DNA of 64,000 nucleotides from Nitrospirota bacterium (GTDB taxonomy: Bacteria; Nitrospirota; Nitrospiria; Nitrospirales; Nitrospiraceae), in NCBI GenBank assembly GCA_002737345.1, contig NSIK01000019.1, forward strand, positions 1 to 64,000, in the 5' to 3' direction. Under the pieces are notes generated by a model. That model was not told the origin of the DNA. It worked only from the letters and a program-made list of their open reading frames with translations, and ran no database searches. Position numbers and translations under genes: made by a program. Shown in pieces: positions 1 to 64,000 of this stretch; positions within the stretch are counted from its first letter, which is position 1; every line of letters starts with the position of its first letter.

Positions 1-84
1 TATCTGGCCGAGCGGTATGGGTACAAGGAATTTCTCCCGAAGCCCGCAGCTCCGGTGATCACGACCCCCACGGCCTCGCTGTAA
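1..84 (+). CDS. C-terminal fragment of a 2-oxoacid:ferredoxin oxidoreductase subunit (probable)
   Basis: Only the last 27 codons of this gene are inside the window, ending in TAA at 82-84. The stop overlaps the ATG of the next gene (TAATG), so the two are translationally coupled. The short tail carries no diagnostic motif. Because it sits directly upstream of a ferredoxin-type subunit and the alpha subunit of a 2-oxoacid:ferredoxin oxidoreductase, it is most likely another subunit of the same enzyme, perhaps the thiamine-diphosphate-binding beta subunit. That identity is inferred from context only. Confidence 0.5.
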   Translation, partial: YLAERYGYKEFLPKPAAPVITTPTASL

Positions 85-416
85 TGTATCTGGTCGCCAA
101 CATTGATGTGGCCATCTGCGCCGAGAAGAACTGTAAGCTCTGTACGCAGTATTGTCCTGAAGCGAACACCATTCAGTACAGCGAAGAGATGGGTACGAGC
201 AAGGGCTTTAAGTATGGCTCGGCCTATGTCGCGGTGGACCGCTGCAAGGGCTGCGCTCAGTGCGTGTGGGTTTGCGACAATATGGCAAAAAACAATGCCA
301 TCAAGATGATCATGATCGATCAATTGCCGCTGGCCGCCGTCACCGACAACATTCGGTATGAGGAGAAGTCTACGGTTGCGGTCCTGTCCAATCCGATGGT
401 TGTTATAGGTAATTAG
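84..416 (+). CDS. Ferredoxin-like delta subunit of 2-oxoacid:ferredoxin oxidoreductase
   Basis: This 110-residue protein is a small iron-sulfur subunit that would pass electrons between ferredoxin and the catalytic subunits of a pyruvate or 2-oxoglutarate:ferredoxin oxidoreductase, a carboxylating enzyme of the reductive TCA cycle. Two cysteine clusters are visible: CAEKNCKLCTQYC near residues 12-24 and CKGCAQCVWVC near residues 54-64, compatible with two [4Fe-4S] clusters. The spacing of the first cluster is slightly irregular (an additional Cys after CAEKN). The start codon overlaps the preceding stop, and the next subunit begins 12 bases after this stop. The sequence alone does not show whether the complex acts on pyruvate or 2-oxoglutarate. 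Confidence 0.8.
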   Translation: MYLVANIDVAICAEKNCKLCTQYCPEANTIQYSEEMGTSKGFKYGSAYVAVDRCKGCAQCVWVCDNMAKNNAIKMIMIDQLPLAAVTDNIRYEEKSTVAVLSNPMVVIGN

Positions 417-428
417 GGAGGTACGGGA

Positions 429-1193
429 GTGGCAACGACGCCTGATACACGAGAACGCATCATTGTTCCTGGTCCAGCCGGATTCCATCCGCCGTCGGCG
501 GCTCAGTTGGGAGTCGCGCTGCCTGACCCGGGCGAAGGGCTCTATTACGGATTGCTGGAGCCCAACGAAGACAAGGTCATCGAAGAGATGGCGCGTAAAA
601 TGTTGACCAGCCCCAACGCCACGATTTTCCCTGGCCCCTTGGTCCTCTGGGCGTGGAATGAGCATGCCGTCGAAAAGGCCAAGGCCGTGCTGGAGATCGC
701 CGAGCAGATCCCGAACGTCATGATCATCCCCATGCCGGACTACCGGCCGAAGTATCCGAAGATCGATCCGGAAGAGGTCATCAATCCGAACCACCCGAAT
801 CTTACAATTTGGGGCAATAAGATTGAAGCCTGCATTTTCATCGGCGTCCATTGCCATTACGCCAACTTGACTTTGAAAATGATTCGCGCGGGCACGAATT
901 GCCTGACGATGGCGATCTGCGCGGAGCAGGGTCATGAAGATGCGATGCTGACGATCCGGGACTCGGACATCATCAAACTGAGAAAGACCGCGCAGATTTT
1001 CAAGCGGGTGCGCGAAGAGATGGGCATCAAGCTGCCGGAAAACGGCGAGAACGTGCGCTTTACCGGCACGCAATCCAGAGTGCATGGCGGAAAAACTCAC
1101 ACGAATCCTCTTACCTTTGCCCCTGTTACGGTGGGCGTTGCCGGCGCGGCCGCTTTCGGCCATTCCGCCGAGCAGATGAAGCGTGAAGGCTAA
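429..1193 (+). CDS. CO dehydrogenase/acetyl-CoA synthase epsilon-like subunit of the 2-oxoacid oxidoreductase operon
   Basis: This 254-residue protein starts at a GTG preceded by GGGAGG a few bases upstream. It lies between the ferredoxin-like and alpha subunits, so it is probably a structural subunit of the same complex. It lacks the GGxGQG-type N-terminus of the usual gamma subunit. I relate it, from memory of the family and with moderate confidence, to proteins annotated as carbon monoxide dehydrogenase beta / acetyl-CoA synthase epsilon family, which occur with five-subunit oxidoreductases of microaerophilic reductive TCA bacteria. Scattered Cys residues (near 136, 142, 158 and 164) do not form an obvious cluster motif. 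The C-terminus is Gly/Ala rich. It is the least understood member of this operon. Confidence 0.6.
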   Translation: MATTPDTRERIIVPGPAGFHPPSAAQLGVALPDPGEGLYYGLLEPNEDKVIEEMARKMLTSPNATIFPGPLVLWAWNEHAVEKAKAVLEIAEQIPNVMIIPMPDYRPKYPKIDPEEVINPNHPNLTIWGNKIEACIFIGVHCHYANLTLKMIRAGTNCLTMAICAEQGHEDAMLTIRDSDIIKLRKTAQIFKRVREEMGIKLPENGENVRFTGTQSRVHGGKTHTNPLTFAPVTVGVAGAAAFGHSAEQMKREG

Positions 1194-1236
1194 GGACAGT
1201 CGAACAGCACAGGCGATATAGCCGAGAGGTGTCACA

Positions 1237-2574
1237 ATGAGCGAAACAGTCAAAGCCCCAGAAACGACAGACCAATCGGCCGATTCAGCCGTGGCCGCCG
1301 CCAAGCCGGTTGCCCGGAAAGATCCTCATGCCGAAGCCAAGCGGCAGCGGGTGGTAACGCCGGAATATTTGTTTCTCGAAGCCCCGCGCACGAAAGAGTT
1401 CATTACAGGCAGCGAAGCGGCGAAGGAAGCCATTCGGCGGGGAAACGTCGATTTGGCCATCGCCTATCCGATCACCCCTCAGAGCGAAACGATGCAGCTT
1501 GTGGGCGTGCTCTATGGCGAAGGCTATGTGAAAGAATATTACCGCGGCGAAGAAGAAGTCGGCGTGATGGCAGCGATTGCCGGCGGATCACGCGCCGGCG
1601 TCCGTTGCTACACGGCAACGGCCGGTCCCGGTACGTTGCGCGGCTTGGAAGGCATCGCCTCCTGGCCTGGCCACCGGTTGCCGGTGGTCGCGATGTTCAC
1701 CTGCCGCGTCGTCAACGCCCCGTTGGCTATTCAGCCTGACAATATCGAAGTGGCCTATCTGTTGAACTGCGGTATGATCGTGTTCCATGCCGAGAACCAA
1801 CAGGATATGTACGATTTTACCTTGGCGGGTTTCACGATCAGCGAAAAGAACGATGTCACGCTGCCCGTCGGTGTCTGCTGTGACGGGTTCTTTGTGACCC
1901 ACGCCCGTGGTTATGTCCGCATGCAAGACCGCAGCATGAAGCTACCTCCGCGCGAAGCCTGGCGCGGCGCCGTCCCGGTGCTCGATGCGGAAAATCCTCC
2001 CGCCCGTTTATCCCGCGATGCCCCGGTGCAGAAGTCGAACTTCATGGCCTACAACATCCATGCGGTCTGGCAGCAGGAAGTCTGGGCGGCGGTCGAACGG
2101 TCCCGCAAGTATATCAATCAGTATATGGGCGGATTGCTCACGGCTGAGAATGTGGAAGGGGCCGAGGCGGTGATCATCGCTTCAGGCAGCGCCGCGGCTC
2201 AGTCGCGCGAAGCCGTTCGCATTTGCGCGGAAAAAGGCATCAAGATCGGCTTGATCAAGGTCCGGTCGCTCCGTCCATTCCCGACGCAGGAATTGCGGGC
2301 GCTTTGCGGAAATGCCAAGCTCATTGTGGTGCCGGAGTTCAACTATGTCGGCTGGCTGGCGAAGGAAGTGGCCACCGCGATTTACGGATTCTCCAAGGCG
2401 AAGATTATCGGCGGTCCACGAGTATATGGCGGTCAGTCGATGCCGGTGGAGTTGATCGTAGACGAAGTTGAGTCCGGCTTGACTGGGAAGAAGTCGACCA
2501 ACGTCGCCCAGTCTTCGATCATGGGCGGAGCCGTTAATCAGGATGACGTTGCGCACTTCATGCGCAGCATTTGA
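1237..2574 (+). CDS. 2-oxoacid:ferredoxin oxidoreductase alpha subunit
   Basis: The 445-residue protein carries the pyrimidine-binding half of a pyruvate/2-oxoglutarate:ferredoxin oxidoreductase. The N-terminal 45 residues are an Ala/Lys-rich extension. The family core then begins with GSEAAKEAIRRG and the AYPITPQSE motif near residue 80, followed by EEEVGVMAAIAGGSRAG and the TATAGPGTLRGLEG motif that lines the active site. A transketolase C-terminal-like domain follows around residues 300-420 (IIASGSAAAQ, LIKVRSLRPFP). The enzyme would carboxylate acetyl-CoA or succinyl-CoA using reduced ferredoxin. It is the last gene of its operon, and a strong hairpin terminator follows 20 bases downstream. 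The substrate cannot be decided from sequence alone. Confidence 0.9.
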   Translation: MSETVKAPETTDQSADSAVAAAKPVARKDPHAEAKRQRVVTPEYLFLEAPRTKEFITGSEAAKEAIRRGNVDLAIAYPITPQSETMQLVGVLYGEGYVKEYYRGEEEVGVMAAIAGGSRAGVRCYTATAGPGTLRGLEGIASWPGHRLPVVAMFTCRVVNAPLAIQPDNIEVAYLLNCGMIVFHAENQQDMYDFTLAGFTISEKNDVTLPVGVCCDGFFVTHARGYVRMQDRSMKLPPREAWRGAVPVLDAENPPARLSRDAPVQKSNFMAYNIHAVWQQEVWAAVERSRKYINQYMGGLLTAENVEGAEAVIIASGSAAAQSREAVRICAEKGIKIGLIKVRSLRPFPTQELRALCGNAKLIVVPEFNYVGWLAKEVATAIYGFSKAKIIGGPRVYGGQSMPVELIVDEVESGLTGKKSTNVAQSSIMGGAVNQDDVAHFMRSI

Positions 2575-2594
2575 AGAAGGCATAAGAAAAAATC

Positions 2595-2634
2595 AAAGAG
2601 CCCGATCCTGGAAAGGATCGGGCTCTTTGTTTTT
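2595..2634 (+). terminator. Intrinsic terminator of the oxidoreductase operon
   Basis: A perfect 14-bp stem (AAAGAGCCCGATCC at 2595-2608 pairing with 2615-2628) closes a 6-base loop and is followed by a T-rich tail at 2628-2634. It lies 20 bases after the stop of the alpha subunit gene, as expected for a rho-independent terminator. The A-run on its left side means it could also work for the minus-strand gene ending at 2686. Confidence 0.93.
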
Positions 2635-2640
2635 GCTTAG

Positions 2641-2694
2641 TTTTCAGCTCTCAGCCTTCAGCAGTGAAGAACTGACTGCTGATGGCTATCCTTG
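2641..2694. repeat. Heptanucleotide-period intergenic repeat, locus 1
   Basis: The sequence steps in units of seven: GCTCTCA, then GCCTTCA, then GCAGTGA. It then runs in the opposite sense as TGACTGC followed by TGATGGC. The two halves are imperfect reverse complements and could fold as a hairpin. The right half overlaps the end of the minus-strand gene at 2686. It belongs to the same family as several other gaps in this window. Confidence 0.7.
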
Positions 2695-2934
2695 CAGCTC
2701 ATCCTGTACCAGGTCTTCGGTCTCCGGCATCCCGTAGGCCACGTATTTGGCGTAGGAGAGATAGATCATCGCGCTGTCTCTCATGGCCTTGGAGCCTTGA
2801 GACAAACGGAAGACTTGCTCGGGACTGTTGGCGGGAGCCGCACCCATCGTTTCCACATGGCTCTGGAGGAGTAGGGTGAACCGCTCCATCGAGTTCTCGA
2901 CTTCTTTGTAGGCCAATAAAATTGCGTCTGTCAT
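2686..2934 (-). CDS. Small conserved-looking protein of unknown function
   Basis: I do not recognise this 82-residue protein. The start at 2934 is preferred because AGGAGGAC lies just upstream on the minus strand; a longer reading frame to 2955 has no such site. The product looks all-helical and soluble, with a segment reading AYKEVENSMERFTLLLQSH and another reading AMIYLSYAKYVAYG. It has no cysteine and no signal peptide. It is transcribed divergently from the methyltransferase gene at 2967, with only 32 bases between them. Its stop codon lies inside a heptanucleotide repeat and faces the terminator at 2595-2634, which may serve both directions. Confidence 0.75.
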   Translation of the reverse strand: MTDAILLAYKEVENSMERFTLLLQSHVETMGAAPANSPEQVFRLSQGSKAMRDSAMIYLSYAKYVAYGMPETEDLVQDELQG

Positions 2935-2966
2935 GGTTGTCCTCCTAATCACCATCAGCTTACACT

Positions 2967-4178
2967 ATGCCCATGCAACCCTTCAACGAGCAGAAGTCAT
3001 CAAGCCCGTCACCGCTGGTGGTGAAGATCTTATCAAAGGTACCGTGTGAGCGGGACCTTCAGGGTGAGGCCTTGGCCCAGGCAGTCCTGAACCTGTCACG
3101 TTTGTTTACGACCGCGCGAGCCACCTTAGCTCCAGGCTATCTGGATGATCCGGCTCACGCCGCCGCCTATCGGGCCTATTTCCTCCCTGTGAACCTCTCC
3201 AAGGTCCAGGTTCTATTGGACGAACTGCCGCGTGACAATGTCGCGGGAGAGGCGGGTCGACCCATGACAGTGCTAGACCTCGGTTGTGGCCCAGGGACAG
3301 GAAGTTTGGCCCTGCTGGATTGGTTGTGGTATCGCAATCCGGAGCGGGCGAAGTCTCTGTCTGTGTTGGCAGCCGACTCCTCTCCGGGGCCACTGCAGGA
3401 GACGAAGAAACTATGGGACGCCTATTGCCAGGAGGTTGGGATCGCCAGCACAGGTCTTCGGTGTCTCGGAGGCAATCTGGAACATCCGCACAAGGGCGAT
3501 CTCGGCAAGCAGATTGCGAAGGGCGGACCCTATGACCTCATCATCATGGCAAACTGCCTCAATGAGTTGTTTGTGACCGCGTTCGATCCCCCGGCAGAGA
3601 GGGCTGCGGTTGTCGGCCAGCTTCTGCCGTTTCTCGCGCCGCACGGCACTATCATGATCGTGGAGCCGGCGCTCCGGCAGACGGCCAGAGCCTTACACCA
3701 AGTACGCAATCACTTGCTCAAGCAGGGCCGCTGCACGGTATATAGCCCTTGCCTGCATGAGGGAGCCTGTCCCGCGTTAGACCATCCTGACGATTGGTGT
3801 CACGAGGAGCGGCCCTGGCAGGCGTCGCCTGCGATTGCCGCTATCGATCAGAAGGTGGGGTTTATCAAAGACGCGCTGAAGTTTTCCTATCTACTTTTAC
3901 GCACAGACGGCCGTACCATTGTGCCGCGGAGCCCCCAGACTTTTCGGGTTGTGAGCGAGTTGCGGGAATTGAAGGGCGATACTAGGGCCTGGCTCTGTAA
4001 CGAACTGGGCCGGTTGGAGATTGGGCGGCTTGATCGAGCCGCCTCCGCGACTAATGCGGCATTGGAAGTCTGTCATCGCGGAGCGATTATTCAGCTCGAT
4101 GGGGTAAGGCGGAAAGAAGGATCGACGCTGGAACGGATACCGGCAGAGGGAACAGTGGAGATAATCCGATCGGCCTAA
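2967..4178 (+). CDS. Rsm22-like SAM-dependent methyltransferase
   Basis: The 403-residue protein has a class I methyltransferase core: motif I is VLDLGCGPGTGSLALLDWL near residues 95-113, and an NCLNELF segment lies near residue 195. A cysteine cluster follows (SPCLHEGACPALDHPDDWC near residues 253-271), typical of the Rsm22 family of mitochondrial and bacterial small-ribosomal-subunit methyltransferase-like proteins, where it may bind a metal or Fe-S cluster. The molecular target in bacteria is not settled. Two start ATGs occur (2967 and 2973); neither has a strong ribosome binding site of its own. The gene is monocistronic and ends 6 bases before the convergent gene at 4185. Confidence 0.8.
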   Translation: MPMQPFNEQKSSSPSPLVVKILSKVPCERDLQGEALAQAVLNLSRLFTTARATLAPGYLDDPAHAAAYRAYFLPVNLSKVQVLLDELPRDNVAGEAGRPMTVLDLGCGPGTGSLALLDWLWYRNPERAKSLSVLAADSSPGPLQETKKLWDAYCQEVGIASTGLRCLGGNLEHPHKGDLGKQIAKGGPYDLIIMANCLNELFVTAFDPPAERAAVVGQLLPFLAPHGTIMIVEPALRQTARALHQVRNHLLKQGRCTVYSPCLHEGACPALDHPDDWCHEERPWQASPAIAAIDQKVGFIKDALKFSYLLLRTDGRTIVPRSPQTFRVVSELRELKGDTRAWLCNELGRLEIGRLDRAASATNAALEVCHRGAIIQLDGVRRKEGSTLERIPAEGTVEIIRSA

Positions 4179-4184
4179 GTTCAG

Positions 4185-4379
4185 CTAATCCGCTTCCGGT
4201 TCCGAGTTCCCATGCTGATGCGAGACCCGGTCTTCGTCGAACATTTCGGCCATCTCCGCGGCGATCATGTCGCGGTCGTTGGGCACTGACACGAGCGGGA
4301 TCTCTTTTCTCGTTTTTGGGGCACTCTCGGCTGCGGGAGATTCCGGGGTCTTGGCTGGAGTCTTTGGTGTGTCAGTCAT
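4185..4379 (-). CDS. Small acidic Pro/Ala-rich protein of unknown function
   Basis: This 64-residue protein starts at the ATG at 4377-4379. A longer reading frame upstream runs antisense into the next gene and is probably spurious. The N-terminal half is rich in Thr, Pro, Ala and Lys (MTDTPKTPAKTPES) and probably disordered. The C-terminal half is acidic and helical (IAAEMAEMFDEDR). There is no signal peptide or metal site. It is on the same strand as, and downstream of, the Zn-ribbon protein at 4418-4777, with a 38-base gap, so the two may be cotranscribed. No function can be assigned. Confidence 0.55.
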   Translation of the reverse strand: MTDTPKTPAKTPESPAAESAPKTRKEIPLVSVPNDRDMIAAEMAEMFDEDRVSHQHGNSEPEAD

Positions 4380-4417
4380 AGCTGAAGTATACACGAAAAT
4401 AAGGGTGAAAAGGGGAG

Positions 4418-4777
4418 TTACTCGAAAGATTCCAGGGATGAGCGCTCCGGGAATGTTCCCTGGCACGTCGTACAGGTCAGGAAGTAGATGGATTCCCGGA
4501 CGGACATGGTGATGCGGAAATTGAGGCTCACGCCCCGCTGGTTGCAGGTCGGGCAGGACATTTCTTTGAGTCGGTAGGGAATGTCCGGCTGGGTGCGCTG
4601 ATAGAACTCCATGTCCGTATAGATGGGGAAGCTGTAATGGCACTTCCTGCAGACGCCGCGCCATTCACCATCCGATTGCATGAACCGCCGATCAACTCCA
4701 AAGCTCGACTCCTTGCAAATGGCGCAGGAGACGGTTTTCAGTCTGGTTTCGACTTCTTCAACGGTCAGGCTGGGCAT
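4418..4777 (-). CDS. Zinc-ribbon-like protein of unknown function
   Basis: The 119-residue protein has four CxxC pairs: CAIC near residue 18, CRKC near 43, CPTC near 74 and CTTC near 101. This is the pattern of two stacked zinc ribbons. Between them is a hydrophilic segment (YQRTQPDIPYRLKEM). There is no signal peptide, so the product is likely cytoplasmic and may bind nucleic acid or protein. An AAGGAGCC ribosome binding site lies just upstream of the ATG at 4777. I do not recognise a named family. It is followed on the same strand by the small acidic protein. Confidence 0.75.
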   Translation of the reverse strand: MPSLTVEEVETRLKTVSCAICKESSFGVDRRFMQSDGEWRGVCRKCHYSFPIYTDMEFYQRTQPDIPYRLKEMSCPTCNQRGVSLNFRITMSVRESIYFLTCTTCQGTFPERSSLESFE

Positions 4778-4909
4778 CGAGGCGGCTCCTTATGCGAGGT
4801 TCTGCAACCGCATGTGCTCAGTATAGCGTTTCTGCGGAAGTGATCGCAACGGGATAAGATTCAGACGCCTTCCTGAACTGGCGAAGGCGCTGCCGATAGT
4901 GAGGTTACG

Positions 4910-5365
4910 ATGCATTTTATTACCGAGACCCTCCTGGTTGGGAATATCAACGACATAAGCCAGCCGCCGCCACAGACCACTGTGGTGCTGCAGGTCGCGG
5001 CTGAGTTCACGGGACAGCCGCCCAGACGGGTGTTATCTGGTAGGATTCCCTTTTCTGAGTACGCCGAGGCTGAGCCGCTATTGTTGGATCAGGCGGTGAG
5101 CTGGGTTGAGCGACATCATCCGGGCAATCAGGTGATCGTCTGCTGCCGAGCCGGGATGGGCAGGTCTGTATCGGTAGTGATGGCCTATCTCTACTGTGTG
5201 CAGGGCATGACCTATGCCGAGGTGCTGAAGTTGGTGATGGCGCGACGTCCCGGCGCCACCCCTCTTCCCAATCTCGAAGAAGCCGTCGCGCAGGTTCGTC
5301 TGCTTCGCGAGGCTCGCGTAAAGGACAAGCAGGGCTCCGCGCCGCACCCAGCCTCTGGCGCGTAA
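4910..5365 (+). CDS. Dual-specificity/tyrosine phosphatase-like protein
   Basis: The 151-residue product has the Cx5R phosphatase loop VCCRAGMGRS with Cys79 and Arg85. The residue before the catalytic Cys, usually His, is Cys78 here. The following helix (MAYLYCVQGMTYAEVLKLV) matches dual-specificity phosphatases. The N-terminus (ITETLLVGNINDI) also fits the family. Asp51 of the usual general-acid loop is replaced by a stretch reading FSEYAEAE, so the acid is uncertain. It is followed 22 bases later by the mutM-like gene and may share a transcript. Its substrate is unknown; a phosphoprotein or small phosphoester are both possible. Confidence 0.8.
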   Translation: MHFITETLLVGNINDISQPPPQTTVVLQVAAEFTGQPPRRVLSGRIPFSEYAEAEPLLLDQAVSWVERHHPGNQVIVCCRAGMGRSVSVVMAYLYCVQGMTYAEVLKLVMARRPGATPLPNLEEAVAQVRLLREARVKDKQGSAPHPASGA

Positions 5366-5387
5366 CTCGATACAAGGATTTCTTTCG

Positions 5388-6227
5388 ATGCCGGAATTAC
5401 CAGAAGCAGAATCTGTTGCCAGGCAGATACGAGCCCACCTTCTCGGCGCGCAGTTGAACGATTGCGTGGTGGGGCGGGCAGATATTGTCCGAGAAGGGCT
5501 ATCTACGCTCTCCTGGTACCGTGGCGCGATGCTGGAAGATGTGGAGCGATACGGCAAGAGTGTGGCGATGGGGTTTAGGAATGAGGGTGAGCTCAGGTAT
5601 ATCGTTGCGGAGCTTGGCATGACGGGGCTGCTGCTCTTTCATGCCACGCAGACGAGACATCCTCAGCATGTGCATGTCCGTTTGTCCTTTACGGGGAGGC
5701 GTGAGTCGGAGCTGCGCTATTGGAATCCCCGGCGGTTCGGGCGGATGTCCTTGCTCGATCGGGCGGGACTCGATGCCTATCGCGCTCGTCGTTTCGGGGT
5801 CGATCCCCTTACCGTGCCGCGCGAAGAGTTCGTGCGTCTCTTGCAATCCAGGCGAGGCCGGCTGAAACCCCTTTTGATGCATCAGCAAGTCATCGCGGGA
5901 ATCGGGAATATTTATGCGAACGAAATTCTCTTCCGTGCCAGGCTCCATCCGAACCGCGAGGTGCAACGGCTGCGTGAGGCGGCGGTCATTGGATTGTACG
6001 ACATGATGCAATCCGTGTTGCGCGAGGCGATTGATTGTGGCGGCTCTAGCGTCAAGGATTTCTTTGCGCCGGATGGCACAGAGGGCCAATATAAGAATCG
6101 CCATCTCGTCTACGGCAAAGAAGGTCAACCCTGTCCCAACCGCTGCGGGAGGGTAATTCGCCGTCTCCAAAGCGAACGCAGCTCATTTTTTTGTCCATTT
6201 TGCCAGACTAATCGTCTTTCAGGATAA
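5388..6227 (+). CDS. mutM: Formamidopyrimidine-DNA glycosylase / endonuclease VIII family
   Basis: The 279-residue protein begins MPELPEAESV, giving the catalytic Pro2 and Glu3 after removal of Met. A lysine in RYGKSVAM near residue 57-60 matches the conserved beta-hairpin Lys. The helix-two-turn-helix is seen in GIGNIYANEILFRARLHP near residues 166-183. A C-terminal zinc finger reads CPNRCGRVIRR followed by FFCPFCQ. The first pair is CxxxC rather than the usual CxxC, a small oddity. The enzyme removes oxidised purines such as 8-oxoguanine and nicks the DNA. MutM is favoured over Nei because of overall similarity, but the two are hard to separate by eye. Confidence 0.9.
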   Translation: MPELPEAESVARQIRAHLLGAQLNDCVVGRADIVREGLSTLSWYRGAMLEDVERYGKSVAMGFRNEGELRYIVAELGMTGLLLFHATQTRHPQHVHVRLSFTGRRESELRYWNPRRFGRMSLLDRAGLDAYRARRFGVDPLTVPREEFVRLLQSRRGRLKPLLMHQQVIAGIGNIYANEILFRARLHPNREVQRLREAAVIGLYDMMQSVLREAIDCGGSSVKDFFAPDGTEGQYKNRHLVYGKEGQPCPNRCGRVIRRLQSERSSFFCPFCQTNRLSG

Positions 6228-6365
6228 TTCGTATTTTGGTCTCGTGAGGCCTTCCGGGCAGTATGTTGCGCATTGCTCTATGGTTTCAATCGTTTAGGCC
6301 GGCGTGTCTTCCGTCGTCCTTCTTGATAGGTCTTTTGAACCAACGGGCTTAGTCCCTCTGGCATA

Positions 6366-6394
6366 TTGAGTCATCCAACTGATTTCGTTAGAAT
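6366..6394 (+). promoter_or_regulatory. Predicted sigma-70 promoter of the aclBA operon
   Basis: TTGAGT at 6366-6371 and TAGAAT at 6389-6394 are separated by 17 bases. The aclB start is about 50 bases downstream, preceded by GAAGGAG at 6432-6438. The rest of the 6228-6445 gap shows no other obvious element. Confidence 0.6.
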
Positions 6395-6445
6395 CCTCCT
6401 CCTTTACAATTTGTTCCTCACCATTCTGTCTGAAGGAGTGACGTC

Positions 6446-7645
6446 ATGGCGAAGGTGCTCGAAGGTCCCGGGATGGGGCTGATGAAAAAGTGGGGTATCA
6501 CGGTCCCTAACTATGTCGTCGTCACCTCGGTTGACGAACTGGCGAAACTCGGCCAAGCCAATGAATGGCTCAAGAAATCCAAGCTGGTCGTGAAGGCGCA
6601 TGAAGCGCTCGGCTCCCGGTTCAAGCTCGGCCTGGTCAAGGTCGATCTGGATTTCAAGGGGGCGGAATCGGCGGCCAAGGAGATGCTGGGTCGCCAGGTT
6701 GGCAGCATCACCGTCACGCAAGTGATCGTGTCGGAAATGATTCCGCACACGGGAGAATATTATTGCGCCGTGAAGTCTACCCGCGAAGGGACGGACATTC
6801 TGGTCGCTAATTGCGGCGGCATTGAAGTCGAATCGAATTGGGAGCGGGTGAAGCGTCTGGCCCTGGAGATCGGGCAGCAACCTTCGGCCGATGCGCTTGA
6901 GAAAGTGGCCAAGGAGGCAGGCTTTACCGGCCCATTGGTCAAGAAGATGGCCGACTTTGCCGGCAAGATGTTTATCTGCTTCGACAGTGAAGATGCGCAG
7001 TATCTGGAAGTGAATCCTGTCGTCCTGCGCGAGCAGGATGGTGAGTTGATCGCCTTAGATGCGGTGACATTGCTGGATGGCGATGCCAAGTTCCGCCATC
7101 CCGATTGGAACTTCGCCTTTGCCGCAGAATTCGGCCGCGCCTATTCCAAACATGAGATAGAAGTCATGGCGGTCGATTCCAAAATCAAGGGCTCGGTCAA
7201 GTTTATCGAGATCCCTGGCGGAGACACGGCCATGCTCCCAGCCGGCGGCGGTGCCAGCGTGTATTATTCTGATGCAGTCGTCGCCCGCGGCGGCAAGCTC
7301 GCGAACTATGCCGAGTATTCCGGCGATCCGCCGGACTGGGCGGTCGAAGTCCTGACCGACAAGGTCTGCTCGTTGCCCGGGATCAAGAACATCATCGTCG
7401 GCGGGGCGATTGCCAACTTTACCGACGTGAAAAAGACGTTCGGTGGCATCATTAATGGATTCCGCAAGGCGAAGTCCGAGGGGAAACTCAAGGGCGTCAA
7501 GATCTGGGTGCGTCGCGGTGGCCCACGTGAGAAGGAAGGGCTCGATGCGATGCGCGCGCTCAAGGACGAAGGATTCGACATCAACGTCTTCGATCGCAAC
7601 ACGCCGCTGACCGATATCGTCGACAAGGCACTTCAAAACAAGTGA
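6446..7645 (+). CDS. aclB: ATP-citrate lyase beta (small) subunit
   Basis: The 399-residue protein resembles the succinyl-CoA synthetase beta subunit: an ATP-grasp domain in the N-terminal half (MAKVLEGPGMGLMKKWGI, VVKAHEALGSRFKLGLVKV, LEVNPVVL near residues 188-195) and a Rossmann-like C-terminal domain (GAIANFTDVKKTFGG, KIWVRRGGPREKEGLDAM). With AclA it cleaves citrate to acetyl-CoA and oxaloacetate at the cost of ATP and CoA. This is the step that makes the TCA cycle run reductively. The start is supported by GAAGGAG eight bases upstream. It is separated from aclA by an 83-base gap containing a repeat hairpin. Confidence 0.95.
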   Translation: MAKVLEGPGMGLMKKWGITVPNYVVVTSVDELAKLGQANEWLKKSKLVVKAHEALGSRFKLGLVKVDLDFKGAESAAKEMLGRQVGSITVTQVIVSEMIPHTGEYYCAVKSTREGTDILVANCGGIEVESNWERVKRLALEIGQQPSADALEKVAKEAGFTGPLVKKMADFAGKMFICFDSEDAQYLEVNPVVLREQDGELIALDAVTLLDGDAKFRHPDWNFAFAAEFGRAYSKHEIEVMAVDSKIKGSVKFIEIPGGDTAMLPAGGGASVYYSDAVVARGGKLANYAEYSGDPPDWAVEVLTDKVCSLPGIKNIIVGGAIANFTDVKKTFGGIINGFRKAKSEGKLKGVKIWVRRGGPREKEGLDAMRALKDEGFDINVFDRNTPLTDIVDKALQNK

Positions 7646-7706
7646 TCAGTGATACATGATCGGGAAACACAATTTCCCATCACGGATCACTCGTCACCCA
7701 TCACAG
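7642..7706. repeat. Heptanucleotide-period inverted repeat between aclB and aclA (locus 2)
   Basis: After the aclB stop the sequence steps as GTGATCA, GTGATAC, ATGATCG, then GGGAAA. After a 5-base turn it returns as TTTCCC, ATCACGG, ATCACTC, GTCACCC, ATCAC. The two arms are reverse complements of the same GTGATNN unit, so the mRNA could form a long imperfect hairpin with a GGGAAA/TTTCCC apex. Confidence 0.8.
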
Positions 7707-7728
7707 CTTTCGAAAAGGGGATATCCCG

Positions 7729-9549
7729 ATGAGCATCCTGGCGAATAAAGATACCTATGTGGTCATTCAGGGCGGCGTCGCCGGCGTCAACGCTGCGCAC
7801 CGGATGGCCGAGTTTTGCTACCTGATCAAACGCTCGCTGAACGTGCTGGCCTTCGTCTATCCGCCTGACGCAGGCAAGAGCCATGAGATCCCCTATGGCA
7901 GCGGCTTAGTGGCCGTTCCCATTTATAAGACTGTGGCGGAAGCCACCAAGAACCATCCCCAGATCAATACCAGTCTCGTCTATATCGGCGCGGATCGGGC
8001 CATGAAGGGCGGGATGGAAGCTTTAGACGATACGCATATTAAGGTGGTCTCGATGATCACCGAAGGTGTGCCGGAGAAGGACGCTAAGATCCTGGGCCGC
8101 CATGCGAGCAAGCTCGGGAAGGTCTTCAACGGCCCTTCGTCGATCGGGATCGTATCGGCCGGCTCCTGCCGGTTGGGTGTCATCGGCGGCGCCTTCGATA
8201 ATCTGGTGCTCTCGAAGCTCTATCGCGAAGGATCGTTCGGGGTCATCACCAAGTCCGGCGGCCTCTCCAATGAAATCATCTGGATCTGCTCGCAGTTTGC
8301 CGACGGCATCACCACAGCCATCGGGATCGGCGGCGACGCCTATCCGGGCACCGACTATGTCAGCTACCTCGAAATGTTCGAAAACGATCCGCAGACGAAA
8401 GCGGTTGTCATCGTCGGTGAAATGGGTGGCGATCTCGAAGAGCGGGCAGCCGAGTGGTACGGAGCTAAGAAGCGGCGGGTGAAGTTGATGGCCGTCGTCT
8501 CCGGTTTCTGCCAGGAAAGTTTGCCGAAGGGTATGAAGTTTGGCCACGCAGGCGCGAAGGAAGGGTTGAAGGGCGAAGGATCGGCCCGTGCCAAGTCCGA
8601 TGCGCTCAAGAATGCCGGGGCGATTGTGCCGGCGACGTTCGGTGCCTTGGGGCCTGCGATCAAAGAAGCCTATCAGGAGATGTTGAAGTCCGGTTTGGTC
8701 AAGGAGCCGGTTGAGCCGGCCTCATTGCCGAAGTTACCGAAGACGGTCGAAGAGGCGATGAAGGCAGATGAGGTCATGGTCGCGCCGCTGATCCGCACGA
8801 CCATCAGCGACGATCGGGGCGACGAACCCTGCTACGACGGATACCCTGCTTCCGAGCTCATCAATAAGGGCTACGAGATCCCTCACATCGTGGGGCTCTT
8901 GTGGGACAAGCGACTCATTTCCAAGCAGGAAGCGGAAATCATCAAGCGAATCATGATGCTCTCAGCCGATCATGGCCCCTGCGTCAGCGGCGCCTTGGGG
9001 ACGATCATCGCGGCCTGCGCCGGGATCGGGATGTCCCAGTCGGTAGCGGCAGGTTTGATCATGATCGGTCCCCGCTTCGGCGGCGCCGTGACCGATGCGG
9101 GCCGCTACTTCAAGTATGCCGTCGACAATAAGATGACGGTGGATGAATTCCTGGTGTACATGAAGAAGAACCATGGCCCTGTGCCTGGGATCGGCCATCG
9201 CGTCAAGAGTTTGCGTAATCCGGACAAGCGGGTGAAGGAGCTGGTCGGGTACGTTAAGAGTTTGAATACGAAGACCCCCTGCCTGGACTTTGCGCTCGAA
9301 GTGGAAAAGGTTACCTCGGTAAAGAAGGACAACTTGATCCTGAACGTGGATGGCACGATGGCGGCGGTGCTTGTCGATATAGGATTCCCGGTCGACAGCT
9401 TGAACGGCTTCTTCATCCTCTCGCGCACGATCGGGTTGATCGGGCATTGGGTGGATCAGAAGCGTCAGGCCAGCCGTTTGATCCGGCTGTTCGATTATCT
9501 CGTCAACTATGCGGCGCCCAAACGGCGTGAAGTGCCGCCGCTCAAGTAG
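7729..9549 (+). CDS. aclA: ATP-citrate lyase alpha (large) subunit
   Basis: The 606-residue protein has an N-terminal succinyl-CoA synthetase alpha-like part. The phosphorylated-histidine loop reads KFGHAGAKEG near residues 266-275. A C-terminal citrate-synthase-like domain includes GPRFGGAVTDAGRYF and GIGHRVKSLRNPDKR near residues 484-498. Together with AclB it carries out ATP-dependent citrate cleavage. A clear ribosome binding site (AAAGGGGA) precedes the ATG. It is downstream of aclB and upstream of aconitase on the same strand. The separate-subunit architecture is that of bacterial reductive TCA organisms, not the fused animal enzyme. Confidence 0.95.
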   Translation: MSILANKDTYVVIQGGVAGVNAAHRMAEFCYLIKRSLNVLAFVYPPDAGKSHEIPYGSGLVAVPIYKTVAEATKNHPQINTSLVYIGADRAMKGGMEALDDTHIKVVSMITEGVPEKDAKILGRHASKLGKVFNGPSSIGIVSAGSCRLGVIGGAFDNLVLSKLYREGSFGVITKSGGLSNEIIWICSQFADGITTAIGIGGDAYPGTDYVSYLEMFENDPQTKAVVIVGEMGGDLEERAAEWYGAKKRRVKLMAVVSGFCQESLPKGMKFGHAGAKEGLKGEGSARAKSDALKNAGAIVPATFGALGPAIKEAYQEMLKSGLVKEPVEPASLPKLPKTVEEAMKADEVMVAPLIRTTISDDRGDEPCYDGYPASELINKGYEIPHIVGLLWDKRLISKQEAEIIKRIMMLSADHGPCVSGALGTIIAACAGIGMSQSVAAGLIMIGPRFGGAVTDAGRYFKYAVDNKMTVDEFLVYMKKNHGPVPGIGHRVKSLRNPDKRVKELVGYVKSLNTKTPCLDFALEVEKVTSVKKDNLILNVDGTMAAVLVDIGFPVDSLNGFFILSRTIGLIGHWVDQKRQASRLIRLFDYLVNYAAPKRREVPPLK

Positions 9550-9551
9550 CG

Positions 9552-9587
9552 ACAGTTTTTCATTTTACATTGTCAATTTTAAACTGA
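9552..9587. repeat. Heptanucleotide-period repeat between aclA and aconitase (locus 3)
   Basis: The 45-base gap reads in steps of seven (TTTTTCA, TTTTACA, TTGTCAA, TTTTAAA) and is bounded by CAGTTT and AAACTG, which are exact reverse complements. It is A/T rich, unlike the flanking genes. Confidence 0.6.
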
Positions 9588-9594
9588 GGTTACT

Positions 9595-11841
9595 ATGTCG
9601 ATGGATCTAGCGAAAAACTTGTATGCCAAGATGCCGGCCGCGTTTGCCAAGGCTAGAAAGCAATTCGGTCGTGGGCTGACGTTGGCAGAGAAGGTGCTCG
9701 TTTCGCACGCCGACAATTTCGACACCCAGACCTGGGAGCGCGGCAAGGCGATGTTGTCCCTGCGTCCCGATCGTGTGGCGATGCAGGATGCGACAGCCCA
9801 GATGGCCATTTTGCAGTTCATGCAGGCCAATAAGAAGCAGGCAGCCGTGCCGAGCACGATCCATTGCGACCACTTGATTCGCGCAGAAATGGGTTCTGAA
9901 AAGGATCTGCTCCGTGCGATGGACGAGAACAAGGAAGTCTATAACTTTTTGGCTTCTGCTGCGAAGAAGTATGGCATCGGCTTCTGGAAGCCTGGCGCCG
10001 GCATCATTCACCAAGTGGTGCTGGAGAACTATGCGTTCCCCGGCTCCTTGATCATCGGCACCGACTCGCACACGCCGAACGGTGGCGGGTTGGGTGGCTT
10101 GGCCATCGGTGTCGGCGGCGCCGATGCCGGTGAAGTCATGGCGGGCCTGCCCTGGGAAGTGCTCCACCCGAAACTGATCGGCATTCGCTTGACCGGCAAG
10201 TTGAGCGGCTGGGCTTCGCCCAAGGACGTCATTCTCTATCTCTGCGGTCTGCTCACGACCAAAGGCGGAACGAATAAGATCGTCGAATATTTCGGCTCCG
10301 GCGCCGAAACCATCAGCGCAACCGGGAAGGGCACCATTTGCAACATGGGCGCGGAGCTGGGCGCCACGACCTCGGTGTTCCCCTTCGATCAGAAGATGGT
10401 CGCTTACTTGAACATCATGGATCGTGCGGATCTGGCCAATCTGGCCATCTCCCATAAAGAGTTGCTCGTGGCGGATTCGGAAGTCCATCAATCGCCGGAG
10501 AAGTATTACGATGAGATCGTCGAAGTGGATCTTTCGAAACTCGAGCCCCATGTGGTCGGACCCCATACGCCAGATCTTGCGCGCCCCATTTCCAAGATGG
10601 CAGCTGAGGCGAAGGAAAAGGGTTATCCCCTCGAGGTAAAAGCGGCCCTCATCGGCAGCTGCACCAACTCCTCCTATGAAGACATCAGTCGGTCGGCTCA
10701 CATCGCCCAGCAGGGGTTGAAAGCAGGCCTCAAGGCGAAGGCCTCCTTCCTGATCTCACCAGGCTCCGAGCGCATCTATCATACGATGAAGCGCGACGGG
10801 TTCCTGGACACATTTGAGAAATTTGGCGGTACGGTCTTGTCGAATTCTTGCGGCCCCTGTATCGGTCAGTGGAAGCGCGCTGACGGAGTGAAAGGGAAGG
10901 CGGATTCCATCGTCAGTTCGTTCAACCGGAACTTCCCCGGCCGCAACGACGGCATCAATGAAACCCTGTCGTTCCTTGCCAGTCCGGAAGCGGTCACGGC
11001 CTATGCGCTCTCCGGCGATTTGGGATTTGACCCAGTCAATGGCACCCTCAAGGGCGCAGACGGAAAAGAATTTAAGCTGCAACCCCCGCAGGGTGAAGAG
11101 CTTCCGGTAAAGGGGTTTGCTAAGGGCGATGAAGGGTTTGTGGCGCCGGCAGAGAACGGTGATAAACTCACGGTCGATATTCCTCCGACCAGCGAGCGGT
11201 TGCAGCTATTGCAGCCCTTCCCCCGTTGGGACGGTAAGGATTTCGAAAAAATGCCGCTCTTGCTCAAGACCAAGGGCAAGACCACAACGGACCATATTTC
11301 TCCAGCAGGACCCTGGCTGAAGTTCCGCGGTCATCTCGATAAGATCAGCGACAATATGTTCCTGGGCGCCAATAATGCGTTTTCATCTGAGCCGGGCAAG
11401 GGGACAAATGTTCTCACTGGTGAGTCGAATCTGACCATCGCGCAGATCGCCCGGGCATACAAGGCTAAAGGGATCGGCTCGATCGTCGTTGGCGACGAGA
11501 ACTACGGCGAAGGCAGCAGTCGCGAACATGCCGCCATGTCGCCTCGCTTCCTGAACGTGAAAGTGGTGTTGGTCAAGGGCTTCGCCCGCATCCATGAGAC
11601 CAATTTAAAGAAACAGGGGATCTTGGCGTTGACCTTCGCTGACTCGAAGGATTACGAGAAGATTGAGCAACAGGACCGCATCAGTGTGACGGGGCTCAGC
11701 AGTTTGGCTCCCGGCAAGCTGGTGCAGGTGACGGTCTATAAGGCGGATGGCACTTCGCTCACCATCCAGGCGAACCACAGCATCACCGACCAACAGATTG
11801 CGTGGTTCAAGGCTGGTTCAGCATTGAATGCACTCAACTGA
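9595..11841 (+). CDS. acnA: Aconitate hydratase, mitochondrial-type
   Basis: The 748-residue protein isomerises citrate and isocitrate through a [4Fe-4S] cluster. The cluster cysteines are visible in GSCTNSSYED (near residue 352) and in SNSCGPCIGQW (near residues 415-425). The active-site segment GTDSHTPNGGGLGGLAIGVGG lies near residues 155-175. A C-terminal swivelling domain contains GDENYGEGSSREHAA near residues 634-648. The length and motif spelling resemble the mitochondrial type more than AcnB. GAGG lies six bases before the ATG. In this organism it would run from citrate to isocitrate or the reverse depending on flux. It is followed after 23 bases by the isocitrate dehydrogenase gene. 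Confidence 0.93.
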   Translation: MSMDLAKNLYAKMPAAFAKARKQFGRGLTLAEKVLVSHADNFDTQTWERGKAMLSLRPDRVAMQDATAQMAILQFMQANKKQAAVPSTIHCDHLIRAEMGSEKDLLRAMDENKEVYNFLASAAKKYGIGFWKPGAGIIHQVVLENYAFPGSLIIGTDSHTPNGGGLGGLAIGVGGADAGEVMAGLPWEVLHPKLIGIRLTGKLSGWASPKDVILYLCGLLTTKGGTNKIVEYFGSGAETISATGKGTICNMGAELGATTSVFPFDQKMVAYLNIMDRADLANLAISHKELLVADSEVHQSPEKYYDEIVEVDLSKLEPHVVGPHTPDLARPISKMAAEAKEKGYPLEVKAALIGSCTNSSYEDISRSAHIAQQGLKAGLKAKASFLISPGSERIYHTMKRDGFLDTFEKFGGTVLSNSCGPCIGQWKRADGVKGKADSIVSSFNRNFPGRNDGINETLSFLASPEAVTAYALSGDLGFDPVNGTLKGADGKEFKLQPPQGEELPVKGFAKGDEGFVAPAENGDKLTVDIPPTSERLQLLQPFPRWDGKDFEKMPLLLKTKGKTTTDHISPAGPWLKFRGHLDKISDNMFLGANNAFSSEPGKGTNVLTGESNLTIAQIARAYKAKGIGSIVVGDENYGEGSSREHAAMSPRFLNVKVVLVKGFARIHETNLKKQGILALTFADSKDYEKIEQQDRISVTGLSSLAPGKLVQVTVYKADGTSLTIQANHSITDQQIAWFKAGSALNALN

Positions 11842-11852
11842 CAACGAGCTAG

Positions 11853-14096
<2,244 letters not shown>

Positions 14097-14099
14097 AAA

Positions 14100-14163
14100 A
14101 GCTGTTAGTGGTTAGCTGTCAGCGATCAGCCAACGGAAAATCCGAAGGCTCAACGCTAATAGC
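14100..14163. repeat. Heptanucleotide-period repeat after icd (locus 4)
   Basis: The gap begins with units GCTGTTA, GTGGTTA, GCTGTCA and GCGATCA. After an A-rich turn a rough reverse complement (TCAACGC, then TAATAGC) follows. It resembles loci 1, 5, 6 and 8 in unit sequence. Confidence 0.75.
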
Positions 14164-14177
14164 AGATTTTGGAGAGC

Positions 14178-14891
14178 ATGGCACAGGAAGACAAAGAGAA
14201 CATTATCGATCAGCCGGAAGTCCTCCGGCACAAGATGGTCACGGTCGAGATCGCCGGCAAGAAGTACGAAGTGCCGGAGGGGATCACGATCATCAAGGCT
14301 CTCTGGTATTCTGGTCAGGAAGTCGTCCGTGGGGCCGGCTGCCTTGGCGGGTTCTGTGGCGCCTGCGCGGCCTACTATCGGACCAAGGACGATCCGAAAG
14401 TACGAACCTGTCTGGCCTGCCAAATGGCGGTGCAAGACGGCATGTCGATCACGATGATGCCTCCGTTTCCGGCCCGGAAGGCGACCTACGATATTCGGAC
14501 GCTCAAAGACCCCAAGCAAGACCTCTTCAATCTCTATCCCGAAGCGCCGCTCTGTAGAAATTGCAACGCCTGTACCGAAGCCTGCCCGCAGAAGATCGAT
14601 GTGCGTGAGGGAGTCTGGAAGGCTGTCTTCGGAGATTTCAAGAGCGTCTCCGAGATGTTCATGGATTGCGTGATGTGCGGGTTGTGCACGCCGGTCTGTA
14701 TCGCGGACATCGCTCCTAACCTCGTGGCTCTCTATGTGAGCCGGGCGCAGGGAGCCCATTTTACCGAGAAGCCGGTGGGGCTGGATATCCGCATCAACGA
14801 AATCCAGGACGGACGCTTCAACGACGAATGGACCAAGCTCCTCAAGATGAACGAGAAAGAACTGACTGATCACTGCGCGACGGTCAAGTAG
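14178..14891 (+). CDS. frdB: Fumarate reductase/succinate dehydrogenase iron-sulfur subunit
   Basis: The 237-residue protein has a ferredoxin-like N-terminal domain with a [2Fe-2S] pattern (CLGGFCGAC near residues 54-62 and CLAC near 75). Two CxxCxxCxxxC clusters follow: CRNCNACTEACP near 129-140 and CVMCGLCTPVC near 167-177. In typical FrdB/SdhB the second domain holds a [3Fe-4S] and a [4Fe-4S]; here both sets have four Cys, so two [4Fe-4S] clusters are possible. The ATG at 14178 is chosen over an upstream TTG in the same frame. The flavoprotein gene follows, but no membrane-anchor gene is nearby. Confidence 0.87.
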   Translation: MAQEDKENIIDQPEVLRHKMVTVEIAGKKYEVPEGITIIKALWYSGQEVVRGAGCLGGFCGACAAYYRTKDDPKVRTCLACQMAVQDGMSITMMPPFPARKATYDIRTLKDPKQDLFNLYPEAPLCRNCNACTEACPQKIDVREGVWKAVFGDFKSVSEMFMDCVMCGLCTPVCIADIAPNLVALYVSRAQGAHFTEKPVGLDIRINEIQDGRFNDEWTKLLKMNEKELTDHCATVK

Positions 14892-14896
14892 CACAA

Positions 14897-14961
14897 TGAG
14901 CCGTCAGCGGTCAGCTCTCAGCTTCTAAGATTGAGGCAGAAGCTGATTGCCGAAAGCTAGC
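14897..14961. repeat. Heptanucleotide-period inverted repeat between frdB and frdA (locus 5)
   Basis: Units GCCGTCA, GCGGTCA and GCTCTCA lead into TCAGCTTCT at 14918-14926. Its exact reverse complement AGAAGCTGA lies at 14938-14946 and is followed by TTGCCGA and AAGCTAG. A hairpin with an 11-base loop is therefore possible. The right arm reaches to within 7 bases of the frdA start, so folding could affect translation. Confidence 0.8.
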
Positions 14962-14967
14962 AAAATT

Positions 14968-16548
14968 ATGGATATTCACGCCCTTCAACAGATTGTGCAC
15001 CAGACGCGGGATGCTCGACGCAAGCAGACCTTTTCCAAGCTGTCTCCGGCTGATCGCGACCAGCTGATCCATAAATATCACCCCGATTTTCGGGAGAGCG
15101 CTTTTCGTCCGCTTCGGTTCGGTCCCAATGTCGGGGACAAGACGGCGATCGAGCTGGCGACCCTGCTGGAGGGAGACAGTTCTGTTACAGACGGATTCGA
15201 TCTGACGCCGGACTACACGACCGATGTGCTGGTCGTGGGCGGCGGCGGAGCCGGCTGCGCTGCGGCCCTCCATGCCCATACGGCAGGCGCCAAGGTCATG
15301 CTGGCGACCAAGCTTCGCCTCGGCGACTCCAACAGCGTGATGGCCCAGGGCGGCATGCAGATTTCTGTGGCGCCGGAGGACTCGCCCGTCACCCACTTCG
15401 TGGACACGCTGAAGGGCGGCCACATGCAGAACGACCACCAGCTGCTCAAGGTGATGGTGGAGGAAGGCCCTTCGATTGCGAAATGGCTCTTGAGCCTGGG
15501 CGTCCTGTTCGATCGTGACGGAGACGGCAACCTTCATGTGAAGAAAGGCGGCGGCAGCTCGAAACCGCGTCTTCTGACCTGCTCGGACTACACCGGCCTC
15601 GAAATCATGCGGGTGCTCAAGGACGAGGTGCTGAATCAGGATATTCAGTTGCTCGAGTTCTGCGCCGCGGTCGAGTTGACGAGCGACGAAAATGGAAACT
15701 GCACCGGCGCAATCTTCAAAGATCTCGACAATCACCGCAACGTCGTGGTGGCGGCCAAGTCCGTTATCCTGGCGACCGGTGGCATCGGCCGACTCCACAT
15801 CCAGGGATTCCCCACCAGCAATCACTATGGCGCGACAGGGGACGGTCTCTGTTTATCCTATCGGCTGGGCGCAAAGCTGGTGCATATCGATACGTTCCAG
15901 TATCACCCTTCCGGCGCTGTCTATCCCGAACAGCTCATCGGAGCTTTGGTCACAGAGGGAATTCGCTCAGAAGGCGGCCATCTAGTCAATGCCAAGGGGG
16001 AACGATTCGTCGACGAACTGGATACCCGCGATGTCGTGTCCGCGTCGATTATTCGGGAATGTGAAGAGGGCCGCGGTATCCGCACTATGTCCGGGCGCGT
16101 CGGTGTCTGGCTTGATACCCCGTTGCTCGATGTGGCGCAGGGCCCCGGGACGATGAAGAAACATTTCCCGGCGATGATGTTGCAGTTCGAGCGGTTCAAT
16201 ATCGACATTAGTAAGGATCCTGTGCTGATTTTCCCGACGCTGCATTATCAGAACGGCGGAGTGAAGATCGACACGAATTCTGAGACCAACGTGAAGAATC
16301 TGTTCGTAGCGGGAGAAGCGTCCGGCGGATTGCACGGACGCAACCGGTTGATGGGGAACTCGCTGCTCGACTTGATGGTATTTGGAAAGCGGTCTGGGCT
16401 GGCGGCTGCGGCTCGCGCCGCATCCATGCTACAAGGAACGTTGACGGTCGGGCATCTGAAGGGGTTCCGCGCCGAAGCCAAGAAACATGGCCGCGTAAGC
16501 GGAGTCGTATCCCCTATGATCCTGCCCCCGTACACGCGTAAAGAATAA
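14968..16548 (+). CDS. frdA: Fumarate reductase flavoprotein subunit (non-covalent FAD type)
   Basis: The 526-residue protein belongs to the FrdA/SdhA/AspO flavoprotein family. The FAD-binding motif DVLVVGGGGAGCAAA lies near residues 86-100, unusually far in, after an N-terminal extension of about 85 residues. Active-site motifs are present: FQYHPSGA, TEGIRSEGG, HYQNGG and GLHGRNRLMGNS. The His that carries covalent FAD in SdhA/FrdA is replaced by Asn122 (SNSVMAQGG), so FAD is probably non-covalent, as in L-aspartate oxidase and soluble fumarate reductases. The neighbouring Fe-S subunit and the reductive TCA context favour fumarate reductase over AspO. The ATG at 14968 is preferred to an in-frame TTG at 14947 that lies in the repeat. 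Confidence 0.87.
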   Translation: MDIHALQQIVHQTRDARRKQTFSKLSPADRDQLIHKYHPDFRESAFRPLRFGPNVGDKTAIELATLLEGDSSVTDGFDLTPDYTTDVLVVGGGGAGCAAALHAHTAGAKVMLATKLRLGDSNSVMAQGGMQISVAPEDSPVTHFVDTLKGGHMQNDHQLLKVMVEEGPSIAKWLLSLGVLFDRDGDGNLHVKKGGGSSKPRLLTCSDYTGLEIMRVLKDEVLNQDIQLLEFCAAVELTSDENGNCTGAIFKDLDNHRNVVVAAKSVILATGGIGRLHIQGFPTSNHYGATGDGLCLSYRLGAKLVHIDTFQYHPSGAVYPEQLIGALVTEGIRSEGGHLVNAKGERFVDELDTRDVVSASIIRECEEGRGIRTMSGRVGVWLDTPLLDVAQGPGTMKKHFPAMMLQFERFNIDISKDPVLIFPTLHYQNGGVKIDTNSETNVKNLFVAGEASGGLHGRNRLMGNSLLDLMVFGKRSGLAAAARAASMLQGTLTVGHLKGFRAEAKKHGRVSGVVSPMILPPYTRKE

Positions 16549-16552
16549 CGAG

Positions 16553-16640
16553 CCTACGGCCTATAGCTGATGGTGTATGGCAAGAAGCCCCAACGCTGTC
16601 AGTCTGAGCCATACGCTATTAGCCATCAGCTATCAGTTCT
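16553..16640. repeat. Heptanucleotide-period inverted repeat between frdA and sucC (locus 6)
   Basis: The left arm at 16562-16581 contains TAGCTGATGG followed by TGTATGGC. The right arm, read on the minus strand from about 16637 to 16608, gives TAGCTGATGG, then CTAATAG, then CGTATGGC. The arms thus differ by exactly one extra 7-base unit, which is good direct evidence that the unit length is seven. The arms flank a short spacer and can form a hairpin. Confidence 0.85.
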
Positions 16641-16652
16641 TGTGAGGGTGAC

Positions 16653-17831
16653 ATGAACGTTCATGAGTTTCAGGCGAAGCAGTTGTTCGGGCAGTTCGGG
16701 ATTCCGGTGCCGCGCGGGAAAGAGATTCTTTCTCCTGATGCCGGTTCGGCCTGGGCGGCGGAACTCAATACGCCGGTTTTTGTCGTTAAGGCGCAGATCC
16801 ATGCGGGTGGCCGCGGCAAGGCTGGCGGCGTCAAGATCACGAAGGATAAGGCGGCTGTCCCAGGCCTGGTCAAGGAACTGATCGGCAAGACGCTGGTCAC
16901 GCATCAGACCGGTCCAAAAGGGCGGAAAGTGCGGCGGTTGCTGCTCGAAGAAGGCGCAGCGATCGCCAAGGAATTGTATGTGAGCATTGTCGTCGATCGG
17001 GACAGTGGCTGGCCTGTGTTTATCGCGAGCACGGAAGGCGGGATGGAGATCGAAGAAGTCGCAGCCCATACGCCGGAGAAGATCATCCGCGAAGCGATTG
17101 ACCCGGCCGTCGGATTCCAGGCCTACAATGGACGGAATATTGCCTTTGCGCTCGGGCTTCCTGCCATGGAGCCGGCTGTCGTAAATCCCTTCATCCAGAT
17201 GATGGGGAACCTCTACCGCATGTTCATGGACAAGAATGCGGCTATGGTGGAGATCAATCCGCTGGTCATCACTAGCGATAAGAAACTCATCGCGCTGGAC
17301 GGCAAGGTCGCCTTTGACGATAGTGCTCTGTTCCGTCATGTCGATGTGCAGCAGATGCGCGATCTCCACGAGGAAGAGCCGTTGGAAATTGAAGCGGGCG
17401 AAAATAATTTGAACTACGTGAAGCTGGACGGCAACATCGGCTGCATGGTAAATGGCGCGGGGCTGGCCATGGCGACGATGGACGTGATCAAGCTGGCTGG
17501 CAGCGAGCCTGCCAACTTTCTGGACGTTGGCGGTGGCGCCACGAAAGAGACCGTGGCTGCGGGGTTCCGGATCCTCCTCAAGGACCCGAACGTCAAGGGC
17601 ATCTTCATCAACATCTTCGGAGGGATCGTTCGCTGCGAGCGGATTGCCCATGGTGTGATCGAAGCGGCCAAGGAAGTGAAGATCAATGTACCGTTGGTGG
17701 TCCGGTTGCAGGGCACGAATGCAGAAGAAGGCCGCAAGCTGCTGGCCGAGTCCGGCCTCACGCTGGAAGTGGCGGATGACTTGTGGGAAGCGGCGCAAAA
17801 AATTGTGAAGCTGACGGGGAAAGCGGCCTGA
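16653..17831 (+). CDS. sucC: Succinyl-CoA synthetase (ADP-forming) beta subunit
   Basis: The 392-residue protein starts MNVHEFQAKQLFGQFGIPVP and shows the ATP-grasp glycine-rich segment AGGRGKAGGVK near residue 46. The substrate-binding region includes MVEINPLVI near 199-207 and the C-terminal domain FLDVGGGATKETV and NIFGGIVRCE. It makes succinyl-CoA from succinate, CoA and ATP, feeding the succinyl-CoA carboxylation step of the reductive TCA cycle. The length equals the usual bacterial form. GTGAGGGTG precedes the ATG. It is separated from sucD by a 156-base gap holding a large inverted repeat, which is unusual because sucC and sucD are normally adjacent or overlapping. Confidence 0.96.
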   Translation: MNVHEFQAKQLFGQFGIPVPRGKEILSPDAGSAWAAELNTPVFVVKAQIHAGGRGKAGGVKITKDKAAVPGLVKELIGKTLVTHQTGPKGRKVRRLLLEEGAAIAKELYVSIVVDRDSGWPVFIASTEGGMEIEEVAAHTPEKIIREAIDPAVGFQAYNGRNIAFALGLPAMEPAVVNPFIQMMGNLYRMFMDKNAAMVEINPLVITSDKKLIALDGKVAFDDSALFRHVDVQQMRDLHEEEPLEIEAGENNLNYVKLDGNIGCMVNGAGLAMATMDVIKLAGSEPANFLDVGGGATKETVAAGFRILLKDPNVKGIFINIFGGIVRCERIAHGVIEAAKEVKINVPLVVRLQGTNAEEGRKLLAESGLTLEVADDLWEAAQKIVKLTGKAA

Positions 17832-17836
17832 GGAAT

Positions 17837-17935
17837 CGGGAGCGACAGAGCTGAGCTCTTTTCCTCTCGGAGCGCACACGATCCGAATGTGCTCGCTTGA
17901 CGCCCGCAGTCAGGGCCTCAGCTCTGCCGCTCCCG
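17837..17935. repeat. Long inverted repeat between sucC and sucD
   Basis: CGGGAGCGACAGAGCTGAG at 17837-17855 pairs with CTCAGCTCTGCCGCTCCCG at 17917-17935. There is one mismatch, which becomes a G-U pair in RNA. Between the arms is a second short hairpin (GCACA with TGTGC, flanked by GAGC-like bases, about 17870-17894). The resulting structure has a 19-bp base and an internal arm. There is no T-run, so it is not a simple terminator. It may be a processing or stability element, an attenuator, or a miniature mobile element. Confidence 0.8.
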
Positions 17936-17987
17936 AAAAGTGCTTTCCGGTCTAGGTGAAAGTGGAAAAGAAAGAAAAGAGGATACG

Positions 17988-18860
17988 GTGAGCATTCTCG
18001 TCAATAAGCATACGCGGGTGGTGGTGCAGGGGATTACGGGCAAGGAAGGCTCGTTCCATGCAACGCAGTGCAAGGCCTATGGGACGCAGATGGTCGCGGG
18101 CGTGACGCCGGGCAAGGCAGGTCAGGAGGTCGAGGGGATTCCGGTCTTCAACACGGTGCGCGATGCCGTGAAGAAAGCCCAGTGCGATACCTCGCTGATT
18201 TTCGTGCCCCCGCCATTTTGCGCCGATGCGATCCTGGAGGCGGCCGAGGCTGGTGTCAAGTTGATCATCTGCATTACCGAAGGCATCCCGGTGAACGATA
18301 TGGTCAAGGTCAAGCGCGCACTCTATGGCCGCGATGTCCGTTTGATCGGACCGAACTGCCCCGGTGTGATCACCGTCGATGAAGCGAAGATCGGCATCAT
18401 GCCAGGCTTCATCCATAAGAAGGGAGTCGTGGGAGTCGTGTCGCGCAGCGGAACCCTTACCTACGAAGCGGTGCATCAGCTCTCGACGTTGGGTCTTGGC
18501 GAAACGACCTGCGTTGGCATTGGCGGCGATCCGGTCAATGGAACGGCTTTCGTCGATGTGCTGGCCCTGTTCGAGAAGGATCCAGAAACTCAGGCGATCG
18601 TGATGATCGGCGAGATCGGCGGCGATGCAGAAGAGAAAGCCGCTGAATTCATTAAGAAGCATGTGAAGAAGCCGGTCGTCAGTTTTATCGCCGGAATCAC
18701 GGCTCCTCCTGGGCGTCGCATGGGCCATGCCGGCGCGATCGTGTCAGGTGGCAAGGGCACGGCGGCTGAGAAGATGAAAATTCTTGAAGCTGCCGGCGTA
18801 CGGGTGGTGAAAAATCCGGCTGAGATCGGCAATGCGGTGAAGCTGGCGCTCGGGCGGTAG
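17988..18860 (+). CDS. sucD: Succinyl-CoA synthetase (ADP-forming) alpha subunit
   Basis: The 290-residue protein begins [21 protein letters not shown] at a GTG at 17988, preceded by AAGAGGA. A longer frame starting at 17940 lacks similarity to the family and overlaps the inverted repeat region. The CoA-binding Rossmann fold spans the N-terminal half (GPNCPGVI near residue 122). The phosphorylated His lies in [13 protein letters not shown] near residues 242-254. With SucC it forms succinyl-CoA. Its N-terminus closely resembles that of AclA, showing the shared ancestry of the two enzymes. It is the last gene of the reductive TCA block. Confidence 0.96.
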
Positions 18861-18917
18861 GACAGGGCTTCGGATTTTCGCAGGGCGGGTTCAAGTTCTA
18901 AGTGCAACGGGTGAATG

Positions 18918-18958
18918 AATGGGGCTGTGTGGGTGACCATGCAGCCCCATTTGTCGTT
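18918..18958 (+). terminator. Probable terminator after sucD
   Basis: AATGGGGCTG at 18918-18927 pairs with CAGCCCCATT at 18942-18951 around a 14-base loop, followed by a moderately T-rich stretch (TTGTCGTTT). It lies 57 bases after the sucD stop and would close the reductive TCA transcript. Confidence 0.65.
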
Positions 18959-19040
18959 TAAGAATCAGTCCGCTTGGTCTCTTTTCTTGCTCGCCAAGTA
19001 ATTCCCCCTTTCCTCAAGATATTCGTGTTAAGCTGGCACC

Positions 19041-20675
19041 ATGCGTGTATTTCTCATCCACGTTCGCGATCCCCAATTTTACGCCCTCCCAGCTAAGACT
19101 CGCGCAAAGAATGGCCGCATCAGGGTCATGGGTTTTCCCCCCATCGGCATCATGTCCCTCTCGTCGGTGCTCAAACAGGCTGGCCACGAATGCGTGATGT
19201 TCGATCAGGCGAACCCGGACACGCCGAACGACGTGATCCTCGAAGAGATTGCGCGGCAACAGCCTGACTTAGTCGGCCTCAGTTTCCTCAGCACCACCAG
19301 CTATCCCTACGCGAAGATCTTGGCCCGTCAGATTCGGGCCGCCAATTCAAAAGTCAAATTGGCGTTCGGCGGCGTCTTTGCGAGTTTGAATGCGGCGCTC
19401 GTGAAACTGCAATGTCCTGAAGTGGATTTCGTCTGCCGTGGCGATGGTGAGCAGCTGTTGCTGGATCTCCTCGCCCAGCTTGATAATCCTGTCGCTGTGG
19501 CTGGCTTGACCTGGGGCAAGGATGGTCAGGTGATCCAGAACCCGGGACGCCCGATGGAGCGCCATCTCGATCAATGGCCCTTTCCCGACCGCGAAGGCCT
19601 TGAGCTCGACTTCGTGGAGTCCATGCCGCTCGATGTGCCGGCGGTGCTGTCGATGGAGCGGTTCACGACGATGCAGACCTCACGCGGCTGTCCCTGGCCC
19701 TGCATTTTCTGCGATATTCCGATCTTCAACGAAGGCAAGTGGCGCGCGAGGACTGCGGCGCATGTGGTCAGTGAACTCAAGTATCTGGAAGGCTGCGGCT
19801 ATGGGTCAGTCTATTTCGTGGACGACCATTTCCTACTGCAACCCAAGAGGATCGAGGCGATTTGTCAAGGTGTCATGGATGAGAGGCTCACGATCCAGTG
19901 GGGCATCGAAGGGCGCGTAGACTCGGTCGCCCAGCATCTTTTCCCGGCCATGGCCAAGGCCCATTGCAGGACGGTCATGTTTGGGATCGAAAGCGGGAGC
20001 CAGAAGATCCTCGATCGACTCAAGAAAGAGCAGACGCTGGCGGAGGTCGCCATCGCAGTCAGCAATGCCAAGAAGGCCGGCATCGAGATCGTGCACGGTT
20101 TCTTTACGGTGGGCAATCCCGATGAAACGATCGAGGATATGAACGCGACGTTCGATCTGGCCTCCAAGCTGCCGCTCGATACCTTCGGCTTCAATCGGCT
20201 CTGCGTCTATCGTGGCACCCCGCTCTGGCAGGAATATGTGAAGCGAGGCCTGGTCAGCGAAACGGCCGATTGGTACAAATATTTCAAGTGTTCAGAGATC
20301 GATCCAACCTGTTTGCCTGGCGAAGTGATCAACGAGGTCCGCCGCCAAGGGCTCAAGCGGCTCTTCATCTACAAGCTTCTGCACTATCCGTTACAAACGG
20401 CCAGGTTGCTGAGGAGATTCCTCCGGTTCATGCCGGCTAGGGACGTGGCCTACTTGATCCTCAAGCCGTTCATGGGGAAGAAAAAAGGCGCGACGAAGGC
20501 AGAAGTGCTTTCGCGGGCCGTCGAGCATGGCGAGATGAAAGATATTGCGGCGCAGATGACGCAAATGACGGATGAAGTGCTTCAGCATGTCTTGGAAGAG
20601 TCCCGGCTGGAACGGCTCCGCATTCAGCAGGAAGCGGAAGGGTCGCGCGAGCTGCCGATGGTTCAGGCCCGCTAG
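19041..20675 (+). CDS. B12-binding-domain radical SAM protein
   Basis: The 544-residue protein has an N-terminal cobalamin-binding-like fold (residues about 1-150, with GFPPIGIMSLSSVLKQAGH and DLVGLSFLSTT). A radical SAM core follows, with the cluster motif CPWPCIFC near residues 217-224, and segments such as FVDDHFLLQPKRI and TVMFGIESGSQKIL. The C-terminus is basic and then charged and helical. Such proteins (related to BchE, HpnP and many oxidoreductases or methylases) act on diverse substrates, and I cannot name this one's substrate. It stands alone between the sucD terminator and a convergent ahcY-metK pair. Hopanoid modification (HpnP-like) is one possibility, but the evidence is weak. 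Confidence 0.8.
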   Translation: MRVFLIHVRDPQFYALPAKTRAKNGRIRVMGFPPIGIMSLSSVLKQAGHECVMFDQANPDTPNDVILEEIARQQPDLVGLSFLSTTSYPYAKILARQIRAANSKVKLAFGGVFASLNAALVKLQCPEVDFVCRGDGEQLLLDLLAQLDNPVAVAGLTWGKDGQVIQNPGRPMERHLDQWPFPDREGLELDFVESMPLDVPAVLSMERFTTMQTSRGCPWPCIFCDIPIFNEGKWRARTAAHVVSELKYLEGCGYGSVYFVDDHFLLQPKRIEAICQGVMDERLTIQWGIEGRVDSVAQHLFPAMAKAHCRTVMFGIESGSQKILDRLKKEQTLAEVAIAVSNAKKAGIEIVHGFFTVGNPDETIEDMNATFDLASKLPLDTFGFNRLCVYRGTPLWQEYVKRGLVSETADWYKYFKCSEIDPTCLPGEVINEVRRQGLKRLFIYKLLHYPLQTARLLRRFLRFMPARDVAYLILKPFMGKKKGATKAEVLSRAVEHGEMKDIAAQMTQMTDEVLQHVLEESRLERLRIQQEAEGSRELPMVQAR

Positions 20676-20681
20676 GGCAGG

Positions 20682-20720
20682 AGACTGAAAACGTCCTGCT
20701 AGCATCGTGCTCGTCTCGTA
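20682..20720 (+). repeat. Dispersed intergenic element, copy A
   Basis: This segment reads AGACTGAAAACGTCCTGCTA, then GCATCGTGCTCGTCTCG. It resembles copies at 28261-28300 and, on the minus strand, 21011-21043. It begins 7 bases after the stop codon of the radical SAM gene. Confidence 0.65.
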
Positions 20721-20820
20721 AGAATCCTGAACCTGTCCCTGAGGGTCCGCCTCTGGTTTTGCTCCGTCTGCGGCTTTCGTGCACGGAAGACTGCACAGGG
20801 AGCCAGGCATTGCTATGCAA

Positions 20821-20854
20821 GCAGAAAGGCCACCGTTTCCGGTGGCCTTTCTGC
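20821..20854. terminator. Bidirectional terminator hairpin
   Basis: A perfect 15-bp stem (GCAGAAAGGCCACCG at 20821-20835 with 20840-20854) closes a TTTC tetraloop. The right side continues as TTTCTCTC. It lies between convergent genes and is likely to end transcription from one or both sides, though the T-run is short. Confidence 0.75.
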
Positions 20855-21010
20855 TTTCTCTCTCATCGCAATGTCGTGAGGACTATTCTCAGCTCCGCGT
20901 ACTCACCGAACCCCATCGAATGCAGGATGCGCAAAATGGCATCCCATCAAGGCCGCAGGGAGTCTGGCGACCGAAGCGTACCCTTAGGGTACGTTGTAGG
21001 GAAACGGCCG

Positions 21011-21043
21011 ACTGCGAACGATGCCGGGGGACATTTTCAGCAT
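21011..21043 (-). repeat. Dispersed intergenic element, copy C
   Basis: On the minus strand this reads ATGCTGAAAATGTCCCCCGG followed by CATCGTTCGCAGT. It matches copies A and B in layout, and starts 5 bases after the ahcY stop codon. Confidence 0.65.
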
Positions 21044-21048
21044 TCCTG

Positions 21049-23551
<2,503 letters not shown>

Positions 23552-23597
23552 TGGCTCCTCAAGGCTTAGCTGATAATAACCTAACGGACAGCAGGGG

Positions 23598-23627
23598 ATA
23601 TTAGTATGACGGGGGTTCCGTTGTCTA
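23598..23627 (-). promoter_or_regulatory. Predicted promoter of metK
   Basis: On the minus strand TAGACA (23622-23627) and TAATAT (23598-23603) are 18 bases apart. The metK start is about 45 bases further on. The match is moderate. Confidence 0.45.
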
Positions 23628-23671
23628 TTTCTTTTAAGAGGAAAAGTGGCGTCGCATCGGGGCCTGCTTGC

Positions 23672-23701
23672 TTGACACCCCTTTTCTGGGACTTGTAAGA
23701 T
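23672..23701 (+). promoter_or_regulatory. Predicted sigma-70 promoter of the cytochrome c maturation operon
   Basis: TTGACA at 23672-23677 and TAAGAT at 23696-23701 are separated by 18 bases. This would drive the resB-like gene and possibly the following four genes. Confidence 0.55.
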
Positions 23702-23869
23702 AACCCAATTCCGCGGTCCTCGCCTCCTTTATCTACGACGCCATAGGGGCGCGTTTTGGATCGGCCCCGTCTCCCGGGACTATGATCGTCCTACGTGCAA
23801 GACCGTGGCCTTGCATCCAATGGGCAGTGCTACTGTGTGTCTCGTGACGAAAAAGGGATTGTCAATACG

Positions 23870-25312
23870 ATGAATGGCCAGCCGAACGCGATGCCCGAAC
23901 AGAAGAGTCTCCAATCATCGACTCCAGGGTTGGGCTGGGAGGAGTTCTCCCGCGAACTGGTCGAGTTCTTCGCCTCGATCAAGCTGGCGATGTTCCTCTT
24001 TTTGTTCATTGCCATCACCGCCACGATCGGGACGGTGATTCAGCAGAATGAACGGCCGGAATCCTATATTCAAGAATATGGAGAGAGCACCTACCGGTGG
24101 TTTCTCCGGTTAGGCTTCATCGACGTCTATCATACCTGGTGGTTTACCAGTCTTCTTGGCCTCCTCTGCGTCAACTCCCTCACTTGCTTCTATAAGCGGT
24201 TTCCCGGTGTCTGGCGGTCAATGAAGCAGGACCGCGTCAGCGTGTCGCTGGATTTCGTGAAGGGCATGAAGCAGCAGGCTCAGGTTTCGATCGCGAGTAG
24301 CAAGGAAGTTGTGGCGCAGCAGCTGGCGCAGCACTTCATCGAGAAGGGCTACAAAGTCCTGGCGAAGAATGATCCGGGTGAAGTGACCCTCTATGCGACG
24401 AAGGGCGTCTTGGGACGAGTCGGCGCCCATATGGCGCATTTAAGTGCGACGGTTATTATCCTTGGCGGCCTGATCGGCACCTACTATGGATTCCAGGAGT
24501 TCGGGGTCTGTCTTGAAGGGCAGACCTATCATATCCCGCGTGGCAACTTCGATCTCAAGGTCGATAAGTTCTGGATTGACTATCACGAGAACGGCTCCGT
24601 GAAATCCTACAACAGTACCTTGACGGTTATCGACGGGGGCCAGTCTGTCGTCACCAAGACGATTTCAGTCAACGACCCCCTCGTCTACAAAGGCATCTGG
24701 TTTTATCAGTCCAGTTACGGGGACTCCTGGGATCAGATTGAAGTGGCGCGGATCAATATTAAGGACAAAGAAACGGACAAGGTCCTCAAGACCGTCGATC
24801 TGGAATGGCAGAAGGCGCAGGCGGTCCCTGAGCTCGATCTGAAACTTTCGATTACGGATTTCGTGGCGGACTTTGCCTTCAACTCGACCGAGAAGAAAGT
24901 CTTCTCGAAGACAGTGGAACATGCAAATCCCGCGATCCGTCTAGCCGTCAATGAACGGAGCACGGTCCAGTCGACGCCCTGGCTTTTTTATCAGTTCCCG
25001 GACCTCTTCGATATCAAAGAGTCGAAATATCAGTTCGAGCTGGTGGGCTATAAGCCGAAGAAGTTCACCGGTCTGCAGATTGCCAAGAATCCCGGGATCA
25101 ATATCGTGTGGACCGGCTCGACCATGATCGTGGTGGGGATTACCCTCTCCTCGTTTATTTTTCACCGTCGGATCTGGATGAAGATCCTTCCGGCCCCGGA
25201 GGGAGTGACGGTCTATGTCGGCGGCACGACCCATAAGAGTCAGATCGATTTCCAGCGGGAATTTCGAAAGCTGACGGAGAAGCTGCAGAGCTTGTCGGCC
25301 TCTTCTGCATGA
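23870..25312 (+). CDS. resB: ResB-like cytochrome c biogenesis protein
   Basis: The 480-residue membrane protein belongs to the ResB (Ccs1) family of the System II cytochrome c maturation pathway, which with CcsA delivers haem to apocytochromes outside the membrane. Hydrophobic segments are seen near residues 39-56 (LAMFLFLFIAITATIGTVI), 92-104, 190-208 and 425-445. A large extracytoplasmic domain lies between the third and last segments. The ATG at 23870 is used; a GTG at 23795 would add 25 residues that look unrelated. It is followed by the CcsA-like gene 93 bases later, forming the expected ResB-ResC pair. Confidence 0.88.
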   Translation: MNGQPNAMPEQKSLQSSTPGLGWEEFSRELVEFFASIKLAMFLFLFIAITATIGTVIQQNERPESYIQEYGESTYRWFLRLGFIDVYHTWWFTSLLGLLCVNSLTCFYKRFPGVWRSMKQDRVSVSLDFVKGMKQQAQVSIASSKEVVAQQLAQHFIEKGYKVLAKNDPGEVTLYATKGVLGRVGAHMAHLSATVIILGGLIGTYYGFQEFGVCLEGQTYHIPRGNFDLKVDKFWIDYHENGSVKSYNSTLTVIDGGQSVVTKTISVNDPLVYKGIWFYQSSYGDSWDQIEVARINIKDKETDKVLKTVDLEWQKAQAVPELDLKLSITDFVADFAFNSTEKKVFSKTVEHANPAIRLAVNERSTVQSTPWLFYQFPDLFDIKESKYQFELVGYKPKKFTGLQIAKNPGINIVWTGSTMIVVGITLSSFIFHRRIWMKILPAPEGVTVYVGGTTHKSQIDFQREFRKLTEKLQSLSASSA

Positions 25313-25405
25313 ACCGCAGGGCCTGAGGTCTGGTAGTCAAACCCTCTTTGATTTGAGTATGATAACGATACGTACATTGGCCTGAACTGCTCGACGGAGG
25401 ACATG

Positions 25406-26320
25406 ATGGTCCGATCTTTGTTTCTGTTCGACATGACGTTTTGGCTCTATCTCGCAGCCTTGACCCTCTACATCGCCTATCTCTTTGCGCGCCGCCCTGT
25501 CATGGCCCTGGCCTCTGCCGGCCATTCGGGGGGCAACTTCGAGAAACGGGATGGAGCCTGGGCCACGCAGTTGGGGCAGATCGCTACCCTGATTACGGTG
25601 TTCGGATGGCTCGTCAATACCGGCGCCCTATTTACGCGAGCGTTTGAGCGGATGCAGACCTCCGGGACCTTCGCCCCCTGGTCGAATCAGTTCGAGGCCA
25701 TGGCCTATGTGTCCTGGGCGATCATCCTGGGCTATGTGCTGCTGGAGCTGCGCTACAAGATTAAAGCGATCGGTGCCTTCGTGGTAGGGATCGGGTTCAT
25801 TGCCATGGGCGCGGCCTCCCTGTTGCCCTACCGGTATCAGACGGCGGAGCCCCTTGTGCCGGCGCTCAACAGCTACTGGATCTACATCCATGTGTCGATC
25901 ACGTTGACCAGCTACGCGGCCTTTGCGATGGCCGGCGGCCTGGGCGTGATGTATCTCTTCAAGGAACGGGCGGAACGGCGGGGTAGCACCTCCCGCTTCT
26001 ACGCGGCCTTCCCTGATCTCGAAACCATCGACGAGTTAGGCTACAAAGCGATCACCATCGGGTTTCCCCTGCTAGCCTTCGGCATCATCCTCGGGGCCAT
26101 GTGGGCCAACTATGCCTGGGGCGGCTACTGGAGCTGGGACCCGAAAGAGACCTGGTCTCTGATCGTTTGGTTGATTTACGGCGCCTATATCCATGCCAGG
26201 ATGACGCGCGGATGGGAGGGCCATCGTGCCGCCATCTACGCAGTCTTCGGCTTCTTGATGGTGATCTTCTGTTTCTGGGGCGTGAACTTCTTGCTCTCAG
26301 GCCTGCATGCCTATGCATAA
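25406..26320 (+). CDS. ccsA: CcsA/ResC-like cytochrome c assembly protein
   Basis: The 304-residue polytopic protein carries the tryptophan-rich haem-handling motif WGGYWSWDPKETWSLIVW near residues 237-254, diagnostic for CcsA/CcsB/ResC proteins. About eight membrane segments are visible. GGAGG lies at 25396-25400, so the ATG at 25406 has better spacing than the one at 25403. It partners ResB in System II haem ligation. The last codons overlap the start of the following TlpA-like gene by 14 bases, indicating coupling. The number of cytochromes c at the far end of the window explains the need for this machinery. Confidence 0.92.
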   Translation: MVRSLFLFDMTFWLYLAALTLYIAYLFARRPVMALASAGHSGGNFEKRDGAWATQLGQIATLITVFGWLVNTGALFTRAFERMQTSGTFAPWSNQFEAMAYVSWAIILGYVLLELRYKIKAIGAFVVGIGFIAMGAASLLPYRYQTAEPLVPALNSYWIYIHVSITLTSYAAFAMAGGLGVMYLFKERAERRGSTSRFYAAFPDLETIDELGYKAITIGFPLLAFGIILGAMWANYAWGGYWSWDPKETWSLIVWLIYGAYIHARMTRGWEGHRAAIYAVFGFLMVIFCFWGVNFLLSGLHAYA

Positions 26321-26936
26321 GTCTGAATCCAGCGTGAGTGACGTTGCCGGCGCGCGAGGTTCGTCGCGCGGGGCCATCCTCCTGGTCGGCGCCGTCATTC
26401 TTGCCGCGGTTTTTGGCATTGTCTGGATGCAAAGCGCCAAATATGAACTGCTGGCTGTGGGCAAGCAGGCGCCGGATTTCGTCCTCACCGATCTGAATGA
26501 CAAACCCCAGCGGCTCTCAGAATTTCGAGGCAAGGTGGTCTTTCTGAATTTCTGGGCGACCTGGTGTAAGCCCTGCCGTGAAGAAATGCCCTCAATGGAA
26601 GTGCTCCATAAGAATTTCGAGAAGGACGGGTTGGTGATTCTGGCGGTCAGTATCGATCGCGTGACGACGACCAAGGACATTCCTCCCTTCACCAAGGGCA
26701 TGAACCTCACCTTTCCCGTGCTAATCGATTCCTGGGGCAAGACCGACAAACCGTACAAACGCATGGGTGTGCCGGAGACCTTTATCATTGATCGGGACGG
26801 CGTCATTCGTGAGATCGTCATCGGACCGCGGGATTGGACAAGGCTCGACAGTTTGGAGATCTTGACCAAGTTGTTGAATGTGACGCCCAAGGCGGTAGAC
26901 GTTCAATCCTTGGACCGTGGAGCGGGGAGGGGATGA
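26307..26936 (+). CDS. TlpA/ResA-like thiol-disulfide oxidoreductase 1
   Basis: The 209-residue protein has an N-terminal membrane anchor (residues about 21-42, AILLVGAVILAAVFGIVWM) and an extracytoplasmic thioredoxin fold with active site WCKPC near residues 91-95. The thioredoxin segment begins GKQAPDFVLTDLNDK. It would reduce apocytochrome c cysteines before haem attachment, as ResA does. The gene overlaps ccsA upstream by 14 bases and the next TlpA-like gene downstream by 4 bases (ATGA). The start could also be the ATG at 26313. Confidence 0.9.
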   Translation: MPMHKSESSVSDVAGARGSSRGAILLVGAVILAAVFGIVWMQSAKYELLAVGKQAPDFVLTDLNDKPQRLSEFRGKVVFLNFWATWCKPCREEMPSMEVLHKNFEKDGLVILAVSIDRVTTTKDIPPFTKGMNLTFPVLIDSWGKTDKPYKRMGVPETFIIDRDGVIREIVIGPRDWTRLDSLEILTKLLNVTPKAVDVQSLDRGAGRG

Positions 26937-27472
26937 GAAAGCGAGCCATTGCGGGAACAGTCTTCTCTCTCATGGTTGCGCTGGCGGGGATGGGGAGTGC
27001 CACAGGGTTTGATCTCCTGCCGGTTGCCGAGCGTCAGGTCGTCAGGTTAGGAGAGCCAGCACCGAATTTTCAGCTTCGTGACTTGAACGGTCGGCAAGTG
27101 GTCCTGTCGGAATTGCGCGGGAAAGTCGTGCTGCTGAATTTTTGGGCCACCTGGTGCGGCCCCTGCCGAGTGGAAATGCCGGCGATGGAAAAACTATATC
27201 GGGCGTTTTCTCGGAATGACTTTGAGATCCTTGCTGTATCGACCGATGCGCAAGGGGTCTCGGTCACCAGGCCCTTTCAGCAAGAGAACCGTCTGACTTT
27301 TCCCATCCTCCACGACGCCGATTATCGCGTGGGATTGACCTATGGGGCCAGGAGCCTCCCGATGACTTTTATGGTGGATCGGCAGGGCATCGTCCGCCAT
27401 CAGGTTTTCGGCGCGCGGGACTGGGGCGCGACGGAAGCGCATCAGCTGGTGCAGCTGTTGATGAAGTCCTAG
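26933..27472 (+). CDS. TlpA/ResA-like thiol-disulfide oxidoreductase 2
   Basis: The 179-residue protein has a signal peptide (MRKRAIAGTVFSLMVALAG) and the active site ATWCGPCRVEMP near residues 70-81. It is homologous to the preceding protein, with the same order of motifs (PAPNFQLRDLNG, LLNFWATWC, SLPMTFMVDRQG), so the pair is a tandem duplication. The ATG at 26933 overlaps the previous stop. A longer frame starting at 26834 runs inside the upstream gene and is rejected. A second reductant of this kind may serve another substrate or keep the first reduced. ccdA follows 32 bases later. Confidence 0.9.
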   Translation: MRKRAIAGTVFSLMVALAGMGSATGFDLLPVAERQVVRLGEPAPNFQLRDLNGRQVVLSELRGKVVLLNFWATWCGPCRVEMPAMEKLYRAFSRNDFEILAVSTDAQGVSVTRPFQQENRLTFPILHDADYRVGLTYGARSLPMTFMVDRQGIVRHQVFGARDWGATEAHQLVQLLMKS

Positions 27473-27504
27473 GCCCGATCATTCATGCACAATCGCGCTT
27501 AGCC

Positions 27505-28251
27505 ATGTCGCAATCGATTACGAACATTTCTCTCGTCGCGGCCTTTTCGGCAGGTTTGCTGTCCTTCGTGTCGCCTTGTGTGCTTCCGCTGGTGCCCTCC
27601 TACATTTCCTACATCACGGGCCTGTCCATCGAGCAACTTACCGATGCGACGGTGCGGTCGAAGTTTAAGAAATCCATTATTGTGAACGCGCTGCTGTTCA
27701 TCGCGGGGTTTACCGCGGTGTTTGTGTCCTTCGGCGCGTCGGCCAGCTTCATCGGTCAGGCCTTGATGACCTATCAAGACCACATTCGACGGATCGGCGG
27801 GATCTTGATCATTGTTCTCGGCCTTTATTTACTGGGGGTTCTGAATATCAGTTTTCTGAAAATGGAACATCGCTTCCAATTCAGAAGCCGGCCGGTCGGC
27901 TATGTGGGGTCGTTCTTGATCGGTGTGGCTTTTGCTGCCGGCTGGACTCCCTGCGTCGGGCCGGTGCTCGGAACGATCTTATTGTATGCTAGTACGACCG
28001 ATTCGATGATGAACGGGGTGCTGTTGCTGACGAGTTATTCGTTGGGATTGGGGCTGCCGTTGTTTCTGACGGCGCTGGGAGTGGATCGGTTCCTCGCCTA
28101 CTTTAAGCAGGCGCGCTTGTATTTATGGGCCGTATCGACTGTGAGCGGGGTCTTGCTGATCATCGTGGGTATCATGATTTATGCCAATACCCTCACAATG
28201 ATTACCAGCTTCCTGGAGCAGCATGGGGTTGGCTGGTATCTCGGCCAGTAG
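27505..28251 (+). CDS. ccdA: CcdA-type thiol-reducing membrane protein
   Basis: The 248-residue protein has six or so membrane segments and the two conserved cysteine motifs of the CcdA/DsbD family: FVSPCVLPLVPSY near residues 22-34 and GWTPCVGPVLG near 151-161. It passes electrons from cytoplasmic thioredoxin across the membrane to TlpA/ResA-like proteins. It is the last gene of a five-gene unit (resB, ccsA, two tlpA, ccdA) that amounts to a complete System II cytochrome c maturation set. The end of the unit is marked by a dispersed element 9 bases after the stop. Confidence 0.93.
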   Translation: MSQSITNISLVAAFSAGLLSFVSPCVLPLVPSYISYITGLSIEQLTDATVRSKFKKSIIVNALLFIAGFTAVFVSFGASASFIGQALMTYQDHIRRIGGILIIVLGLYLLGVLNISFLKMEHRFQFRSRPVGYVGSFLIGVAFAAGWTPCVGPVLGTILLYASTTDSMMNGVLLLTSYSLGLGLPLFLTALGVDRFLAYFKQARLYLWAVSTVSGVLLIIVGIMIYANTLTMITSFLEQHGVGWYLGQ

Positions 28252-28260
28252 TCTCGCCAG

Positions 28261-28300
28261 ATGCTGAAAACGTCCGCCAGCTTCGTTCTGGCTCTCTCCC
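28261..28300 (+). repeat. Dispersed intergenic element, copy B
   Basis: This segment reads ATGCTGAAAACGTCCGCCAG followed by CTTCGTTCTGGCTCTCTCCC. It matches copies A and C and again begins within 10 bases of a stop codon. Confidence 0.65.
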
Positions 28301-28305
28301 AAAAA

Positions 28306-28408
28306 CCGTGAAACATAAGATGTAGAAAGCAAACGTAGGAAGGTAGGCCTGCCTGGCCCCGAAGCCTTTGACGTCTTACGGATGGCTGACAGCTGATAGC
28401 TTCAGCGC
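28306..28408. repeat. Heptanucleotide-period repeats before the bamD-like gene end (locus 8)
   Basis: The left part steps as CGTGAAA, CATAAGA, TGTAGAA. The right part, from 28381, steps as GATGGCT, GACAGCT, GATAGCT. Thus two unit types seen elsewhere in the window occur here side by side. ACGTCTTACGG at 28371-28381 is the inverse sense of the CGTGAAA type. Confidence 0.65.
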
Positions 28409-28417
28409 GGTTGTTGA

Positions 28418-29350
28418 TTAGCACCAGGCGCCGAGGTGGCAGGCCACGAAAGATCGGCCCAATGCCGTGGCGGAGGGAAGACGGAACGAGTCGGTCGTGC
28501 CAGAGGGGATGAGCCCTGATGTCAGACTCGGCTGATCGCTTGATGGGGGCGTTGTTTGCGTGCGGGAAGCGGACGCTGGTTCGGTCTGTTTAGCCAGCAA
28601 TGTCGCGGATTTTCCCCCGCTGATTTTTGCGAGCAGGCTGGCGCCCTCTTGGGAATATTTACTGCCAGGGTATTTGTGCGCTAACAGGGTCAGTTGTTCA
28701 CTGGCCCAATCGTCTGCACCCAAATCATGGTAGTTGCGCGCGAGAAAGTAGAGGGCGTCCGGTGCGATGGCTTTGTCCGGGTATAGTTTCATGATCTGTT
28801 CAAAGCGATGGGCAGCGGCCAGATAGGAGCCTCGCCGATAATAGAATTCGCCCACGAAGAAATGCATCTGCGCCAGAAGATTGTGGCATTCCTGGATTTT
28901 CTCGAGCGCTTGGCTCTCGTACTTGCTTCCCTCGAAATTTTTCCGCAGCTTTTCAAAGGCTTCGATGGCCTTCTGAATAGGTTCTGGGTCACGATCGATT
29001 CCCTTGCCCCGTTTCATCTGGCTTTCTCCGATCCGGAATGCGGCATAGGAGGCGAGGGCATGGGTGCGATGGAGATCGAGGAAGTGGTTGTATTCGGTGA
29101 TCGCTTCCCCGTATTCCTCTTTTTCGAAGAAGGCTTCGCCCCGTTTCATGATGACGTTGGGGTCGTAGTTTTTCTCGATCGTATCGCCCAGGAAGATCTG
29201 TTCGTCGGTGCCGCTCAGGGCCTTCTTCGCAGCATCTTGTGTTTTGGGTGTGCTGGAACAGGCAGTGACGACGCAGAAGACGAACGCGCACAGGCCAAGA
29301 GCTATTGCGAGACGTGAAGTAGAGGTGACTATGGGGCAGGTGCGTATCAT
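28418..29350 (-). CDS. bamD: BamD-like outer membrane lipoprotein with TPR repeats
   Basis: The roughly 310-residue protein has a lipoprotein signal ending in a lipobox (VVTAC near residue 31). Tetratricopeptide-like repeats follow, with motifs such as RGEAFFEKEEYGEAITEY, GEFYYRRGSYLAAAHRFEQ and YFLARNYHDLGADDWA. This is the architecture of BamD (ComL), which helps the BamA machine insert outer-membrane proteins. A Ser/Thr/Pro-rich tail of about 65 residues follows, longer than in E. coli. The start is uncertain (29350 or 29377); neither has a good ribosome site. It is divergent from the fabH-like gene. Confidence 0.85.
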   Translation of the reverse strand: MIRTCPIVTSTSRLAIALGLCAFVFCVVTACSSTPKTQDAAKKALSGTDEQIFLGDTIEKNYDPNVIMKRGEAFFEKEEYGEAITEYNHFLDLHRTHALASYAAFRIGESQMKRGKGIDRDPEPIQKAIEAFEKLRKNFEGSKYESQALEKIQECHNLLAQMHFFVGEFYYRRGSYLAAAHRFEQIMKLYPDKAIAPDALYFLARNYHDLGADDWASEQLTLLAHKYPGSKYSQEGASLLAKISGGKSATLLAKQTEPASASRTQTTPPSSDQPSLTSGLIPSGTTDSFRLPSATALGRSFVACHLGAWC

Positions 29351-29478
29351 CACTGCATAAAAATGTAACAGGAGCATGCATTGAATGCAACGATTTGGGC
29401 CGATGAGTTGACCCCTGTGGCACCGAGACCTATAATCCCGCCGACATTGTTACGGCTCGCATAGTAGTAGTCAGACCT

Positions 29479-30471
29479 ATGATGCGGACAAAAATTATTG
29501 GGACCGGCTCATACCTTCCGGAACGGGTGGTGTCGAATCGCGAGGTAGGGGCTTCGTTAGGCCTCGATCCGGGGGTCGTCTCTCGCCTGACTGGGATTGA
29601 GGAACGGCGCTGGGCCGCGGACTCCCAGGCCTCTTCCGATCTTGCGGTGGAAGCAGCCAGGCGGGCGCTTCACGCGGCAGGGCTCCCGGTGTTGGAGCTG
29701 GGGGCGATCGTGCTCTCGACAACCTCTCCCGACTCGGTCTTTCCTTCCACAGCCTGTCATGTTCAGCGGATGCTTGGCTGTGCTACGATTCCGGCCTTCG
29801 ATGTGGCGGCGTCCTGCTCGGGTTTTCTCTATGGACTCTCGATGGCCGATGCGATGATTCGGAGCGGTCAGGTCAAGACCTGCTTGGTGGTGGCAGCGGA
29901 GGTGAAGTCTCGCTCCATCGACCCGGCCGATGGTGATACTGTGCTTTTATTCGGCGATGGCGCCGGCGCGGTGGTCTTGCGGGGCGAGCCGGAGACCGGC
30001 CCGCTAGGGCGCGGTATTTTGGGGATCCGCCTCCATGCAGACGGGTCTCAGCATGGTTTGATTCGGATTCCCGCCGGAGGCTCGCGGATGCCGACGACGG
30101 CGGAAACGGTCGCAGGCAAACGTCATACGTTGCGAATGCAAGGAGCGCCGCTCTTTCGTCTGGCAGTCAAGCGGCTGGAGCAGGCGATCCTGGAGATCGT
30201 GAAAGAGTTCGGTGTCGATCTGCAAGACCTCGCGCAATTGGTTTTGCATCAAGCCAACGGGCGGATTCTCGGTCAGCTCACGAAGCGGCTGGGGGTCTCG
30301 CCGGAACGGGTTAGCTCCGTGATCGGCCGCTACGGGAACACCTCGTCGGCTTCCTTACCGATTGCGCTTGATGATGCCGTTCGTTCGGGAAAGATTTCGC
30401 CCGATGACATGGTCCTCCTGGGTAGTTTTGGCGGAGGCGTGACGTGGGCGACAGGGTTGGTTCGCTGGTAA
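29479..30471 (+). CDS. fabH: 3-oxoacyl-ACP synthase III (FabH-like)
   Basis: The 330-residue protein carries the catalytic triad of KAS III: Cys113 in AASCSGFLYG, His in LHQANGR near residue 258, and Asn in RYGNTSSAS near residue 287. The C-terminal GSFGGGVTWATGLVRW is typical of FabH. The enzyme condenses acetyl-CoA with malonyl-ACP to start fatty acid synthesis. No other fab genes are nearby, so the function might also be in a specialised lipid pathway. The two tandem Met codons at the start leave the exact N-terminus open by one residue. Confidence 0.92.
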   Translation: MMRTKIIGTGSYLPERVVSNREVGASLGLDPGVVSRLTGIEERRWAADSQASSDLAVEAARRALHAAGLPVLELGAIVLSTTSPDSVFPSTACHVQRMLGCATIPAFDVAASCSGFLYGLSMADAMIRSGQVKTCLVVAAEVKSRSIDPADGDTVLLFGDGAGAVVLRGEPETGPLGRGILGIRLHADGSQHGLIRIPAGGSRMPTTAETVAGKRHTLRMQGAPLFRLAVKRLEQAILEIVKEFGVDLQDLAQLVLHQANGRILGQLTKRLGVSPERVSSVIGRYGNTSSASLPIALDDAVRSGKISPDDMVLLGSFGGGVTWATGLVRW

Positions 30472-30549
30472 AAGTCTGTGACGGTTCGGTGTGCAGGCCA
30501 TATTCGGCTGCGCACAAAGCTCATTGTATCTGAACCGAGGAGTGTCACG

Positions 30550-31170
30550 ATGTTATTTGGATTGATCCCTCGAGAAGAGGCCTTCTTTGAGCTGTTCAAG
30601 AAGGCCGCACATAATATGATTGAGGGGAGCCGCCTCCTCAAGGTGATGATGGAAGATTTCCGGTCCCCCATCGAACAGGCCCAGGGGATCAAAGACGTCG
30701 AGCATATTGGCGATGGCATTACGCATGACATTGCGTTTCGCCTGAACCGGACCTTTATTACGCCGATCGATCGGGAAGATATTCACGATCTGGCCAGCGC
30801 GCTCGACGATATTCTGGATGTGACGGAGGAGATCGCCGACCGCTTTGTGTTATTCAAAGTGACGAAGCCGACTCCGATGGCGATCAAGCTGGCGGACATT
30901 CTGTATCAGGCGTCTGTAGCCGTGGGGAGCGGCGTGGACCGGTTGGGGCTGGCGCATCCCGAGTTGAAGGGATGTAGCATGCGTGTGTTTAGCCTCGAGA
31001 ATGAGGCGGACCGGGTCTCCCGCGATGCGATCTCGGCCCTTTTTGAAAAAGAAACCGATCCGATCACGGTGATCAAGTGGAAAGAGATTTACGAGAACTT
31101 CGAGGCGGGAACCGACCGCTGCGAAGATGTCGCGAATATTCTTGAGCGGATTGCGATCAAACATCACTAA
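30550..31170 (+). CDS. DUF47/PhoU-like accessory protein of phosphate transport
   Basis: The 206-residue all-helical protein is of the DUF47 type found next to Pit-type phosphate transporters (MLFGLIPREEAFFELFKKA, DVEHIGDGITHDIAFRL near residues 44-60). Paired Glu/Asp residues typical of PhoU-like metal binding are seen (DDILDVTEEIADR near residues 85-97). The ATG at 30550 is used in preference to a start at 30478 that extends into non-conserved sequence. It lies 108 bases upstream of pit with a heptanucleotide repeat between. It is thought to modulate the transporter. Confidence 0.87.
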   Translation: MLFGLIPREEAFFELFKKAAHNMIEGSRLLKVMMEDFRSPIEQAQGIKDVEHIGDGITHDIAFRLNRTFITPIDREDIHDLASALDDILDVTEEIADRFVLFKVTKPTPMAIKLADILYQASVAVGSGVDRLGLAHPELKGCSMRVFSLENEADRVSRDAISALFEKETDPITVIKWKEIYENFEAGTDRCEDVANILERIAIKHH

Positions 31171-31292
31171 TGCGCGTAAGGCGTGAAAAGTGCAATGTGA
31201 AGTGTAGCGGCAAGGGCGCAGGGCATGATCGCGCTGCTCCTGCCAAAATGATTCCGTGTCTGTCATCTTTTACGTCTCATGTTTTACGAATG
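31171..31292. repeat. Heptanucleotide-period inverted repeat between DUF47 gene and pit (locus 9)
   Basis: The left arm steps as GCGTAAG, GCGTGAA, AAGTGCA, ATGTGAA. The right arm steps as TTTTACG, TCTCATG, TTTTACG, i.e. the reverse complement of a CGTAAAA unit. The right arm overlaps the first possible start codon of pit at 31279. Confidence 0.75.
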
Positions 31293-32289
31293 GATCATGC
31301 CTGAACTGACTGGAATGTTGCTGGTGGTCGTGGTGTTGGCCCTCCTGTTCGATTTTTCGAACGGGTGGCATGACAGCGCCAACGCGATTGCGACGGTCGT
31401 CTCGACGAGAGTCGTGAGTCCATTTGTGGCGGTGATGGGGGCCGGCGTCCTCAATGTGGCCGGGGCCTTCATGTCCACTGCTGTGGCCAAGATGGTGGGG
31501 TCGGGCATCGTCAATCCGGCGTTAGTCACTCAGGAAGTGGTGGCGGCGGCCTTGGCCGGTGCGATCCTCTGGAATCTCTTCACGCTGTTGTTAGGTTTGC
31601 CGACCAGCTCGTCTCACGCTTTGATCGGCGGCCTGGTCGGGGCGGCGGTGACCCATGGAGGCTGGACCATGGTGAAGTGGTCAGGGCTCCGGCCTGTGAT
31701 GGAAGCCATGGTGCTTGCGCCGTTTTTTGGCTTCGCCATCGGGCTTTCGTTGATGGTGGTGATCAGCTGGGTCTTTTTTGGTGTGGCCAGGAGCCTAGCC
31801 ACGCGACTGTTCAAACGACTGCAGCTCGTGTCCGCCTGTTTCATGGCCTTCAGTCACGGAGCCAACGATGCGCAGAAGGCCATGGGGATCATTACGCTGG
31901 CCTTGCTCTCTGCCGGGCAGATTCCTTCCGGGGAAGTGCCGTTTTGGGTAATCGGCGCCTGTGCGGTGGCGATGGGATTGGGGACGGCGTTGGGAGGTTG
32001 GCAGATCGTCCGGACGCTGGGGATGGGCATCGTCAAGCTGGAGCCGGTGCATGGGTTTGCGGCGGAGACCGGCGCGGCAGCGGTGCTGCTCGTGACGGCG
32101 CACATCGGTCTGCCGGTCAGTACGACTCAGACCATCACGACCTCGGTGATGGGGGTTGGTGCGATCAAGCGGCTCTCAGCGGTCCGCTGGGGGCTCACCA
32201 CCAGAATTCTCTACGCCTGGGTCTTTACGCTTCCAGGCTCCGCCCTGCTGGGGTCGCTCATCTATGTGCTGGTGACCAGATTCAGCTGA
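31279..32289 (+). CDS. pit: Low-affinity inorganic phosphate transporter, Pit family
   Basis: The 336-residue membrane protein has the two signature repeats of the Pit family: FDFSNGWHDSANAIAT near residues 24-39 and MAFSHGANDAQKAMG near 190-204, plus GLPTSSSHALIGG near 106-118 and GLPVSTTQTI. It imports phosphate (as a metal-phosphate complex) with protons or sodium. The ATG at 31279 lies inside a repeat unit and has no ribosome site; the ATG at 31297 (MPELTGML) is a plausible alternative that loses six residues. The gene ends convergently with phoR, overlapping it by 8 bases, and phoBR are next door. Confidence 0.93.
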   Translation: MFYEWIMPELTGMLLVVVVLALLFDFSNGWHDSANAIATVVSTRVVSPFVAVMGAGVLNVAGAFMSTAVAKMVGSGIVNPALVTQEVVAAALAGAILWNLFTLLLGLPTSSSHALIGGLVGAAVTHGGWTMVKWSGLRPVMEAMVLAPFFGFAIGLSLMVVISWVFFGVARSLATRLFKRLQLVSACFMAFSHGANDAQKAMGIITLALLSAGQIPSGEVPFWVIGACAVAMGLGTALGGWQIVRTLGMGIVKLEPVHGFAAETGAAAVLLVTAHIGLPVSTTQTITTSVMGVGAIKRLSAVRWGLTTRILYAWVFTLPGSALLGSLIYVLVTRFS

Positions 32290-34120
32290 CCGGTGGATTG
32301 ATTGGTTGAGCTGGCAGCCGGACGACAAAACGGCTGCCGGTTGGCATGCTCGCCTCGACCCGGACCTCCCCTCCCAATCCCTCGACGATATGTTTCACGA
32401 TCGCCAACCCGAGCCCTGTGCCACCTAATTCCCGCGAGCGGGCCTTATCGACTCGATAAAATCGTTCGAAAATGCGAGGGCGATCCCGTTCGGGGATGCC
32501 GATGCCGGTATCGGTCACGCTCAGTTCGACCGCCGTGGTCAGCGTGGGCCGTTCGGCCTTGTCAGAAACAAAGCGGGCCTCGACGGTGACGGTGCCGTTC
32601 TCGAGGGTGTATTTGACGGCGTTATCGAGCAAGTTGGAGAGGACTTGCATGAGCCGGTCTTCATCGCCGAGCACCGGAGGAAGATTGTCTGCCACTAGAG
32701 CCAGGAGTTTATGGCCCTTCTTGTCCGCCGCAGGCTTGATCATGGCCAGCGTCCGCTCGATGATTCGCTGGATTGGCAGAGGGTCCCGCTTAAACTGGAT
32801 CTGTCCCGATTCGATCCGTGAGAGCTGGAGGAGGTCTTCCAGGATGAAGTTCAGCCGGTCGCTTTGCTTGAGGATAATATCCAGGAACTTGGCGCTGGTC
32901 GCTGGATCATCTTTCCCGCCGTCGAGCAGGGCTTCGACATAGCCCTTGATCGAGGTGAGGGGGGTTCGAAGCTCATGCGAGACGTTAGCGACGAAATCTT
33001 TTCGAATCGTTTCCAGCCGACAGCGTTCAGTGATGTCGTGGAAGACGAGGACCGCGCAGGCGTCGTTTTTGCCCGCTCCTCCTGCAATCGCTGCTTCGAT
33101 ATGCAGACATTGCCCCCCCGGCATCAGGACGATCTCGTCTTGCTGCGCGGTTCTCGTGGCGAGCACGGTTGCGACCAGGGTGTTCAATTCTGGATGTCTG
33201 AATACATCGGAGGAGGGGCGTCCGCGGGTCTCCGATTGTGTGAGGGCGAACATGCCTTCCAAGGCTGGATTCACTTGGAGGATGCGGCCACGATTGTCCA
33301 GGACCATCACGCCTTCGACCATCGAGGTCAGCATGGTCAGGAGCTGGCCCCGGTCTTCAGAGAGTTCATGGATCTTGGTTTTTAGCTGGTCCGTCATTTG
33401 GTTGAGGGTGTCGGCCAGGAGGCCGACCTCATCCCGCGAGTCGGTTCTGAGACGAACGTCGTGATCGCCGCCTGCCAGTTGCCGCGCGGCGATTGTAATA
33501 TCGGACAGAGGCTTCGTGATGCTGCGCGCGAGCCCCACGCTCAGCGCGATGGCAATCAGGAAGGCGACCCCGAAGGCGAGGGCCAGGTTCTTGTGCAGCT
33601 TGTCCACTTCACGATCGAAGGAGGCCATTGGCAGCCCGAGCCGCAAGAAGACGGAGGCGGTCGATTGATTCTGGATGGGTAATCGGATTGCTAGAAAGAG
33701 GGTGCGCTCACCGGTCGTGGAGCTCTTGCGCAGGGCCGTCCCTCGTCCCGTGGACATGGCTTGCTGAATTTCTGTCCGCCCCAGATGGTTCTCCACCGTC
33801 GCAAGGCTGCCGTCGGGCACGGCGCTGTCAGCCAAGACCTGTCCGTCGGGCGCGATGACGGTCACACGCGCGAGGGCTCGCGAGCTAAGATCCCGTATGG
33901 CTGCTTGGAGGGGGGCCATCGAAGCCAGAGGGCGTGGTAGCACCAGAAACGGTTGCAGTCCGTAGGCGACGAGACTGGCTCTGGCTTCCAGCATCTGTTC
34001 CGATCGGACGATTTCCTCTTGCTCGAGGGAGCGAATCGCCAGGGTGCGGGCGATGAGCAGTCCGCAGGCAAGGACCAGCAGCGTTCCGATTGTGACCTTC
34101 CATCGGATGGAGAGGGTCAT
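32282..34120 (-). CDS. phoR: PhoR-like sensor histidine kinase
   Basis: The 612-residue kinase has a membrane segment near residues 8-28, an extracytoplasmic domain, a second membrane segment near 177-197, a HAMP domain, a PAS domain near 260-360 (GVMVLDNRGRILQVNPALEG), and then a histidine kinase core. The phospho-acceptor His lies in SHELRTPLTSIKGY. ATP-binding boxes read NLLDNAVKYT, DTGIGIP and GGTGLGLAIVKH. It overlaps phoB by 4 bases. The domain order and the pit neighbourhood suggest phosphate sensing. Compared with E. coli PhoR it has a long periplasmic domain, more like Gram-positive PhoR. Confidence 0.85.
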   Translation of the reverse strand: MTLSIRWKVTIGTLLVLACGLLIARTLAIRSLEQEEIVRSEQMLEARASLVAYGLQPFLVLPRPLASMAPLQAAIRDLSSRALARVTVIAPDGQVLADSAVPDGSLATVENHLGRTEIQQAMSTGRGTALRKSSTTGERTLFLAIRLPIQNQSTASVFLRLGLPMASFDREVDKLHKNLALAFGVAFLIAIALSVGLARSITKPLSDITIAARQLAGGDHDVRLRTDSRDEVGLLADTLNQMTDQLKTKIHELSEDRGQLLTMLTSMVEGVMVLDNRGRILQVNPALEGMFALTQSETRGRPSSDVFRHPELNTLVATVLATRTAQQDEIVLMPGGQCLHIEAAIAGGAGKNDACAVLVFHDITERCRLETIRKDFVANVSHELRTPLTSIKGYVEALLDGGKDDPATSAKFLDIILKQSDRLNFILEDLLQLSRIESGQIQFKRDPLPIQRIIERTLAMIKPAADKKGHKLLALVADNLPPVLGDEDRLMQVLSNLLDNAVKYTLENGTVTVEARFVSDKAERPTLTTAVELSVTDTGIGIPERDRPRIFERFYRVDKARSRELGGTGLGLAIVKHIVEGLGGEVRVEASMPTGSRFVVRLPAQPINPPVS

Positions 34121-34827
34121 GCTGACGGATCCAGCTCTTTAAGTTTGTAGCCTAGAGATTTGACCGACATGATCGCGTCGTTGAGCGAGGGGAGCTTCTG
34201 CTTGAGTCTGCGGACATGGACATCGACGGTCCTCGTTGTTCCGTAGTAGTCGTACCCCCAAATGGTGCTCAGGATGATCTCCCGTGTCAGGACCCGGCCG
34301 GGATTGCGCACGAGCTGTTCGAGCAGGCCGAATTCTTTTGCCGTGAGGGGCACTTCGGTGTTCTTCTCCCGGACTTCGTGCCGCGCCAGATCCATGACGA
34401 GGTCGCCATAGTGATATTGGGTGGGATTCTCGTCCGGTTTCCGTTCAAGTCGCCGGAAGAGGGCCTTGACGCGGGCGACCAGGGCCTTGGGGCTGAAAGG
34501 TTTGGTGACGTAGTCGTCGGCTCCCAGTTCCAGCCCAATGATGGTGTCGGACTCCTCCGCCTTGGCGGTCAGCATAATGATGGGGAGTAGCGCTGTGTCC
34601 GGAGCGGACCGTAGACGTTTGCAGACCTCCAGGCCGTCCATCTCCGGCAGCATCAAGTCGAGGACAACCAGATCCGGCTTTTCCTGTTTTGCTTGTCGGA
34701 GGGCTTCGGCTCCGGTTTTGGCCGATACGGTTCGAAAGCCCTCTTTCTCCAAATAGAGGGTGATCAATTGGAGAATGTCCTGCTCATCTTCGACGACGAG
34801 GATTTTTTTGTGTCCCAGGCTTGGCAT
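34117..34827 (-). CDS. phoB: PhoB-like OmpR-family response regulator
   Basis: The 236-residue protein has a receiver domain (ILVVEDEQDILQL, phospho-acceptor Asp in VVLDLMLPEMDG near residue 57, TAKAEESD and DDYVTKPFS) and a C-terminal winged-helix domain (LTAKEFGLLEQLVRNPGRVLTR then VDVHVRRLKQKL). The start at 34827 is chosen because upstream sequence in the longer frame is Arg/Pro-rich and unlike the family. It would control phosphate-starvation genes, possibly pit. It is cotranscribed with the kinase (ATGA overlap). I did not find an obvious Pho box by eye. Confidence 0.88.
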   Translation of the reverse strand: MPSLGHKKILVVEDEQDILQLITLYLEKEGFRTVSAKTGAEALRQAKQEKPDLVVLDLMLPEMDGLEVCKRLRSAPDTALLPIIMLTAKAEESDTIIGLELGADDYVTKPFSPKALVARVKALFRRLERKPDENPTQYHYGDLVMDLARHEVREKNTEVPLTAKEFGLLEQLVRNPGRVLTREIILSTIWGYDYYGTTRTVDVHVRRLKQKLPSLNDAIMSVKSLGYKLKELDPSA

Positions 34828-34943
34828 GGTTGGTGTGGCCAGCCTACGAGTGAGGGGGCAGACTGTCAAGACTTGGCGGGAGGGTCTCGTGTCCCGTGGG
34901 CCGATCAGAGGCCGGCAGGGCCTGTCGATCGGGGCCAATTATG

Positions 34944-34973
34944 TTGACGGAGCTGGCTGCTCTGACGTAAGGT
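34944..34973 (+). promoter_or_regulatory. Predicted sigma-70 promoter of ispH
   Basis: TTGACG at 34944-34949 and TAAGGT at 34968-34973 are 18 bases apart, about 49 bases upstream of the ispH ATG. Confidence 0.45.
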
Positions 34974-35021
34974 GAACGGCAGTAATTTGTGCGTATATGG
35001 GGATGAAGGAAAGGTATCCTG

Positions 35022-35984
35022 ATGAAGATCTATCTCGCCAATCCACGTGGGTTTTGCGCCGGAGTCGACCGGGCGATCGATATCGTTGATCTCTCGCTGA
35101 AGAAGTACGGGGCGCCGATTTACGTGCGGCACGAAATCGTCCATAGTCGGCATGTGGTGAACTCGCTGCGTACCAAGGGCGCCGTGTTCGTGGAGGAATT
35201 GGGAGAAGTGCCGGAAGGGTCCGTTGTGATTTTCAGTGCCCATGGGGTCGCCAAGTCGGTCTGGGAAGAAGCGAATCAGCGCCGGCTGCAGGTGATCGAT
35301 GCCACCTGTCCACTGGTCATCAAGGTCCATAACGAGGTCAATCGCGACCATATGCAGGGCTATGATCTCATCTTGATCGGCCATGCTGGCCACCCCGAAG
35401 TGATCGGGACGCTGGGTCAGATTCCGGACAAGTTCCATCTGGTCTCCTCCGTGGACGATGTCGAGAAGCTGCAGGTCGAGAATACTAAGGCTTTGTCCTA
35501 TGTTACGCAAACGACGTTGAGCGTCGATGAATGCCGGGATATCGTCGGCGCGCTCAATAAGCGGTTCCCGCATATCAAGGGGCCGCATCAGGAAGATATT
35601 TGTTATGCGACGCAGAATCGCCAGAATGCGGTGAAGGCGCTCTCCTCGCTGGTGGATGTCATTCTGGTCATTGGGTCTCCTAATAGTTCGAACTCCAACC
35701 GCTTGCGGGAATTGGGTGAGCGGTGCGGGATTCCCTCCTACTTGATCGATGCCGCCTCCGATATCAATCCCACTTGGCTTTCGAATGCGAAAGCGATCGG
35801 GATTGCCGCCGGCGCCTCGGCGCCGGAAGTTTTAGTTGAAGAGGTGGTGACCTACCTCAAGACTTTGGGTCCGGCAGAGGTCGAAAACCTGACCGTGGTC
35901 GAAGAAGACGTCGAGTTTGTTCTCCCTAAAGAACTGATTACTATCCAGTCTGCCAGCCAGTCTGTCGGGGTTCAGGCCGGGTAA
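35022..35984 (+). CDS. ispH: 4-hydroxy-3-methylbut-2-enyl diphosphate reductase
   Basis: The 320-residue iron-sulfur enzyme makes IPP and DMAPP in the last step of the MEP pathway. Its three cluster cysteines are visible: Cys12 in PRGFCAGV, Cys96 in DATCPLV, and one in [11 protein letters not shown] near residue 190. Conserved His41 ([10 protein letters not shown]) and His74 (SAHGV) bind the substrate diphosphate. GAAAGG lies about 10 bases upstream of the ATG. It belongs functionally with dxs and ispG further along the window, which are 11-14 kb away on the same strand. Confidence 0.96.
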
Positions 35985-36148
35985 CAGTTTTTTCTCGCAC
36001 AGTACCCCTCTCCCTAAATGTTGTAGGTCCTCGCGTACCTGCCTACCACTGGCAGTATTTTTCTTTGATTTCTTTTTATCCCTGTGCTACAAAATTCGAC
36101 ATTATTCCGCTTGAATCCTTTCGAGGCACGCTGCCGAAGGAGCCCCCG

Positions 36149-39100
36149 ATGTATTTGAAATCCCTTGAGATGCTGGGGTTTAAGTCGTTCGATGAAGCCA
36201 AGATCCAATTCCCGGATGGCGTCACTGCCATCGTGGGGCCGAACGGGAGCGGAAAGAGCAATGTCGTGGACGCGATCCTCTGGGTACTCGGTGAGCAGAG
36301 CACGAAGGCCTTGCGTAGCGAGAAGATGGAAGATGTGATTTTTAACGGGACTGAGTTGCGAAAGCCGCTCGGTATGGCCGAGGTTTCGCTCGTGATCAGC
36401 GGACTGGACCGGATTAATGTGGATCCTCAGTCCAATCTGTCGAGCCAGCTGTCGGAATATCAGGAGCTGATGATTACGCGCCGTCTCTATCGGAATGGCG
36501 AGAGCGAATACCTCATCAATAAAACTGTCTGCCGATTGAAGGATGTCCGGAGCCTCCTGTTGGATACCAGGGCTGGGACCAAGGGGCATACGGTCATTGC
36601 CCAGGGGCAAATCGAGCAGATTATCAACGCCTCCACGCAAGATCGGCGAGAATTGATCGAAGAGACGGCCGGGATCATTCGCTATAAGAAGCAGAAGGCC
36701 GAAGCGTTGCGCAAGTTGGACTCGACGCAGCAAAATCTGTTGCGCGTGAGGGACATCATCGCTGAGGTGAAGAAGCAGTTGAATTCGCTTGAGCGGCAGG
36801 CGCGGCAGGCGCGCTCCTATCAGACGCTGCATGAAGAGGCCAAGTCGCTGGAGATCCAGCTGCTTACGAACGAATATCGCGTTCTTCGGACGACGATCAC
36901 GGATGTCGGGACGGAGCTCCAGCAGCTGGAGGATCGCGAGTCAGGCCAGGCCGCCGAACTGGCGGGTTTGAACGCCGAGCGCGAGCAGGTCAAGTTTACG
37001 ATTGCCACGGCGAGCGAGGCGATTGGACAACGGCGGGATGAACTGTCGAAGTTGGAGCAACAGCAGAGTCAGGCCTTGACGGCGTCGGAAGTCGAGCGCA
37101 ATCGCGGTGAGCTCTATGCGCAGCAGCAGAGCCAGGGAGGGCAGGAACTCGAACGCTTGGCCCAGGAGCAGCAGCAGAGCGCGGCGGAAGCGGCCTCTCT
37201 CGAAGACATGCTGGTCGCGTTGGAGCGTGAATGTACGGAGCGGGAGCAAGCCTTCGCCACGCTCGAAGGGGAAATGAAAAAGCTGGTGGAGCAACGAACC
37301 GCTGTCTTAGCTGAAGAAGAACGAGGGCGCCGGGATGCTCTCAACTTGGCGGTGCTGGTCGCCAATACCGAGCAGGCGCTGGTGCAGTTGGCGACGCGCA
37401 TTCAGGAGGCGACGGATCGTGAGGCGCGGCTGATTCGTGAACAGGAAGATTTCCGTTCGCAGCATGTGACTGCCGCGGATAAGCGTCAGACGCTTCAGCA
37501 GGACTGCCAGGCGGCGGAGCAGTTGGTTGCGGATCTGCGCCGGCAGCGGCAGGCAGTTGAGGAATCGAGCGAGCATGTCGCGGCGGAGTTGGTCGAAGCC
37601 GATCAGTCGGTCTTGCGTCAGTCAGAAGAGCTGGCCGCAGTGGATTCGCATCTCCGGACATTGCAAGGCGTGTTGCAGGAAGATATGGGGTACGGGCGGC
37701 GCGGCGACGAAGAGTCGACGGCCCTGAAGGCCTGTGACGGGGTCCGTGATGCGATTGCCGAGTGGCTGGTCGTGCCCGCAGGCTGGGATCGAGCGGTGGA
37801 AGCGATTTTGGGCGAACGGGTGAAGGGCTGGTTTGTCGATAGTCCCGCCGTGGCTTGTGAGGCGATTGCGTTTCTCCAAGGGAAAGATCTCGGCCGAGGC
37901 ACCTTTATTCCGCAGCAGCCCCGTTGGGCCCCTCGGGACGCGGCGGCACAGTCCTGGTGGTCTGCGTTGGCGGGCCAGTCCGGGGTCATCGGCCGTGCGG
38001 TCGATTTGATTTCTGCCCAGGGTGGGCGTGAAGCGGCTCGTGATTATCTGTTCGATCGGATCGTGTTCGTGGAGACGTTGACGGAGGCCATGGCCCTGTG
38101 GTCACAGCAATCCTATGCGGCTCCCGATGGACCAGTGCTTGTCACGCGCGCCGGGGAAGTGTTGGATGCGGCAGGCGTGATGACGGGCGGACATGTCAGC
38201 GAGACCGGAGGCTTGTTGCAGCGGCGGCGCGAGGTGCTGCACTTGGAGTCCCAGCGCGTTTCATTGACCGAGGGTGTCGAAGAGGGCAAGCAGCGGCGGG
38301 AACGGTTGCTGGCGCAGGGGCAGGAACTGCGCGAGCAGAGCCGGCAACTGGTGGAGTCGCTACGCAACGCGGAAATGCGCGGTCTCTCACTACAGAAAGA
38401 CGAAGCCGGGCTCCAGCATATGCTGGAAGATTTGGCCAGGCGGATCGATACCTTGACGAACGATGCGCGGCAAGGCTTGGCCGAGGTGCAGCGGCTCAAT
38501 CATGAGGTGCAATCCACCCAGGCGCAGCTCGTCCAGTGGATGGCGGAGAAGGTAGGCCAGGAAGCCGTGGTCGGTCGTGTGCGCGACCGGGTGGTGCAGA
38601 TCGACCAGGATACGCAGGGGCTCCAGCAGCGATTCACCGAGGCGCAACTGGTGGCGCAGGAAATCAGGACGACCCGCGAACATCATCGGCGCGACCTCCT
38701 ACGGCTCTCGCAGCAGCAGCACGACGCGAGCGCGAGGATTGAGGCTTTAACGCGCCATGTTGAGGGACTCGCAGTTTCGATCGGGCAAAGCCAGATTGAA
38801 CGGGAGCAGCAAGAAGGGCGTTGCCGTGAGCTGGGCGAGTCGTCCTCTCTGATCAAAGCCCAGTTGGTCGAACTGCAAGAAGCTCAGGCGCAGAACATGA
38901 CCTTGGCGCATCAGCTCGATGCCGGATTGGAGGAGGTGCGCCACTTAGTTTCGTCTCTTCGCGAATCCCGCATGGCGCTGGAGGTCAAGAAGGCGGAAGT
39001 TCGGGTGCAATTGGGCACGGTCGAATCCACTCTGTGTGGAACCTACCAGGTTGACCCTGCGACGTTGCCCAATGCGCCAATGGTCGAGATGACGGATGAA

Positions 39101-39835
39101 CAACTGTCTCTCGGTGAGGCGCCTATTCCGGAAGAGCGGCCAGCGGTCGACGAGATGGCGCTCAGAGAGCAGTTGCAGAAGCTGCGCGAGAAGCTTGACC
39201 GTTTGGGTCCGATCAATCTGGCGGCCATTCATGAGCATCAAGAGTTGGATGAGCGGTATCAGTTTCTGACGACGCAGGAGCAGGATCTTTCCACGTCGAT
39301 CAGTTCGCTTAAGGAAATCATTCAGAAGATCAACCTCACGACGAAAGATATGTTTGCCACTACGTTTGCCGAGCTTCAACAGAAGTTCAGTGAGGTGTTC
39401 GTGAAGTTCTTTCCCGGTGGCAGGGCCGAACTTCAGTTGGTTGAGGTGCTGGCGGATGAAACGACGGAAGGGCGCGGACCGCAGGAGCCGGGAGTCGATA
39501 TCGTGGCGCAACCGCCGGGCAAACGCTTGAAGAGCATTACCATGCTCTCAGGTGGCGAGAAGACCTTGACGGCAATGGCGCTGCTCTTTGCGAGCTTTCT
39601 GATCAGGCCGACGCCGTTCTGCATCCTCGACGAAATCGACGCGCCGCTGGACGAAGAGAACATCGGACGTTTCACCGGCGTGTTATGTGAGCTCTCCGTG
39701 GGGGCGCAGTTCATGGTCATTACTCACAACAAGCGGACAATGGCCATTGCCGACTCGTTGTTCGGGGTGACCATGGAAGAACCTGGCATCTCGAAAATCG
39801 TGTCGGTGAGACTCGGAAATTTGCAGTCCGTTTGA
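36149..39835 (+). CDS. smc: Chromosome segregation SMC protein
   Basis: The 1228-residue protein has an N-terminal ATPase head with Walker [15 protein letters not shown] near residues 32-45, long Gln/Glu-rich coiled coils near 170-500 and 670-1030, and a central hinge near 510-660. The C-terminal head carries the signature [16 protein letters not shown] and Walker [16 protein letters not shown]. Two such proteins dimerise at the hinge and condense DNA. The ATG at 36149 follows GAAGGAG; the frame extending to 36065 is not similar to the family. No scpA or scpB gene is adjacent. It stands between ispH and the hopene cyclase gene. Confidence 0.96.
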
Positions 39836-39888
39836 ACAGGAATCATGGTGAAACCGTTGTATTTTAGAGGACTTCCGTTCCGCATTTC

Positions 39889-39917
39889 TTGACTCGACGC
39901 CAAGGGTCTGGTATACA
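39889..39917 (+). promoter_or_regulatory. Predicted sigma-70 promoter of the shc operon
   Basis: TTGACT at 39889-39894 and TATACA at 39912-39917 are separated by 17 bases. The shc ATG is 115 bases downstream, leaving a leader in which I see no clear structure. Confidence 0.6.
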
Positions 39918-40031
39918 CCTCCGTGCGGGCAATGCGATAAATATGCCGCTCGCCGTTCGAACTTCATGGGCGCAACGCAGAGTCCCTGCGCTGTTCCATC
40001 CTCCTGCATTTTTCCATAGACCAATACGATA

Positions 40032-42212
40032 ATGAACCTGATTCGAGCATTTCTAGGCCGCCTATCGGACAGTCTCTTCGTCTCTGTTCCGGAGAAGTTC
40101 GGCTCGGCGGCCGAGTTGTTCAAGGCCCCACCGCTGCGTCTGGTGTTGGACAAGTCTCCGCTTTCCGTTCCGCTCGATATTGCGGCTCGCCGCCCCCCCA
40201 GCCATTCGGTCAGTCAGGTGGATGCGCTCGATGACGCGGTCAGACGCAGTCAAGCGTGGTTTTTGTCCAGACAACATGAGTCCGAAGGCTATTGGGTTGC
40301 CGAACTCGAAGCCGATACGACCTTAACGTCTGAGTATGTTCTGTTGCGGCGGTTTCTTGATCGGGTCGATCCAGAGCGTGAGCGCAAGGCCGTCTGTTAT
40401 CTCCGTGCTAGGCAATTGCCCGATGGCGGCTGGCCGATTTTCTACGGAGGCCCTTCAGAGATCAGCGCGTCGGTGAAGGCCTATTTCGCGTTGAAGTTGA
40501 GCGGAATTTCAGCCAATGAGCCCTACATGCTGCGGGCCCGAGACTGCATTCAGGCCAAGGGCGGCGTGGTCTCCGCGAACGTCTTTACAAAAATCACCCT
40601 GGCCCTGTTCGAGCAGTACGATTGGAAAGGTCTGCCGAGCATGCCGCCGGAGATCATGCTCCTGCCGAAGCGGTTCTACTTCAGTATTTATGCGATTTCT
40701 TATTGGTCTCGCGCGGTCCTGATTCCCTTGCTGGTGGTGTTTGCAAATCGGCCCGTCTGCCGTATTCCCGAGGAGCAGGGGATTGACGAACTCTATCTCT
40801 TTCCCCGGGCGCAGATTCGTTATCGCGACGTGCCCCCTTTCAATAAGGATCAGCGATGGTTCACCCCGCATAACTTCTTCGTGCAATTGGACGGAGTGCT
40901 CAAGCTCTATGACAAGATGCCGCTCAGTTGGCTGCGCAAGAAGGCCCTGCACAGGGCTGCTACTTGGATGTTAGACCATATCAAGGGCAGCGGCGGGTTG
41001 GGGGCGATTTATCCGGCTATGGCGAATTCAATCGTGGCCCTTCGCTGTCTGGGCTATGAGGTTGACGATCCCTTGGTGCGGAAGGCGTTTCAGGAAATTG
41101 AAGCGCTGGAAGTCTACGATACCCTGTCAATCGGCGAACAGCGTGTCGAGACGCTGCATCTTCAACCCTGCCATTCGCCGATCTGGGATACGGCCTTGCT
41201 CATGAATGCCTTGATCGAAACTGGGATGTCGCAGGACCATCCTTCACTTCAGAAAGCGGCGGCTTACCTGGCCTCGCGCCAGACGAAGTTGGCCGGCGAT
41301 TGGAAGTTTTCATCTCCGAACGCGGAGCCGGGCGGCTGGTACTTCCAGTTTGAAAACGAACTCTATCCCGACGTGGATGACTCAGCTGTGGTGTTGATGG
41401 CGCTTTCGAAAGTCCGGATGGCGCAGGCTACCGATCTGCAGGAGTCCATTCAGCGGGGAACGAATTGGGTCCTCGCCATGCAAGGGTCCGATGGCGGCTG
41501 GGGGGCCTACGACAAGGACAATAATCGCATCGTATTCAACTACATTCCCTTTGCCGATCACCATGCGCTGCTCGATCCCAGTACGTCGGATTTGACCGGA
41601 CGTTGCCTCGAGATGCTGGCAGCTCTGGGCTACGATCAGACCCATCCAGCTGTGGCGCCGGCCCTCCGGTTCCTCAAGCGGGAGCAGGAAACCGACGGCA
41701 GCTGGTACGGCCGGTGGGGCGTAAATTACATTTATGGCACCTGGTCTGTGCTGGCCGGCCTTCGCGCGATCGGTGTAGATCTGTCGGAGCCCTATATCCG
41801 TCGTGCAGTTGCCTGGCTCGAGTCGAAGCAGAATTCCGATGGCGGGTGGGGCGAGTCCTGTCATTCCTACGACGATGACCCTGAGTGGAGCGGGAAGGGG
41901 GACAGCACTCCGTCCCAAACAGCCTGGGCCATCATGGGGCTGATGTCGGCCGGGATGACCGATGCCTTCAGTGTCGCGCGCGGCATCCAGTATCTGTTGC
42001 GTCATCAAATGAAAGACGGTTCCTGGGAAGAGGTCCGCCATACCGGCACAGGATTCCCGCGGGTGTTTTATCTCCGCTACCATTGGTACTGCCAATATTT
42101 CCCGTTATGGGCCTTAGCGATGTATCGGAATTTACGGACACGCGGGCACATGCGGGCCGATGAAGTGCGGCAGCAGGTATTGGCTTCTGGGTGCCATCGA
42201 GCCGATCAGTGA
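40032..42212 (+). CDS. shc: Squalene-hopene cyclase
   Basis: The 726-residue enzyme cyclises squalene to hopene, the parent of bacterial hopanoids. The catalytic acid motif is DVDD near residues 447-450 (YPDVDDSAVV). Several QW repeats are visible, for example QGSDGGWGAYDKD, QNSDGGWGES and QMKDGSWEE. The length is slightly above typical bacterial forms of about 630-690 because of an N-terminal stretch of some 70 residues. A good promoter lies upstream. It is followed 3 bases later by the hpnG-like gene. Hopanoids stiffen the bacterial outer membrane. Confidence 0.96.
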   Translation: MNLIRAFLGRLSDSLFVSVPEKFGSAAELFKAPPLRLVLDKSPLSVPLDIAARRPPSHSVSQVDALDDAVRRSQAWFLSRQHESEGYWVAELEADTTLTSEYVLLRRFLDRVDPERERKAVCYLRARQLPDGGWPIFYGGPSEISASVKAYFALKLSGISANEPYMLRARDCIQAKGGVVSANVFTKITLALFEQYDWKGLPSMPPEIMLLPKRFYFSIYAISYWSRAVLIPLLVVFANRPVCRIPEEQGIDELYLFPRAQIRYRDVPPFNKDQRWFTPHNFFVQLDGVLKLYDKMPLSWLRKKALHRAATWMLDHIKGSGGLGAIYPAMANSIVALRCLGYEVDDPLVRKAFQEIEALEVYDTLSIGEQRVETLHLQPCHSPIWDTALLMNALIETGMSQDHPSLQKAAAYLASRQTKLAGDWKFSSPNAEPGGWYFQFENELYPDVDDSAVVLMALSKVRMAQATDLQESIQRGTNWVLAMQGSDGGWGAYDKDNNRIVFNYIPFADHHALLDPSTSDLTGRCLEMLAALGYDQTHPAVAPALRFLKREQETDGSWYGRWGVNYIYGTWSVLAGLRAIGVDLSEPYIRRAVAWLESKQNSDGGWGESCHSYDDDPEWSGKGDSTPSQTAWAIMGLMSAGMTDAFSVARGIQYLLRHQMKDGSWEEVRHTGTGFPRVFYLRYHWYCQYFPLWALAMYRNLRTRGHMRADEVRQQVLASGCHRADQ

Positions 42213-42214
42213 AC

Positions 42215-43039
42215 ATGCCGTCGACTCCCGTTGTTGGCGTGGGACCATCCCGATCAGAATCTTCGATGCTTCCCGTTGGCATTTTTGTCGCGACTCGTTG
42301 GGAGCTGCAGGCTGTCAGGCGTGCGCTTCCCACGGATCGTGTTGCGACGGTCTCAGGCATCCGTTGTTATATTGGGCAGAGCGGGGATCAGCTCTATTGG
42401 TTGATCCAGACCGGCGTCGGCCCTGTGGCGGCTGGCAGGGTTGCGCGCGCGGTGCTGACGGCACAGGCCATGTCGTTGGTTATATCAACGGGGTTTGCCT
42501 GTGCGCTTGCGCCGGCGCAGGTGGGAGACCTTATTTTAGGGACGGAGGTTTTCCCTTTCGATCTCGAAGAGGTTGGGGCGGTGAAGGGCGAGTCTTTGTT
42601 GTGCGATGAGGTGGTGCACTCCGCCTGTGTTGCCGCGGCGCAGGATGCAGAGCTGGTCGTGCGAACGGGAACGGTTGTATCTGCGCCGGTTGTACTGTGG
42701 CGGGCTGAGGACAAGCGTCGACTGCGGCAGTTGACCGATGCGACCGGACTTGATATGGAAAGCGCCGCCATTGCATCGGCGGCTCGGGGACAAGGAATCC
42801 CCATGGCGATTATGCGGACGGTCTCCGATCTAGAGGATGAAGATCTTCCACTTGACTTCAATCTCTTTCTCGGGCCCACTGGCTGGGCTAAAGGTTTATG
42901 GTCGCTCGTTAGCCGTCCGTCCAGTTTGGCGGAGTTGAATCGGCTTCGACGGCAGAGCCGGATAGCCGCGGATCGGTTGACGGAATGGTTTCAACATTAT
43001 GCCAAAGCGGGCGGCGGCTTACGTCGTGGACTGCGGTAA
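42215..43039 (+). CDS. hpnG: Hopanoid-associated phosphorylase / nucleosidase HpnG-like
   Basis: The 274-residue protein resembles the purine nucleosidase/phosphorylase fold (GVGPVAAGRVARAVL, VISTGFACALAPAQVGDLI, GLDMESAAIASAARGQG near residues 180-196). HpnG proteins act on adenosylhopane made by HpnH, releasing adenine to give ribosylhopane. Location directly after shc supports that role. The ATG at 42215 is used; a GTG at 42191 would overlap the shc end, and an ATG at 42266 is also possible. The distal hpnH gene at 50684 supplies the substrate. Confidence 0.85.
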   Translation: MPSTPVVGVGPSRSESSMLPVGIFVATRWELQAVRRALPTDRVATVSGIRCYIGQSGDQLYWLIQTGVGPVAAGRVARAVLTAQAMSLVISTGFACALAPAQVGDLILGTEVFPFDLEEVGAVKGESLLCDEVVHSACVAAAQDAELVVRTGTVVSAPVVLWRAEDKRRLRQLTDATGLDMESAAIASAARGQGIPMAIMRTVSDLEDEDLPLDFNLFLGPTGWAKGLWSLVSRPSSLAELNRLRRQSRIAADRLTEWFQHYAKAGGGLRRGLR

Positions 43040-43042
43040 CTG

Positions 43043-43816
43043 ATGGTATCCAATATGGTTAAATGGCTTGGGGCGTTGGTAGTCACGCGTGTGCAGGAGA
43101 TGGGCCGCATGTTGCTGTTTGTCTTGTCGGCCTTTGCCTGGCTGGCAAGGCCTCCCTTCCGGTTTTCTCACATGCTGAAGCAGCTCCATTTCATTGGGTA
43201 TAAATCGACATTCGTGGTGGTCCTGACCGCCGGGTTCACCGGCATGGTCCTCGCGTTGCAAGGCTACTATAGTTTGCGGAAGTTCGGCGCAGAGGGAATG
43301 CTGGGCGCTGCGGTGGCCTTGACCATGATCCGGGAATTGGGGCCGGTGTTGGCCGCTTTGATGGTGACCGCCAGGGCCGGCTCGGCCATGACGGCGGAAG
43401 TCGGCATCATGCGGATTACGGAACAGATCGATGCGCTCGATACCATGGCGATCAATCCGATACAGTATTTGATCGCCCCGAAGCTTGTGGCCGGGTTGAT
43501 CGGGGTGCCGTTGCTCGTGGCCATCTTTGATGTGGTCGGTATCTATGGCGGCTATGTCGCCGGGGTGGATCTGCTGGGAGGCGATGCAGGGTCTTATTGG
43601 AACTCGATTGAGTCGGCCGTGGAATGGAAAGATATCTACGGCGGGATTCTCAAGTCGATCAGTTTCGGGCTGATCATCACCTGGATCTGCTCCTATAAAG
43701 GGTATCATACGCGACAGAGCGCGGAGGGGCTGGGAACGGCTACGACGGAAGCGGTGGTGCTGAGCTCTGTAGTCATTCTGATGTGGGATTATTTTCTTAC
43801 CTCGGTTTTGCTATGA
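43043..43816 (+). CDS. mlaE: MlaE-like lipid ABC transporter permease
   Basis: The 257-residue permease matches the MlaE family: a long conserved stretch IRELGPVLAALMVTARAGSA near residues 94-113 followed by MTAEVGIMRITEQIDAL. About five or six membrane segments are visible. It sits 3 bases after hpnG and overlaps the ATPase gene (ATGA). MlaE with MlaF forms the inner-membrane engine moving lipids between the membranes of Gram-negative bacteria. The start may also be the second Met (43055). The position after hopanoid genes raises the possibility of hopanoid as cargo, but this is inference. Confidence 0.93.
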   Translation: MVSNMVKWLGALVVTRVQEMGRMLLFVLSAFAWLARPPFRFSHMLKQLHFIGYKSTFVVVLTAGFTGMVLALQGYYSLRKFGAEGMLGAAVALTMIRELGPVLAALMVTARAGSAMTAEVGIMRITEQIDALDTMAINPIQYLIAPKLVAGLIGVPLLVAIFDVVGIYGGYVAGVDLLGGDAGSYWNSIESAVEWKDIYGGILKSISFGLIITWICSYKGYHTRQSAEGLGTATTEAVVLSSVVILMWDYFLTSVLL

Positions 43817-44577
43817 CCTCCATGATCAAGCTGATTGGCATCGAAAAGAAGTTAGGTGGGCAGCCGGTGCTGCAAGGGGTGGATCTCTCGATCCCCGTCG
43901 GTAAGCTGACGACCATCATCGGTGGCAGTGGATCGGGAAAGAGCGTGCTCCTCAAGCACATGATCGGGCTTCTGCAGCCTGATCGCGGCGAAGTCTGGAT
44001 CGGCGATGTGGAGATCTCTCGCTTGTCCGGCACGAAGTTGAACGATGTGCGGAGGCGGTTTGCCATGCTGTTCCAGGGCGCAGCCCTGTTCGATTCCCTT
44101 TCCGTTTTTGAGAACGTGGCGTTTCCGTTGCGAGAGAAATTACGGATGAAGGGGCCGGAGGTCACGCGGCGGGTCGAGGAAAAGCTGGCGCAAGTCGAGT
44201 TGGCGGGGATGGGCCACAAGTTTCCCGCCGAATTGAGCGGAGGCATGCGCAAGCGGGCGGGTTTGGCGCGCGCGTTGGTGATGGAGCCGGAGATCATCTT
44301 GTTTGATGAGCCGACAACCGGGCTAGATCCTTTGATGGCGAAATCAATTCATGATTTGATCGTCGCAATGCAACGGCGGTTCGGCTTTACGGCGGTGATG
44401 GTCAGCCATGAAATTCCGGAGATCTTCGCGATTTCCGATTGGGTGGCGATGCTCAGAAACGGCAAGATTGCAGCGATGGCCCCGGCCGACGAGTTCCAGC
44501 AGATTGCCGATCCGGATATTCAAGAATTCATTTCCGTGGGCGGGACAGTGGTCTTGCCAGGATCGCACGTAAGGTGA
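43813..44577 (+). CDS. mlaF: MlaF-like ABC transporter ATP-binding protein
   Basis: The 254-residue ATPase has Walker A GGSGSGKSVLLKH near residues 37-49, the signature LSGGMRKRAGLARAL near 142-156, and Walker B IILFDEPTTGLDP near 162-174. It powers the MlaE permease. The ATG at 43813 overlaps the mlaE stop; a frame beginning at 43783 lies inside mlaE. The C-terminus (ADEFQQIADPDIQEFISV) is typical for MlaF. No MlaB-like STAS gene is found in the cluster, which is a small difference from the E. coli system. Confidence 0.94.
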   Translation: MTSMIKLIGIEKKLGGQPVLQGVDLSIPVGKLTTIIGGSGSGKSVLLKHMIGLLQPDRGEVWIGDVEISRLSGTKLNDVRRRFAMLFQGAALFDSLSVFENVAFPLREKLRMKGPEVTRRVEEKLAQVELAGMGHKFPAELSGGMRKRAGLARALVMEPEIILFDEPTTGLDPLMAKSIHDLIVAMQRRFGFTAVMVSHEIPEIFAISDWVAMLRNGKIAAMAPADEFQQIADPDIQEFISVGGTVVLPGSHVR

Positions 44578-44593
44578 GAGAGGAGTAGTGAAA

Positions 44594-45037
44594 ATGGAAA
44601 AAGCTAAGTTGGAGATCATGGTCGGCTTCTTTGTGCTCATTGGCATTTTGTGCCTCGGGTATCTGTCGATCAAGCTCGGGAAGCTCGAGCTGGTCGGGGG
44701 CGACGTCTATGAAGTCGACGCGCAGTTCAATACAGCCTCGGGGCTCAAGTCCGGGTCGGCCGTTGAAATCGCCGGTGTCGAGGTCGGGCGGGTGCGCGGG
44801 ATTACGCTTAGCGGGGACCGCGCGATGGTGAAGCTGGCGGTCAACAATACCGTCAAGCTTTATACGGACACCATTGCCTCGATCAAGACTCGTGGAATCA
44901 TCGGAGAAAAGTTTTTGGCTCTGTCTCCCGGCGGGGGAGGCGACCCGCTCAAGCCCGGTGAAACGATCCGCGATACGGAATCTGGCCTCGATCTCGAGGA
45001 ACTGGTCAGCCAGTATGTGCATGGGAAAGTGAACTGA
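44594..45037 (+). CDS. mlaD: MlaD-like MCE-domain substrate-binding protein
   Basis: The 147-residue protein has a single N-terminal membrane anchor (LEIMVGFFVLIGILCLGYLS) and one MCE domain (VDAQFNTASGLKSGSAVEIAG near residues 39-59). This is the periplasmic ring subunit of Mla systems. The ATG at 44594 has GAGAGGAG about 9 bases upstream, better than the GTG at 44588. It follows mlaF by 16 bases and precedes the mlaC-like gene by 51 bases. Its length is close to E. coli MlaD (183 residues) but shorter. Confidence 0.93.
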   Translation: MEKAKLEIMVGFFVLIGILCLGYLSIKLGKLELVGGDVYEVDAQFNTASGLKSGSAVEIAGVEVGRVRGITLSGDRAMVKLAVNNTVKLYTDTIASIKTRGIIGEKFLALSPGGGGDPLKPGETIRDTESGLDLEELVSQYVHGKVN

Positions 45038-45088
45038 TAGGCCGGTGACGGGGCTGGATTGGAGGCTCATGTGGGAGGCGATAGGGAG

Positions 45089-45736
45089 ATGAAGCGATCT
45101 GCCGTCACGCAAGTGCAGAGATGGAACTGGGGTAAGCTCGCAAGCGGAGCGATCTGTGCGCTCGCGTTGTTTGGGTGGGTGTCCGCTCAGCCAGCAGTAG
45201 CTGGTGGCCCAACTGAGGCCATGAAAATGACCATTGATGAGGTGCTCGGAATCATTCAGGACAAGGAGCTCAAACAGGCGCCGAGAGCGGAAGAGCGCCG
45301 GAAGCGTTTGGAGCAGGTGGTCGAGAATCGGTTTGACTATCAAGAAATGTCGCGGCGCGCGCTCGGAGCTCCCTGGAGTACGCTTGAGGATAAGGATAAG
45401 CAGGAATTCGTCGCACTGTTCAGGACGCTGCTGGCCAATTCTTATGCGGATAAGGTTGAGACCTATTCAGGCGAGGGCGTGCAGTACCTCAACGAACGGA
45501 CGGAAAAAGACTATGCCGAGGTGCGAACGAAAATGCTCACCGGGAAGACCGAAATTCCTCTCGATTACCGGCTGTTCAACAAGGGTGTGGAGTGGCGGGT
45601 CTACGACGTCGTGGTGGACGGGGTTAGCTTGGTGAGTAATTACCGTGGGCAGTTCTCGAAGATCCTCCGCTCCTCGACCTTCCCTGATTTACTAGAACAG
45701 CTGCGTAAGAAGTCCGATAAGACTAAGGCTCCGTAA
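45089..45736 (+). CDS. mlaC: MlaC/HpnM-like periplasmic lipid-binding protein
   Basis: The 215-residue protein has a signal peptide (residues about 1-38, ending near QPAVAGG) and the Tol-tolerance/MlaC family fold, with RFDYQEMSRRALGAPWSTL-like sequence near residues 79-97 and the C-terminal VYDVVVDGVSLVSNYR near 171-186. It would shuttle lipid across the periplasm. HpnM, a family member in other hopanoid producers, is known to be hopanoid linked. An ATG at 45089 is preferred over an upstream TTG at 45059. It lies 17 bases before the barrel gene. Confidence 0.9.
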   Translation: MKRSAVTQVQRWNWGKLASGAICALALFGWVSAQPAVAGGPTEAMKMTIDEVLGIIQDKELKQAPRAEERRKRLEQVVENRFDYQEMSRRALGAPWSTLEDKDKQEFVALFRTLLANSYADKVETYSGEGVQYLNERTEKDYAEVRTKMLTGKTEIPLDYRLFNKGVEWRVYDVVVDGVSLVSNYRGQFSKILRSSTFPDLLEQLRKKSDKTKAP

Positions 45737-45753
45737 CTCGTTTCAGGAATCCC

Positions 45754-46956
45754 ATGATCAGCCTGCGCGGCCTCACCGGTGTTCTGTTCGTGTTGTGTGC
45801 GGCGAGTCTTATCGCGCTGCCAGAGGAGGCCGCAGCCGGCGTCGAATATTTTCCGGTTCCTTCCGTGTCGAGCACTCGCAACGACGGGAGTGACGCCGGC
45901 CTGCTTGTGCCAATCCTGATCACGGATCCGGACGGAGAGTTGAAGTATATCGTCGCCCCGATGATCATTCGGAACTCCATTGTCGGGACGCGCGGCGCGC
46001 TCAATGTATTTCGCTACGAGCCGGGCGGGCGGGAGATGCGATTTATCGGCTCTTTCACGGAGCGGATCGAACGCAAGGTGGTGTTTAGCTATGCCGATCC
46101 GGCGTTCGCGCAGGGCCGGTATTCGCTGAATTTCGGCGCCTCGTTTTTCAAAAACGCCACCTCGCGGTTTTTTGATCTCGGGCAAGCCACGCAGGAGTCG
46201 AAGGAAACGAACTATACGGCGCGTGAAACTAGGCTGAACTGGCGGTTCGGGGTCTATGCAAACGAAGTGACGCAGATTTCCGTCGGGCAGCGGTTTCGCG
46301 ACGTGCAGCTGCAAAGAGGCGGGACCGGTCTTCCCTTCACCGGCGATCGATTCCCTCGGGTGGATGGGGTGCAGGGCGAGTCGCTTATTCTGGGGCATCG
46401 GGCGACGTTCTATTACGATACGCGCAACAATCTGGTCACGCCGACCGACGGGATGGCCGTGACGGCCTATGCAGAGCTCAACCAAAGTCTCCGTAACGGC
46501 GATCATCCCGTCTACTCCCGCTATGAGATCGAGGTGAAGAAGTTGTTCCCCAGCGAATCGAAGCGCGCCATCCTGGTTGTGCGCGGGGATCTGCAAGCGA
46601 CGATCGGGTCGCAAGTCCCGTTCTTTGAGCAAAGTTCGCTGGGGGGGCAAAACAATCTGCGCGGATTCGGCGGCGATCGTTTCATCGACAAGCACCTCGT
46701 GTCACTCAGCATCGAAGAGCGGATTCACCTGGCCCGCGCAAAGGTGGCGGGTGTCAACGCGGACTTCGAGATTGCCCCGTTTCTGGATACGGGGCAGGTC
46801 TTCAGCGACTATAAAAAAGTCAGTTTCCATAGCTACAGATTCACTCCTGGTGTCGGATTCCGCGGCGTCGTTCGGCCTAATGTCGTCGGTCGCGTCGACT
46901 ATGGCTATAGCCGCGAGGGGGGAGCGATCTTTGCGGGGCTGGACTTCCCCTATTGA
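45754..46956 (+). CDS. Omp85/BamA-family outer-membrane beta-barrel without POTRA domains
   Basis: The 400-residue protein has a signal peptide (about residues 1-28, LIALPEEAAAGV) and then a beta-barrel with the Omp85 motif GGQNNLRGFGGDRF near residues 296-309. It ends in an aromatic residue (GLDFPY), typical of outer-membrane barrel ends. There is no room for POTRA domains, so it is a bare barrel of the D15/surface antigen type. It is the last gene of the mla-like unit. In E. coli the outer-membrane end of the Mla route is MlaA with porin, which is not seen here, so this barrel may replace it. That role is inferred from position. Confidence 0.82.
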   Translation: MISLRGLTGVLFVLCAASLIALPEEAAAGVEYFPVPSVSSTRNDGSDAGLLVPILITDPDGELKYIVAPMIIRNSIVGTRGALNVFRYEPGGREMRFIGSFTERIERKVVFSYADPAFAQGRYSLNFGASFFKNATSRFFDLGQATQESKETNYTARETRLNWRFGVYANEVTQISVGQRFRDVQLQRGGTGLPFTGDRFPRVDGVQGESLILGHRATFYYDTRNNLVTPTDGMAVTAYAELNQSLRNGDHPVYSRYEIEVKKLFPSESKRAILVVRGDLQATIGSQVPFFEQSSLGGQNNLRGFGGDRFIDKHLVSLSIEERIHLARAKVAGVNADFEIAPFLDTGQVFSDYKKVSFHSYRFTPGVGFRGVVRPNVVGRVDYGYSREGGAIFAGLDFPY

Positions 46957-47166
46957 TCGACAGTCGGAGAAGGCGGGCCGCGCGCTCCCAATTCGAGCCA
47001 TTTGTGGCGTAGGTTTCCGGCTGACGCTAGCTAACCACTTGACAATACATGACTTTTGTGTGAAGCTGCCCCTGCTAGCATCTATGCTGCTATGCTGCTG
47101 GGCCATACTTATTTGAGTTCAGTTCGTGGTGCGAGACTCCTGCACCTACGCAAAGGAGCATCTGCT

Positions 47167-49116
47167 ATGTCGATTTTGAAGACCATTCAAAGCCCTGCTG
47201 ATCTGAAACGGCTAGCACCGGCGCAATTTCCTGCCTTGTGCCAGGAGTTGCGGGAACAGATTATCGGCGTGGTCTCTAACGTCGGAGGCCACCTGGCCTC
47301 GAATCTTGGAGTGATTGAACTGACGGTCGCCCTGCACTATCTGCTCGATACGCCCAAGGACAAGATCGTCTGGGACACCAGCAATCAAGCCTATGCCCAT
47401 AAGCTGCTCACTGGCCGCCGGGAACAATTCCACACGCTTCGGCAGTATGGGGGGATGAGCGGTTTCGCTAAGCGCGAGGAGAGCGTCTACGACACGTTCA
47501 ACGCGGGCCATGCCGGCACGGGCGTATCTGCCGCCTATGGCATGGTTGCAGCTCGTGAACAGTTGGCGCAGAAACATAAAGTGGTCTGTGTGGTCGGGGA
47601 TGGCGCCATGACGGCCGGGATGACGCTAGAAGGTCTGCACCATGCAGGCGGCCTGGACAAAGATTTCCTGGTGATTTTGAACGACAACCAAATGTCTATT
47701 TCGAAGAACGTGGGCGCCATTTCCTCCTATTTAAACCGGACCTTCACCGGAGAGTTTTACCTCAAGATGCGGGAAGAGACGGGGCAATTATTGGGGAAGA
47801 TTCCCCACATCGGGCATGACATGCAGAAGTGGGCTCGTCGCGCTGAAGAGTTGGCCAAGGGCGCGATCCTTCCGGGGCTGCTCTTTGAAGAGCTGGGGTT
47901 CCGGTATGCGGGACCGATTGACGGACATAATTTTGAACATCTGCTCCCCACCTTGGAGAATGTGCTGAAGATGAAGGGGCCGGTGCTGCTCCATGTCATT
48001 ACGAAGAAAGGGTTGGGCTACGAGCCGGCGGTCAAGAATCCCGTGTGGTTTCATGCCTGTCCTCCCTTTGTGCGGGAGACCGGAGTGCCTGCGAAAAAAG
48101 CGGCCCGCCCATCCTATACGCAGATTGCCATTGAATCATTGGTGAAGCTGGCCCGAGTGGACAAGCGGATTGTCGCGATTACAGCTGCCATGTGCGAAGG
48201 AACTGGCCTGAATATTTTCGAGAAAGAGTTTCCGGACCGAATTTATGACGTGGGCATTGCCGAACAGCATGCGGTGACCTTTGCCGCTGGTCTTGCGACG
48301 CAGGGTCTTCATCCCGTGGTGGTGTTGTATTCCACGTTTTTGCAGCGGGCCTACGACCAGGTGGTGCATGACGTCGCGACGCAGAATCTACCGGTAACCG
48401 TCTGTATCGATCGCGGCGGGTTGGTGGCAGAAGACGGGACGACGCATCACGGAGCCTTCGATTATGCGTTCCTGCGGCATGTCCCGAACATGGTCGTGAT
48501 GGCGCCGAAAGATGAAAATGAGTTGCAGCATATGATGAAAACCTGTGTCCAGCACGACGGGCCTACCTCAGTGCGGTATCCGCGGGGATTGAGCCTGGGT
48601 GTCACGATGGATCAGGAGCCGAAGGCCTTACCGATGGGGAAGGCCGAGCTGCTGCAGGAAGGTACGGAGGTCGCGATCATCGCGATCGGCGTGCCGGTCT
48701 GGCATGCGGTGACGGCGGCGAAACGGCTTGCGCAGGAAGGCATTTCCACTGCGGTCGTGAATGCGCGTTTTGTGAAGCCGCTGGATCAGGACTTGATCGT
48801 GGAGGTGGCGAAGCAGGTTCGCTACGTGGTGACGGTGGAAGAGGGCTGTAAGATGGGCGGGTTCGGGTCTGCGGTCCTCGAAGCTCTGTCTGACAGAGGC
48901 GTCACGGATGTGAGGACGAAGGTGCTGGGTTTGCCGGACCGGTACATCGAACAGGGACCGCAGGATTTCCTGCGCGAATGGTATGGGCTGACCGCAGAAG
49001 GCATTTATCAGAGCGTGAAGGAGTTGATCGGCACGGCGACGGCTCGCGCGCGCGAGCAGCGCACGCTCGCGTCCTTGGTCGATCGGTTGCCGCATGGAGA
49101 CGAGCAGGGCAGCTAG
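47167..49116 (+). CDS. dxs: 1-deoxy-D-xylulose-5-phosphate synthase (variant active site)
   Basis: The 649-residue thiamine-diphosphate enzyme condenses pyruvate and glyceraldehyde 3-phosphate, the first step of the MEP pathway. Family motifs are present: GDGAMTAGMTLEGLHHAG near residues 144-161, LNDNQMSISKNVGA near 171-184, YAGPIDGHN near 256-264, and DVGIAEQHAVTFAAGLATQG near 361-380. The conserved His of the GHQ motif (His49 in E. coli) is Asn73 here (WDTSNQAYAHK). AAGGAGC precedes the ATG; the frame from 47056 is not similar upstream. ispG follows 52 bases later. Whether the change affects activity is unknown. Confidence 0.92.
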   Translation: MSILKTIQSPADLKRLAPAQFPALCQELREQIIGVVSNVGGHLASNLGVIELTVALHYLLDTPKDKIVWDTSNQAYAHKLLTGRREQFHTLRQYGGMSGFAKREESVYDTFNAGHAGTGVSAAYGMVAAREQLAQKHKVVCVVGDGAMTAGMTLEGLHHAGGLDKDFLVILNDNQMSISKNVGAISSYLNRTFTGEFYLKMREETGQLLGKIPHIGHDMQKWARRAEELAKGAILPGLLFEELGFRYAGPIDGHNFEHLLPTLENVLKMKGPVLLHVITKKGLGYEPAVKNPVWFHACPPFVRETGVPAKKAARPSYTQIAIESLVKLARVDKRIVAITAAMCEGTGLNIFEKEFPDRIYDVGIAEQHAVTFAAGLATQGLHPVVVLYSTFLQRAYDQVVHDVATQNLPVTVCIDRGGLVAEDGTTHHGAFDYAFLRHVPNMVVMAPKDENELQHMMKTCVQHDGPTSVRYPRGLSLGVTMDQEPKALPMGKAELLQEGTEVAIIAIGVPVWHAVTAAKRLAQEGISTAVVNARFVKPLDQDLIVEVAKQVRYVVTVEEGCKMGGFGSAVLEALSDRGVTDVRTKVLGLPDRYIEQGPQDFLREWYGLTAEGIYQSVKELIGTATARAREQRTLASLVDRLPHGDEQGS

Positions 49117-49123
49117 TGCAAGG

Positions 49124-49153
49124 CAAAATAAATAAGTGAAAAGGTAAAAGTAC
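49124..49153. repeat. A-rich heptanucleotide-period stretch between dxs and ispG (locus 10)
   Basis: The gap steps as AAATAAG, TGAAAAG, GTAAAAG. It is short and one-armed, so it is the weakest member of the family. Confidence 0.45.
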
Positions 49154-49168
49154 CGGGCGAACACAGTC

Positions 49169-50350
49169 ATGCATATTACCAGGCGAAAAACTCGGCAGAT
49201 TCAAGTTGGCAAGCTGAAGATTGGCGGCGACGCGCCGATCTCGGTGCAGTCGATGTGCTCGACCGATACGCGCGATGTGGCGGCCACGGTTGAGCAAATT
49301 CGCCAGCTGGAGGCAGCCGGGTGTGAAGTCATCCGTGTGGCCGTGCCGGACGACGCAGCGGCGGCGGTGCTGCCCCAGATCAAAGCGGCGATGACGGTGC
49401 CTTTGATCGCCGATATTCATTTCGACCATCGCCTGGCGGTGAAGGCTGCGGAGGTTGTCGATTGCGTCCGGATCAATCCCGGCAACATCGGAGCTTGGTG
49501 GAAGGTTGAAGAAGTCATCAAGGCCGTTAGCGAGCGAGGCATTCCCCTCCGCATTGGCGTCAATGGAGGCTCGCTCGAACGTCCGCTGCTGGATAAGTAT
49601 GGCTGGCCGTCGCCGGAAGCTTTGGCCGAGTCGGCGCTCAACGCCGTCCATGCGTTAGAGGACGTGGGCTTCACGAACATGAAAGTCTCGCTGAAGGCGT
49701 CGGACGTGCACCATGCAATCGATGCCTATTGGTTATTTGCGCACCAGTCCGATTATCCCTTGCACATCGGGATCACGGAGGCCGGCACCGCGATGACGGG
49801 GGCCGTCAAATCGACTATGGGGCTCGGCTACTTGTTGTCGCAGGGCATCGGCGACACTTTGCGCGTCTCTTTGGCCGCTGATCCAGTCGAGGAAGTGAAG
49901 GTGGGGTTCGAGATCTTGAAGTCGCTCGAACTGCGCCATCGCGGGATCAACGTGATCGCTTGTCCGACCTGTGGCCGTGTCGAGATCGATGTGGTGAAGC
50001 TGGCCAATGAATTGGAAAAGAAGCTGGGCCATATCAAGACCCCGCTTAATGTGTCGGTCCTCGGCTGTGTCGTGAACGGGATTGGCGAGGGCAAGGAAGC
50101 GGATATTGGGATTGCCGGTGGTGAAGGCAAGGGTATCCTCTTCAAGAAGGGCAAGCTCGTCCGCAAGGTGCCCATCGAAGAATTGATGGACACGCTGATT
50201 CAAGAGGTCGAGCAGATGGCTAAGGAAAAAGAAGCTGAAGGAAACGGGGAATCGGTGGTTCCGTCGAACGAAGGATGGGAGCCGATGTCTCCGCCGTCGG
50301 ATGAGCCGTCGACGCTCGGGAAAGAAATCCCCGTGTTGCCCAACCGCTGA
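49169..50350 (+). CDS. ispG: (E)-4-hydroxy-3-methylbut-2-enyl-diphosphate synthase
   Basis: The 393-residue iron-sulfur enzyme carries out the penultimate MEP step. Its TIM-barrel start reads RQIQVGKLKIGGDAPISVQSM. Cluster cysteines are in IACPTCGRVEID near residues 267-278 and VLGCVVNGIGEG near 299-310. About 45 residues after the catalytic domain form a Glu/Pro/Ser-rich tail that is probably disordered and is not needed in other ispG proteins. It follows dxs after 52 bases and could be on the same transcript. Confidence 0.95.
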   Translation: MHITRRKTRQIQVGKLKIGGDAPISVQSMCSTDTRDVAATVEQIRQLEAAGCEVIRVAVPDDAAAAVLPQIKAAMTVPLIADIHFDHRLAVKAAEVVDCVRINPGNIGAWWKVEEVIKAVSERGIPLRIGVNGGSLERPLLDKYGWPSPEALAESALNAVHALEDVGFTNMKVSLKASDVHHAIDAYWLFAHQSDYPLHIGITEAGTAMTGAVKSTMGLGYLLSQGIGDTLRVSLAADPVEEVKVGFEILKSLELRHRGINVIACPTCGRVEIDVVKLANELEKKLGHIKTPLNVSVLGCVVNGIGEGKEADIGIAGGEGKGILFKKGKLVRKVPIEELMDTLIQEVEQMAKEKEAEGNGESVVPSNEGWEPMSPPSDEPSTLGKEIPVLPNR

Positions 50351-50395
50351 TCGCATGCCTGTCGCGGGCTCTTCGATATTCCGTTAAATAGCAAG

Positions 50396-50425
50396 TTGAG
50401 ATACGGGGGCAAGGCTCGCTATAAT
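50396..50425 (+). promoter_or_regulatory. Strong sigma-70 promoter of tRNA-Cys
   Basis: TTGAGA at 50396-50401 and a perfect TATAAT at 50420-50425 are 18 bases apart. The tRNA begins 8 bases after the -10 box, so transcription starts at or very near the mature 5' end. A GC-rich stretch (GCGCGCGG) at 50426-50433 fits a stringent-type discriminator. Confidence 0.8.
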
Positions 50426-50433
50426 GCGCGCGG

Positions 50434-50509
50434 GGCGCCGTACCCAAGTGGTTAAGGGAGCAGTCTGCAAAACTGCGATGCAGCGGTTCGACCCCGCTCG
50501 GCGCCTCCA
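50434..50509 (+). tRNA. tRNA-Cys (GCA anticodon)
   Basis: The 76-base sequence folds as a cloverleaf: acceptor stem GGCGCCG pairs with CGGCGCC, the anticodon stem GCAGT/ACTGC encloses the loop CTGCAAA with anticodon GCA, and the T-arm reads GCGGTTCGACCCCGC. The discriminator base is T(U), as usual for tRNA-Cys, and the 3' CCA is encoded in the DNA. Confidence 0.96.
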
Positions 50510-50569
50510 ATCCTCGCGCCCCTCGCTTCTCGCCGGCATCACGTTGCGTGGCGGAGATAAGCGGGAAAA

Positions 50570-50598
50570 TTGACGCTCAGGCAGGAGAATGTTAGGGT
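50570..50598 (+). promoter_or_regulatory. Possible promoter of hpnH
   Basis: TTGACG at 50570-50575 and TAGGGT at 50593-50598 are 17 bases apart, 85 bases before the hpnH ATG. The -10 match is weak. Confidence 0.4.
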
Positions 50599-50683
50599 TG
50601 AGAATATTTCTTCGACGCAAGCCCAGTTGCGATTCGCAGCTGCGCATCATTCAGATACAGAATAAGTAAGAGGAGAGGGCGGA

Positions 50684-51700
50684 ATGGCCGTTCCGATTTC
50701 CCAGATGTTTACCGTCACGAAATACGTGCTCACCCAGAAAGTGAAGCGGGTGAAGCGGTATCCGCTCGTGCTGATGCTGGAGCCCCTGTTCCGTTGCAAT
50801 CTGGCCTGCGCCGGTTGTGGGAAGATTCAATACCCCGACCATGTGCTCGACAAGCGGTTGACGCCTGAAGCATGCTGGGCCGCGGCGGAGGAATGTGGAG
50901 CCCCGATCGTCAGCATCCCCGGCGGCGAACCGATGATCCATCCTGAGATGGCCGCGATCGTCAGCGGGCTGGTCGCGCAGCAGCGGTACGTGTATCTCTG
51001 TACCAATGCGATTTTGATGGAGCGAAAGCTCGATGAGTATCAGCCCTCCAAATACCTGACCTTCAGCGTTCATATGGATGGCTTGAAGGATGAGCACGAT
51101 TTGGCCGTGTGCCGCGATGGCGTTTATGACGTGGCGGTGAAGGCGATCAAGGCGGCGTTGAAGCGGGGACACCGGGTCACAACCAATACGACCCTCTTCG
51201 ATGATGCCAATCCGGAGCGGGTGCGGAAGTTTTTCGATGCCATGATGGAGCTTGGCGTCGAGGGCATGATGATCTCGCCCGGCTACAGTTATCAGAAGGC
51301 CCCAGACCAACAGCATTTCCTGAAGCGAGAGCGCACGAGGGAATTATTCTCCCGTATTTTAGAGAGCCCGAAGAAGGGGTGGGCGTTCAATCAGTCCCCG
51401 TTGTTTTTGGATTTCTTAATGGGCCGGCGGGAGTACGAATGTACGCCTTGGGGCAATCCGACCTATAACATTTTCGGGTGGCAGAAGCCTTGCTATTTGC
51501 TCCAAGAGGGCTATGCCAAGACCTTCCGCGAGCTGATGGAGAGCACGGAGTGGGATCATTACGGAACAGGGCGGAATGAGAAATGCGCTGACTGTATGGT
51601 GCATTGCGGGTACGAAGCCTCCGCCGTGGAAGATACGTTCGGGACATTGTCGGGGTTCGGACGGACCGTGAAGCTGACAATGAGTCCGACTTCGCGGTGA
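50684..51700 (+). CDS. hpnH: Hopanoid biosynthesis radical SAM protein HpnH
   Basis: The 338-residue radical SAM enzyme attaches a 5'-deoxyadenosyl group to hopene, giving adenosylhopane. The cluster motif is CNLACAGC near residues 38-45 (EPLFRCNLACAGCGKIQYP), and SIPGGEPMIHPEM follows near 79-91. The C-terminal part has extra Cys residues (ECTPWGN, KPCYLL, KCADCMVHCGYE), possibly a second cluster. AGAGGAGAG precedes the ATG. It is 8.5 kb from shc/hpnG on the same strand, separated by mla-like genes and dxs-ispG, so the hopanoid genes are spread through one neighbourhood. Confidence 0.94.
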   Translation: MAVPISQMFTVTKYVLTQKVKRVKRYPLVLMLEPLFRCNLACAGCGKIQYPDHVLDKRLTPEACWAAAEECGAPIVSIPGGEPMIHPEMAAIVSGLVAQQRYVYLCTNAILMERKLDEYQPSKYLTFSVHMDGLKDEHDLAVCRDGVYDVAVKAIKAALKRGHRVTTNTTLFDDANPERVRKFFDAMMELGVEGMMISPGYSYQKAPDQQHFLKRERTRELFSRILESPKKGWAFNQSPLFLDFLMGRREYECTPWGNPTYNIFGWQKPCYLLQEGYAKTFRELMESTEWDHYGTGRNEKCADCMVHCGYEASAVEDTFGTLSGFGRTVKLTMSPTSR

Positions 51701-51779
51701 TAGATTGCCGGCCGTGTCGCTGTGCGTTCACCGGCCTGTCCTGTTGCACGTTGCACATTTTAGGTTTGACGAGTGCGCA

Positions 51780-52178
51780 ATGACTGATACCAAAAACCAT
51801 AGCACCGACAGTATCGCAGGCTCGCTAGAGGGCCGTGTGTTTCGTCCAGCTTCGCTCGCTCAGTTGGCGGAAGCGGTGGAGTTGGCGTTTGACTATCGTG
51901 GCGATGTGACGATTGGGTTAAAGTCCGGGGAGTCCTTCGTTGGGTATCTGTTCAATCGGCAACAAGTGGGCGGTTCCGAATCCTCTTTGGAGTTGTTTCC
52001 CTCCAATAGTTCCCTCGCGCAGAAAATTCGTTATGACCAGATCGCGACGATCGCCTTTACTGGCGGAGATACGGCGACAGGGAAATCCTGGGAGACCTGG
52101 ATTTCCAAGAAAGAGTCGGAGCGGCGAGCCGAGGTAGATCGGGTTGCCGCCGACGCAAAAGCCCGCGGAATCCTATAG
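51780..52178 (+). CDS. Hypothetical protein, small beta-rich
   Basis: I do not recognise this 132-residue protein. The ATG at 51780 is preferred; a longer frame to 51705 runs through a Val/His/Cys-rich stretch with no ribosome site. The middle part (VTIGLKSGESFVGYLFNRQQ) has the look of a small beta-barrel such as an Sm-like fold, with RYDQIATIAFTGGDTATGK after it. The C-terminus is charged and helical (KKESERRAEVDRVAADAKARG). There is no signal peptide. It follows hpnH by 79 bases and could be cotranscribed with it. Confidence 0.7.
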   Translation: MTDTKNHSTDSIAGSLEGRVFRPASLAQLAEAVELAFDYRGDVTIGLKSGESFVGYLFNRQQVGGSESSLELFPSNSSLAQKIRYDQIATIAFTGGDTATGKSWETWISKKESERRAEVDRVAADAKARGIL

Positions 52179-52312
52179 ATTCTCCGTCGACTGCCCGCGT
52201 CATTCCCTTATTCATTTTCCCTTCGTTTTTCTACGCCATACTCATCGCTGATAGTCCTCGCATGGCGCGTAAAACGGGGCTTTACTCCCTATTTGATCAT
52301 GCTGCCAATTCG

Positions 52313-52341
52313 TTGACAAAGGGTAGGAGCTGTGCTAAAAA
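52313..52341 (+). promoter_or_regulatory. Predicted sigma-70 promoter upstream of 52442 gene
   Basis: TTGACA at 52313-52318 and TAAAAA at 52336-52341 are 17 bases apart. A leader of about 95 bases would precede the GTG start; I see no known riboswitch core in it. Confidence 0.6.
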
Positions 52342-52441
52342 GAGCGCCTCAAAATGGCCGGACTCCTTAGTGATCGAACGTTCTGTTGTGTGAGGCGGGG
52401 CCAAGAGCTCGGCGACGGAAAGAGGCATCAGTCTAGAGCAC

Positions 52442-52981
52442 GTGAGGCGTAGACAGACCGTACAGAGTGAGTCGCGATGGCGGGATTGGATCCTAGCCAT
52501 TGTCATGGTGGGTAGCCTCCCATCGGTCGTGTTTGCAACGCATGAAGCCGACCATCGGTTTACGGTCGAAGGGTTCGTGTGTGAGACCGATGGAAGAGGG
52601 GCGTCGAATATCGACGTGCTCGTCAAGGATACGAGAATCTCCTACGGGCAGATTGTCAAGACGGATAAAGACGGGTACTATAAAGCGACGTTTCACCTCC
52701 ATAACGATAATCTTGGCGATCCGTTATTGATCGAAGCTAGAGAAGCGCAGCAGCAGCAGAAAGTTTTGTTTGACCCGAAGGATCTCGAGGCGGAACGCAA
52801 GATCCAGGTTAATTTCGGGACCGGCTGTATTCACGACAGAGAGCGGGCTCCTCAGTGGGTCTATCTGGGGTTGGGGGCCGTAGCGGTCGTAGTGGGCGGA
52901 TTTGTCGGGGCGAAAATGCTCAGGTCACGGCGGAAGCGTGGACAGAAACGAGGCCAGTCTCAGGGGAAGCGACGAGCATAA
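52442..52981 (+). CDS. Membrane-anchored protein with carboxypeptidase-regulatory-like domain
   Basis: The 179-residue protein has an N-terminal signal segment (WILAIVMVGSLPSVVFATHEA), a beta-sandwich domain resembling carboxypeptidase regulatory or CNA-B-like domains (FVCETDGRGASNIDVLVKD, TDKDGYYKATFHLHN), and one C-terminal membrane helix near residues 141-160 (WVYLGLGAVAVVVGGFVGAK). A highly basic tail (RSRRKRGQKRG) follows. Two Cys residues (near 47 and 129) could form a disulfide. The start is a GTG with weak ribosome site. It precedes the respiratory cluster but is separated from it by a terminator. Confidence 0.7.
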   Translation: MRRRQTVQSESRWRDWILAIVMVGSLPSVVFATHEADHRFTVEGFVCETDGRGASNIDVLVKDTRISYGQIVKTDKDGYYKATFHLHNDNLGDPLLIEAREAQQQQKVLFDPKDLEAERKIQVNFGTGCIHDRERAPQWVYLGLGAVAVVVGGFVGAKMLRSRRKRGQKRGQSQGKRRA

Positions 52982-53074
52982 TTTAAACGGTCGTGGGGCT
53001 GCTGTGCGCCTCGCTGGGCCGGTTGATTAAAGTGGCGGGGGAATACGAGTGGCGTCATAGGATTCGTTAGGACT

Positions 53075-53121
53075 AGCGCTTTTGCAGGGGTGATTATCCT
53101 CCTGGTGAAAGCGCTTTTTTT
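53075..53121 (+). terminator. Intrinsic terminator before the respiratory cluster
   Basis: AGCGCTTT at 53075-53082 pairs with AAAGCGCT at 53108-53115; AGG/CCT pairs extend the stem. A run of seven T follows at 53115-53121. It separates the 52442 gene from the cytochrome cluster. Confidence 0.85.
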
Positions 53122-53171
53122 CGTCTTAGTGAAACGTAATCGATAGGGTTTGGAACAAAGGAGCAAGAATT

Positions 53172-53729
53172 ATGAAGCAGGCAAAAGCGACGCAGTTGGC
53201 GGTGGTGTTGGGAATGGGCTTGTTCTTGGCGGCCTGTGGTGGGGGAGGAGGCGAAGGGGTGGTCGTTCCCCCTCCGGCAGCCCCTGCTGAATATGCAGCA
53301 AGCCATATGCCGGCCGGTTGGTGGACTGATGCAGCCAAGCTGGAAGAAGGGCGGAAGCTCTTCATTGGCGAGACGAATCCCGATGTGAATTGCGCCAGCT
53401 GTCACGGCAAGGATGGCAAGCCGGTCAAGGCGGGCGCCCGCGATTTCCGGAATGGTGACCGGATGAGTCTCTATTCCGATTCCGTGTGGTTCTGGAGGAT
53501 TGCCGAAGGGGTGCCGAACACCAAGATGAAGGCCTGGAAGAGCAAGCTGTCAGAGGAAGATCGCTGGAAGATTGTCTTGTTTGAGCGGAACTTTGGGTTG
53601 GCCGGCAAGGGCTGGGACCCCGAAAAGCATGCCTGGGTCGATGCGGCGAGCATCTCGGCGGCAGGAGCAGCGGCAGCACCGGCAGCGGCCCCAGCAGAGG
53701 CACCAGCGGCAGCGCCGGCAGGCAAGTAA
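53172..53729 (+). CDS. Monohaem cytochrome c, lipoprotein-type
   Basis: The 185-residue protein has a lipoprotein signal (FLAACGGGGG, lipidated Cys near residue 22) and one class I cytochrome c domain with CASCH near residues 76-80. A Met ligand is likely in VPNTKMKAW near residues 117-125. The last 35 residues are almost only Ala and Pro, probably a flexible tether. AAAGGAGC precedes the ATG. It is the first gene of a cluster of respiratory genes on the plus strand and lies 38 bases upstream of the first bd-like gene. It could carry electrons to or from that complex. Confidence 0.92.
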   Translation: MKQAKATQLAVVLGMGLFLAACGGGGGEGVVVPPPAAPAEYAASHMPAGWWTDAAKLEEGRKLFIGETNPDVNCASCHGKDGKPVKAGARDFRNGDRMSLYSDSVWFWRIAEGVPNTKMKAWKSKLSEEDRWKIVLFERNFGLAGKGWDPEKHAWVDAASISAAGAAAAPAAAPAEAPAAAPAGK

Positions 53730-53767
53730 GCGGATTTCAATCACGTGAGGAGGGGCGGCGAAACATC

Positions 53768-55438
53768 ATGAAAACGTGGCAGCGCAGTCTTATGGGGGCA
53801 TTCGCGCTTCTGGCGTTGTTCGGAGGAGCGGCATATGCCCAGGCTCCCGGCGCGCCACCCGTGGAGTTCCCTTATACGGGGAACCGGACCGCGGTATGGG
53901 TCGTCGCCCAGCTTCACATTCTATTTGCCGGGTTCATTCTCGGTGCTCCAATCTTTGTCGTCATCTCGGAATGGTTGGGGTATCGGAAGCAGGATCCCCG
54001 GTACGATCGCTTGGCGAAAGAGGTCACGAAGGTCACGGTCATTCTCTATAGTATGACCGCTCTGACCGGGGGCCTCTTTATTTTCGTGTTGCTAGCGACT
54101 TATCCGCAGTTTACGACATGGCTCATCAATCATTTCTATCTGCTGTTCGCGGTGATTTACCCACTCCTGTTCATCAGTGAAACGATCTTGCTGTACATGT
54201 ACTTCTATACCTGGGATGCCTGGAAGGGCGAGAAGAAGGCCCGCCATATCGCTCTGGGTGTGCTCTTGAATCTGATTGGCACGATCACGCTCTTCGTGAT
54301 CGATGGGCCGACCTCGTTTATGAATACTCCGGTGAAGGCCGAGGGGATTTCGCCGCAAGAGTTTCTCGCCACCGCGTCTCTCTGGGATAAGATCTTCAAT
54401 TATAGCTGGATGCCGCTGAACCTCCACCGCCTCGTCGGCAACGTGACGTTCGGCGGGTTTGTGGCAGGCTTGATTGCGGCCTATATGTTTATGGGCGCGA
54501 AGAAAGACGAAGAGCGAGCCTATTACGATTGGATGGGCTTTGTCGGCAATCTGATCGGAGTGGGTGCGTTGTTGTTTCTTCCCTTCATGGGCTATCTGCT
54601 GGCCTATGAACTCTGCGACTACGATGCGTCGATCTGCCCTTACATGATGGCGGACCAGCTTTCGATGTTTTTCGAAATGCAGGGCGCGATGATCGGGCTC
54701 ATCTTCCTGGCCAGTAACTATTATATCTGGCTCAGCATGAAGCGCATCGAGGGAGTCGAGAAGGTTCGGATGACGATCCTGGCTCCAATCATCATGGTAC
54801 TGCTCCCCCTGGTCATGACCAAGGTGCTGACCGATTATCCGGTTCCGGATCCGATGTCGCTGGCTTTCTTGTTGCCCATGTTGCTGGCGCCCTTCACCAT
54901 TGGCCGCTTTATCCCGCTGACTGTTTCGGCGCGCACGGTCATCAAGGTCGGTTTCTTGATGGTCGTCGTGGGCGATGCTATCTGGCTCACCCCCCATGGA
55001 TTCGTGCCCACCGGCGCTAAGCTGGTGGCGGAGTTGGAGTTGCCGTCTGATTGGAACTTCCTGGCGCTGATGCCGGCCAAGAACTCGGCGGCCTTCACGC
55101 TGGTGTTCGTCACAGTCATTAATTATGTGATTTATAACCGGGCCATCAGTCAGGGCACGATTGTCTGGGGAAAGATCGATTTTATCTCCCAGTTCGTCCT
55201 GATCTTCCTGGCCTTCACCGCAATTTGGACAATGGGCTTGATGGGCGCCGTCCGTTCGCTGCTGCGGAAGTACTACCACACGTACAATTTGTTGCCAGAT
55301 TTCACCGCGGAGTCCTTTACGCCGACGCTGTCGTACTCCGCCTGGTGGATCACCGGGATTACGGTCGTCTTTTACGCCGTCGTGAGTTTCGCCATTCTCG
55401 TGACCCTGCGGCCTTCCGATCCGAAGGGGCACGCCTGA
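53768..55438 (+). CDS. Cytochrome bd-like oxidase subunit I (CydA-like) 1
   Basis: The 556-residue membrane protein has a signal-like N-terminus and about 13-14 membrane helices. It resembles CydA of cytochrome bd oxidases: His in VVAQLHILFAGFILG (near residue 49, haem b595-type position), Glu in FISETILLYMYFYTWD (near 138) and His in PLNLHRLVGN near residue 221. The Q-loop GRQPW motif of true quinol bd oxidases is not seen. No CydB-like gene is next to it. AGGAGG lies before the ATG. Nitrospira are known for bd-like proteins of uncertain biochemical role; this may be a terminal oxidase or an electron-transfer module of a bc1-like complex. Confidence 0.85.
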   Translation: MKTWQRSLMGAFALLALFGGAAYAQAPGAPPVEFPYTGNRTAVWVVAQLHILFAGFILGAPIFVVISEWLGYRKQDPRYDRLAKEVTKVTVILYSMTALTGGLFIFVLLATYPQFTTWLINHFYLLFAVIYPLLFISETILLYMYFYTWDAWKGEKKARHIALGVLLNLIGTITLFVIDGPTSFMNTPVKAEGISPQEFLATASLWDKIFNYSWMPLNLHRLVGNVTFGGFVAGLIAAYMFMGAKKDEERAYYDWMGFVGNLIGVGALLFLPFMGYLLAYELCDYDASICPYMMADQLSMFFEMQGAMIGLIFLASNYYIWLSMKRIEGVEKVRMTILAPIIMVLLPLVMTKVLTDYPVPDPMSLAFLLPMLLAPFTIGRFIPLTVSARTVIKVGFLMVVVGDAIWLTPHGFVPTGAKLVAELELPSDWNFLALMPAKNSAAFTLVFVTVINYVIYNRAISQGTIVWGKIDFISQFVLIFLAFTAIWTMGLMGAVRSLLRKYYHTYNLLPDFTAESFTPTLSYSAWWITGITVVFYAVVSFAILVTLRPSDPKGHA

Positions 55439-55511
55439 GGGTAGCCCAGTCCCTGCCGGGGCCATGTAACCGGGGTGTGGAACGCCTACTGATGAAGGAA
55501 AGAGGATTTGT

Positions 55512-56318
55512 ATGGGGAATGTGATTAAGAAGCTGGCGATCGGCCTGGTGGTGGGAGGCGTACTCGTAGGTTTTACGAGGGCGTTCGAATTCCCCGTCAT
55601 CTTCCAGATGATGTTCTTCGCCTATGCGATGCTGGGGGCCGTCGTCTTTATGATCCTGGATGCGCCGGCGGTCAAGCCGATGAGCGGGATCAAGTCCGTG
55701 GCGATCCTGGTGACCTTTTATATCGTACTCTGCACAGTCTATATTTCCGGCGCCTCGATGTGGCCGCAATATGACCCGGAGGACGAAAAAGGCAAGATCG
55801 AGAAGATCCTGAAGCCCAAGCGGGCCGCAACCGAGCAGGGCAAGGCGGATGAATTGATCGCGCGGGCCAAGGCCTTGGACGAGCAAGTGAAGGTTTTGTC
55901 GGCGCGGCTCAAGGATTTGGGCGGAGATCAGGCGACGAAGGATCAGGCGGCAGGTGGCCCAGGCGCGCCTCCGGCCACGACTGGAGCGGCTTCTGGGGAC
56001 TTCATGAAGTTGGGTGAAGAGCAGTGGCAGCTGCAAGAATGTTATAACTGCCACAAGCTGAAGGGTGAGGGTGGCAAGAAGCGCGGTCCTGAGTTGGACA
56101 ACATCGCCAGCTACCTCTCCGTCGACGAGATCAAGCAGAAAATTCTTGACCCCAAGAGCTTTATGGCTGAGGGCTTCGAGAAAGAGTACGAGAAGGGCAA
56201 GATGCCGGACAAGTACAAGGATCTCATGGAGGAGAAGGACATCGTGGCGCTCGCCTCCTGGCTGGGGACATTCAAGAATACATCGGTGGCCACACCAAAG
56301 CCGATTAAGAAGAAGTAG
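55512..56318 (+). CDS. Membrane-anchored monohaem cytochrome c
   Basis: The 268-residue protein has three hydrophobic segments in its N-terminal 85 residues, a charged helical linker (KGKIEKILKPKRAATEQGKAD then DEQVKVLSARLKDLGG), an Ala/Gly/Pro spacer, and a C-terminal cytochrome c domain with CYNCH near residues 178-182. A Met in KMPDKYK or SFMAEGF may be the sixth ligand. GAAAGAGG lies before the ATG. It sits between the first bd-like gene and the Rieske gene (1-base gap), so it is probably part of the same complex. Confidence 0.9.
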   Translation: MGNVIKKLAIGLVVGGVLVGFTRAFEFPVIFQMMFFAYAMLGAVVFMILDAPAVKPMSGIKSVAILVTFYIVLCTVYISGASMWPQYDPEDEKGKIEKILKPKRAATEQGKADELIARAKALDEQVKVLSARLKDLGGDQATKDQAAGGPGAPPATTGAASGDFMKLGEEQWQLQECYNCHKLKGEGGKKRGPELDNIASYLSVDEIKQKILDPKSFMAEGFEKEYEKGKMPDKYKDLMEEKDIVALASWLGTFKNTSVATPKPIKKK

Positions 56319-56319
56319 C

Positions 56320-57252
56320 ATGCAGCCTAAACTGAAATCAAAAGTCCGCGGCGCGGATCAAGAAATCGGAGAAGTGATTAAGGTCATCGTCGACCCGCTG
56401 TCTCACGAGATCAGTGACCTTGTCGTGTCGGTCAGCGGCACGGAGGACCGGCAAGTGCCGATGTGTGCAGTGGAGACCGTGACGGACGGTCTGGTGGAAT
56501 TGCGGATGTCCCGGGCGGATTTCCTGGAGTTCGCTCCGTTCAAGCGCGAAGACTATGTCACGACGCATGAAGTCGAAATCCCTCACTTGGAGGATCATCT
56601 TGACGTCACGCCGGGCGAAGTACTCGTGCCGTTCCCTGAGCTGGAGCGCAACGTCAAGCGGCGGACGTTTTTTACAAATTTGACCCATGTGATCGGGCTC
56701 TTTATTGGGTTGCCGCTGGCGTTTCCCGTGCTGAAGTACTTGATGAAGCCGATGTACTCACCGTTCGACAATGGATGGCTCAAGATCGGCAACGTCGGAA
56801 AGATCAAGGCGGACGACGCAGGCACCCAGTTCAAGTATAAGCGTAAGGTCAAAGAGGCCTATCTCCCGGAAGCGGAGATTGAAAAGAACGTGTGGGTTTT
56901 AAAGGCGACGCCTGCAGTCCTCGAAAAAGTGTACCAGGGCAAAGATATGGAATTCCGTGATGCCCTGGGGAAGACGATCTGGACCAATAAGAAAGATGTC
57001 CCGTACATCGCATTTTCAGGGAAATGCCCCCACCTCGGATGCGGATTTAAGTGGCGCCAGCATAAAGTGCTTGGGCAAGTGTTCCTCTGTCCCTGCCACT
57101 TGAGTATCTACGATGCGTCCGGCAAGGTGCTGGACGGGCCAGCCCCGCGTCCCCTCGATCCGCTGCCGATCCAGATATCCGCGAGTGGCGAAGTGCAGAT
57201 TATCGATATGGAATTCAAAGCCGGGACAAAGTCCCAAACACGGATCGTCTAG
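56320..57252 (+). CDS. Rieske iron-sulfur protein fused to an N-terminal PRC-barrel-like domain
   Basis: The 310-residue protein has a beta-rich N-terminal domain of about 90 residues (KVRGADQEIGEVIKVIVDP, VPMCAVETVTDGLVEL) that looks like a PRC-barrel. A twin-arginine-like membrane anchor follows (VKRRTFFTNLTHVIGLFIG near 108-126). The C-terminal Rieske domain has CPHLGC near residues 236-241 and CPCHLSIYD near 258-266, binding a [2Fe-2S] by two Cys and two His. The frame from 56065 begins antisense to nothing real and is rejected. The gene starts one base after the previous stop and abuts cytochrome b exactly, so the unit is tightly coupled. Confidence 0.9.
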   Translation: MQPKLKSKVRGADQEIGEVIKVIVDPLSHEISDLVVSVSGTEDRQVPMCAVETVTDGLVELRMSRADFLEFAPFKREDYVTTHEVEIPHLEDHLDVTPGEVLVPFPELERNVKRRTFFTNLTHVIGLFIGLPLAFPVLKYLMKPMYSPFDNGWLKIGNVGKIKADDAGTQFKYKRKVKEAYLPEAEIEKNVWVLKATPAVLEKVYQGKDMEFRDALGKTIWTNKKDVPYIAFSGKCPHLGCGFKWRQHKVLGQVFLCPCHLSIYDASGKVLDGPAPRPLDPLPIQISASGEVQIIDMEFKAGTKSQTRIV

Positions 57253-58365
57253 ATGAGCCACACTCCTTCTCCTAATACACAGACAACGATCGTCGAAGAA
57301 ATCATTGACTTTATTGATGAGCGGGTTGGTCTGAAGCTACTTGTCGCTAAGATGCTCAATGAGCCCGTCCCTGGCGGTTCTCGCTGGGCTTATGTTTTTG
57401 GGTCGCTGTTGCTGTTTATCTTCATCATGCAGGCGATCACGGGCGTGTTGTTGATGTTTTACTACGTGCCCACCGCGGACCATGCCTACGCCAGTACCCA
57501 GTACATTCTTCATGACGTCGACTACGGCTGGTTCCTGCTGGGTTACCACTTCTGGGGCTCCACGGCCATGGTGATCTGCGTCTTCGCCCATATGTCCCAA
57601 GTCTTTCTTTGGGGCGCCTACAAGAAGCCGCGTGAACTGATTTGGCTGGTCGGCTTGGCGCTCTTCGGCATCGTCATGGGTTTCGGCTTTACGGGTTATT
57701 TGCTCCCCTGGGACCAGCGGGCCTATTGGGCCACGACCGTCGGCGTCGAGATTATGGATAAGACGCCGTTGATTGGTGACTTCCTTGCTCGCTTTCTCAA
57801 GGGTGGCGCGACTCCCGGTCAAATGACGTTGAGCCGGTTCTTTGTCATTCATGTGATGGTGCTCCCCGCCGCCCTCATGGGGTTGGCCGGGTTGCATCTC
57901 TTCCTCTTTAGATCAGCCGGACCAGCTGGTCCATTCCGGGGTACGCCCGAAGAGTTGAAGGCTAAGACTGACTATTTTTTTCCACGGCAGATTTGGAAAG
58001 ACATCGTCGGGATGGCGACCGTGTTTGCCTGCATCTGCGCCCTGGCCTTCTGGGAGCCGGTGGTCTTGCTGGACGAGGCGACCCCTGACCCGGGCGATTA
58101 TCACCCGGAACCGGAGTGGTACTTCCTTTTCTTGTTCCAGCTGCTGCGCCTGAAGATGTTCTCCGGCGAGTTCGGACAGTTTGTCGGGGCGATGCTCTTG
58201 CCGGGGGCGTTCCTGGGGTTGCTGGCCGTTTTGCCCTTCATCGATAAGGACCCGGAGCGGAATATTTTCAAGCGTCCCGTTGCCCTGATCGGATGGGTGG
58301 TGGTGATGGCTGCGATCCTGATTTTCACAATCTCCGCCATTATCAACCGAGAGTTTTTGGACTAG
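57253..58365 (+). CDS. Cytochrome b of a bc1-like complex
   Basis: The 370-residue protein has about eight membrane helices and the four haem-ligand His residues in pairs: [16 protein letters not shown] near residues 97-112 and [21 protein letters not shown] near residues 195-215. The Qo-site motif PEWY lies near residue 281-284 ([12 protein letters not shown]). It transfers electrons from quinol to the Rieske protein and across the membrane. It starts directly after the Rieske stop. Unlike b6f-type systems both halves are in one protein. A cytochrome c1 gene is not obvious; the nearby monohaem cytochromes may take that role. Confidence 0.95.
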
Positions 58366-58396
58366 TGGCGATCTTGCAGAACGGATTCGGCTTGCT

Positions 58397-59413
58397 ATGA
58401 GCAACGAACGCGATTCAATGTGTCCCACGCAGCTCGGGCTCGGCATTCTCTGGCCCGCCTTCTGGACCGGTTTGCCCATCAAGCTGGCCTTCGTGCTCTT
58501 GTTTCTGTCGCTCGGGATGGTGCATTTTGAGACGCGAATCGGTCTCGCCTTCTTGATGCTCCTGGCGAGCCCTGTCACTGTATTTGCGCTTCCCACGATT
58601 ACTCTGGGCTTAGAGTCGCACCTCGGCGAAGGGATCGGCATTCCGTTGTTGTTCCTCCTGTCGATTCCCATCGATATCTGGGCGCTTGGGGTGGTGGGCC
58701 GCACATTTTATCTCGAACGGCTGAAGCGTGAACCGCAAGAGGGATTGGGGCTGACGCTCTGGTGGAAATGCGCGCTGGTCGGCGCCGTCTTTTTGCCGGC
58801 CCTTTGGGCCACGGTGAGTTTCACGACAGAAACGGCGATTGCTACTTCCCATTCGATGTTCGAGATGGACTTCCTCAAGTTCGTACCGGTTGCGGAAAAA
58901 ATCAGTATTGAGCTGGTCCTCTGGGGCACGGTGGCTACCGGGATGTTGTTGGGCCTGTCAGTTGTTGGGCTGTGGCTCGTGGGGCGGGCCATCCGTGGCA
59001 CGGTGGAGTCGGCCTCTCCTGCGTCGGAGAGCTATCAGAAGCTGATTACCCGCTGGGACCTGATGCGGGTGCCGGCGGACCAAGGGTTGATGTTGACGGC
59101 ATTGACTGGAGGGGCGGTGGTGTTGTCGCTCATATTCTGGTCATCCTTGCCGGTTTTTACGCCGCACCCTCATGAATGTTGTAAGAAGCCAGACGTGAAG
59201 GCGGCGCACGTCCTGAAGCCAGTCGAGACGCTCAATAAAGACGAGAAGATGTTGGCGCAGCTGACCACGCAAGTCGAGGCGCTGGAAAAGCAGAAGGCGG
59301 AAGCCGACGCGGCGAATACGAAGAAGAGCAAGGGCAATGGTAAGGCAGGCACAGCTGTAGTGAAAACACCGGCAGCAACCGCGCCGGCTCCGTCTGCCGC
59401 CAAGAAACCGTAA
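58397..59413 (+). CDS. Unknown membrane protein with charged C-terminal tail
   Basis: I do not recognise this 338-residue protein. It has about six or seven hydrophobic segments in the first 255 residues (for example [47 protein letters not shown]). A His/Cys patch ([11 protein letters not shown] near 255-265) follows that may bind metal or haem, and then a coiled-coil stretch ([19 protein letters not shown]) and a Lys/Ala/Pro-rich tail. It lies between cytochrome b and the second bd-like gene on the same strand, 31 bases after cytochrome b. It is probably a structural subunit of the same complex. A distant CydB-like role is possible but unproven. Confidence 0.75.
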
Positions 59414-59438
59414 CGTGGGAGATGATGAGGTGAGGGCC

Positions 59439-61217
59439 ATGCAACAACAGGGTGGATGGATTCAGAGACTTCTCCGGGCCCTGAAGGGCCAGGGGGGGAC
59501 GCTCTCAGGACTGTTGTGGGCCGTCGGCCTCCTCAGTCTTCCCGCGCTGGCCTTCGGGGCCGATATCGCACCGGCCGCCACGACCGAATATCGCGATATT
59601 CCCTACATCGGCAGTCGCAATCTCGTTTGGGTTGTCGCGCAGCTCCATTTGCTGCTCGCAGGGTTTGTGCTAGGCGTGCCCATCTTCGCCTGGGTGTGCG
59701 AAGTCGTCGCCTGGAAGACCGGCGAAAAGCGCTACGACAAACTTGCCAAGGAGTTTACCAAGCTTCTGACTTCTGCCTATGCCACGACGGCACTCTTCGG
59801 GGGCATTCTGTTGTTCCTGCTGATCTCCTTCTACCCCAAGTTGATGAACTACCTGACCGATATTTTCTTCCCGTCGTTCATCGTCTATTGTCTCCTGTTC
59901 CTGGTTGAGACCGCGACCCTGTACCTCTATTGGTATGGCTGGGATGCGATGCAGGATGGCGGCAAGAAGAAGTTTCATATCTTCCTCGGCTTCCTGCTGA
60001 ATTTCTTCGCCTTCTTTATCATGATCGTGCCGAACTCCTGGGCCACGTTCCAGGCCAGTCCGGTCGTGCTTGCCGAGGGCTCGGACCTCGCCAGGGCCTG
60101 GGCCGCGACTTGGAATCCAACCTGGTGGCCGGTGAACATTCACCGTTTGATTGCGAACGTGGTGCTGGGCGGGTACATCTGCGGCGCCTATGCCGGGATT
60201 CGCTACCTCTCCGCCAGGAACGCGGAAGAGCGCGATCACTACGATTGGATGGGTTATGTCGGGAACTTCATCGGGGTATTCGGGCTCCTGCCGCTCCCCT
60301 TTGCCGGCTATTGGCTCATGCGCGAAGTGTATCAGTACAACCAGCAGATGGGCATCACGCTCATGGGCGGCTTCCTCTCCTGGCTCTTCATTCTCCAGGC
60401 CATGCTCATCGGCGTGCTCTTCCTCGGCTCGAATTACTACTTCTGGCTGGGGATCACCTATCGCATTCCCGGCTCCGAGCTGAAGTATCGGAAGTCAATG
60501 CTGTCGATGCTGATCATTCTACTCTTGTGTCTCGGTGTCTGGATGACGCCTCATTCCCTCGTGGCGAGCTTGGAAGAAGCGAGAAAGATGGGAGGCACCC
60601 ACCACCCGTTGTTGGGAGTCTTCGGCGTCATGTCGGCGAAAATGACCGTGTCGAATTTGATGATCCTCGTCACCTTCATGAGCTTCATCATGTATTGGCG
60701 CGCGGGCAAGGAAGAGACCGCCGGATGGGCGAAGGCTGCCAAGGCAGTCATGAATTCCCTGCTGGTCCTTGCCGGAATCGCCGTCGTCGTCCTGGGTGTT
60801 TGGGGCTACTTCGTGCCGGCCATCGTTCGCATCAACTACTTCTCGACGTCGCAAGTGTTGATCGTGCTCTTCGTCATGTTGACAATCACGCCGCTGACGG
60901 CTTTGCTGCTGAAGAGCGCCAAGACGACGACGGAAATGGTCTGGGGCAAGATGCCGCCTCGCGCCGGCTACGCCCTCGTCCTCAATGCGATCATGGTCAT
61001 CCTACTCATGACGCTGATGGGTTACGCCAGGTCGTCCTCGCGCGTCCATTGGCATGTGTATGGTGTGCTCCGGGATTCATCGCAATACGCATTTTCGCCG
61101 GCGCTCGGGTATGCGGCTGCGATCATGGCTTTGAATACATTTGTTTTCTCCATGATTATCGCGTTTATCTTCTGGGTAGCCACGATGAGCGATAAGGCGA
61201 AGGCGCCGCATAGCTGA
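59439..61217 (+). CDS. Cytochrome bd-like oxidase subunit I (CydA-like) 2
   Basis: The 592-residue membrane protein is a paralogue of the product at 53768: the same order of motifs is seen, VVAQLHLLLAGFVLG near residue 66, LVETATLYLYWYGWD near 157, and PVNIHRLIANVVLGG near 237, with DWMGYVGNFIGVFG near 274. A signal-like N-terminus ends near LPALAFGAD. The true quinol Q-loop is again missing. The ATG at 59439 follows a GAGG and is preferred to a GTG at 59415. It is followed by two cytochrome c genes. The pair may form a heterodimer, replacing the CydA-CydB pair. Confidence 0.85.
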   Translation: MQQQGGWIQRLLRALKGQGGTLSGLLWAVGLLSLPALAFGADIAPAATTEYRDIPYIGSRNLVWVVAQLHLLLAGFVLGVPIFAWVCEVVAWKTGEKRYDKLAKEFTKLLTSAYATTALFGGILLFLLISFYPKLMNYLTDIFFPSFIVYCLLFLVETATLYLYWYGWDAMQDGGKKKFHIFLGFLLNFFAFFIMIVPNSWATFQASPVVLAEGSDLARAWAATWNPTWWPVNIHRLIANVVLGGYICGAYAGIRYLSARNAEERDHYDWMGYVGNFIGVFGLLPLPFAGYWLMREVYQYNQQMGITLMGGFLSWLFILQAMLIGVLFLGSNYYFWLGITYRIPGSELKYRKSMLSMLIILLLCLGVWMTPHSLVASLEEARKMGGTHHPLLGVFGVMSAKMTVSNLMILVTFMSFIMYWRAGKEETAGWAKAAKAVMNSLLVLAGIAVVVLGVWGYFVPAIVRINYFSTSQVLIVLFVMLTITPLTALLLKSAKTTTEMVWGKMPPRAGYALVLNAIMVILLMTLMGYARSSSRVHWHVYGVLRDSSQYAFSPALGYAAAIMALNTFVFSMIIAFIFWVATMSDKAKAPHS

Positions 61218-61244
61218 GGCGATCGATTTCGCAAGAGGAGTCTT

Positions 61245-61868
61245 ATGAGCGAAGTTGTCAAATTGCAGTTGATTGGTCTCATGATTGTGGGGAGCGGGAC
61301 CTTGATTCTGCTTCTGGTTCGAGCCCAGTTCGTCCGGGTCGTCGGATTCGTCGCGATCGTCCTCGGCCTCTTTACGCTCGTCGCGCTGTCGGTGCCACAG
61401 ATGGCATCTCTGCCGCCGATCGAGGAGAAGTTCGACATTGCCACGGTGAAAACGCCGACCGACATGGCGACCATTGGGCAGAAAATATTCTTCAGCAAGG
61501 GCCAATGCGCGCTCTGCCATACGATCGGGCCCAGCGAATCGGCCCGTTGCCCGGACCTGAAAGGGATCGGCGCCAAGCTGAGCCGCGAATTTCTCTTTGA
61601 GAGTTTGACGCAGCCCCAGGCCTACATCTATCTTGACTACCGTCATGAAGGCCAGCCGAAAGAATATCCGGCTCGGATGCCCTACATCAATAAGAACCCG
61701 ATCGGGCTGTCCAAGAATGAAATTCTGTCGGTCATCGCCTTCCTCCAGCAAATGAGCGGGGAACCGATTTCCGTGAATGTCGCTGACCTCGAAGTGCCGG
61801 GACATGCGCCTGCCACCCCGGTGAAGGTAGCTCAGTCCGGTCCAGTCGACGTAGCGCAAGCGCACTAG
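61245..61868 (+). CDS. Membrane-anchored monohaem cytochrome c
   Basis: The 207-residue protein has two N-terminal membrane segments (LIGLMIVGSGTLILLLV and VVGFVAIVLGLFTLVAL), then one cytochrome c domain with CALCH near residues 88-92. A Met ligand is probably in YPARMPYINK near residue 146. GAGGAG precedes the ATG. It is 27 bases after the second bd-like gene and 9 bases before the next cytochrome c gene, so it belongs to the same unit. Several hydrophilic residues (VNVADLEVPGHAP) end the protein. Confidence 0.9.
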   Translation: MSEVVKLQLIGLMIVGSGTLILLLVRAQFVRVVGFVAIVLGLFTLVALSVPQMASLPPIEEKFDIATVKTPTDMATIGQKIFFSKGQCALCHTIGPSESARCPDLKGIGAKLSREFLFESLTQPQAYIYLDYRHEGQPKEYPARMPYINKNPIGLSKNEILSVIAFLQQMSGEPISVNVADLEVPGHAPATPVKVAQSGPVDVAQAH

Positions 61869-61877
61869 GAGGAACGT

Positions 61878-62597
61878 ATGGGGGGCTCGTTGCTTAAGCC
61901 GGTCATCTTGATCGGGATCGTCTATACGATCTTGAAGTTCGTTGTGCCGAATATCCCTGGCTCGGCGCCGCTGCCGGCCAGTCTGATTTTTCTGTATCTG
62001 ATGCTGACGACGTCGGGCATTGTGATCTTCGCCACCTTGAGTGGAGAGTCCAAAGACGCCTTCTGGGGACCGATCCAGCGGTTCCTGACTGGAGAGAACA
62101 TCGGCAGCTTGCAAGTGCTCCGGTACGGAGTGCTCTTGTTGTTCCCCCTGATCGTCGGCTGGCAGACTTATCACAGCACGGCGACCAGCGATGCCCCGCC
62201 TGCCGAAAATCGGACGATTCATCCGGCTCCTCCAGGCGAATATACCGGCCTCTCGAATCCTGTCGCCAAGACACCGGATACGATTCAGCAGGGAAAGGGC
62301 TTCTACGCCGCATTCTGTTCCCCCTGCCACGGTGGAAAATTCGATGGAAAGGGCCCGGCCGCCAGAGGATTCAATCCCCCTCCGGCCAACTTCTCCGATC
62401 CCACCACGATCGCCATGCTCCAGGAAAGCTATCTCTTCTGGCGCATCAAGAAGGGCGGTGTGGGTCTCCCGATCGAGGGCATGCCGTGGAAGTCTGCGAT
62501 GCCGCGCTGGGAAGTTGAATTGCCTGACGAGTGGATCTGGAAAATCATCATGGGCGAGTATGATGGTGCGCATCAATCTCCCAGAACGTGGGAATAA
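61878..62597 (+). CDS. Membrane-anchored monohaem cytochrome c
   Basis: The 239-residue protein has about three N-terminal membrane segments (VILIGIVYTILKFVV, LIFLYLMLTTSGIVIFATL, YGVLLLFPLIVGW) and one cytochrome c domain with CSPCH near residues 151-155. The C-terminal segment FWRIKKGGVGLPIEGMPWKS resembles the corresponding part of the first cytochrome c of the cluster (FWRIAEGVPNTKMKAW), suggesting common descent. AGGAGG lies before the ATG. Its stop overlaps the start of the next gene. Confidence 0.9.
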   Translation: MGGSLLKPVILIGIVYTILKFVVPNIPGSAPLPASLIFLYLMLTTSGIVIFATLSGESKDAFWGPIQRFLTGENIGSLQVLRYGVLLLFPLIVGWQTYHSTATSDAPPAENRTIHPAPPGEYTGLSNPVAKTPDTIQQGKGFYAAFCSPCHGGKFDGKGPAARGFNPPPANFSDPTTIAMLQESYLFWRIKKGGVGLPIEGMPWKSAMPRWEVELPDEWIWKIIMGEYDGAHQSPRTWE

Positions 62598-63472
62598 TGG
62601 AACAGGTTGCTGAGAGACTGTCGAACCAGCATGAGGCTCCTATGACTAGGGGAATGGAACAGATGAAGTGGGGCCGCGCAATTACAGGAATCGGGATTCT
62701 GTGCGTGCTCGCAGGGGCGACGGTTTGTTTGGCTCAAGAGGGCATCGCGGTTCGCGCCCCGATGGTGAAGGGCTCCTTGCCGGCTGATGACCCGAATGCT
62801 GCGGTCTGGAGCAGCGCGGCTCCGGCCACCTTTCCGATGTCGCCGCAAGTCCATTGGCCGAACCGCATTCTGGAAGCGACGGTTCGGGACCTGAGCGTGC
62901 GCGCTCTGCATGACGGAACGAACGTCGCCATCCTCTTGGAATATGTCGATCCCTCGGAAGATCCAGACGATGCCGCCGCGATTGAATTTATGGTAGGCGA
63001 CAAGAAAGCCCACTTCGCGCATGGTCAGCCCATGGCGCAGGTGGAAGGCGGTCCGGTCAATATCTGGTATTGGAAGAACAAAGACGCCAAAGGCGTGGAC
63101 ATGAATGCTAAGGGCTTCGGCACGCTCAGCGTGCAGCCACACCAGGACGTGAAAGCCAAGGGCGCCTATGCCAACGGCACCTGGAAAGTGGTCTTCACCA
63201 GGCCGCTCACTACCGGGCATCCGGAGGAAGATACGCAGATCACGACTGGTGGCTTCATCAACATCGCCTTCGCCGTCTGGGACGGGAAGAAGGACGCAAG
63301 CGGCGAGCTGAAAGAGAAGGGGTCACAAAAGGCGGTCTCTTCCTGGTGGTATTTCCGCGCAGAAGCGCCACCGGACTACTCCGGTTATTACTACGCGGCA
63401 CTTGCCGTGGGCCTGGCTTTCGGATTTCAGTTCATTCTGATCCGCAAGCTAAAGAAAGGGCAATCAGTATGA
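62597..63472 (+). CDS. Ethylbenzene-dehydrogenase-type haem-binding domain protein, NxrC-like
   Basis: The 291-residue protein has a signal-like segment (ITGIGILCVLAGATVCLAQ near residues 30-48) and a beta-rich domain resembling the haem-b-binding gamma subunits of DMSO-reductase-family enzymes (DPNAAVWSSAAPATFPM, VRALHDGTNVAILLEYVDP). A C-terminal membrane helix follows (YYYAALAVGLAFGFQFILI). The ATG at 62597 overlaps the preceding stop; an ATG at 62642 is also possible. No catalytic molybdenum subunit is in the window. It may be an electron-carrying partner of the cytochromes here. Confidence 0.82.
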   Translation: MEQVAERLSNQHEAPMTRGMEQMKWGRAITGIGILCVLAGATVCLAQEGIAVRAPMVKGSLPADDPNAAVWSSAAPATFPMSPQVHWPNRILEATVRDLSVRALHDGTNVAILLEYVDPSEDPDDAAAIEFMVGDKKAHFAHGQPMAQVEGGPVNIWYWKNKDAKGVDMNAKGFGTLSVQPHQDVKAKGAYANGTWKVVFTRPLTTGHPEEDTQITTGGFINIAFAVWDGKKDASGELKEKGSQKAVSSWWYFRAEAPPDYSGYYYAALAVGLAFGFQFILIRKLKKGQSV

Positions 63473-64000
63473 AGGCGGCTCGACTCTTTGCACTAGGAAC
63501 GGTGGGTGGACTGCTCAGCGTATGGGCCATGGTGGCCGGCGGCTGCGCCAGCGAGCAACAGCAGAAGGGGCATAAACTCTACAACCACTACTGCATGCAT
63601 TGCCACGGCGAGAGCGGACGCCAGAACGAAGGGTTCAATTGGTCGTCGATGCCGGACCCGAAGCCTAAAGATCTCTCAAACAAATCGGAGATGGGTACCT
63701 TCAAGGACGAAGACATTTTCAATACGATTTCACGCGACATGAAGGACACGAGTCCCGGTGGCGACAAGATCGGCGATGATGAGTTCGCCGTGCCCAACAT
63801 GCCGACCTTCAAGTACACCCTGTCGGAAGAGGAGATCTGGGCGATCGTCGGCTATGTCCGCGGCCTCCACGGCATGAAGCTGGAGTTTAAAGTCGAGGAA
63901 CGGGAGAAGGAGCTGGCGGCTGCATTCCAAGAGGCTCAGAACAAGTCAGACCCGGCCAAGCAGGCCTATGATGCGGCCGAAAAGAAGGCGAGCGACGAAG
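63469..64000 (+). CDS. Lipoprotein-type monohaem cytochrome c (3' end outside window)
   Basis: The gene starts at an ATG overlapping the previous stop (ATGA) and runs off the end of the window after 177 codons. A lipoprotein signal ends in VAGGC (Cys near residue 26), and one haem site CMHCH lies near residues 43-47 (LYNHYCMHCHGESG). A Met ligand may be in AVPNMPTFKY near residues 107-116. A charged, helical segment follows (EEREKELAAAFQEAQN). It is the fifth cytochrome c of the cluster and continues the NxrC-like/cytochrome pairing. Confidence 0.88.
   Translation, partial: MKAARLFALGTVGGLLSVWAMVAGGCASEQQQKGHKLYNHYCMHCHGESGRQNEGFNWSSMPDPKPKDLSNKSEMGTFKDEDIFNTISRDMKDTSPGGDKIGDDEFAVPNMPTFKYTLSEEEIWAIVGYVRGLHGMKLEFKVEEREKELAAAFQEAQNKSDPAKQAYDAAEKKASDE

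Follow-up and report, generated by a model that had tools for sequence, protein, structure and literature searches.

Degenerate seven-base repeats with many words and a recurring hairpin layout in intergenic gaps of Nitrospira

Seven-base arrays in the window

The window is a stretch of 64,000 nucleotides from a Nitrospirota bacterium (assembly GCA_002737345.1, contig NSIK01000019.1, positions 1 to 64,000 of the forward strand). A sequence-only reading had named ten of its intergenic gaps as stepping in units of seven with a tendency to inverted symmetry. Each named stretch was extended by 10 bases on either side and tested for lag-7 autocorrelation with 400 dinucleotide-preserving shuffles and for inverted symmetry with 60. 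A local seven-base period was found in eight of the ten (p ≤ 0.007 each), while the gap at 22318 was weak (p = 0.040) and that at 49124 lay at chance level (p = 0.102). With a strict aligner, inverted symmetry reached p ≤ 0.05 in only five of the ten (2641, 7642, 9552, 14100 and 14897); 16553 gave p = 0.066, and 22318, 28306, 31171 and 49124 were not significant. Because these are per-stretch p values for stretches picked by eye, the genome-wide test carries more weight.

An AGCNNTC array at 2639-2662 with a short inverted partner (element 2639-2687; lag-7 p = 0.007) gave a hairpin at 2653-2687 (p = 0.016), seen also in the fold; a terminator-like hairpin adjoins this array on its upstream side. 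AGCNNTC heptad hairpins were located at 14104-14163 (left array 14104-14130; lag-7 p = 0.002; hairpin 14115-14163, p = 0.016, and fold) and at 14899-14958 (left array 14899-14923; lag-7 p = 0.002; hairpin 14906-14958, p = 0.033), and a short minus-strand run of the AGCNNTC word at 28385-28401 (lag-7 p = 0.007; hairpin p = 0.344; exact AGCNNTCAGCNNTCAGC match, minus strand). The GTGATNN heptad hairpin at 7642-7704 (lag-7 p = 0.005; hairpin 7642-7697, p = 0.016) starts at the stop codon of a gene ending at 7645. Its left arm consists of GTGATCA GTGATAC ATGATCG and is followed by an apex and a right arm of ATCACGG ATCACTC GTCACCC ATCAC. An A+T-rich, TTTTACA-like array with weak inverted symmetry lies at 9545-9594 (lag-7 p = 0.005; hairpin p = 0.049), and the orthologous gap in relative L024 scored 14, compared with 9 in the window.

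The GCCATNA/GCTATNA heptad hairpin at 16553-16636 (lag-7 p = 0.002; strict hairpin p = 0.066) occupies the whole gap from a stop codon to the start of sucC; its word was recognized by eye in relatives L048, L053, L058, L059, L071, L083 and L091 as well. At 31174-31292 (lag-7 p = 0.005; strict hairpin p = 0.295) there is a degenerate CGTGAAA heptad hairpin, the left arm of which (31174-31205) was paired by RNAfold with a TTTTACG-like right arm reaching to about 31292. A weak GTGATNN-like stretch was present at 22320-22336 (lag-7 p = 0.040; hairpin p = 0.541), and the named stretch at 49134-49150 was at chance level in both tests (lag-7 p = 0.102; hairpin p = 0.557). One further gap, at 51701-51779, holds a short seven-base array (GTTGCACGTTGCACATT; lag-7 score 8) that was absent from the earlier list.

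Period, hairpin layout and gene context

From the window's genome, 309 gaps (48 kb, taken from 463 kb) were compared with shuffles. The predicted lag-7 excess was present, with z = 6.4, 4.9 and 5.0 at lags 7, 14 and 21, and lag-7 z was 4.9 for the window gaps alone and 5.1 for gaps outside the window. Coding sequence, taken as control, showed the opposite, a deficit at lag 7 (z = -7.2). Lags 3, 4, 6 and 9 were likewise above expectation in the gaps (z = 7.9, 4.9, 3.2 and 3.6); the raised multiples of three are likely due to coding sequence missed by the gene calls, which came from a home-made finder, so that gap edges are approximate. Local scores of at least 9 were obtained in 24 of the 309 gaps at lag 7 and in 18 at lag 14, as against at most 4 at each of the other lags from 4 to 15 and an average of 1.3 in lag-7 shuffles.

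Nitrospira relatives gave a lag-7 excess of z = 17 (gaps >500 bases left out), and no excess was found in small samples from other phyla. Scores of at least 10 were recorded in 9/109 gaps of genome G019, 10/111 of G024, 1/117 of G090 and 0/121 of G150. The units are degenerate, not near-perfect, and in many of them roughly five letters are fixed and two vary; exact arrays do occur in some relatives, for example G018. It had been claimed that nearly every gap of the reductive TCA block holds such sequence, and this was a fair description (five of seven gaps between w10 and w17). No special link to the block follows from it, however, because heptad elements were met throughout the sample of the window's genome and through the genus. 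Gaps >400 bases were excluded from the genus-wide occurrence count and from the hairpin survey. Masked bases affected three gaps (two in G024, one in the window's genome, G000), which were included in the genus-wide occurrence and within-genome word counts and dropped from the count of G·T and A·C mismatches and from subsequent analyses.

The tendency to inverted symmetry held in the hairpin survey, where 76 of 93 heptad gaps folded as a hairpin composed of heptads of a word W in the left arm, an apex, and the reverse complement of W, in register, in the right arm. An inverted partner was present for 56 of 101 arrays. Complementarity between the arms of 72 elements was 0.77 at shift 0 (a value favoured by the arm-alignment procedure), 0.58 at ±7, 0.47-0.49 at ±14, and 0.20-0.27 at the remaining shifts from -16 to 16. 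The letters that vary from unit to unit matched across the arms at 416 of 729 positions (0.571; 95 elements); when the variable letters of the right arm were permuted and the optimal register out of five was picked anew, the mean was 0.416 and the maximum of 300 permutations 0.456.

The same 72-element set lay a median of 4 nt from the preceding stop codon (≤12 nt in 59/72) and a median of 17.5 nt from the next start. This placement would suit a function in RNA, by which a hairpin after the stop codon protects or insulates the mRNA, or lowers upstream translation as close REPs do; any word would serve and words would drift, and the interruptions every seven bases would keep the stem from double-strand nucleases. 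It would also fit that fold energies were below those of shuffles (mean z -2.45; z < -2 in 37 of the first 60 of 94 elements) and that the layout was retained at orthologous gaps despite a change of word. Selection for RNA pairing was not seen, however, since G·T and A·C mismatches were equal (101:100 in 94 co-directional elements) and sense and antisense RNAs did not differ in folding energy (51 vs 43, p = 0.40). Convergent gaps, moreover, carried elements at the co-directional rate (8/125 vs 38/509, p = 0.85; five genus genomes), and a function in RNA was judged rather unlikely. Among 216 non-heptad hairpins there was a slight lean to the sense strand (G·T:A·C 225:195; energy p = 0.04). The positive control for the mismatch ratio was weak (4:0 in 18 terminator-like hairpins), and a tRNA control with 23 G·T and no A·C is probably uninformative, as the program may mark allowed pairs only. 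Intrinsic terminators were rejected, a T-run after the hairpin being found in 0/72, as were known RNA families: the elements in the window had no Rfam match, and the sole match there at gathering score was a tRNA.

An apparent confinement to co-directional gaps (87 co-directional, 3 convergent, 3 divergent) was refuted and is explained by one operon having been sampled repeatedly across many relatives. Convergent gaps were as rich; divergent gaps were poorer at the stricter threshold in the five genus genomes (score ≥10, 3/140 vs 46/634 other gaps, p = 0.021; score ≥9, 8/140 vs 59/634, p = 0.19). Skewed arrays, read inward from the edge of the adjoining gene, were G-rich on either side of the gap and with any gene direction. 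For arrays without a partner this edge rule was a trend only (p = 0.06), and an edge test of AGC was flat (9, 10, 7, 7), though AGC and GTGCTGA words were mixed in it. A universal G-rich left arm was rejected, as it fails where the left arm contains TCAGC (1/18 hairpins, vs 82/93 of the others).

Words, orthologous gaps and mobility

The ortholog comparison started from 52 loci, with 35, 35, 31, 34, 45, 50 and 42 rows per gap including the window. Depending on the species, a single orthologous gap carried GTGATNN, GTGCTGA, AGCNNTC, GGACTGA, GATGAAC or no word at all, and words also varied among gaps within one genome. The statement that the unit differs between loci while the period is common was thus borne out both at the window sites and across relatives. 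Parsimony at one gap required 11 word changes over 26 taxa, compared with a mean of 15.8 and a minimum of 12 in shuffles; word states were assigned by eye in 26 of the 35 rows of this gap, unclear rows being omitted. Among the matches listed, identical words recurred across numerous loci and species. Their recurrence over loci within a genome could reflect a DNA-binding protein that recognizes DNA in seven-base steps and uses the arrays as sites, but words differ between orthologous gaps and within a genome, with no common core noticed, and such a protein is a highly improbable cause.

Words common to several loci and species would also be expected if each were a REP- or MITE-like hairpin spread by a trans-acting transposase and then decaying, the heptads being incidental to its build. 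Arm order, counted by hand among the matches listed, was near-fixed for each word (CGTGAAA 5:0, GTGCTGA 9:0, GGACTGA 6:0, TTATGGC 4:0, a nonamer 13:0 and GTGATNN 7:2), which points the same way. So do the gaps of L034 and L032 that measure 12-15 bases, against about 80-110 bases at the same place in several relatives, and a nine-base sister version with a conserved apex, found in 15 of 25 genomes searched. Heptad loci nevertheless differ from one another in apex and variable letters, and near-identical copies are rare: within-genome matches of at least 40 bases at ≥85% occurred in 4/50 heptad gaps, partly from other repeats in the gap (any match at E < 1e-3, 25/50). Recent copy-and-paste was rejected as the main source on this ground. 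The Y1 transposase (PF01797, RAYT-type) had 0 matches in the window's genome (about 92% complete) and was present in 11/25 genomes, so dependence on it was rejected as well; in the handful of short gaps inspected visually, no target duplication was apparent. Mobile families of this kind were considered unlikely.

Known heptanucleotide repeats and possible origin

The heptanucleotide repeats of cyanobacteria are called STRR. The likeness to them that had been suggested for the window holds in so far as the Nitrospira arrays are tandem units of seven beyond chance and mainly intergenic. Both for these repeats and for prokaryotic long simple sequence repeats, seven is the favoured unit length, for which a polymerase footprint has been proposed (Mrazek 2007, as cited in the available text of PMC4679880 and PMC4692102); there they are described as tandem, whereas the Nitrospira arrays are degenerate and inverted. 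According to the available text of PMC4692102, the heptamers GGGAATC and GGGGA(C/T)T of Xanthomonas and Nostoc are enriched in non-genic DNA with a preference for gaps between aligned genes, include some inverted pairs and are positioned closer to the gene 5' of them, irrespective of that gene's direction. The Nitrospira arrays are likewise intergenic and follow that same edge rule. They differ from the one G-rich word with quadruplex potential described there in having many words, most without G runs, and frequent inverted partners. The TAACTGA direct repeats of Beggiatoaceae, cyanobacteria and Bacteroidetes are also intergenic short sets at many loci, but are reported in the available text of PMC4679880 as a single exact word that mostly immediately precedes start codons, with one inverted case against 169 direct sets; those of Nitrospira are degenerate, multi-word, hairpin-forming and closer to the upstream stop codon. 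Earlier reports concern scattered bacteria, mostly with one word each and without an agreed cause. Nitrospira shows many words under one layout, with the word swapped at an orthologous gap between relatives, which makes the process separable from the sequence. Two old questions are thereby opened to testing: what makes seven the unit length, and whether hairpins between genes persist through RNA function or arise from replication.

The changing word under a recurring layout hints that these gaps owe their form more to errors in DNA copying than to RNA function. We give an even chance to the elements being known heptanucleotide repeats in a degenerate and inverted form, with slippage and template switching making and reshaping arrays that are tolerated beside gene ends. 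In favour of this reading count the lag-7 excess within and beyond the window and in relatives, arms that are complementary at heptad shifts only and agree even at variable letters, the balance of mismatches and of strand energies, the missing T-runs and the rarity of near-identical copies. Replication slippage would add and remove seven-base units. Many arrays would acquire an inverted duplicate and so fold into an imperfect hairpin, located either from a stop codon to the ribosome site of the following gene or in a gap flanked by two gene ends. The nascent strand, switching templates on such a hairpin, would write the second arm and later re-copy it from the first; selection would mainly purge such DNA from promoters, and what remains would adjoin gene ends.

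Seven-base indels, which slippage predicts, were not significantly commoner in heptad gaps: 5/24 distinct indels of at least 5 bases were of 7 or 14 bases there, vs 3/31 elsewhere (Fisher p = 0.28; 36 heptad and 103 other pairs, end gaps counted as well). Few recent indel events are visible because the relatives compared are separate species, and word change and presence or absence were by far the stronger signal in the orthologous gaps. Plain template switching would not lead one to expect the near-strict arm order, which agrees with common descent or a constraint. Words recurring over loci and species, and the 25/50 heptad gaps with some within-genome match, run against a replication-error origin, as does the nine-base version with its conserved apex in some genomes, which looks like a dispersed family.

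It is also conceivable, though very doubtful, that the heptads are written at DNA ends, a self-templated enzyme, telomerase-like in effect, adding seven-base units to the two 3' ends of a break within a gap ahead of rejoining, after which one arm is copied from the other. The edge rule and the order of W followed by its reverse complement would be the expected result of such an enzyme; against it, the AGC word breaks the G-rich rule, and partnerless arrays give only the trend noted above. If true, the edge rule in Xanthomonas and Nostoc would make end-writing general in bacteria, with the enzyme setting the seven-base step. Any model of heptad arrays has to satisfy both the arm-order rule and the gene-edge rule.

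REP palindromes, as described in the available text of PMC12306157, resemble the Nitrospira elements in being imperfect hairpins close to stop codons; the latter differ in their many words without a shared core, their seven-base period and the lack of Y1 transposase matches in the window's genome. According to the RepRanger table in that text, Nitrospira moscoviensis has 3,788 REP candidates; the definition applied is a loose one, tolerating mismatch gaps of two bases, and the candidates could include elements like the heptad hairpins.

Seven-base period and its distribution

The seven-base period in the gaps between genes is real. Gaps (309, 48 kb) were taken with home-made gene calls from 463 kb of the genome carrying the window (1.67 Mb, 38 contigs). 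Base matches were in excess at lags 7, 14 and 21 (z 6.4, 4.9 and 5.0); lags 3, 4, 6 and 9 were likewise elevated, and control coding segments of equal lengths gave a deficit at lag 7. The lag-7 excess proposed in the sequence-only reading was found in the window alone (z 4.9) and in the remainder of the sample (z 5.1). Tandem degenerate seven-base units (heptad arrays) with a local score of at least 9 were located in 24/309 gaps at lag 7 and 18/309 at lag 14; other lags from 4 to 15 gave at most 4/309 each, and lag-7 shuffles gave 1.3. Ten gaps had been listed as stepping by seven; eight of these places stand and two do not.

The succinyl-CoA ligase beta protein of the window is 92-96% identical to several Nitrospira/Nitrospirae sequences, and the host genome is therefore considered Nitrospira-type. 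Aconitase, monomeric isocitrate dehydrogenase and sucC were named in the reductive TCA block (genes w10-w17) by NCBIfam matches; matches for citryl-CoA lyase-like and succinate-CoA ligase-like proteins and a fumarate reductase-like flavoprotein fell below cut-offs.

Heptad elements are genus-wide, with many unit sequences (words). AGCNNTCAGCNNTCAGC was present in 25/25 genus genomes searched, including the window's own (control matches 0 or 1 per strand), and in 7/16 same-order genomes from other families, with low counts except in G036 and G031. CGTGAAACGTGAAACGTGA (at most one mismatch) was found in 30/32 genus genomes. TCAGCACTCAGCAC occurred 58 times in genome G019, yet just 18/148 phylum genomes have any. 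Using gap samples of about 200 kb per genome (463 kb for the window's genome, G000), scores of at least 10 were obtained in 14/298 gaps of G000, 9/128 of G001, 7/128 of G012, 9/109 of G019 and 10/111 of G024, and, in other genera of the family, in 1/117 of G090 and 0/121 of G150. Deeper Nitrospirales loci (104 gaps) gave a lag-7 z of 5.5, but lags 6 and 8 were also elevated (7.2 and 6.7). The lag-7 excess was absent from 60 gaps, mostly of Planctomycetota (z -1.8), and from 57 gaps of other phyla (z 0.8).

Hairpin architecture and polarity

The suggested tendency to inverted symmetry was borne out: a hairpin score of at least 10 was reached in 76/93 heptad gaps (own sample plus relatives) versus 162/514 gaps without heptads, and in a separate test 56/101 arrays had an inverted partner inside their own gap. 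On sliding, the arms paired at multiples of seven only, and unit-variable positions agreed across arms at 0.571 versus 0.416 in a null with the register re-chosen. Among 72 co-directional elements the median distance was 4 bases from stop codon to hairpin start and 17.5 bases from hairpin end to the next start; a T-run followed the hairpin in 0/72. Immediately 5' of the first heptad array of the window lies a strong terminator-like hairpin with a T-run (about 2588-2635).

Every word held to nearly one arm order, scored as the word in the left arm against the reverse: CGTGAAA 5:0, GTGCTGA 9:0, GGACTGA 6:0, TTATGGC 4:0, GTCAATG 2:0, AAGTGGC 1:0, a nine-base word 13:0 and GTGATNN 7:2; two further words gave no pairs. 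The AGC pattern with one mismatch split 23:12, probably due to its also matching the GTGCTGA word. Hand counts of pairs within 110 bases, among the matches listed, gave 23:0 for exact three-unit AGC and 6:0 for CGTGAAA. The left arm was G-rich in 83/111 heptad hairpins, AGC being the exception.

The G-rich strand also tended to run from the gene edge into the gap from both sides. Left:right edge counts were 37:16 for G-rich versus 13:31 for C-rich arrays (p=1e-4), and 24:6 versus 2:18 for strongly skewed arrays (p=1.3e-6). The trend was unchanged by gene direction, with subsets mostly non-significant singly; partnerless arrays showed no more than a trend (p=0.06), and array-free gaps leaned slightly the opposite way. 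Section 13 of PMC4692102 gives an identical edge rule for heptamers of Xanthomonas and Nostoc.

Word change at orthologous gaps

The window was compared with 52 loci that carry all or some of the orthologous block (L024-L072, L083, L091, L097), with 31 to 50 rows available per gap. Among relatives the unit also differs at one and the same gap. In the w10-w11 gap, words assigned by eye (not exhaustively) were GTGATNN in the window and L028; GTGCTGA in L024, L025, L038, L040 and L045; AGCNNTC in L026, L033, L044 and L048; GGACTGA in L031 and L057; GATGAAC in L053 and L071; and GTCACNN in L032. Eight loci, with gaps of 40-44 bases, had no word. For the 26 taxa scored by hand, parsimony required 11 word changes, compared with a mean of 15.8 and a minimum of 12 after shuffling; the words therefore carry some phylogenetic signal but switch often. 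The w13-w14 gap alone held at least six words by eye. The w15-w16 gap measured 12 bases in L034, 15 in L032 and about 80-110 in several relatives.

The close relatives L033 and L044 differed by a whole element in w15-w16, with a 144-base hairpin of a different type in the former and a GGACTGA-like heptad hairpin in the latter. The window gap after sucC (17832-17939) holds another hairpin type, GAGCGCACACG ... GTGCTCGC ... CCCGCAGT, resembling by eye elements of the relatives' w15-w16 and w16-w17 gaps.

Origin and related repeats

Since a stem maintained as RNA is expected to carry more G·U than A·C on the sense strand, mismatches were counted in 94 co-directional elements; no G·U excess was seen (101 versus 100), and sense and antisense fold energies did not differ (51 versus 43 elements, p=0.40), the positive controls for these tests being small or unsuitable. 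Non-heptad hairpins tilted slightly toward the sense strand (225:195; fold test p=0.04). This even balance of mismatches and folding points to an origin at the DNA level, or to neutral decay once the elements had formed. Heptad hairpins may nevertheless affect translation as RNA: a passage of PMC12306157 cites REPs within 16 nt of the stop codon as doing so, and most heptad elements sit inside that range.

That heptad elements arise by slippage plus template switching is an evenly balanced proposition. It would account for the period, the register, the arm agreement and the lack of RNA bias, but neither for the order of the arms nor for a unit of seven bases. Arm order is accounted for by the rival, origin from dispersed elements, which leaves the missing shared cores unaccounted for. 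The nine-base arrays described below have a conserved apex, GGTTGAACGAAACTAACC, which (at most two mismatches) recurred in 15/25 genomes and reached 61 copies in a genome; the window's genome had none. No such shared apex was seen among the heptad elements listed.

Among the titles and abstracts listed by full-text searches of open-licence papers, none described such elements in Nitrospira. An excess of heptamers, their inverted pairing and the edge rule are already on record outside Nitrospira (PMC4692102, PMC4679880), and a table in PMC12306157 counts REP candidates in Nitrospira moscoviensis; the Nitrospira elements are therefore regarded as a variant of known heptamer repeats.

Nine-base arrays, often inverted (GGTTTGTTT ... 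AAACAAACC), were present in G019 (L104-L113) and G024 (L114-L123), with fewer in G001 and G012; in G019, scores of at least 10 were nine-base in 18/109 gaps versus seven-base in 9/109. A family roughly 125 bases long (GCAGGATGCTGAAAAAGTCCGCCAGC...) occupies several gaps of G001 (L124-L133) at up to 95% identity and resembles a dispersed inverted repeat of recent origin. Within a reading frame of the window, a nine-base (three-codon) tandem repeat, AGCAGCGGC, occupies 53658-53721.
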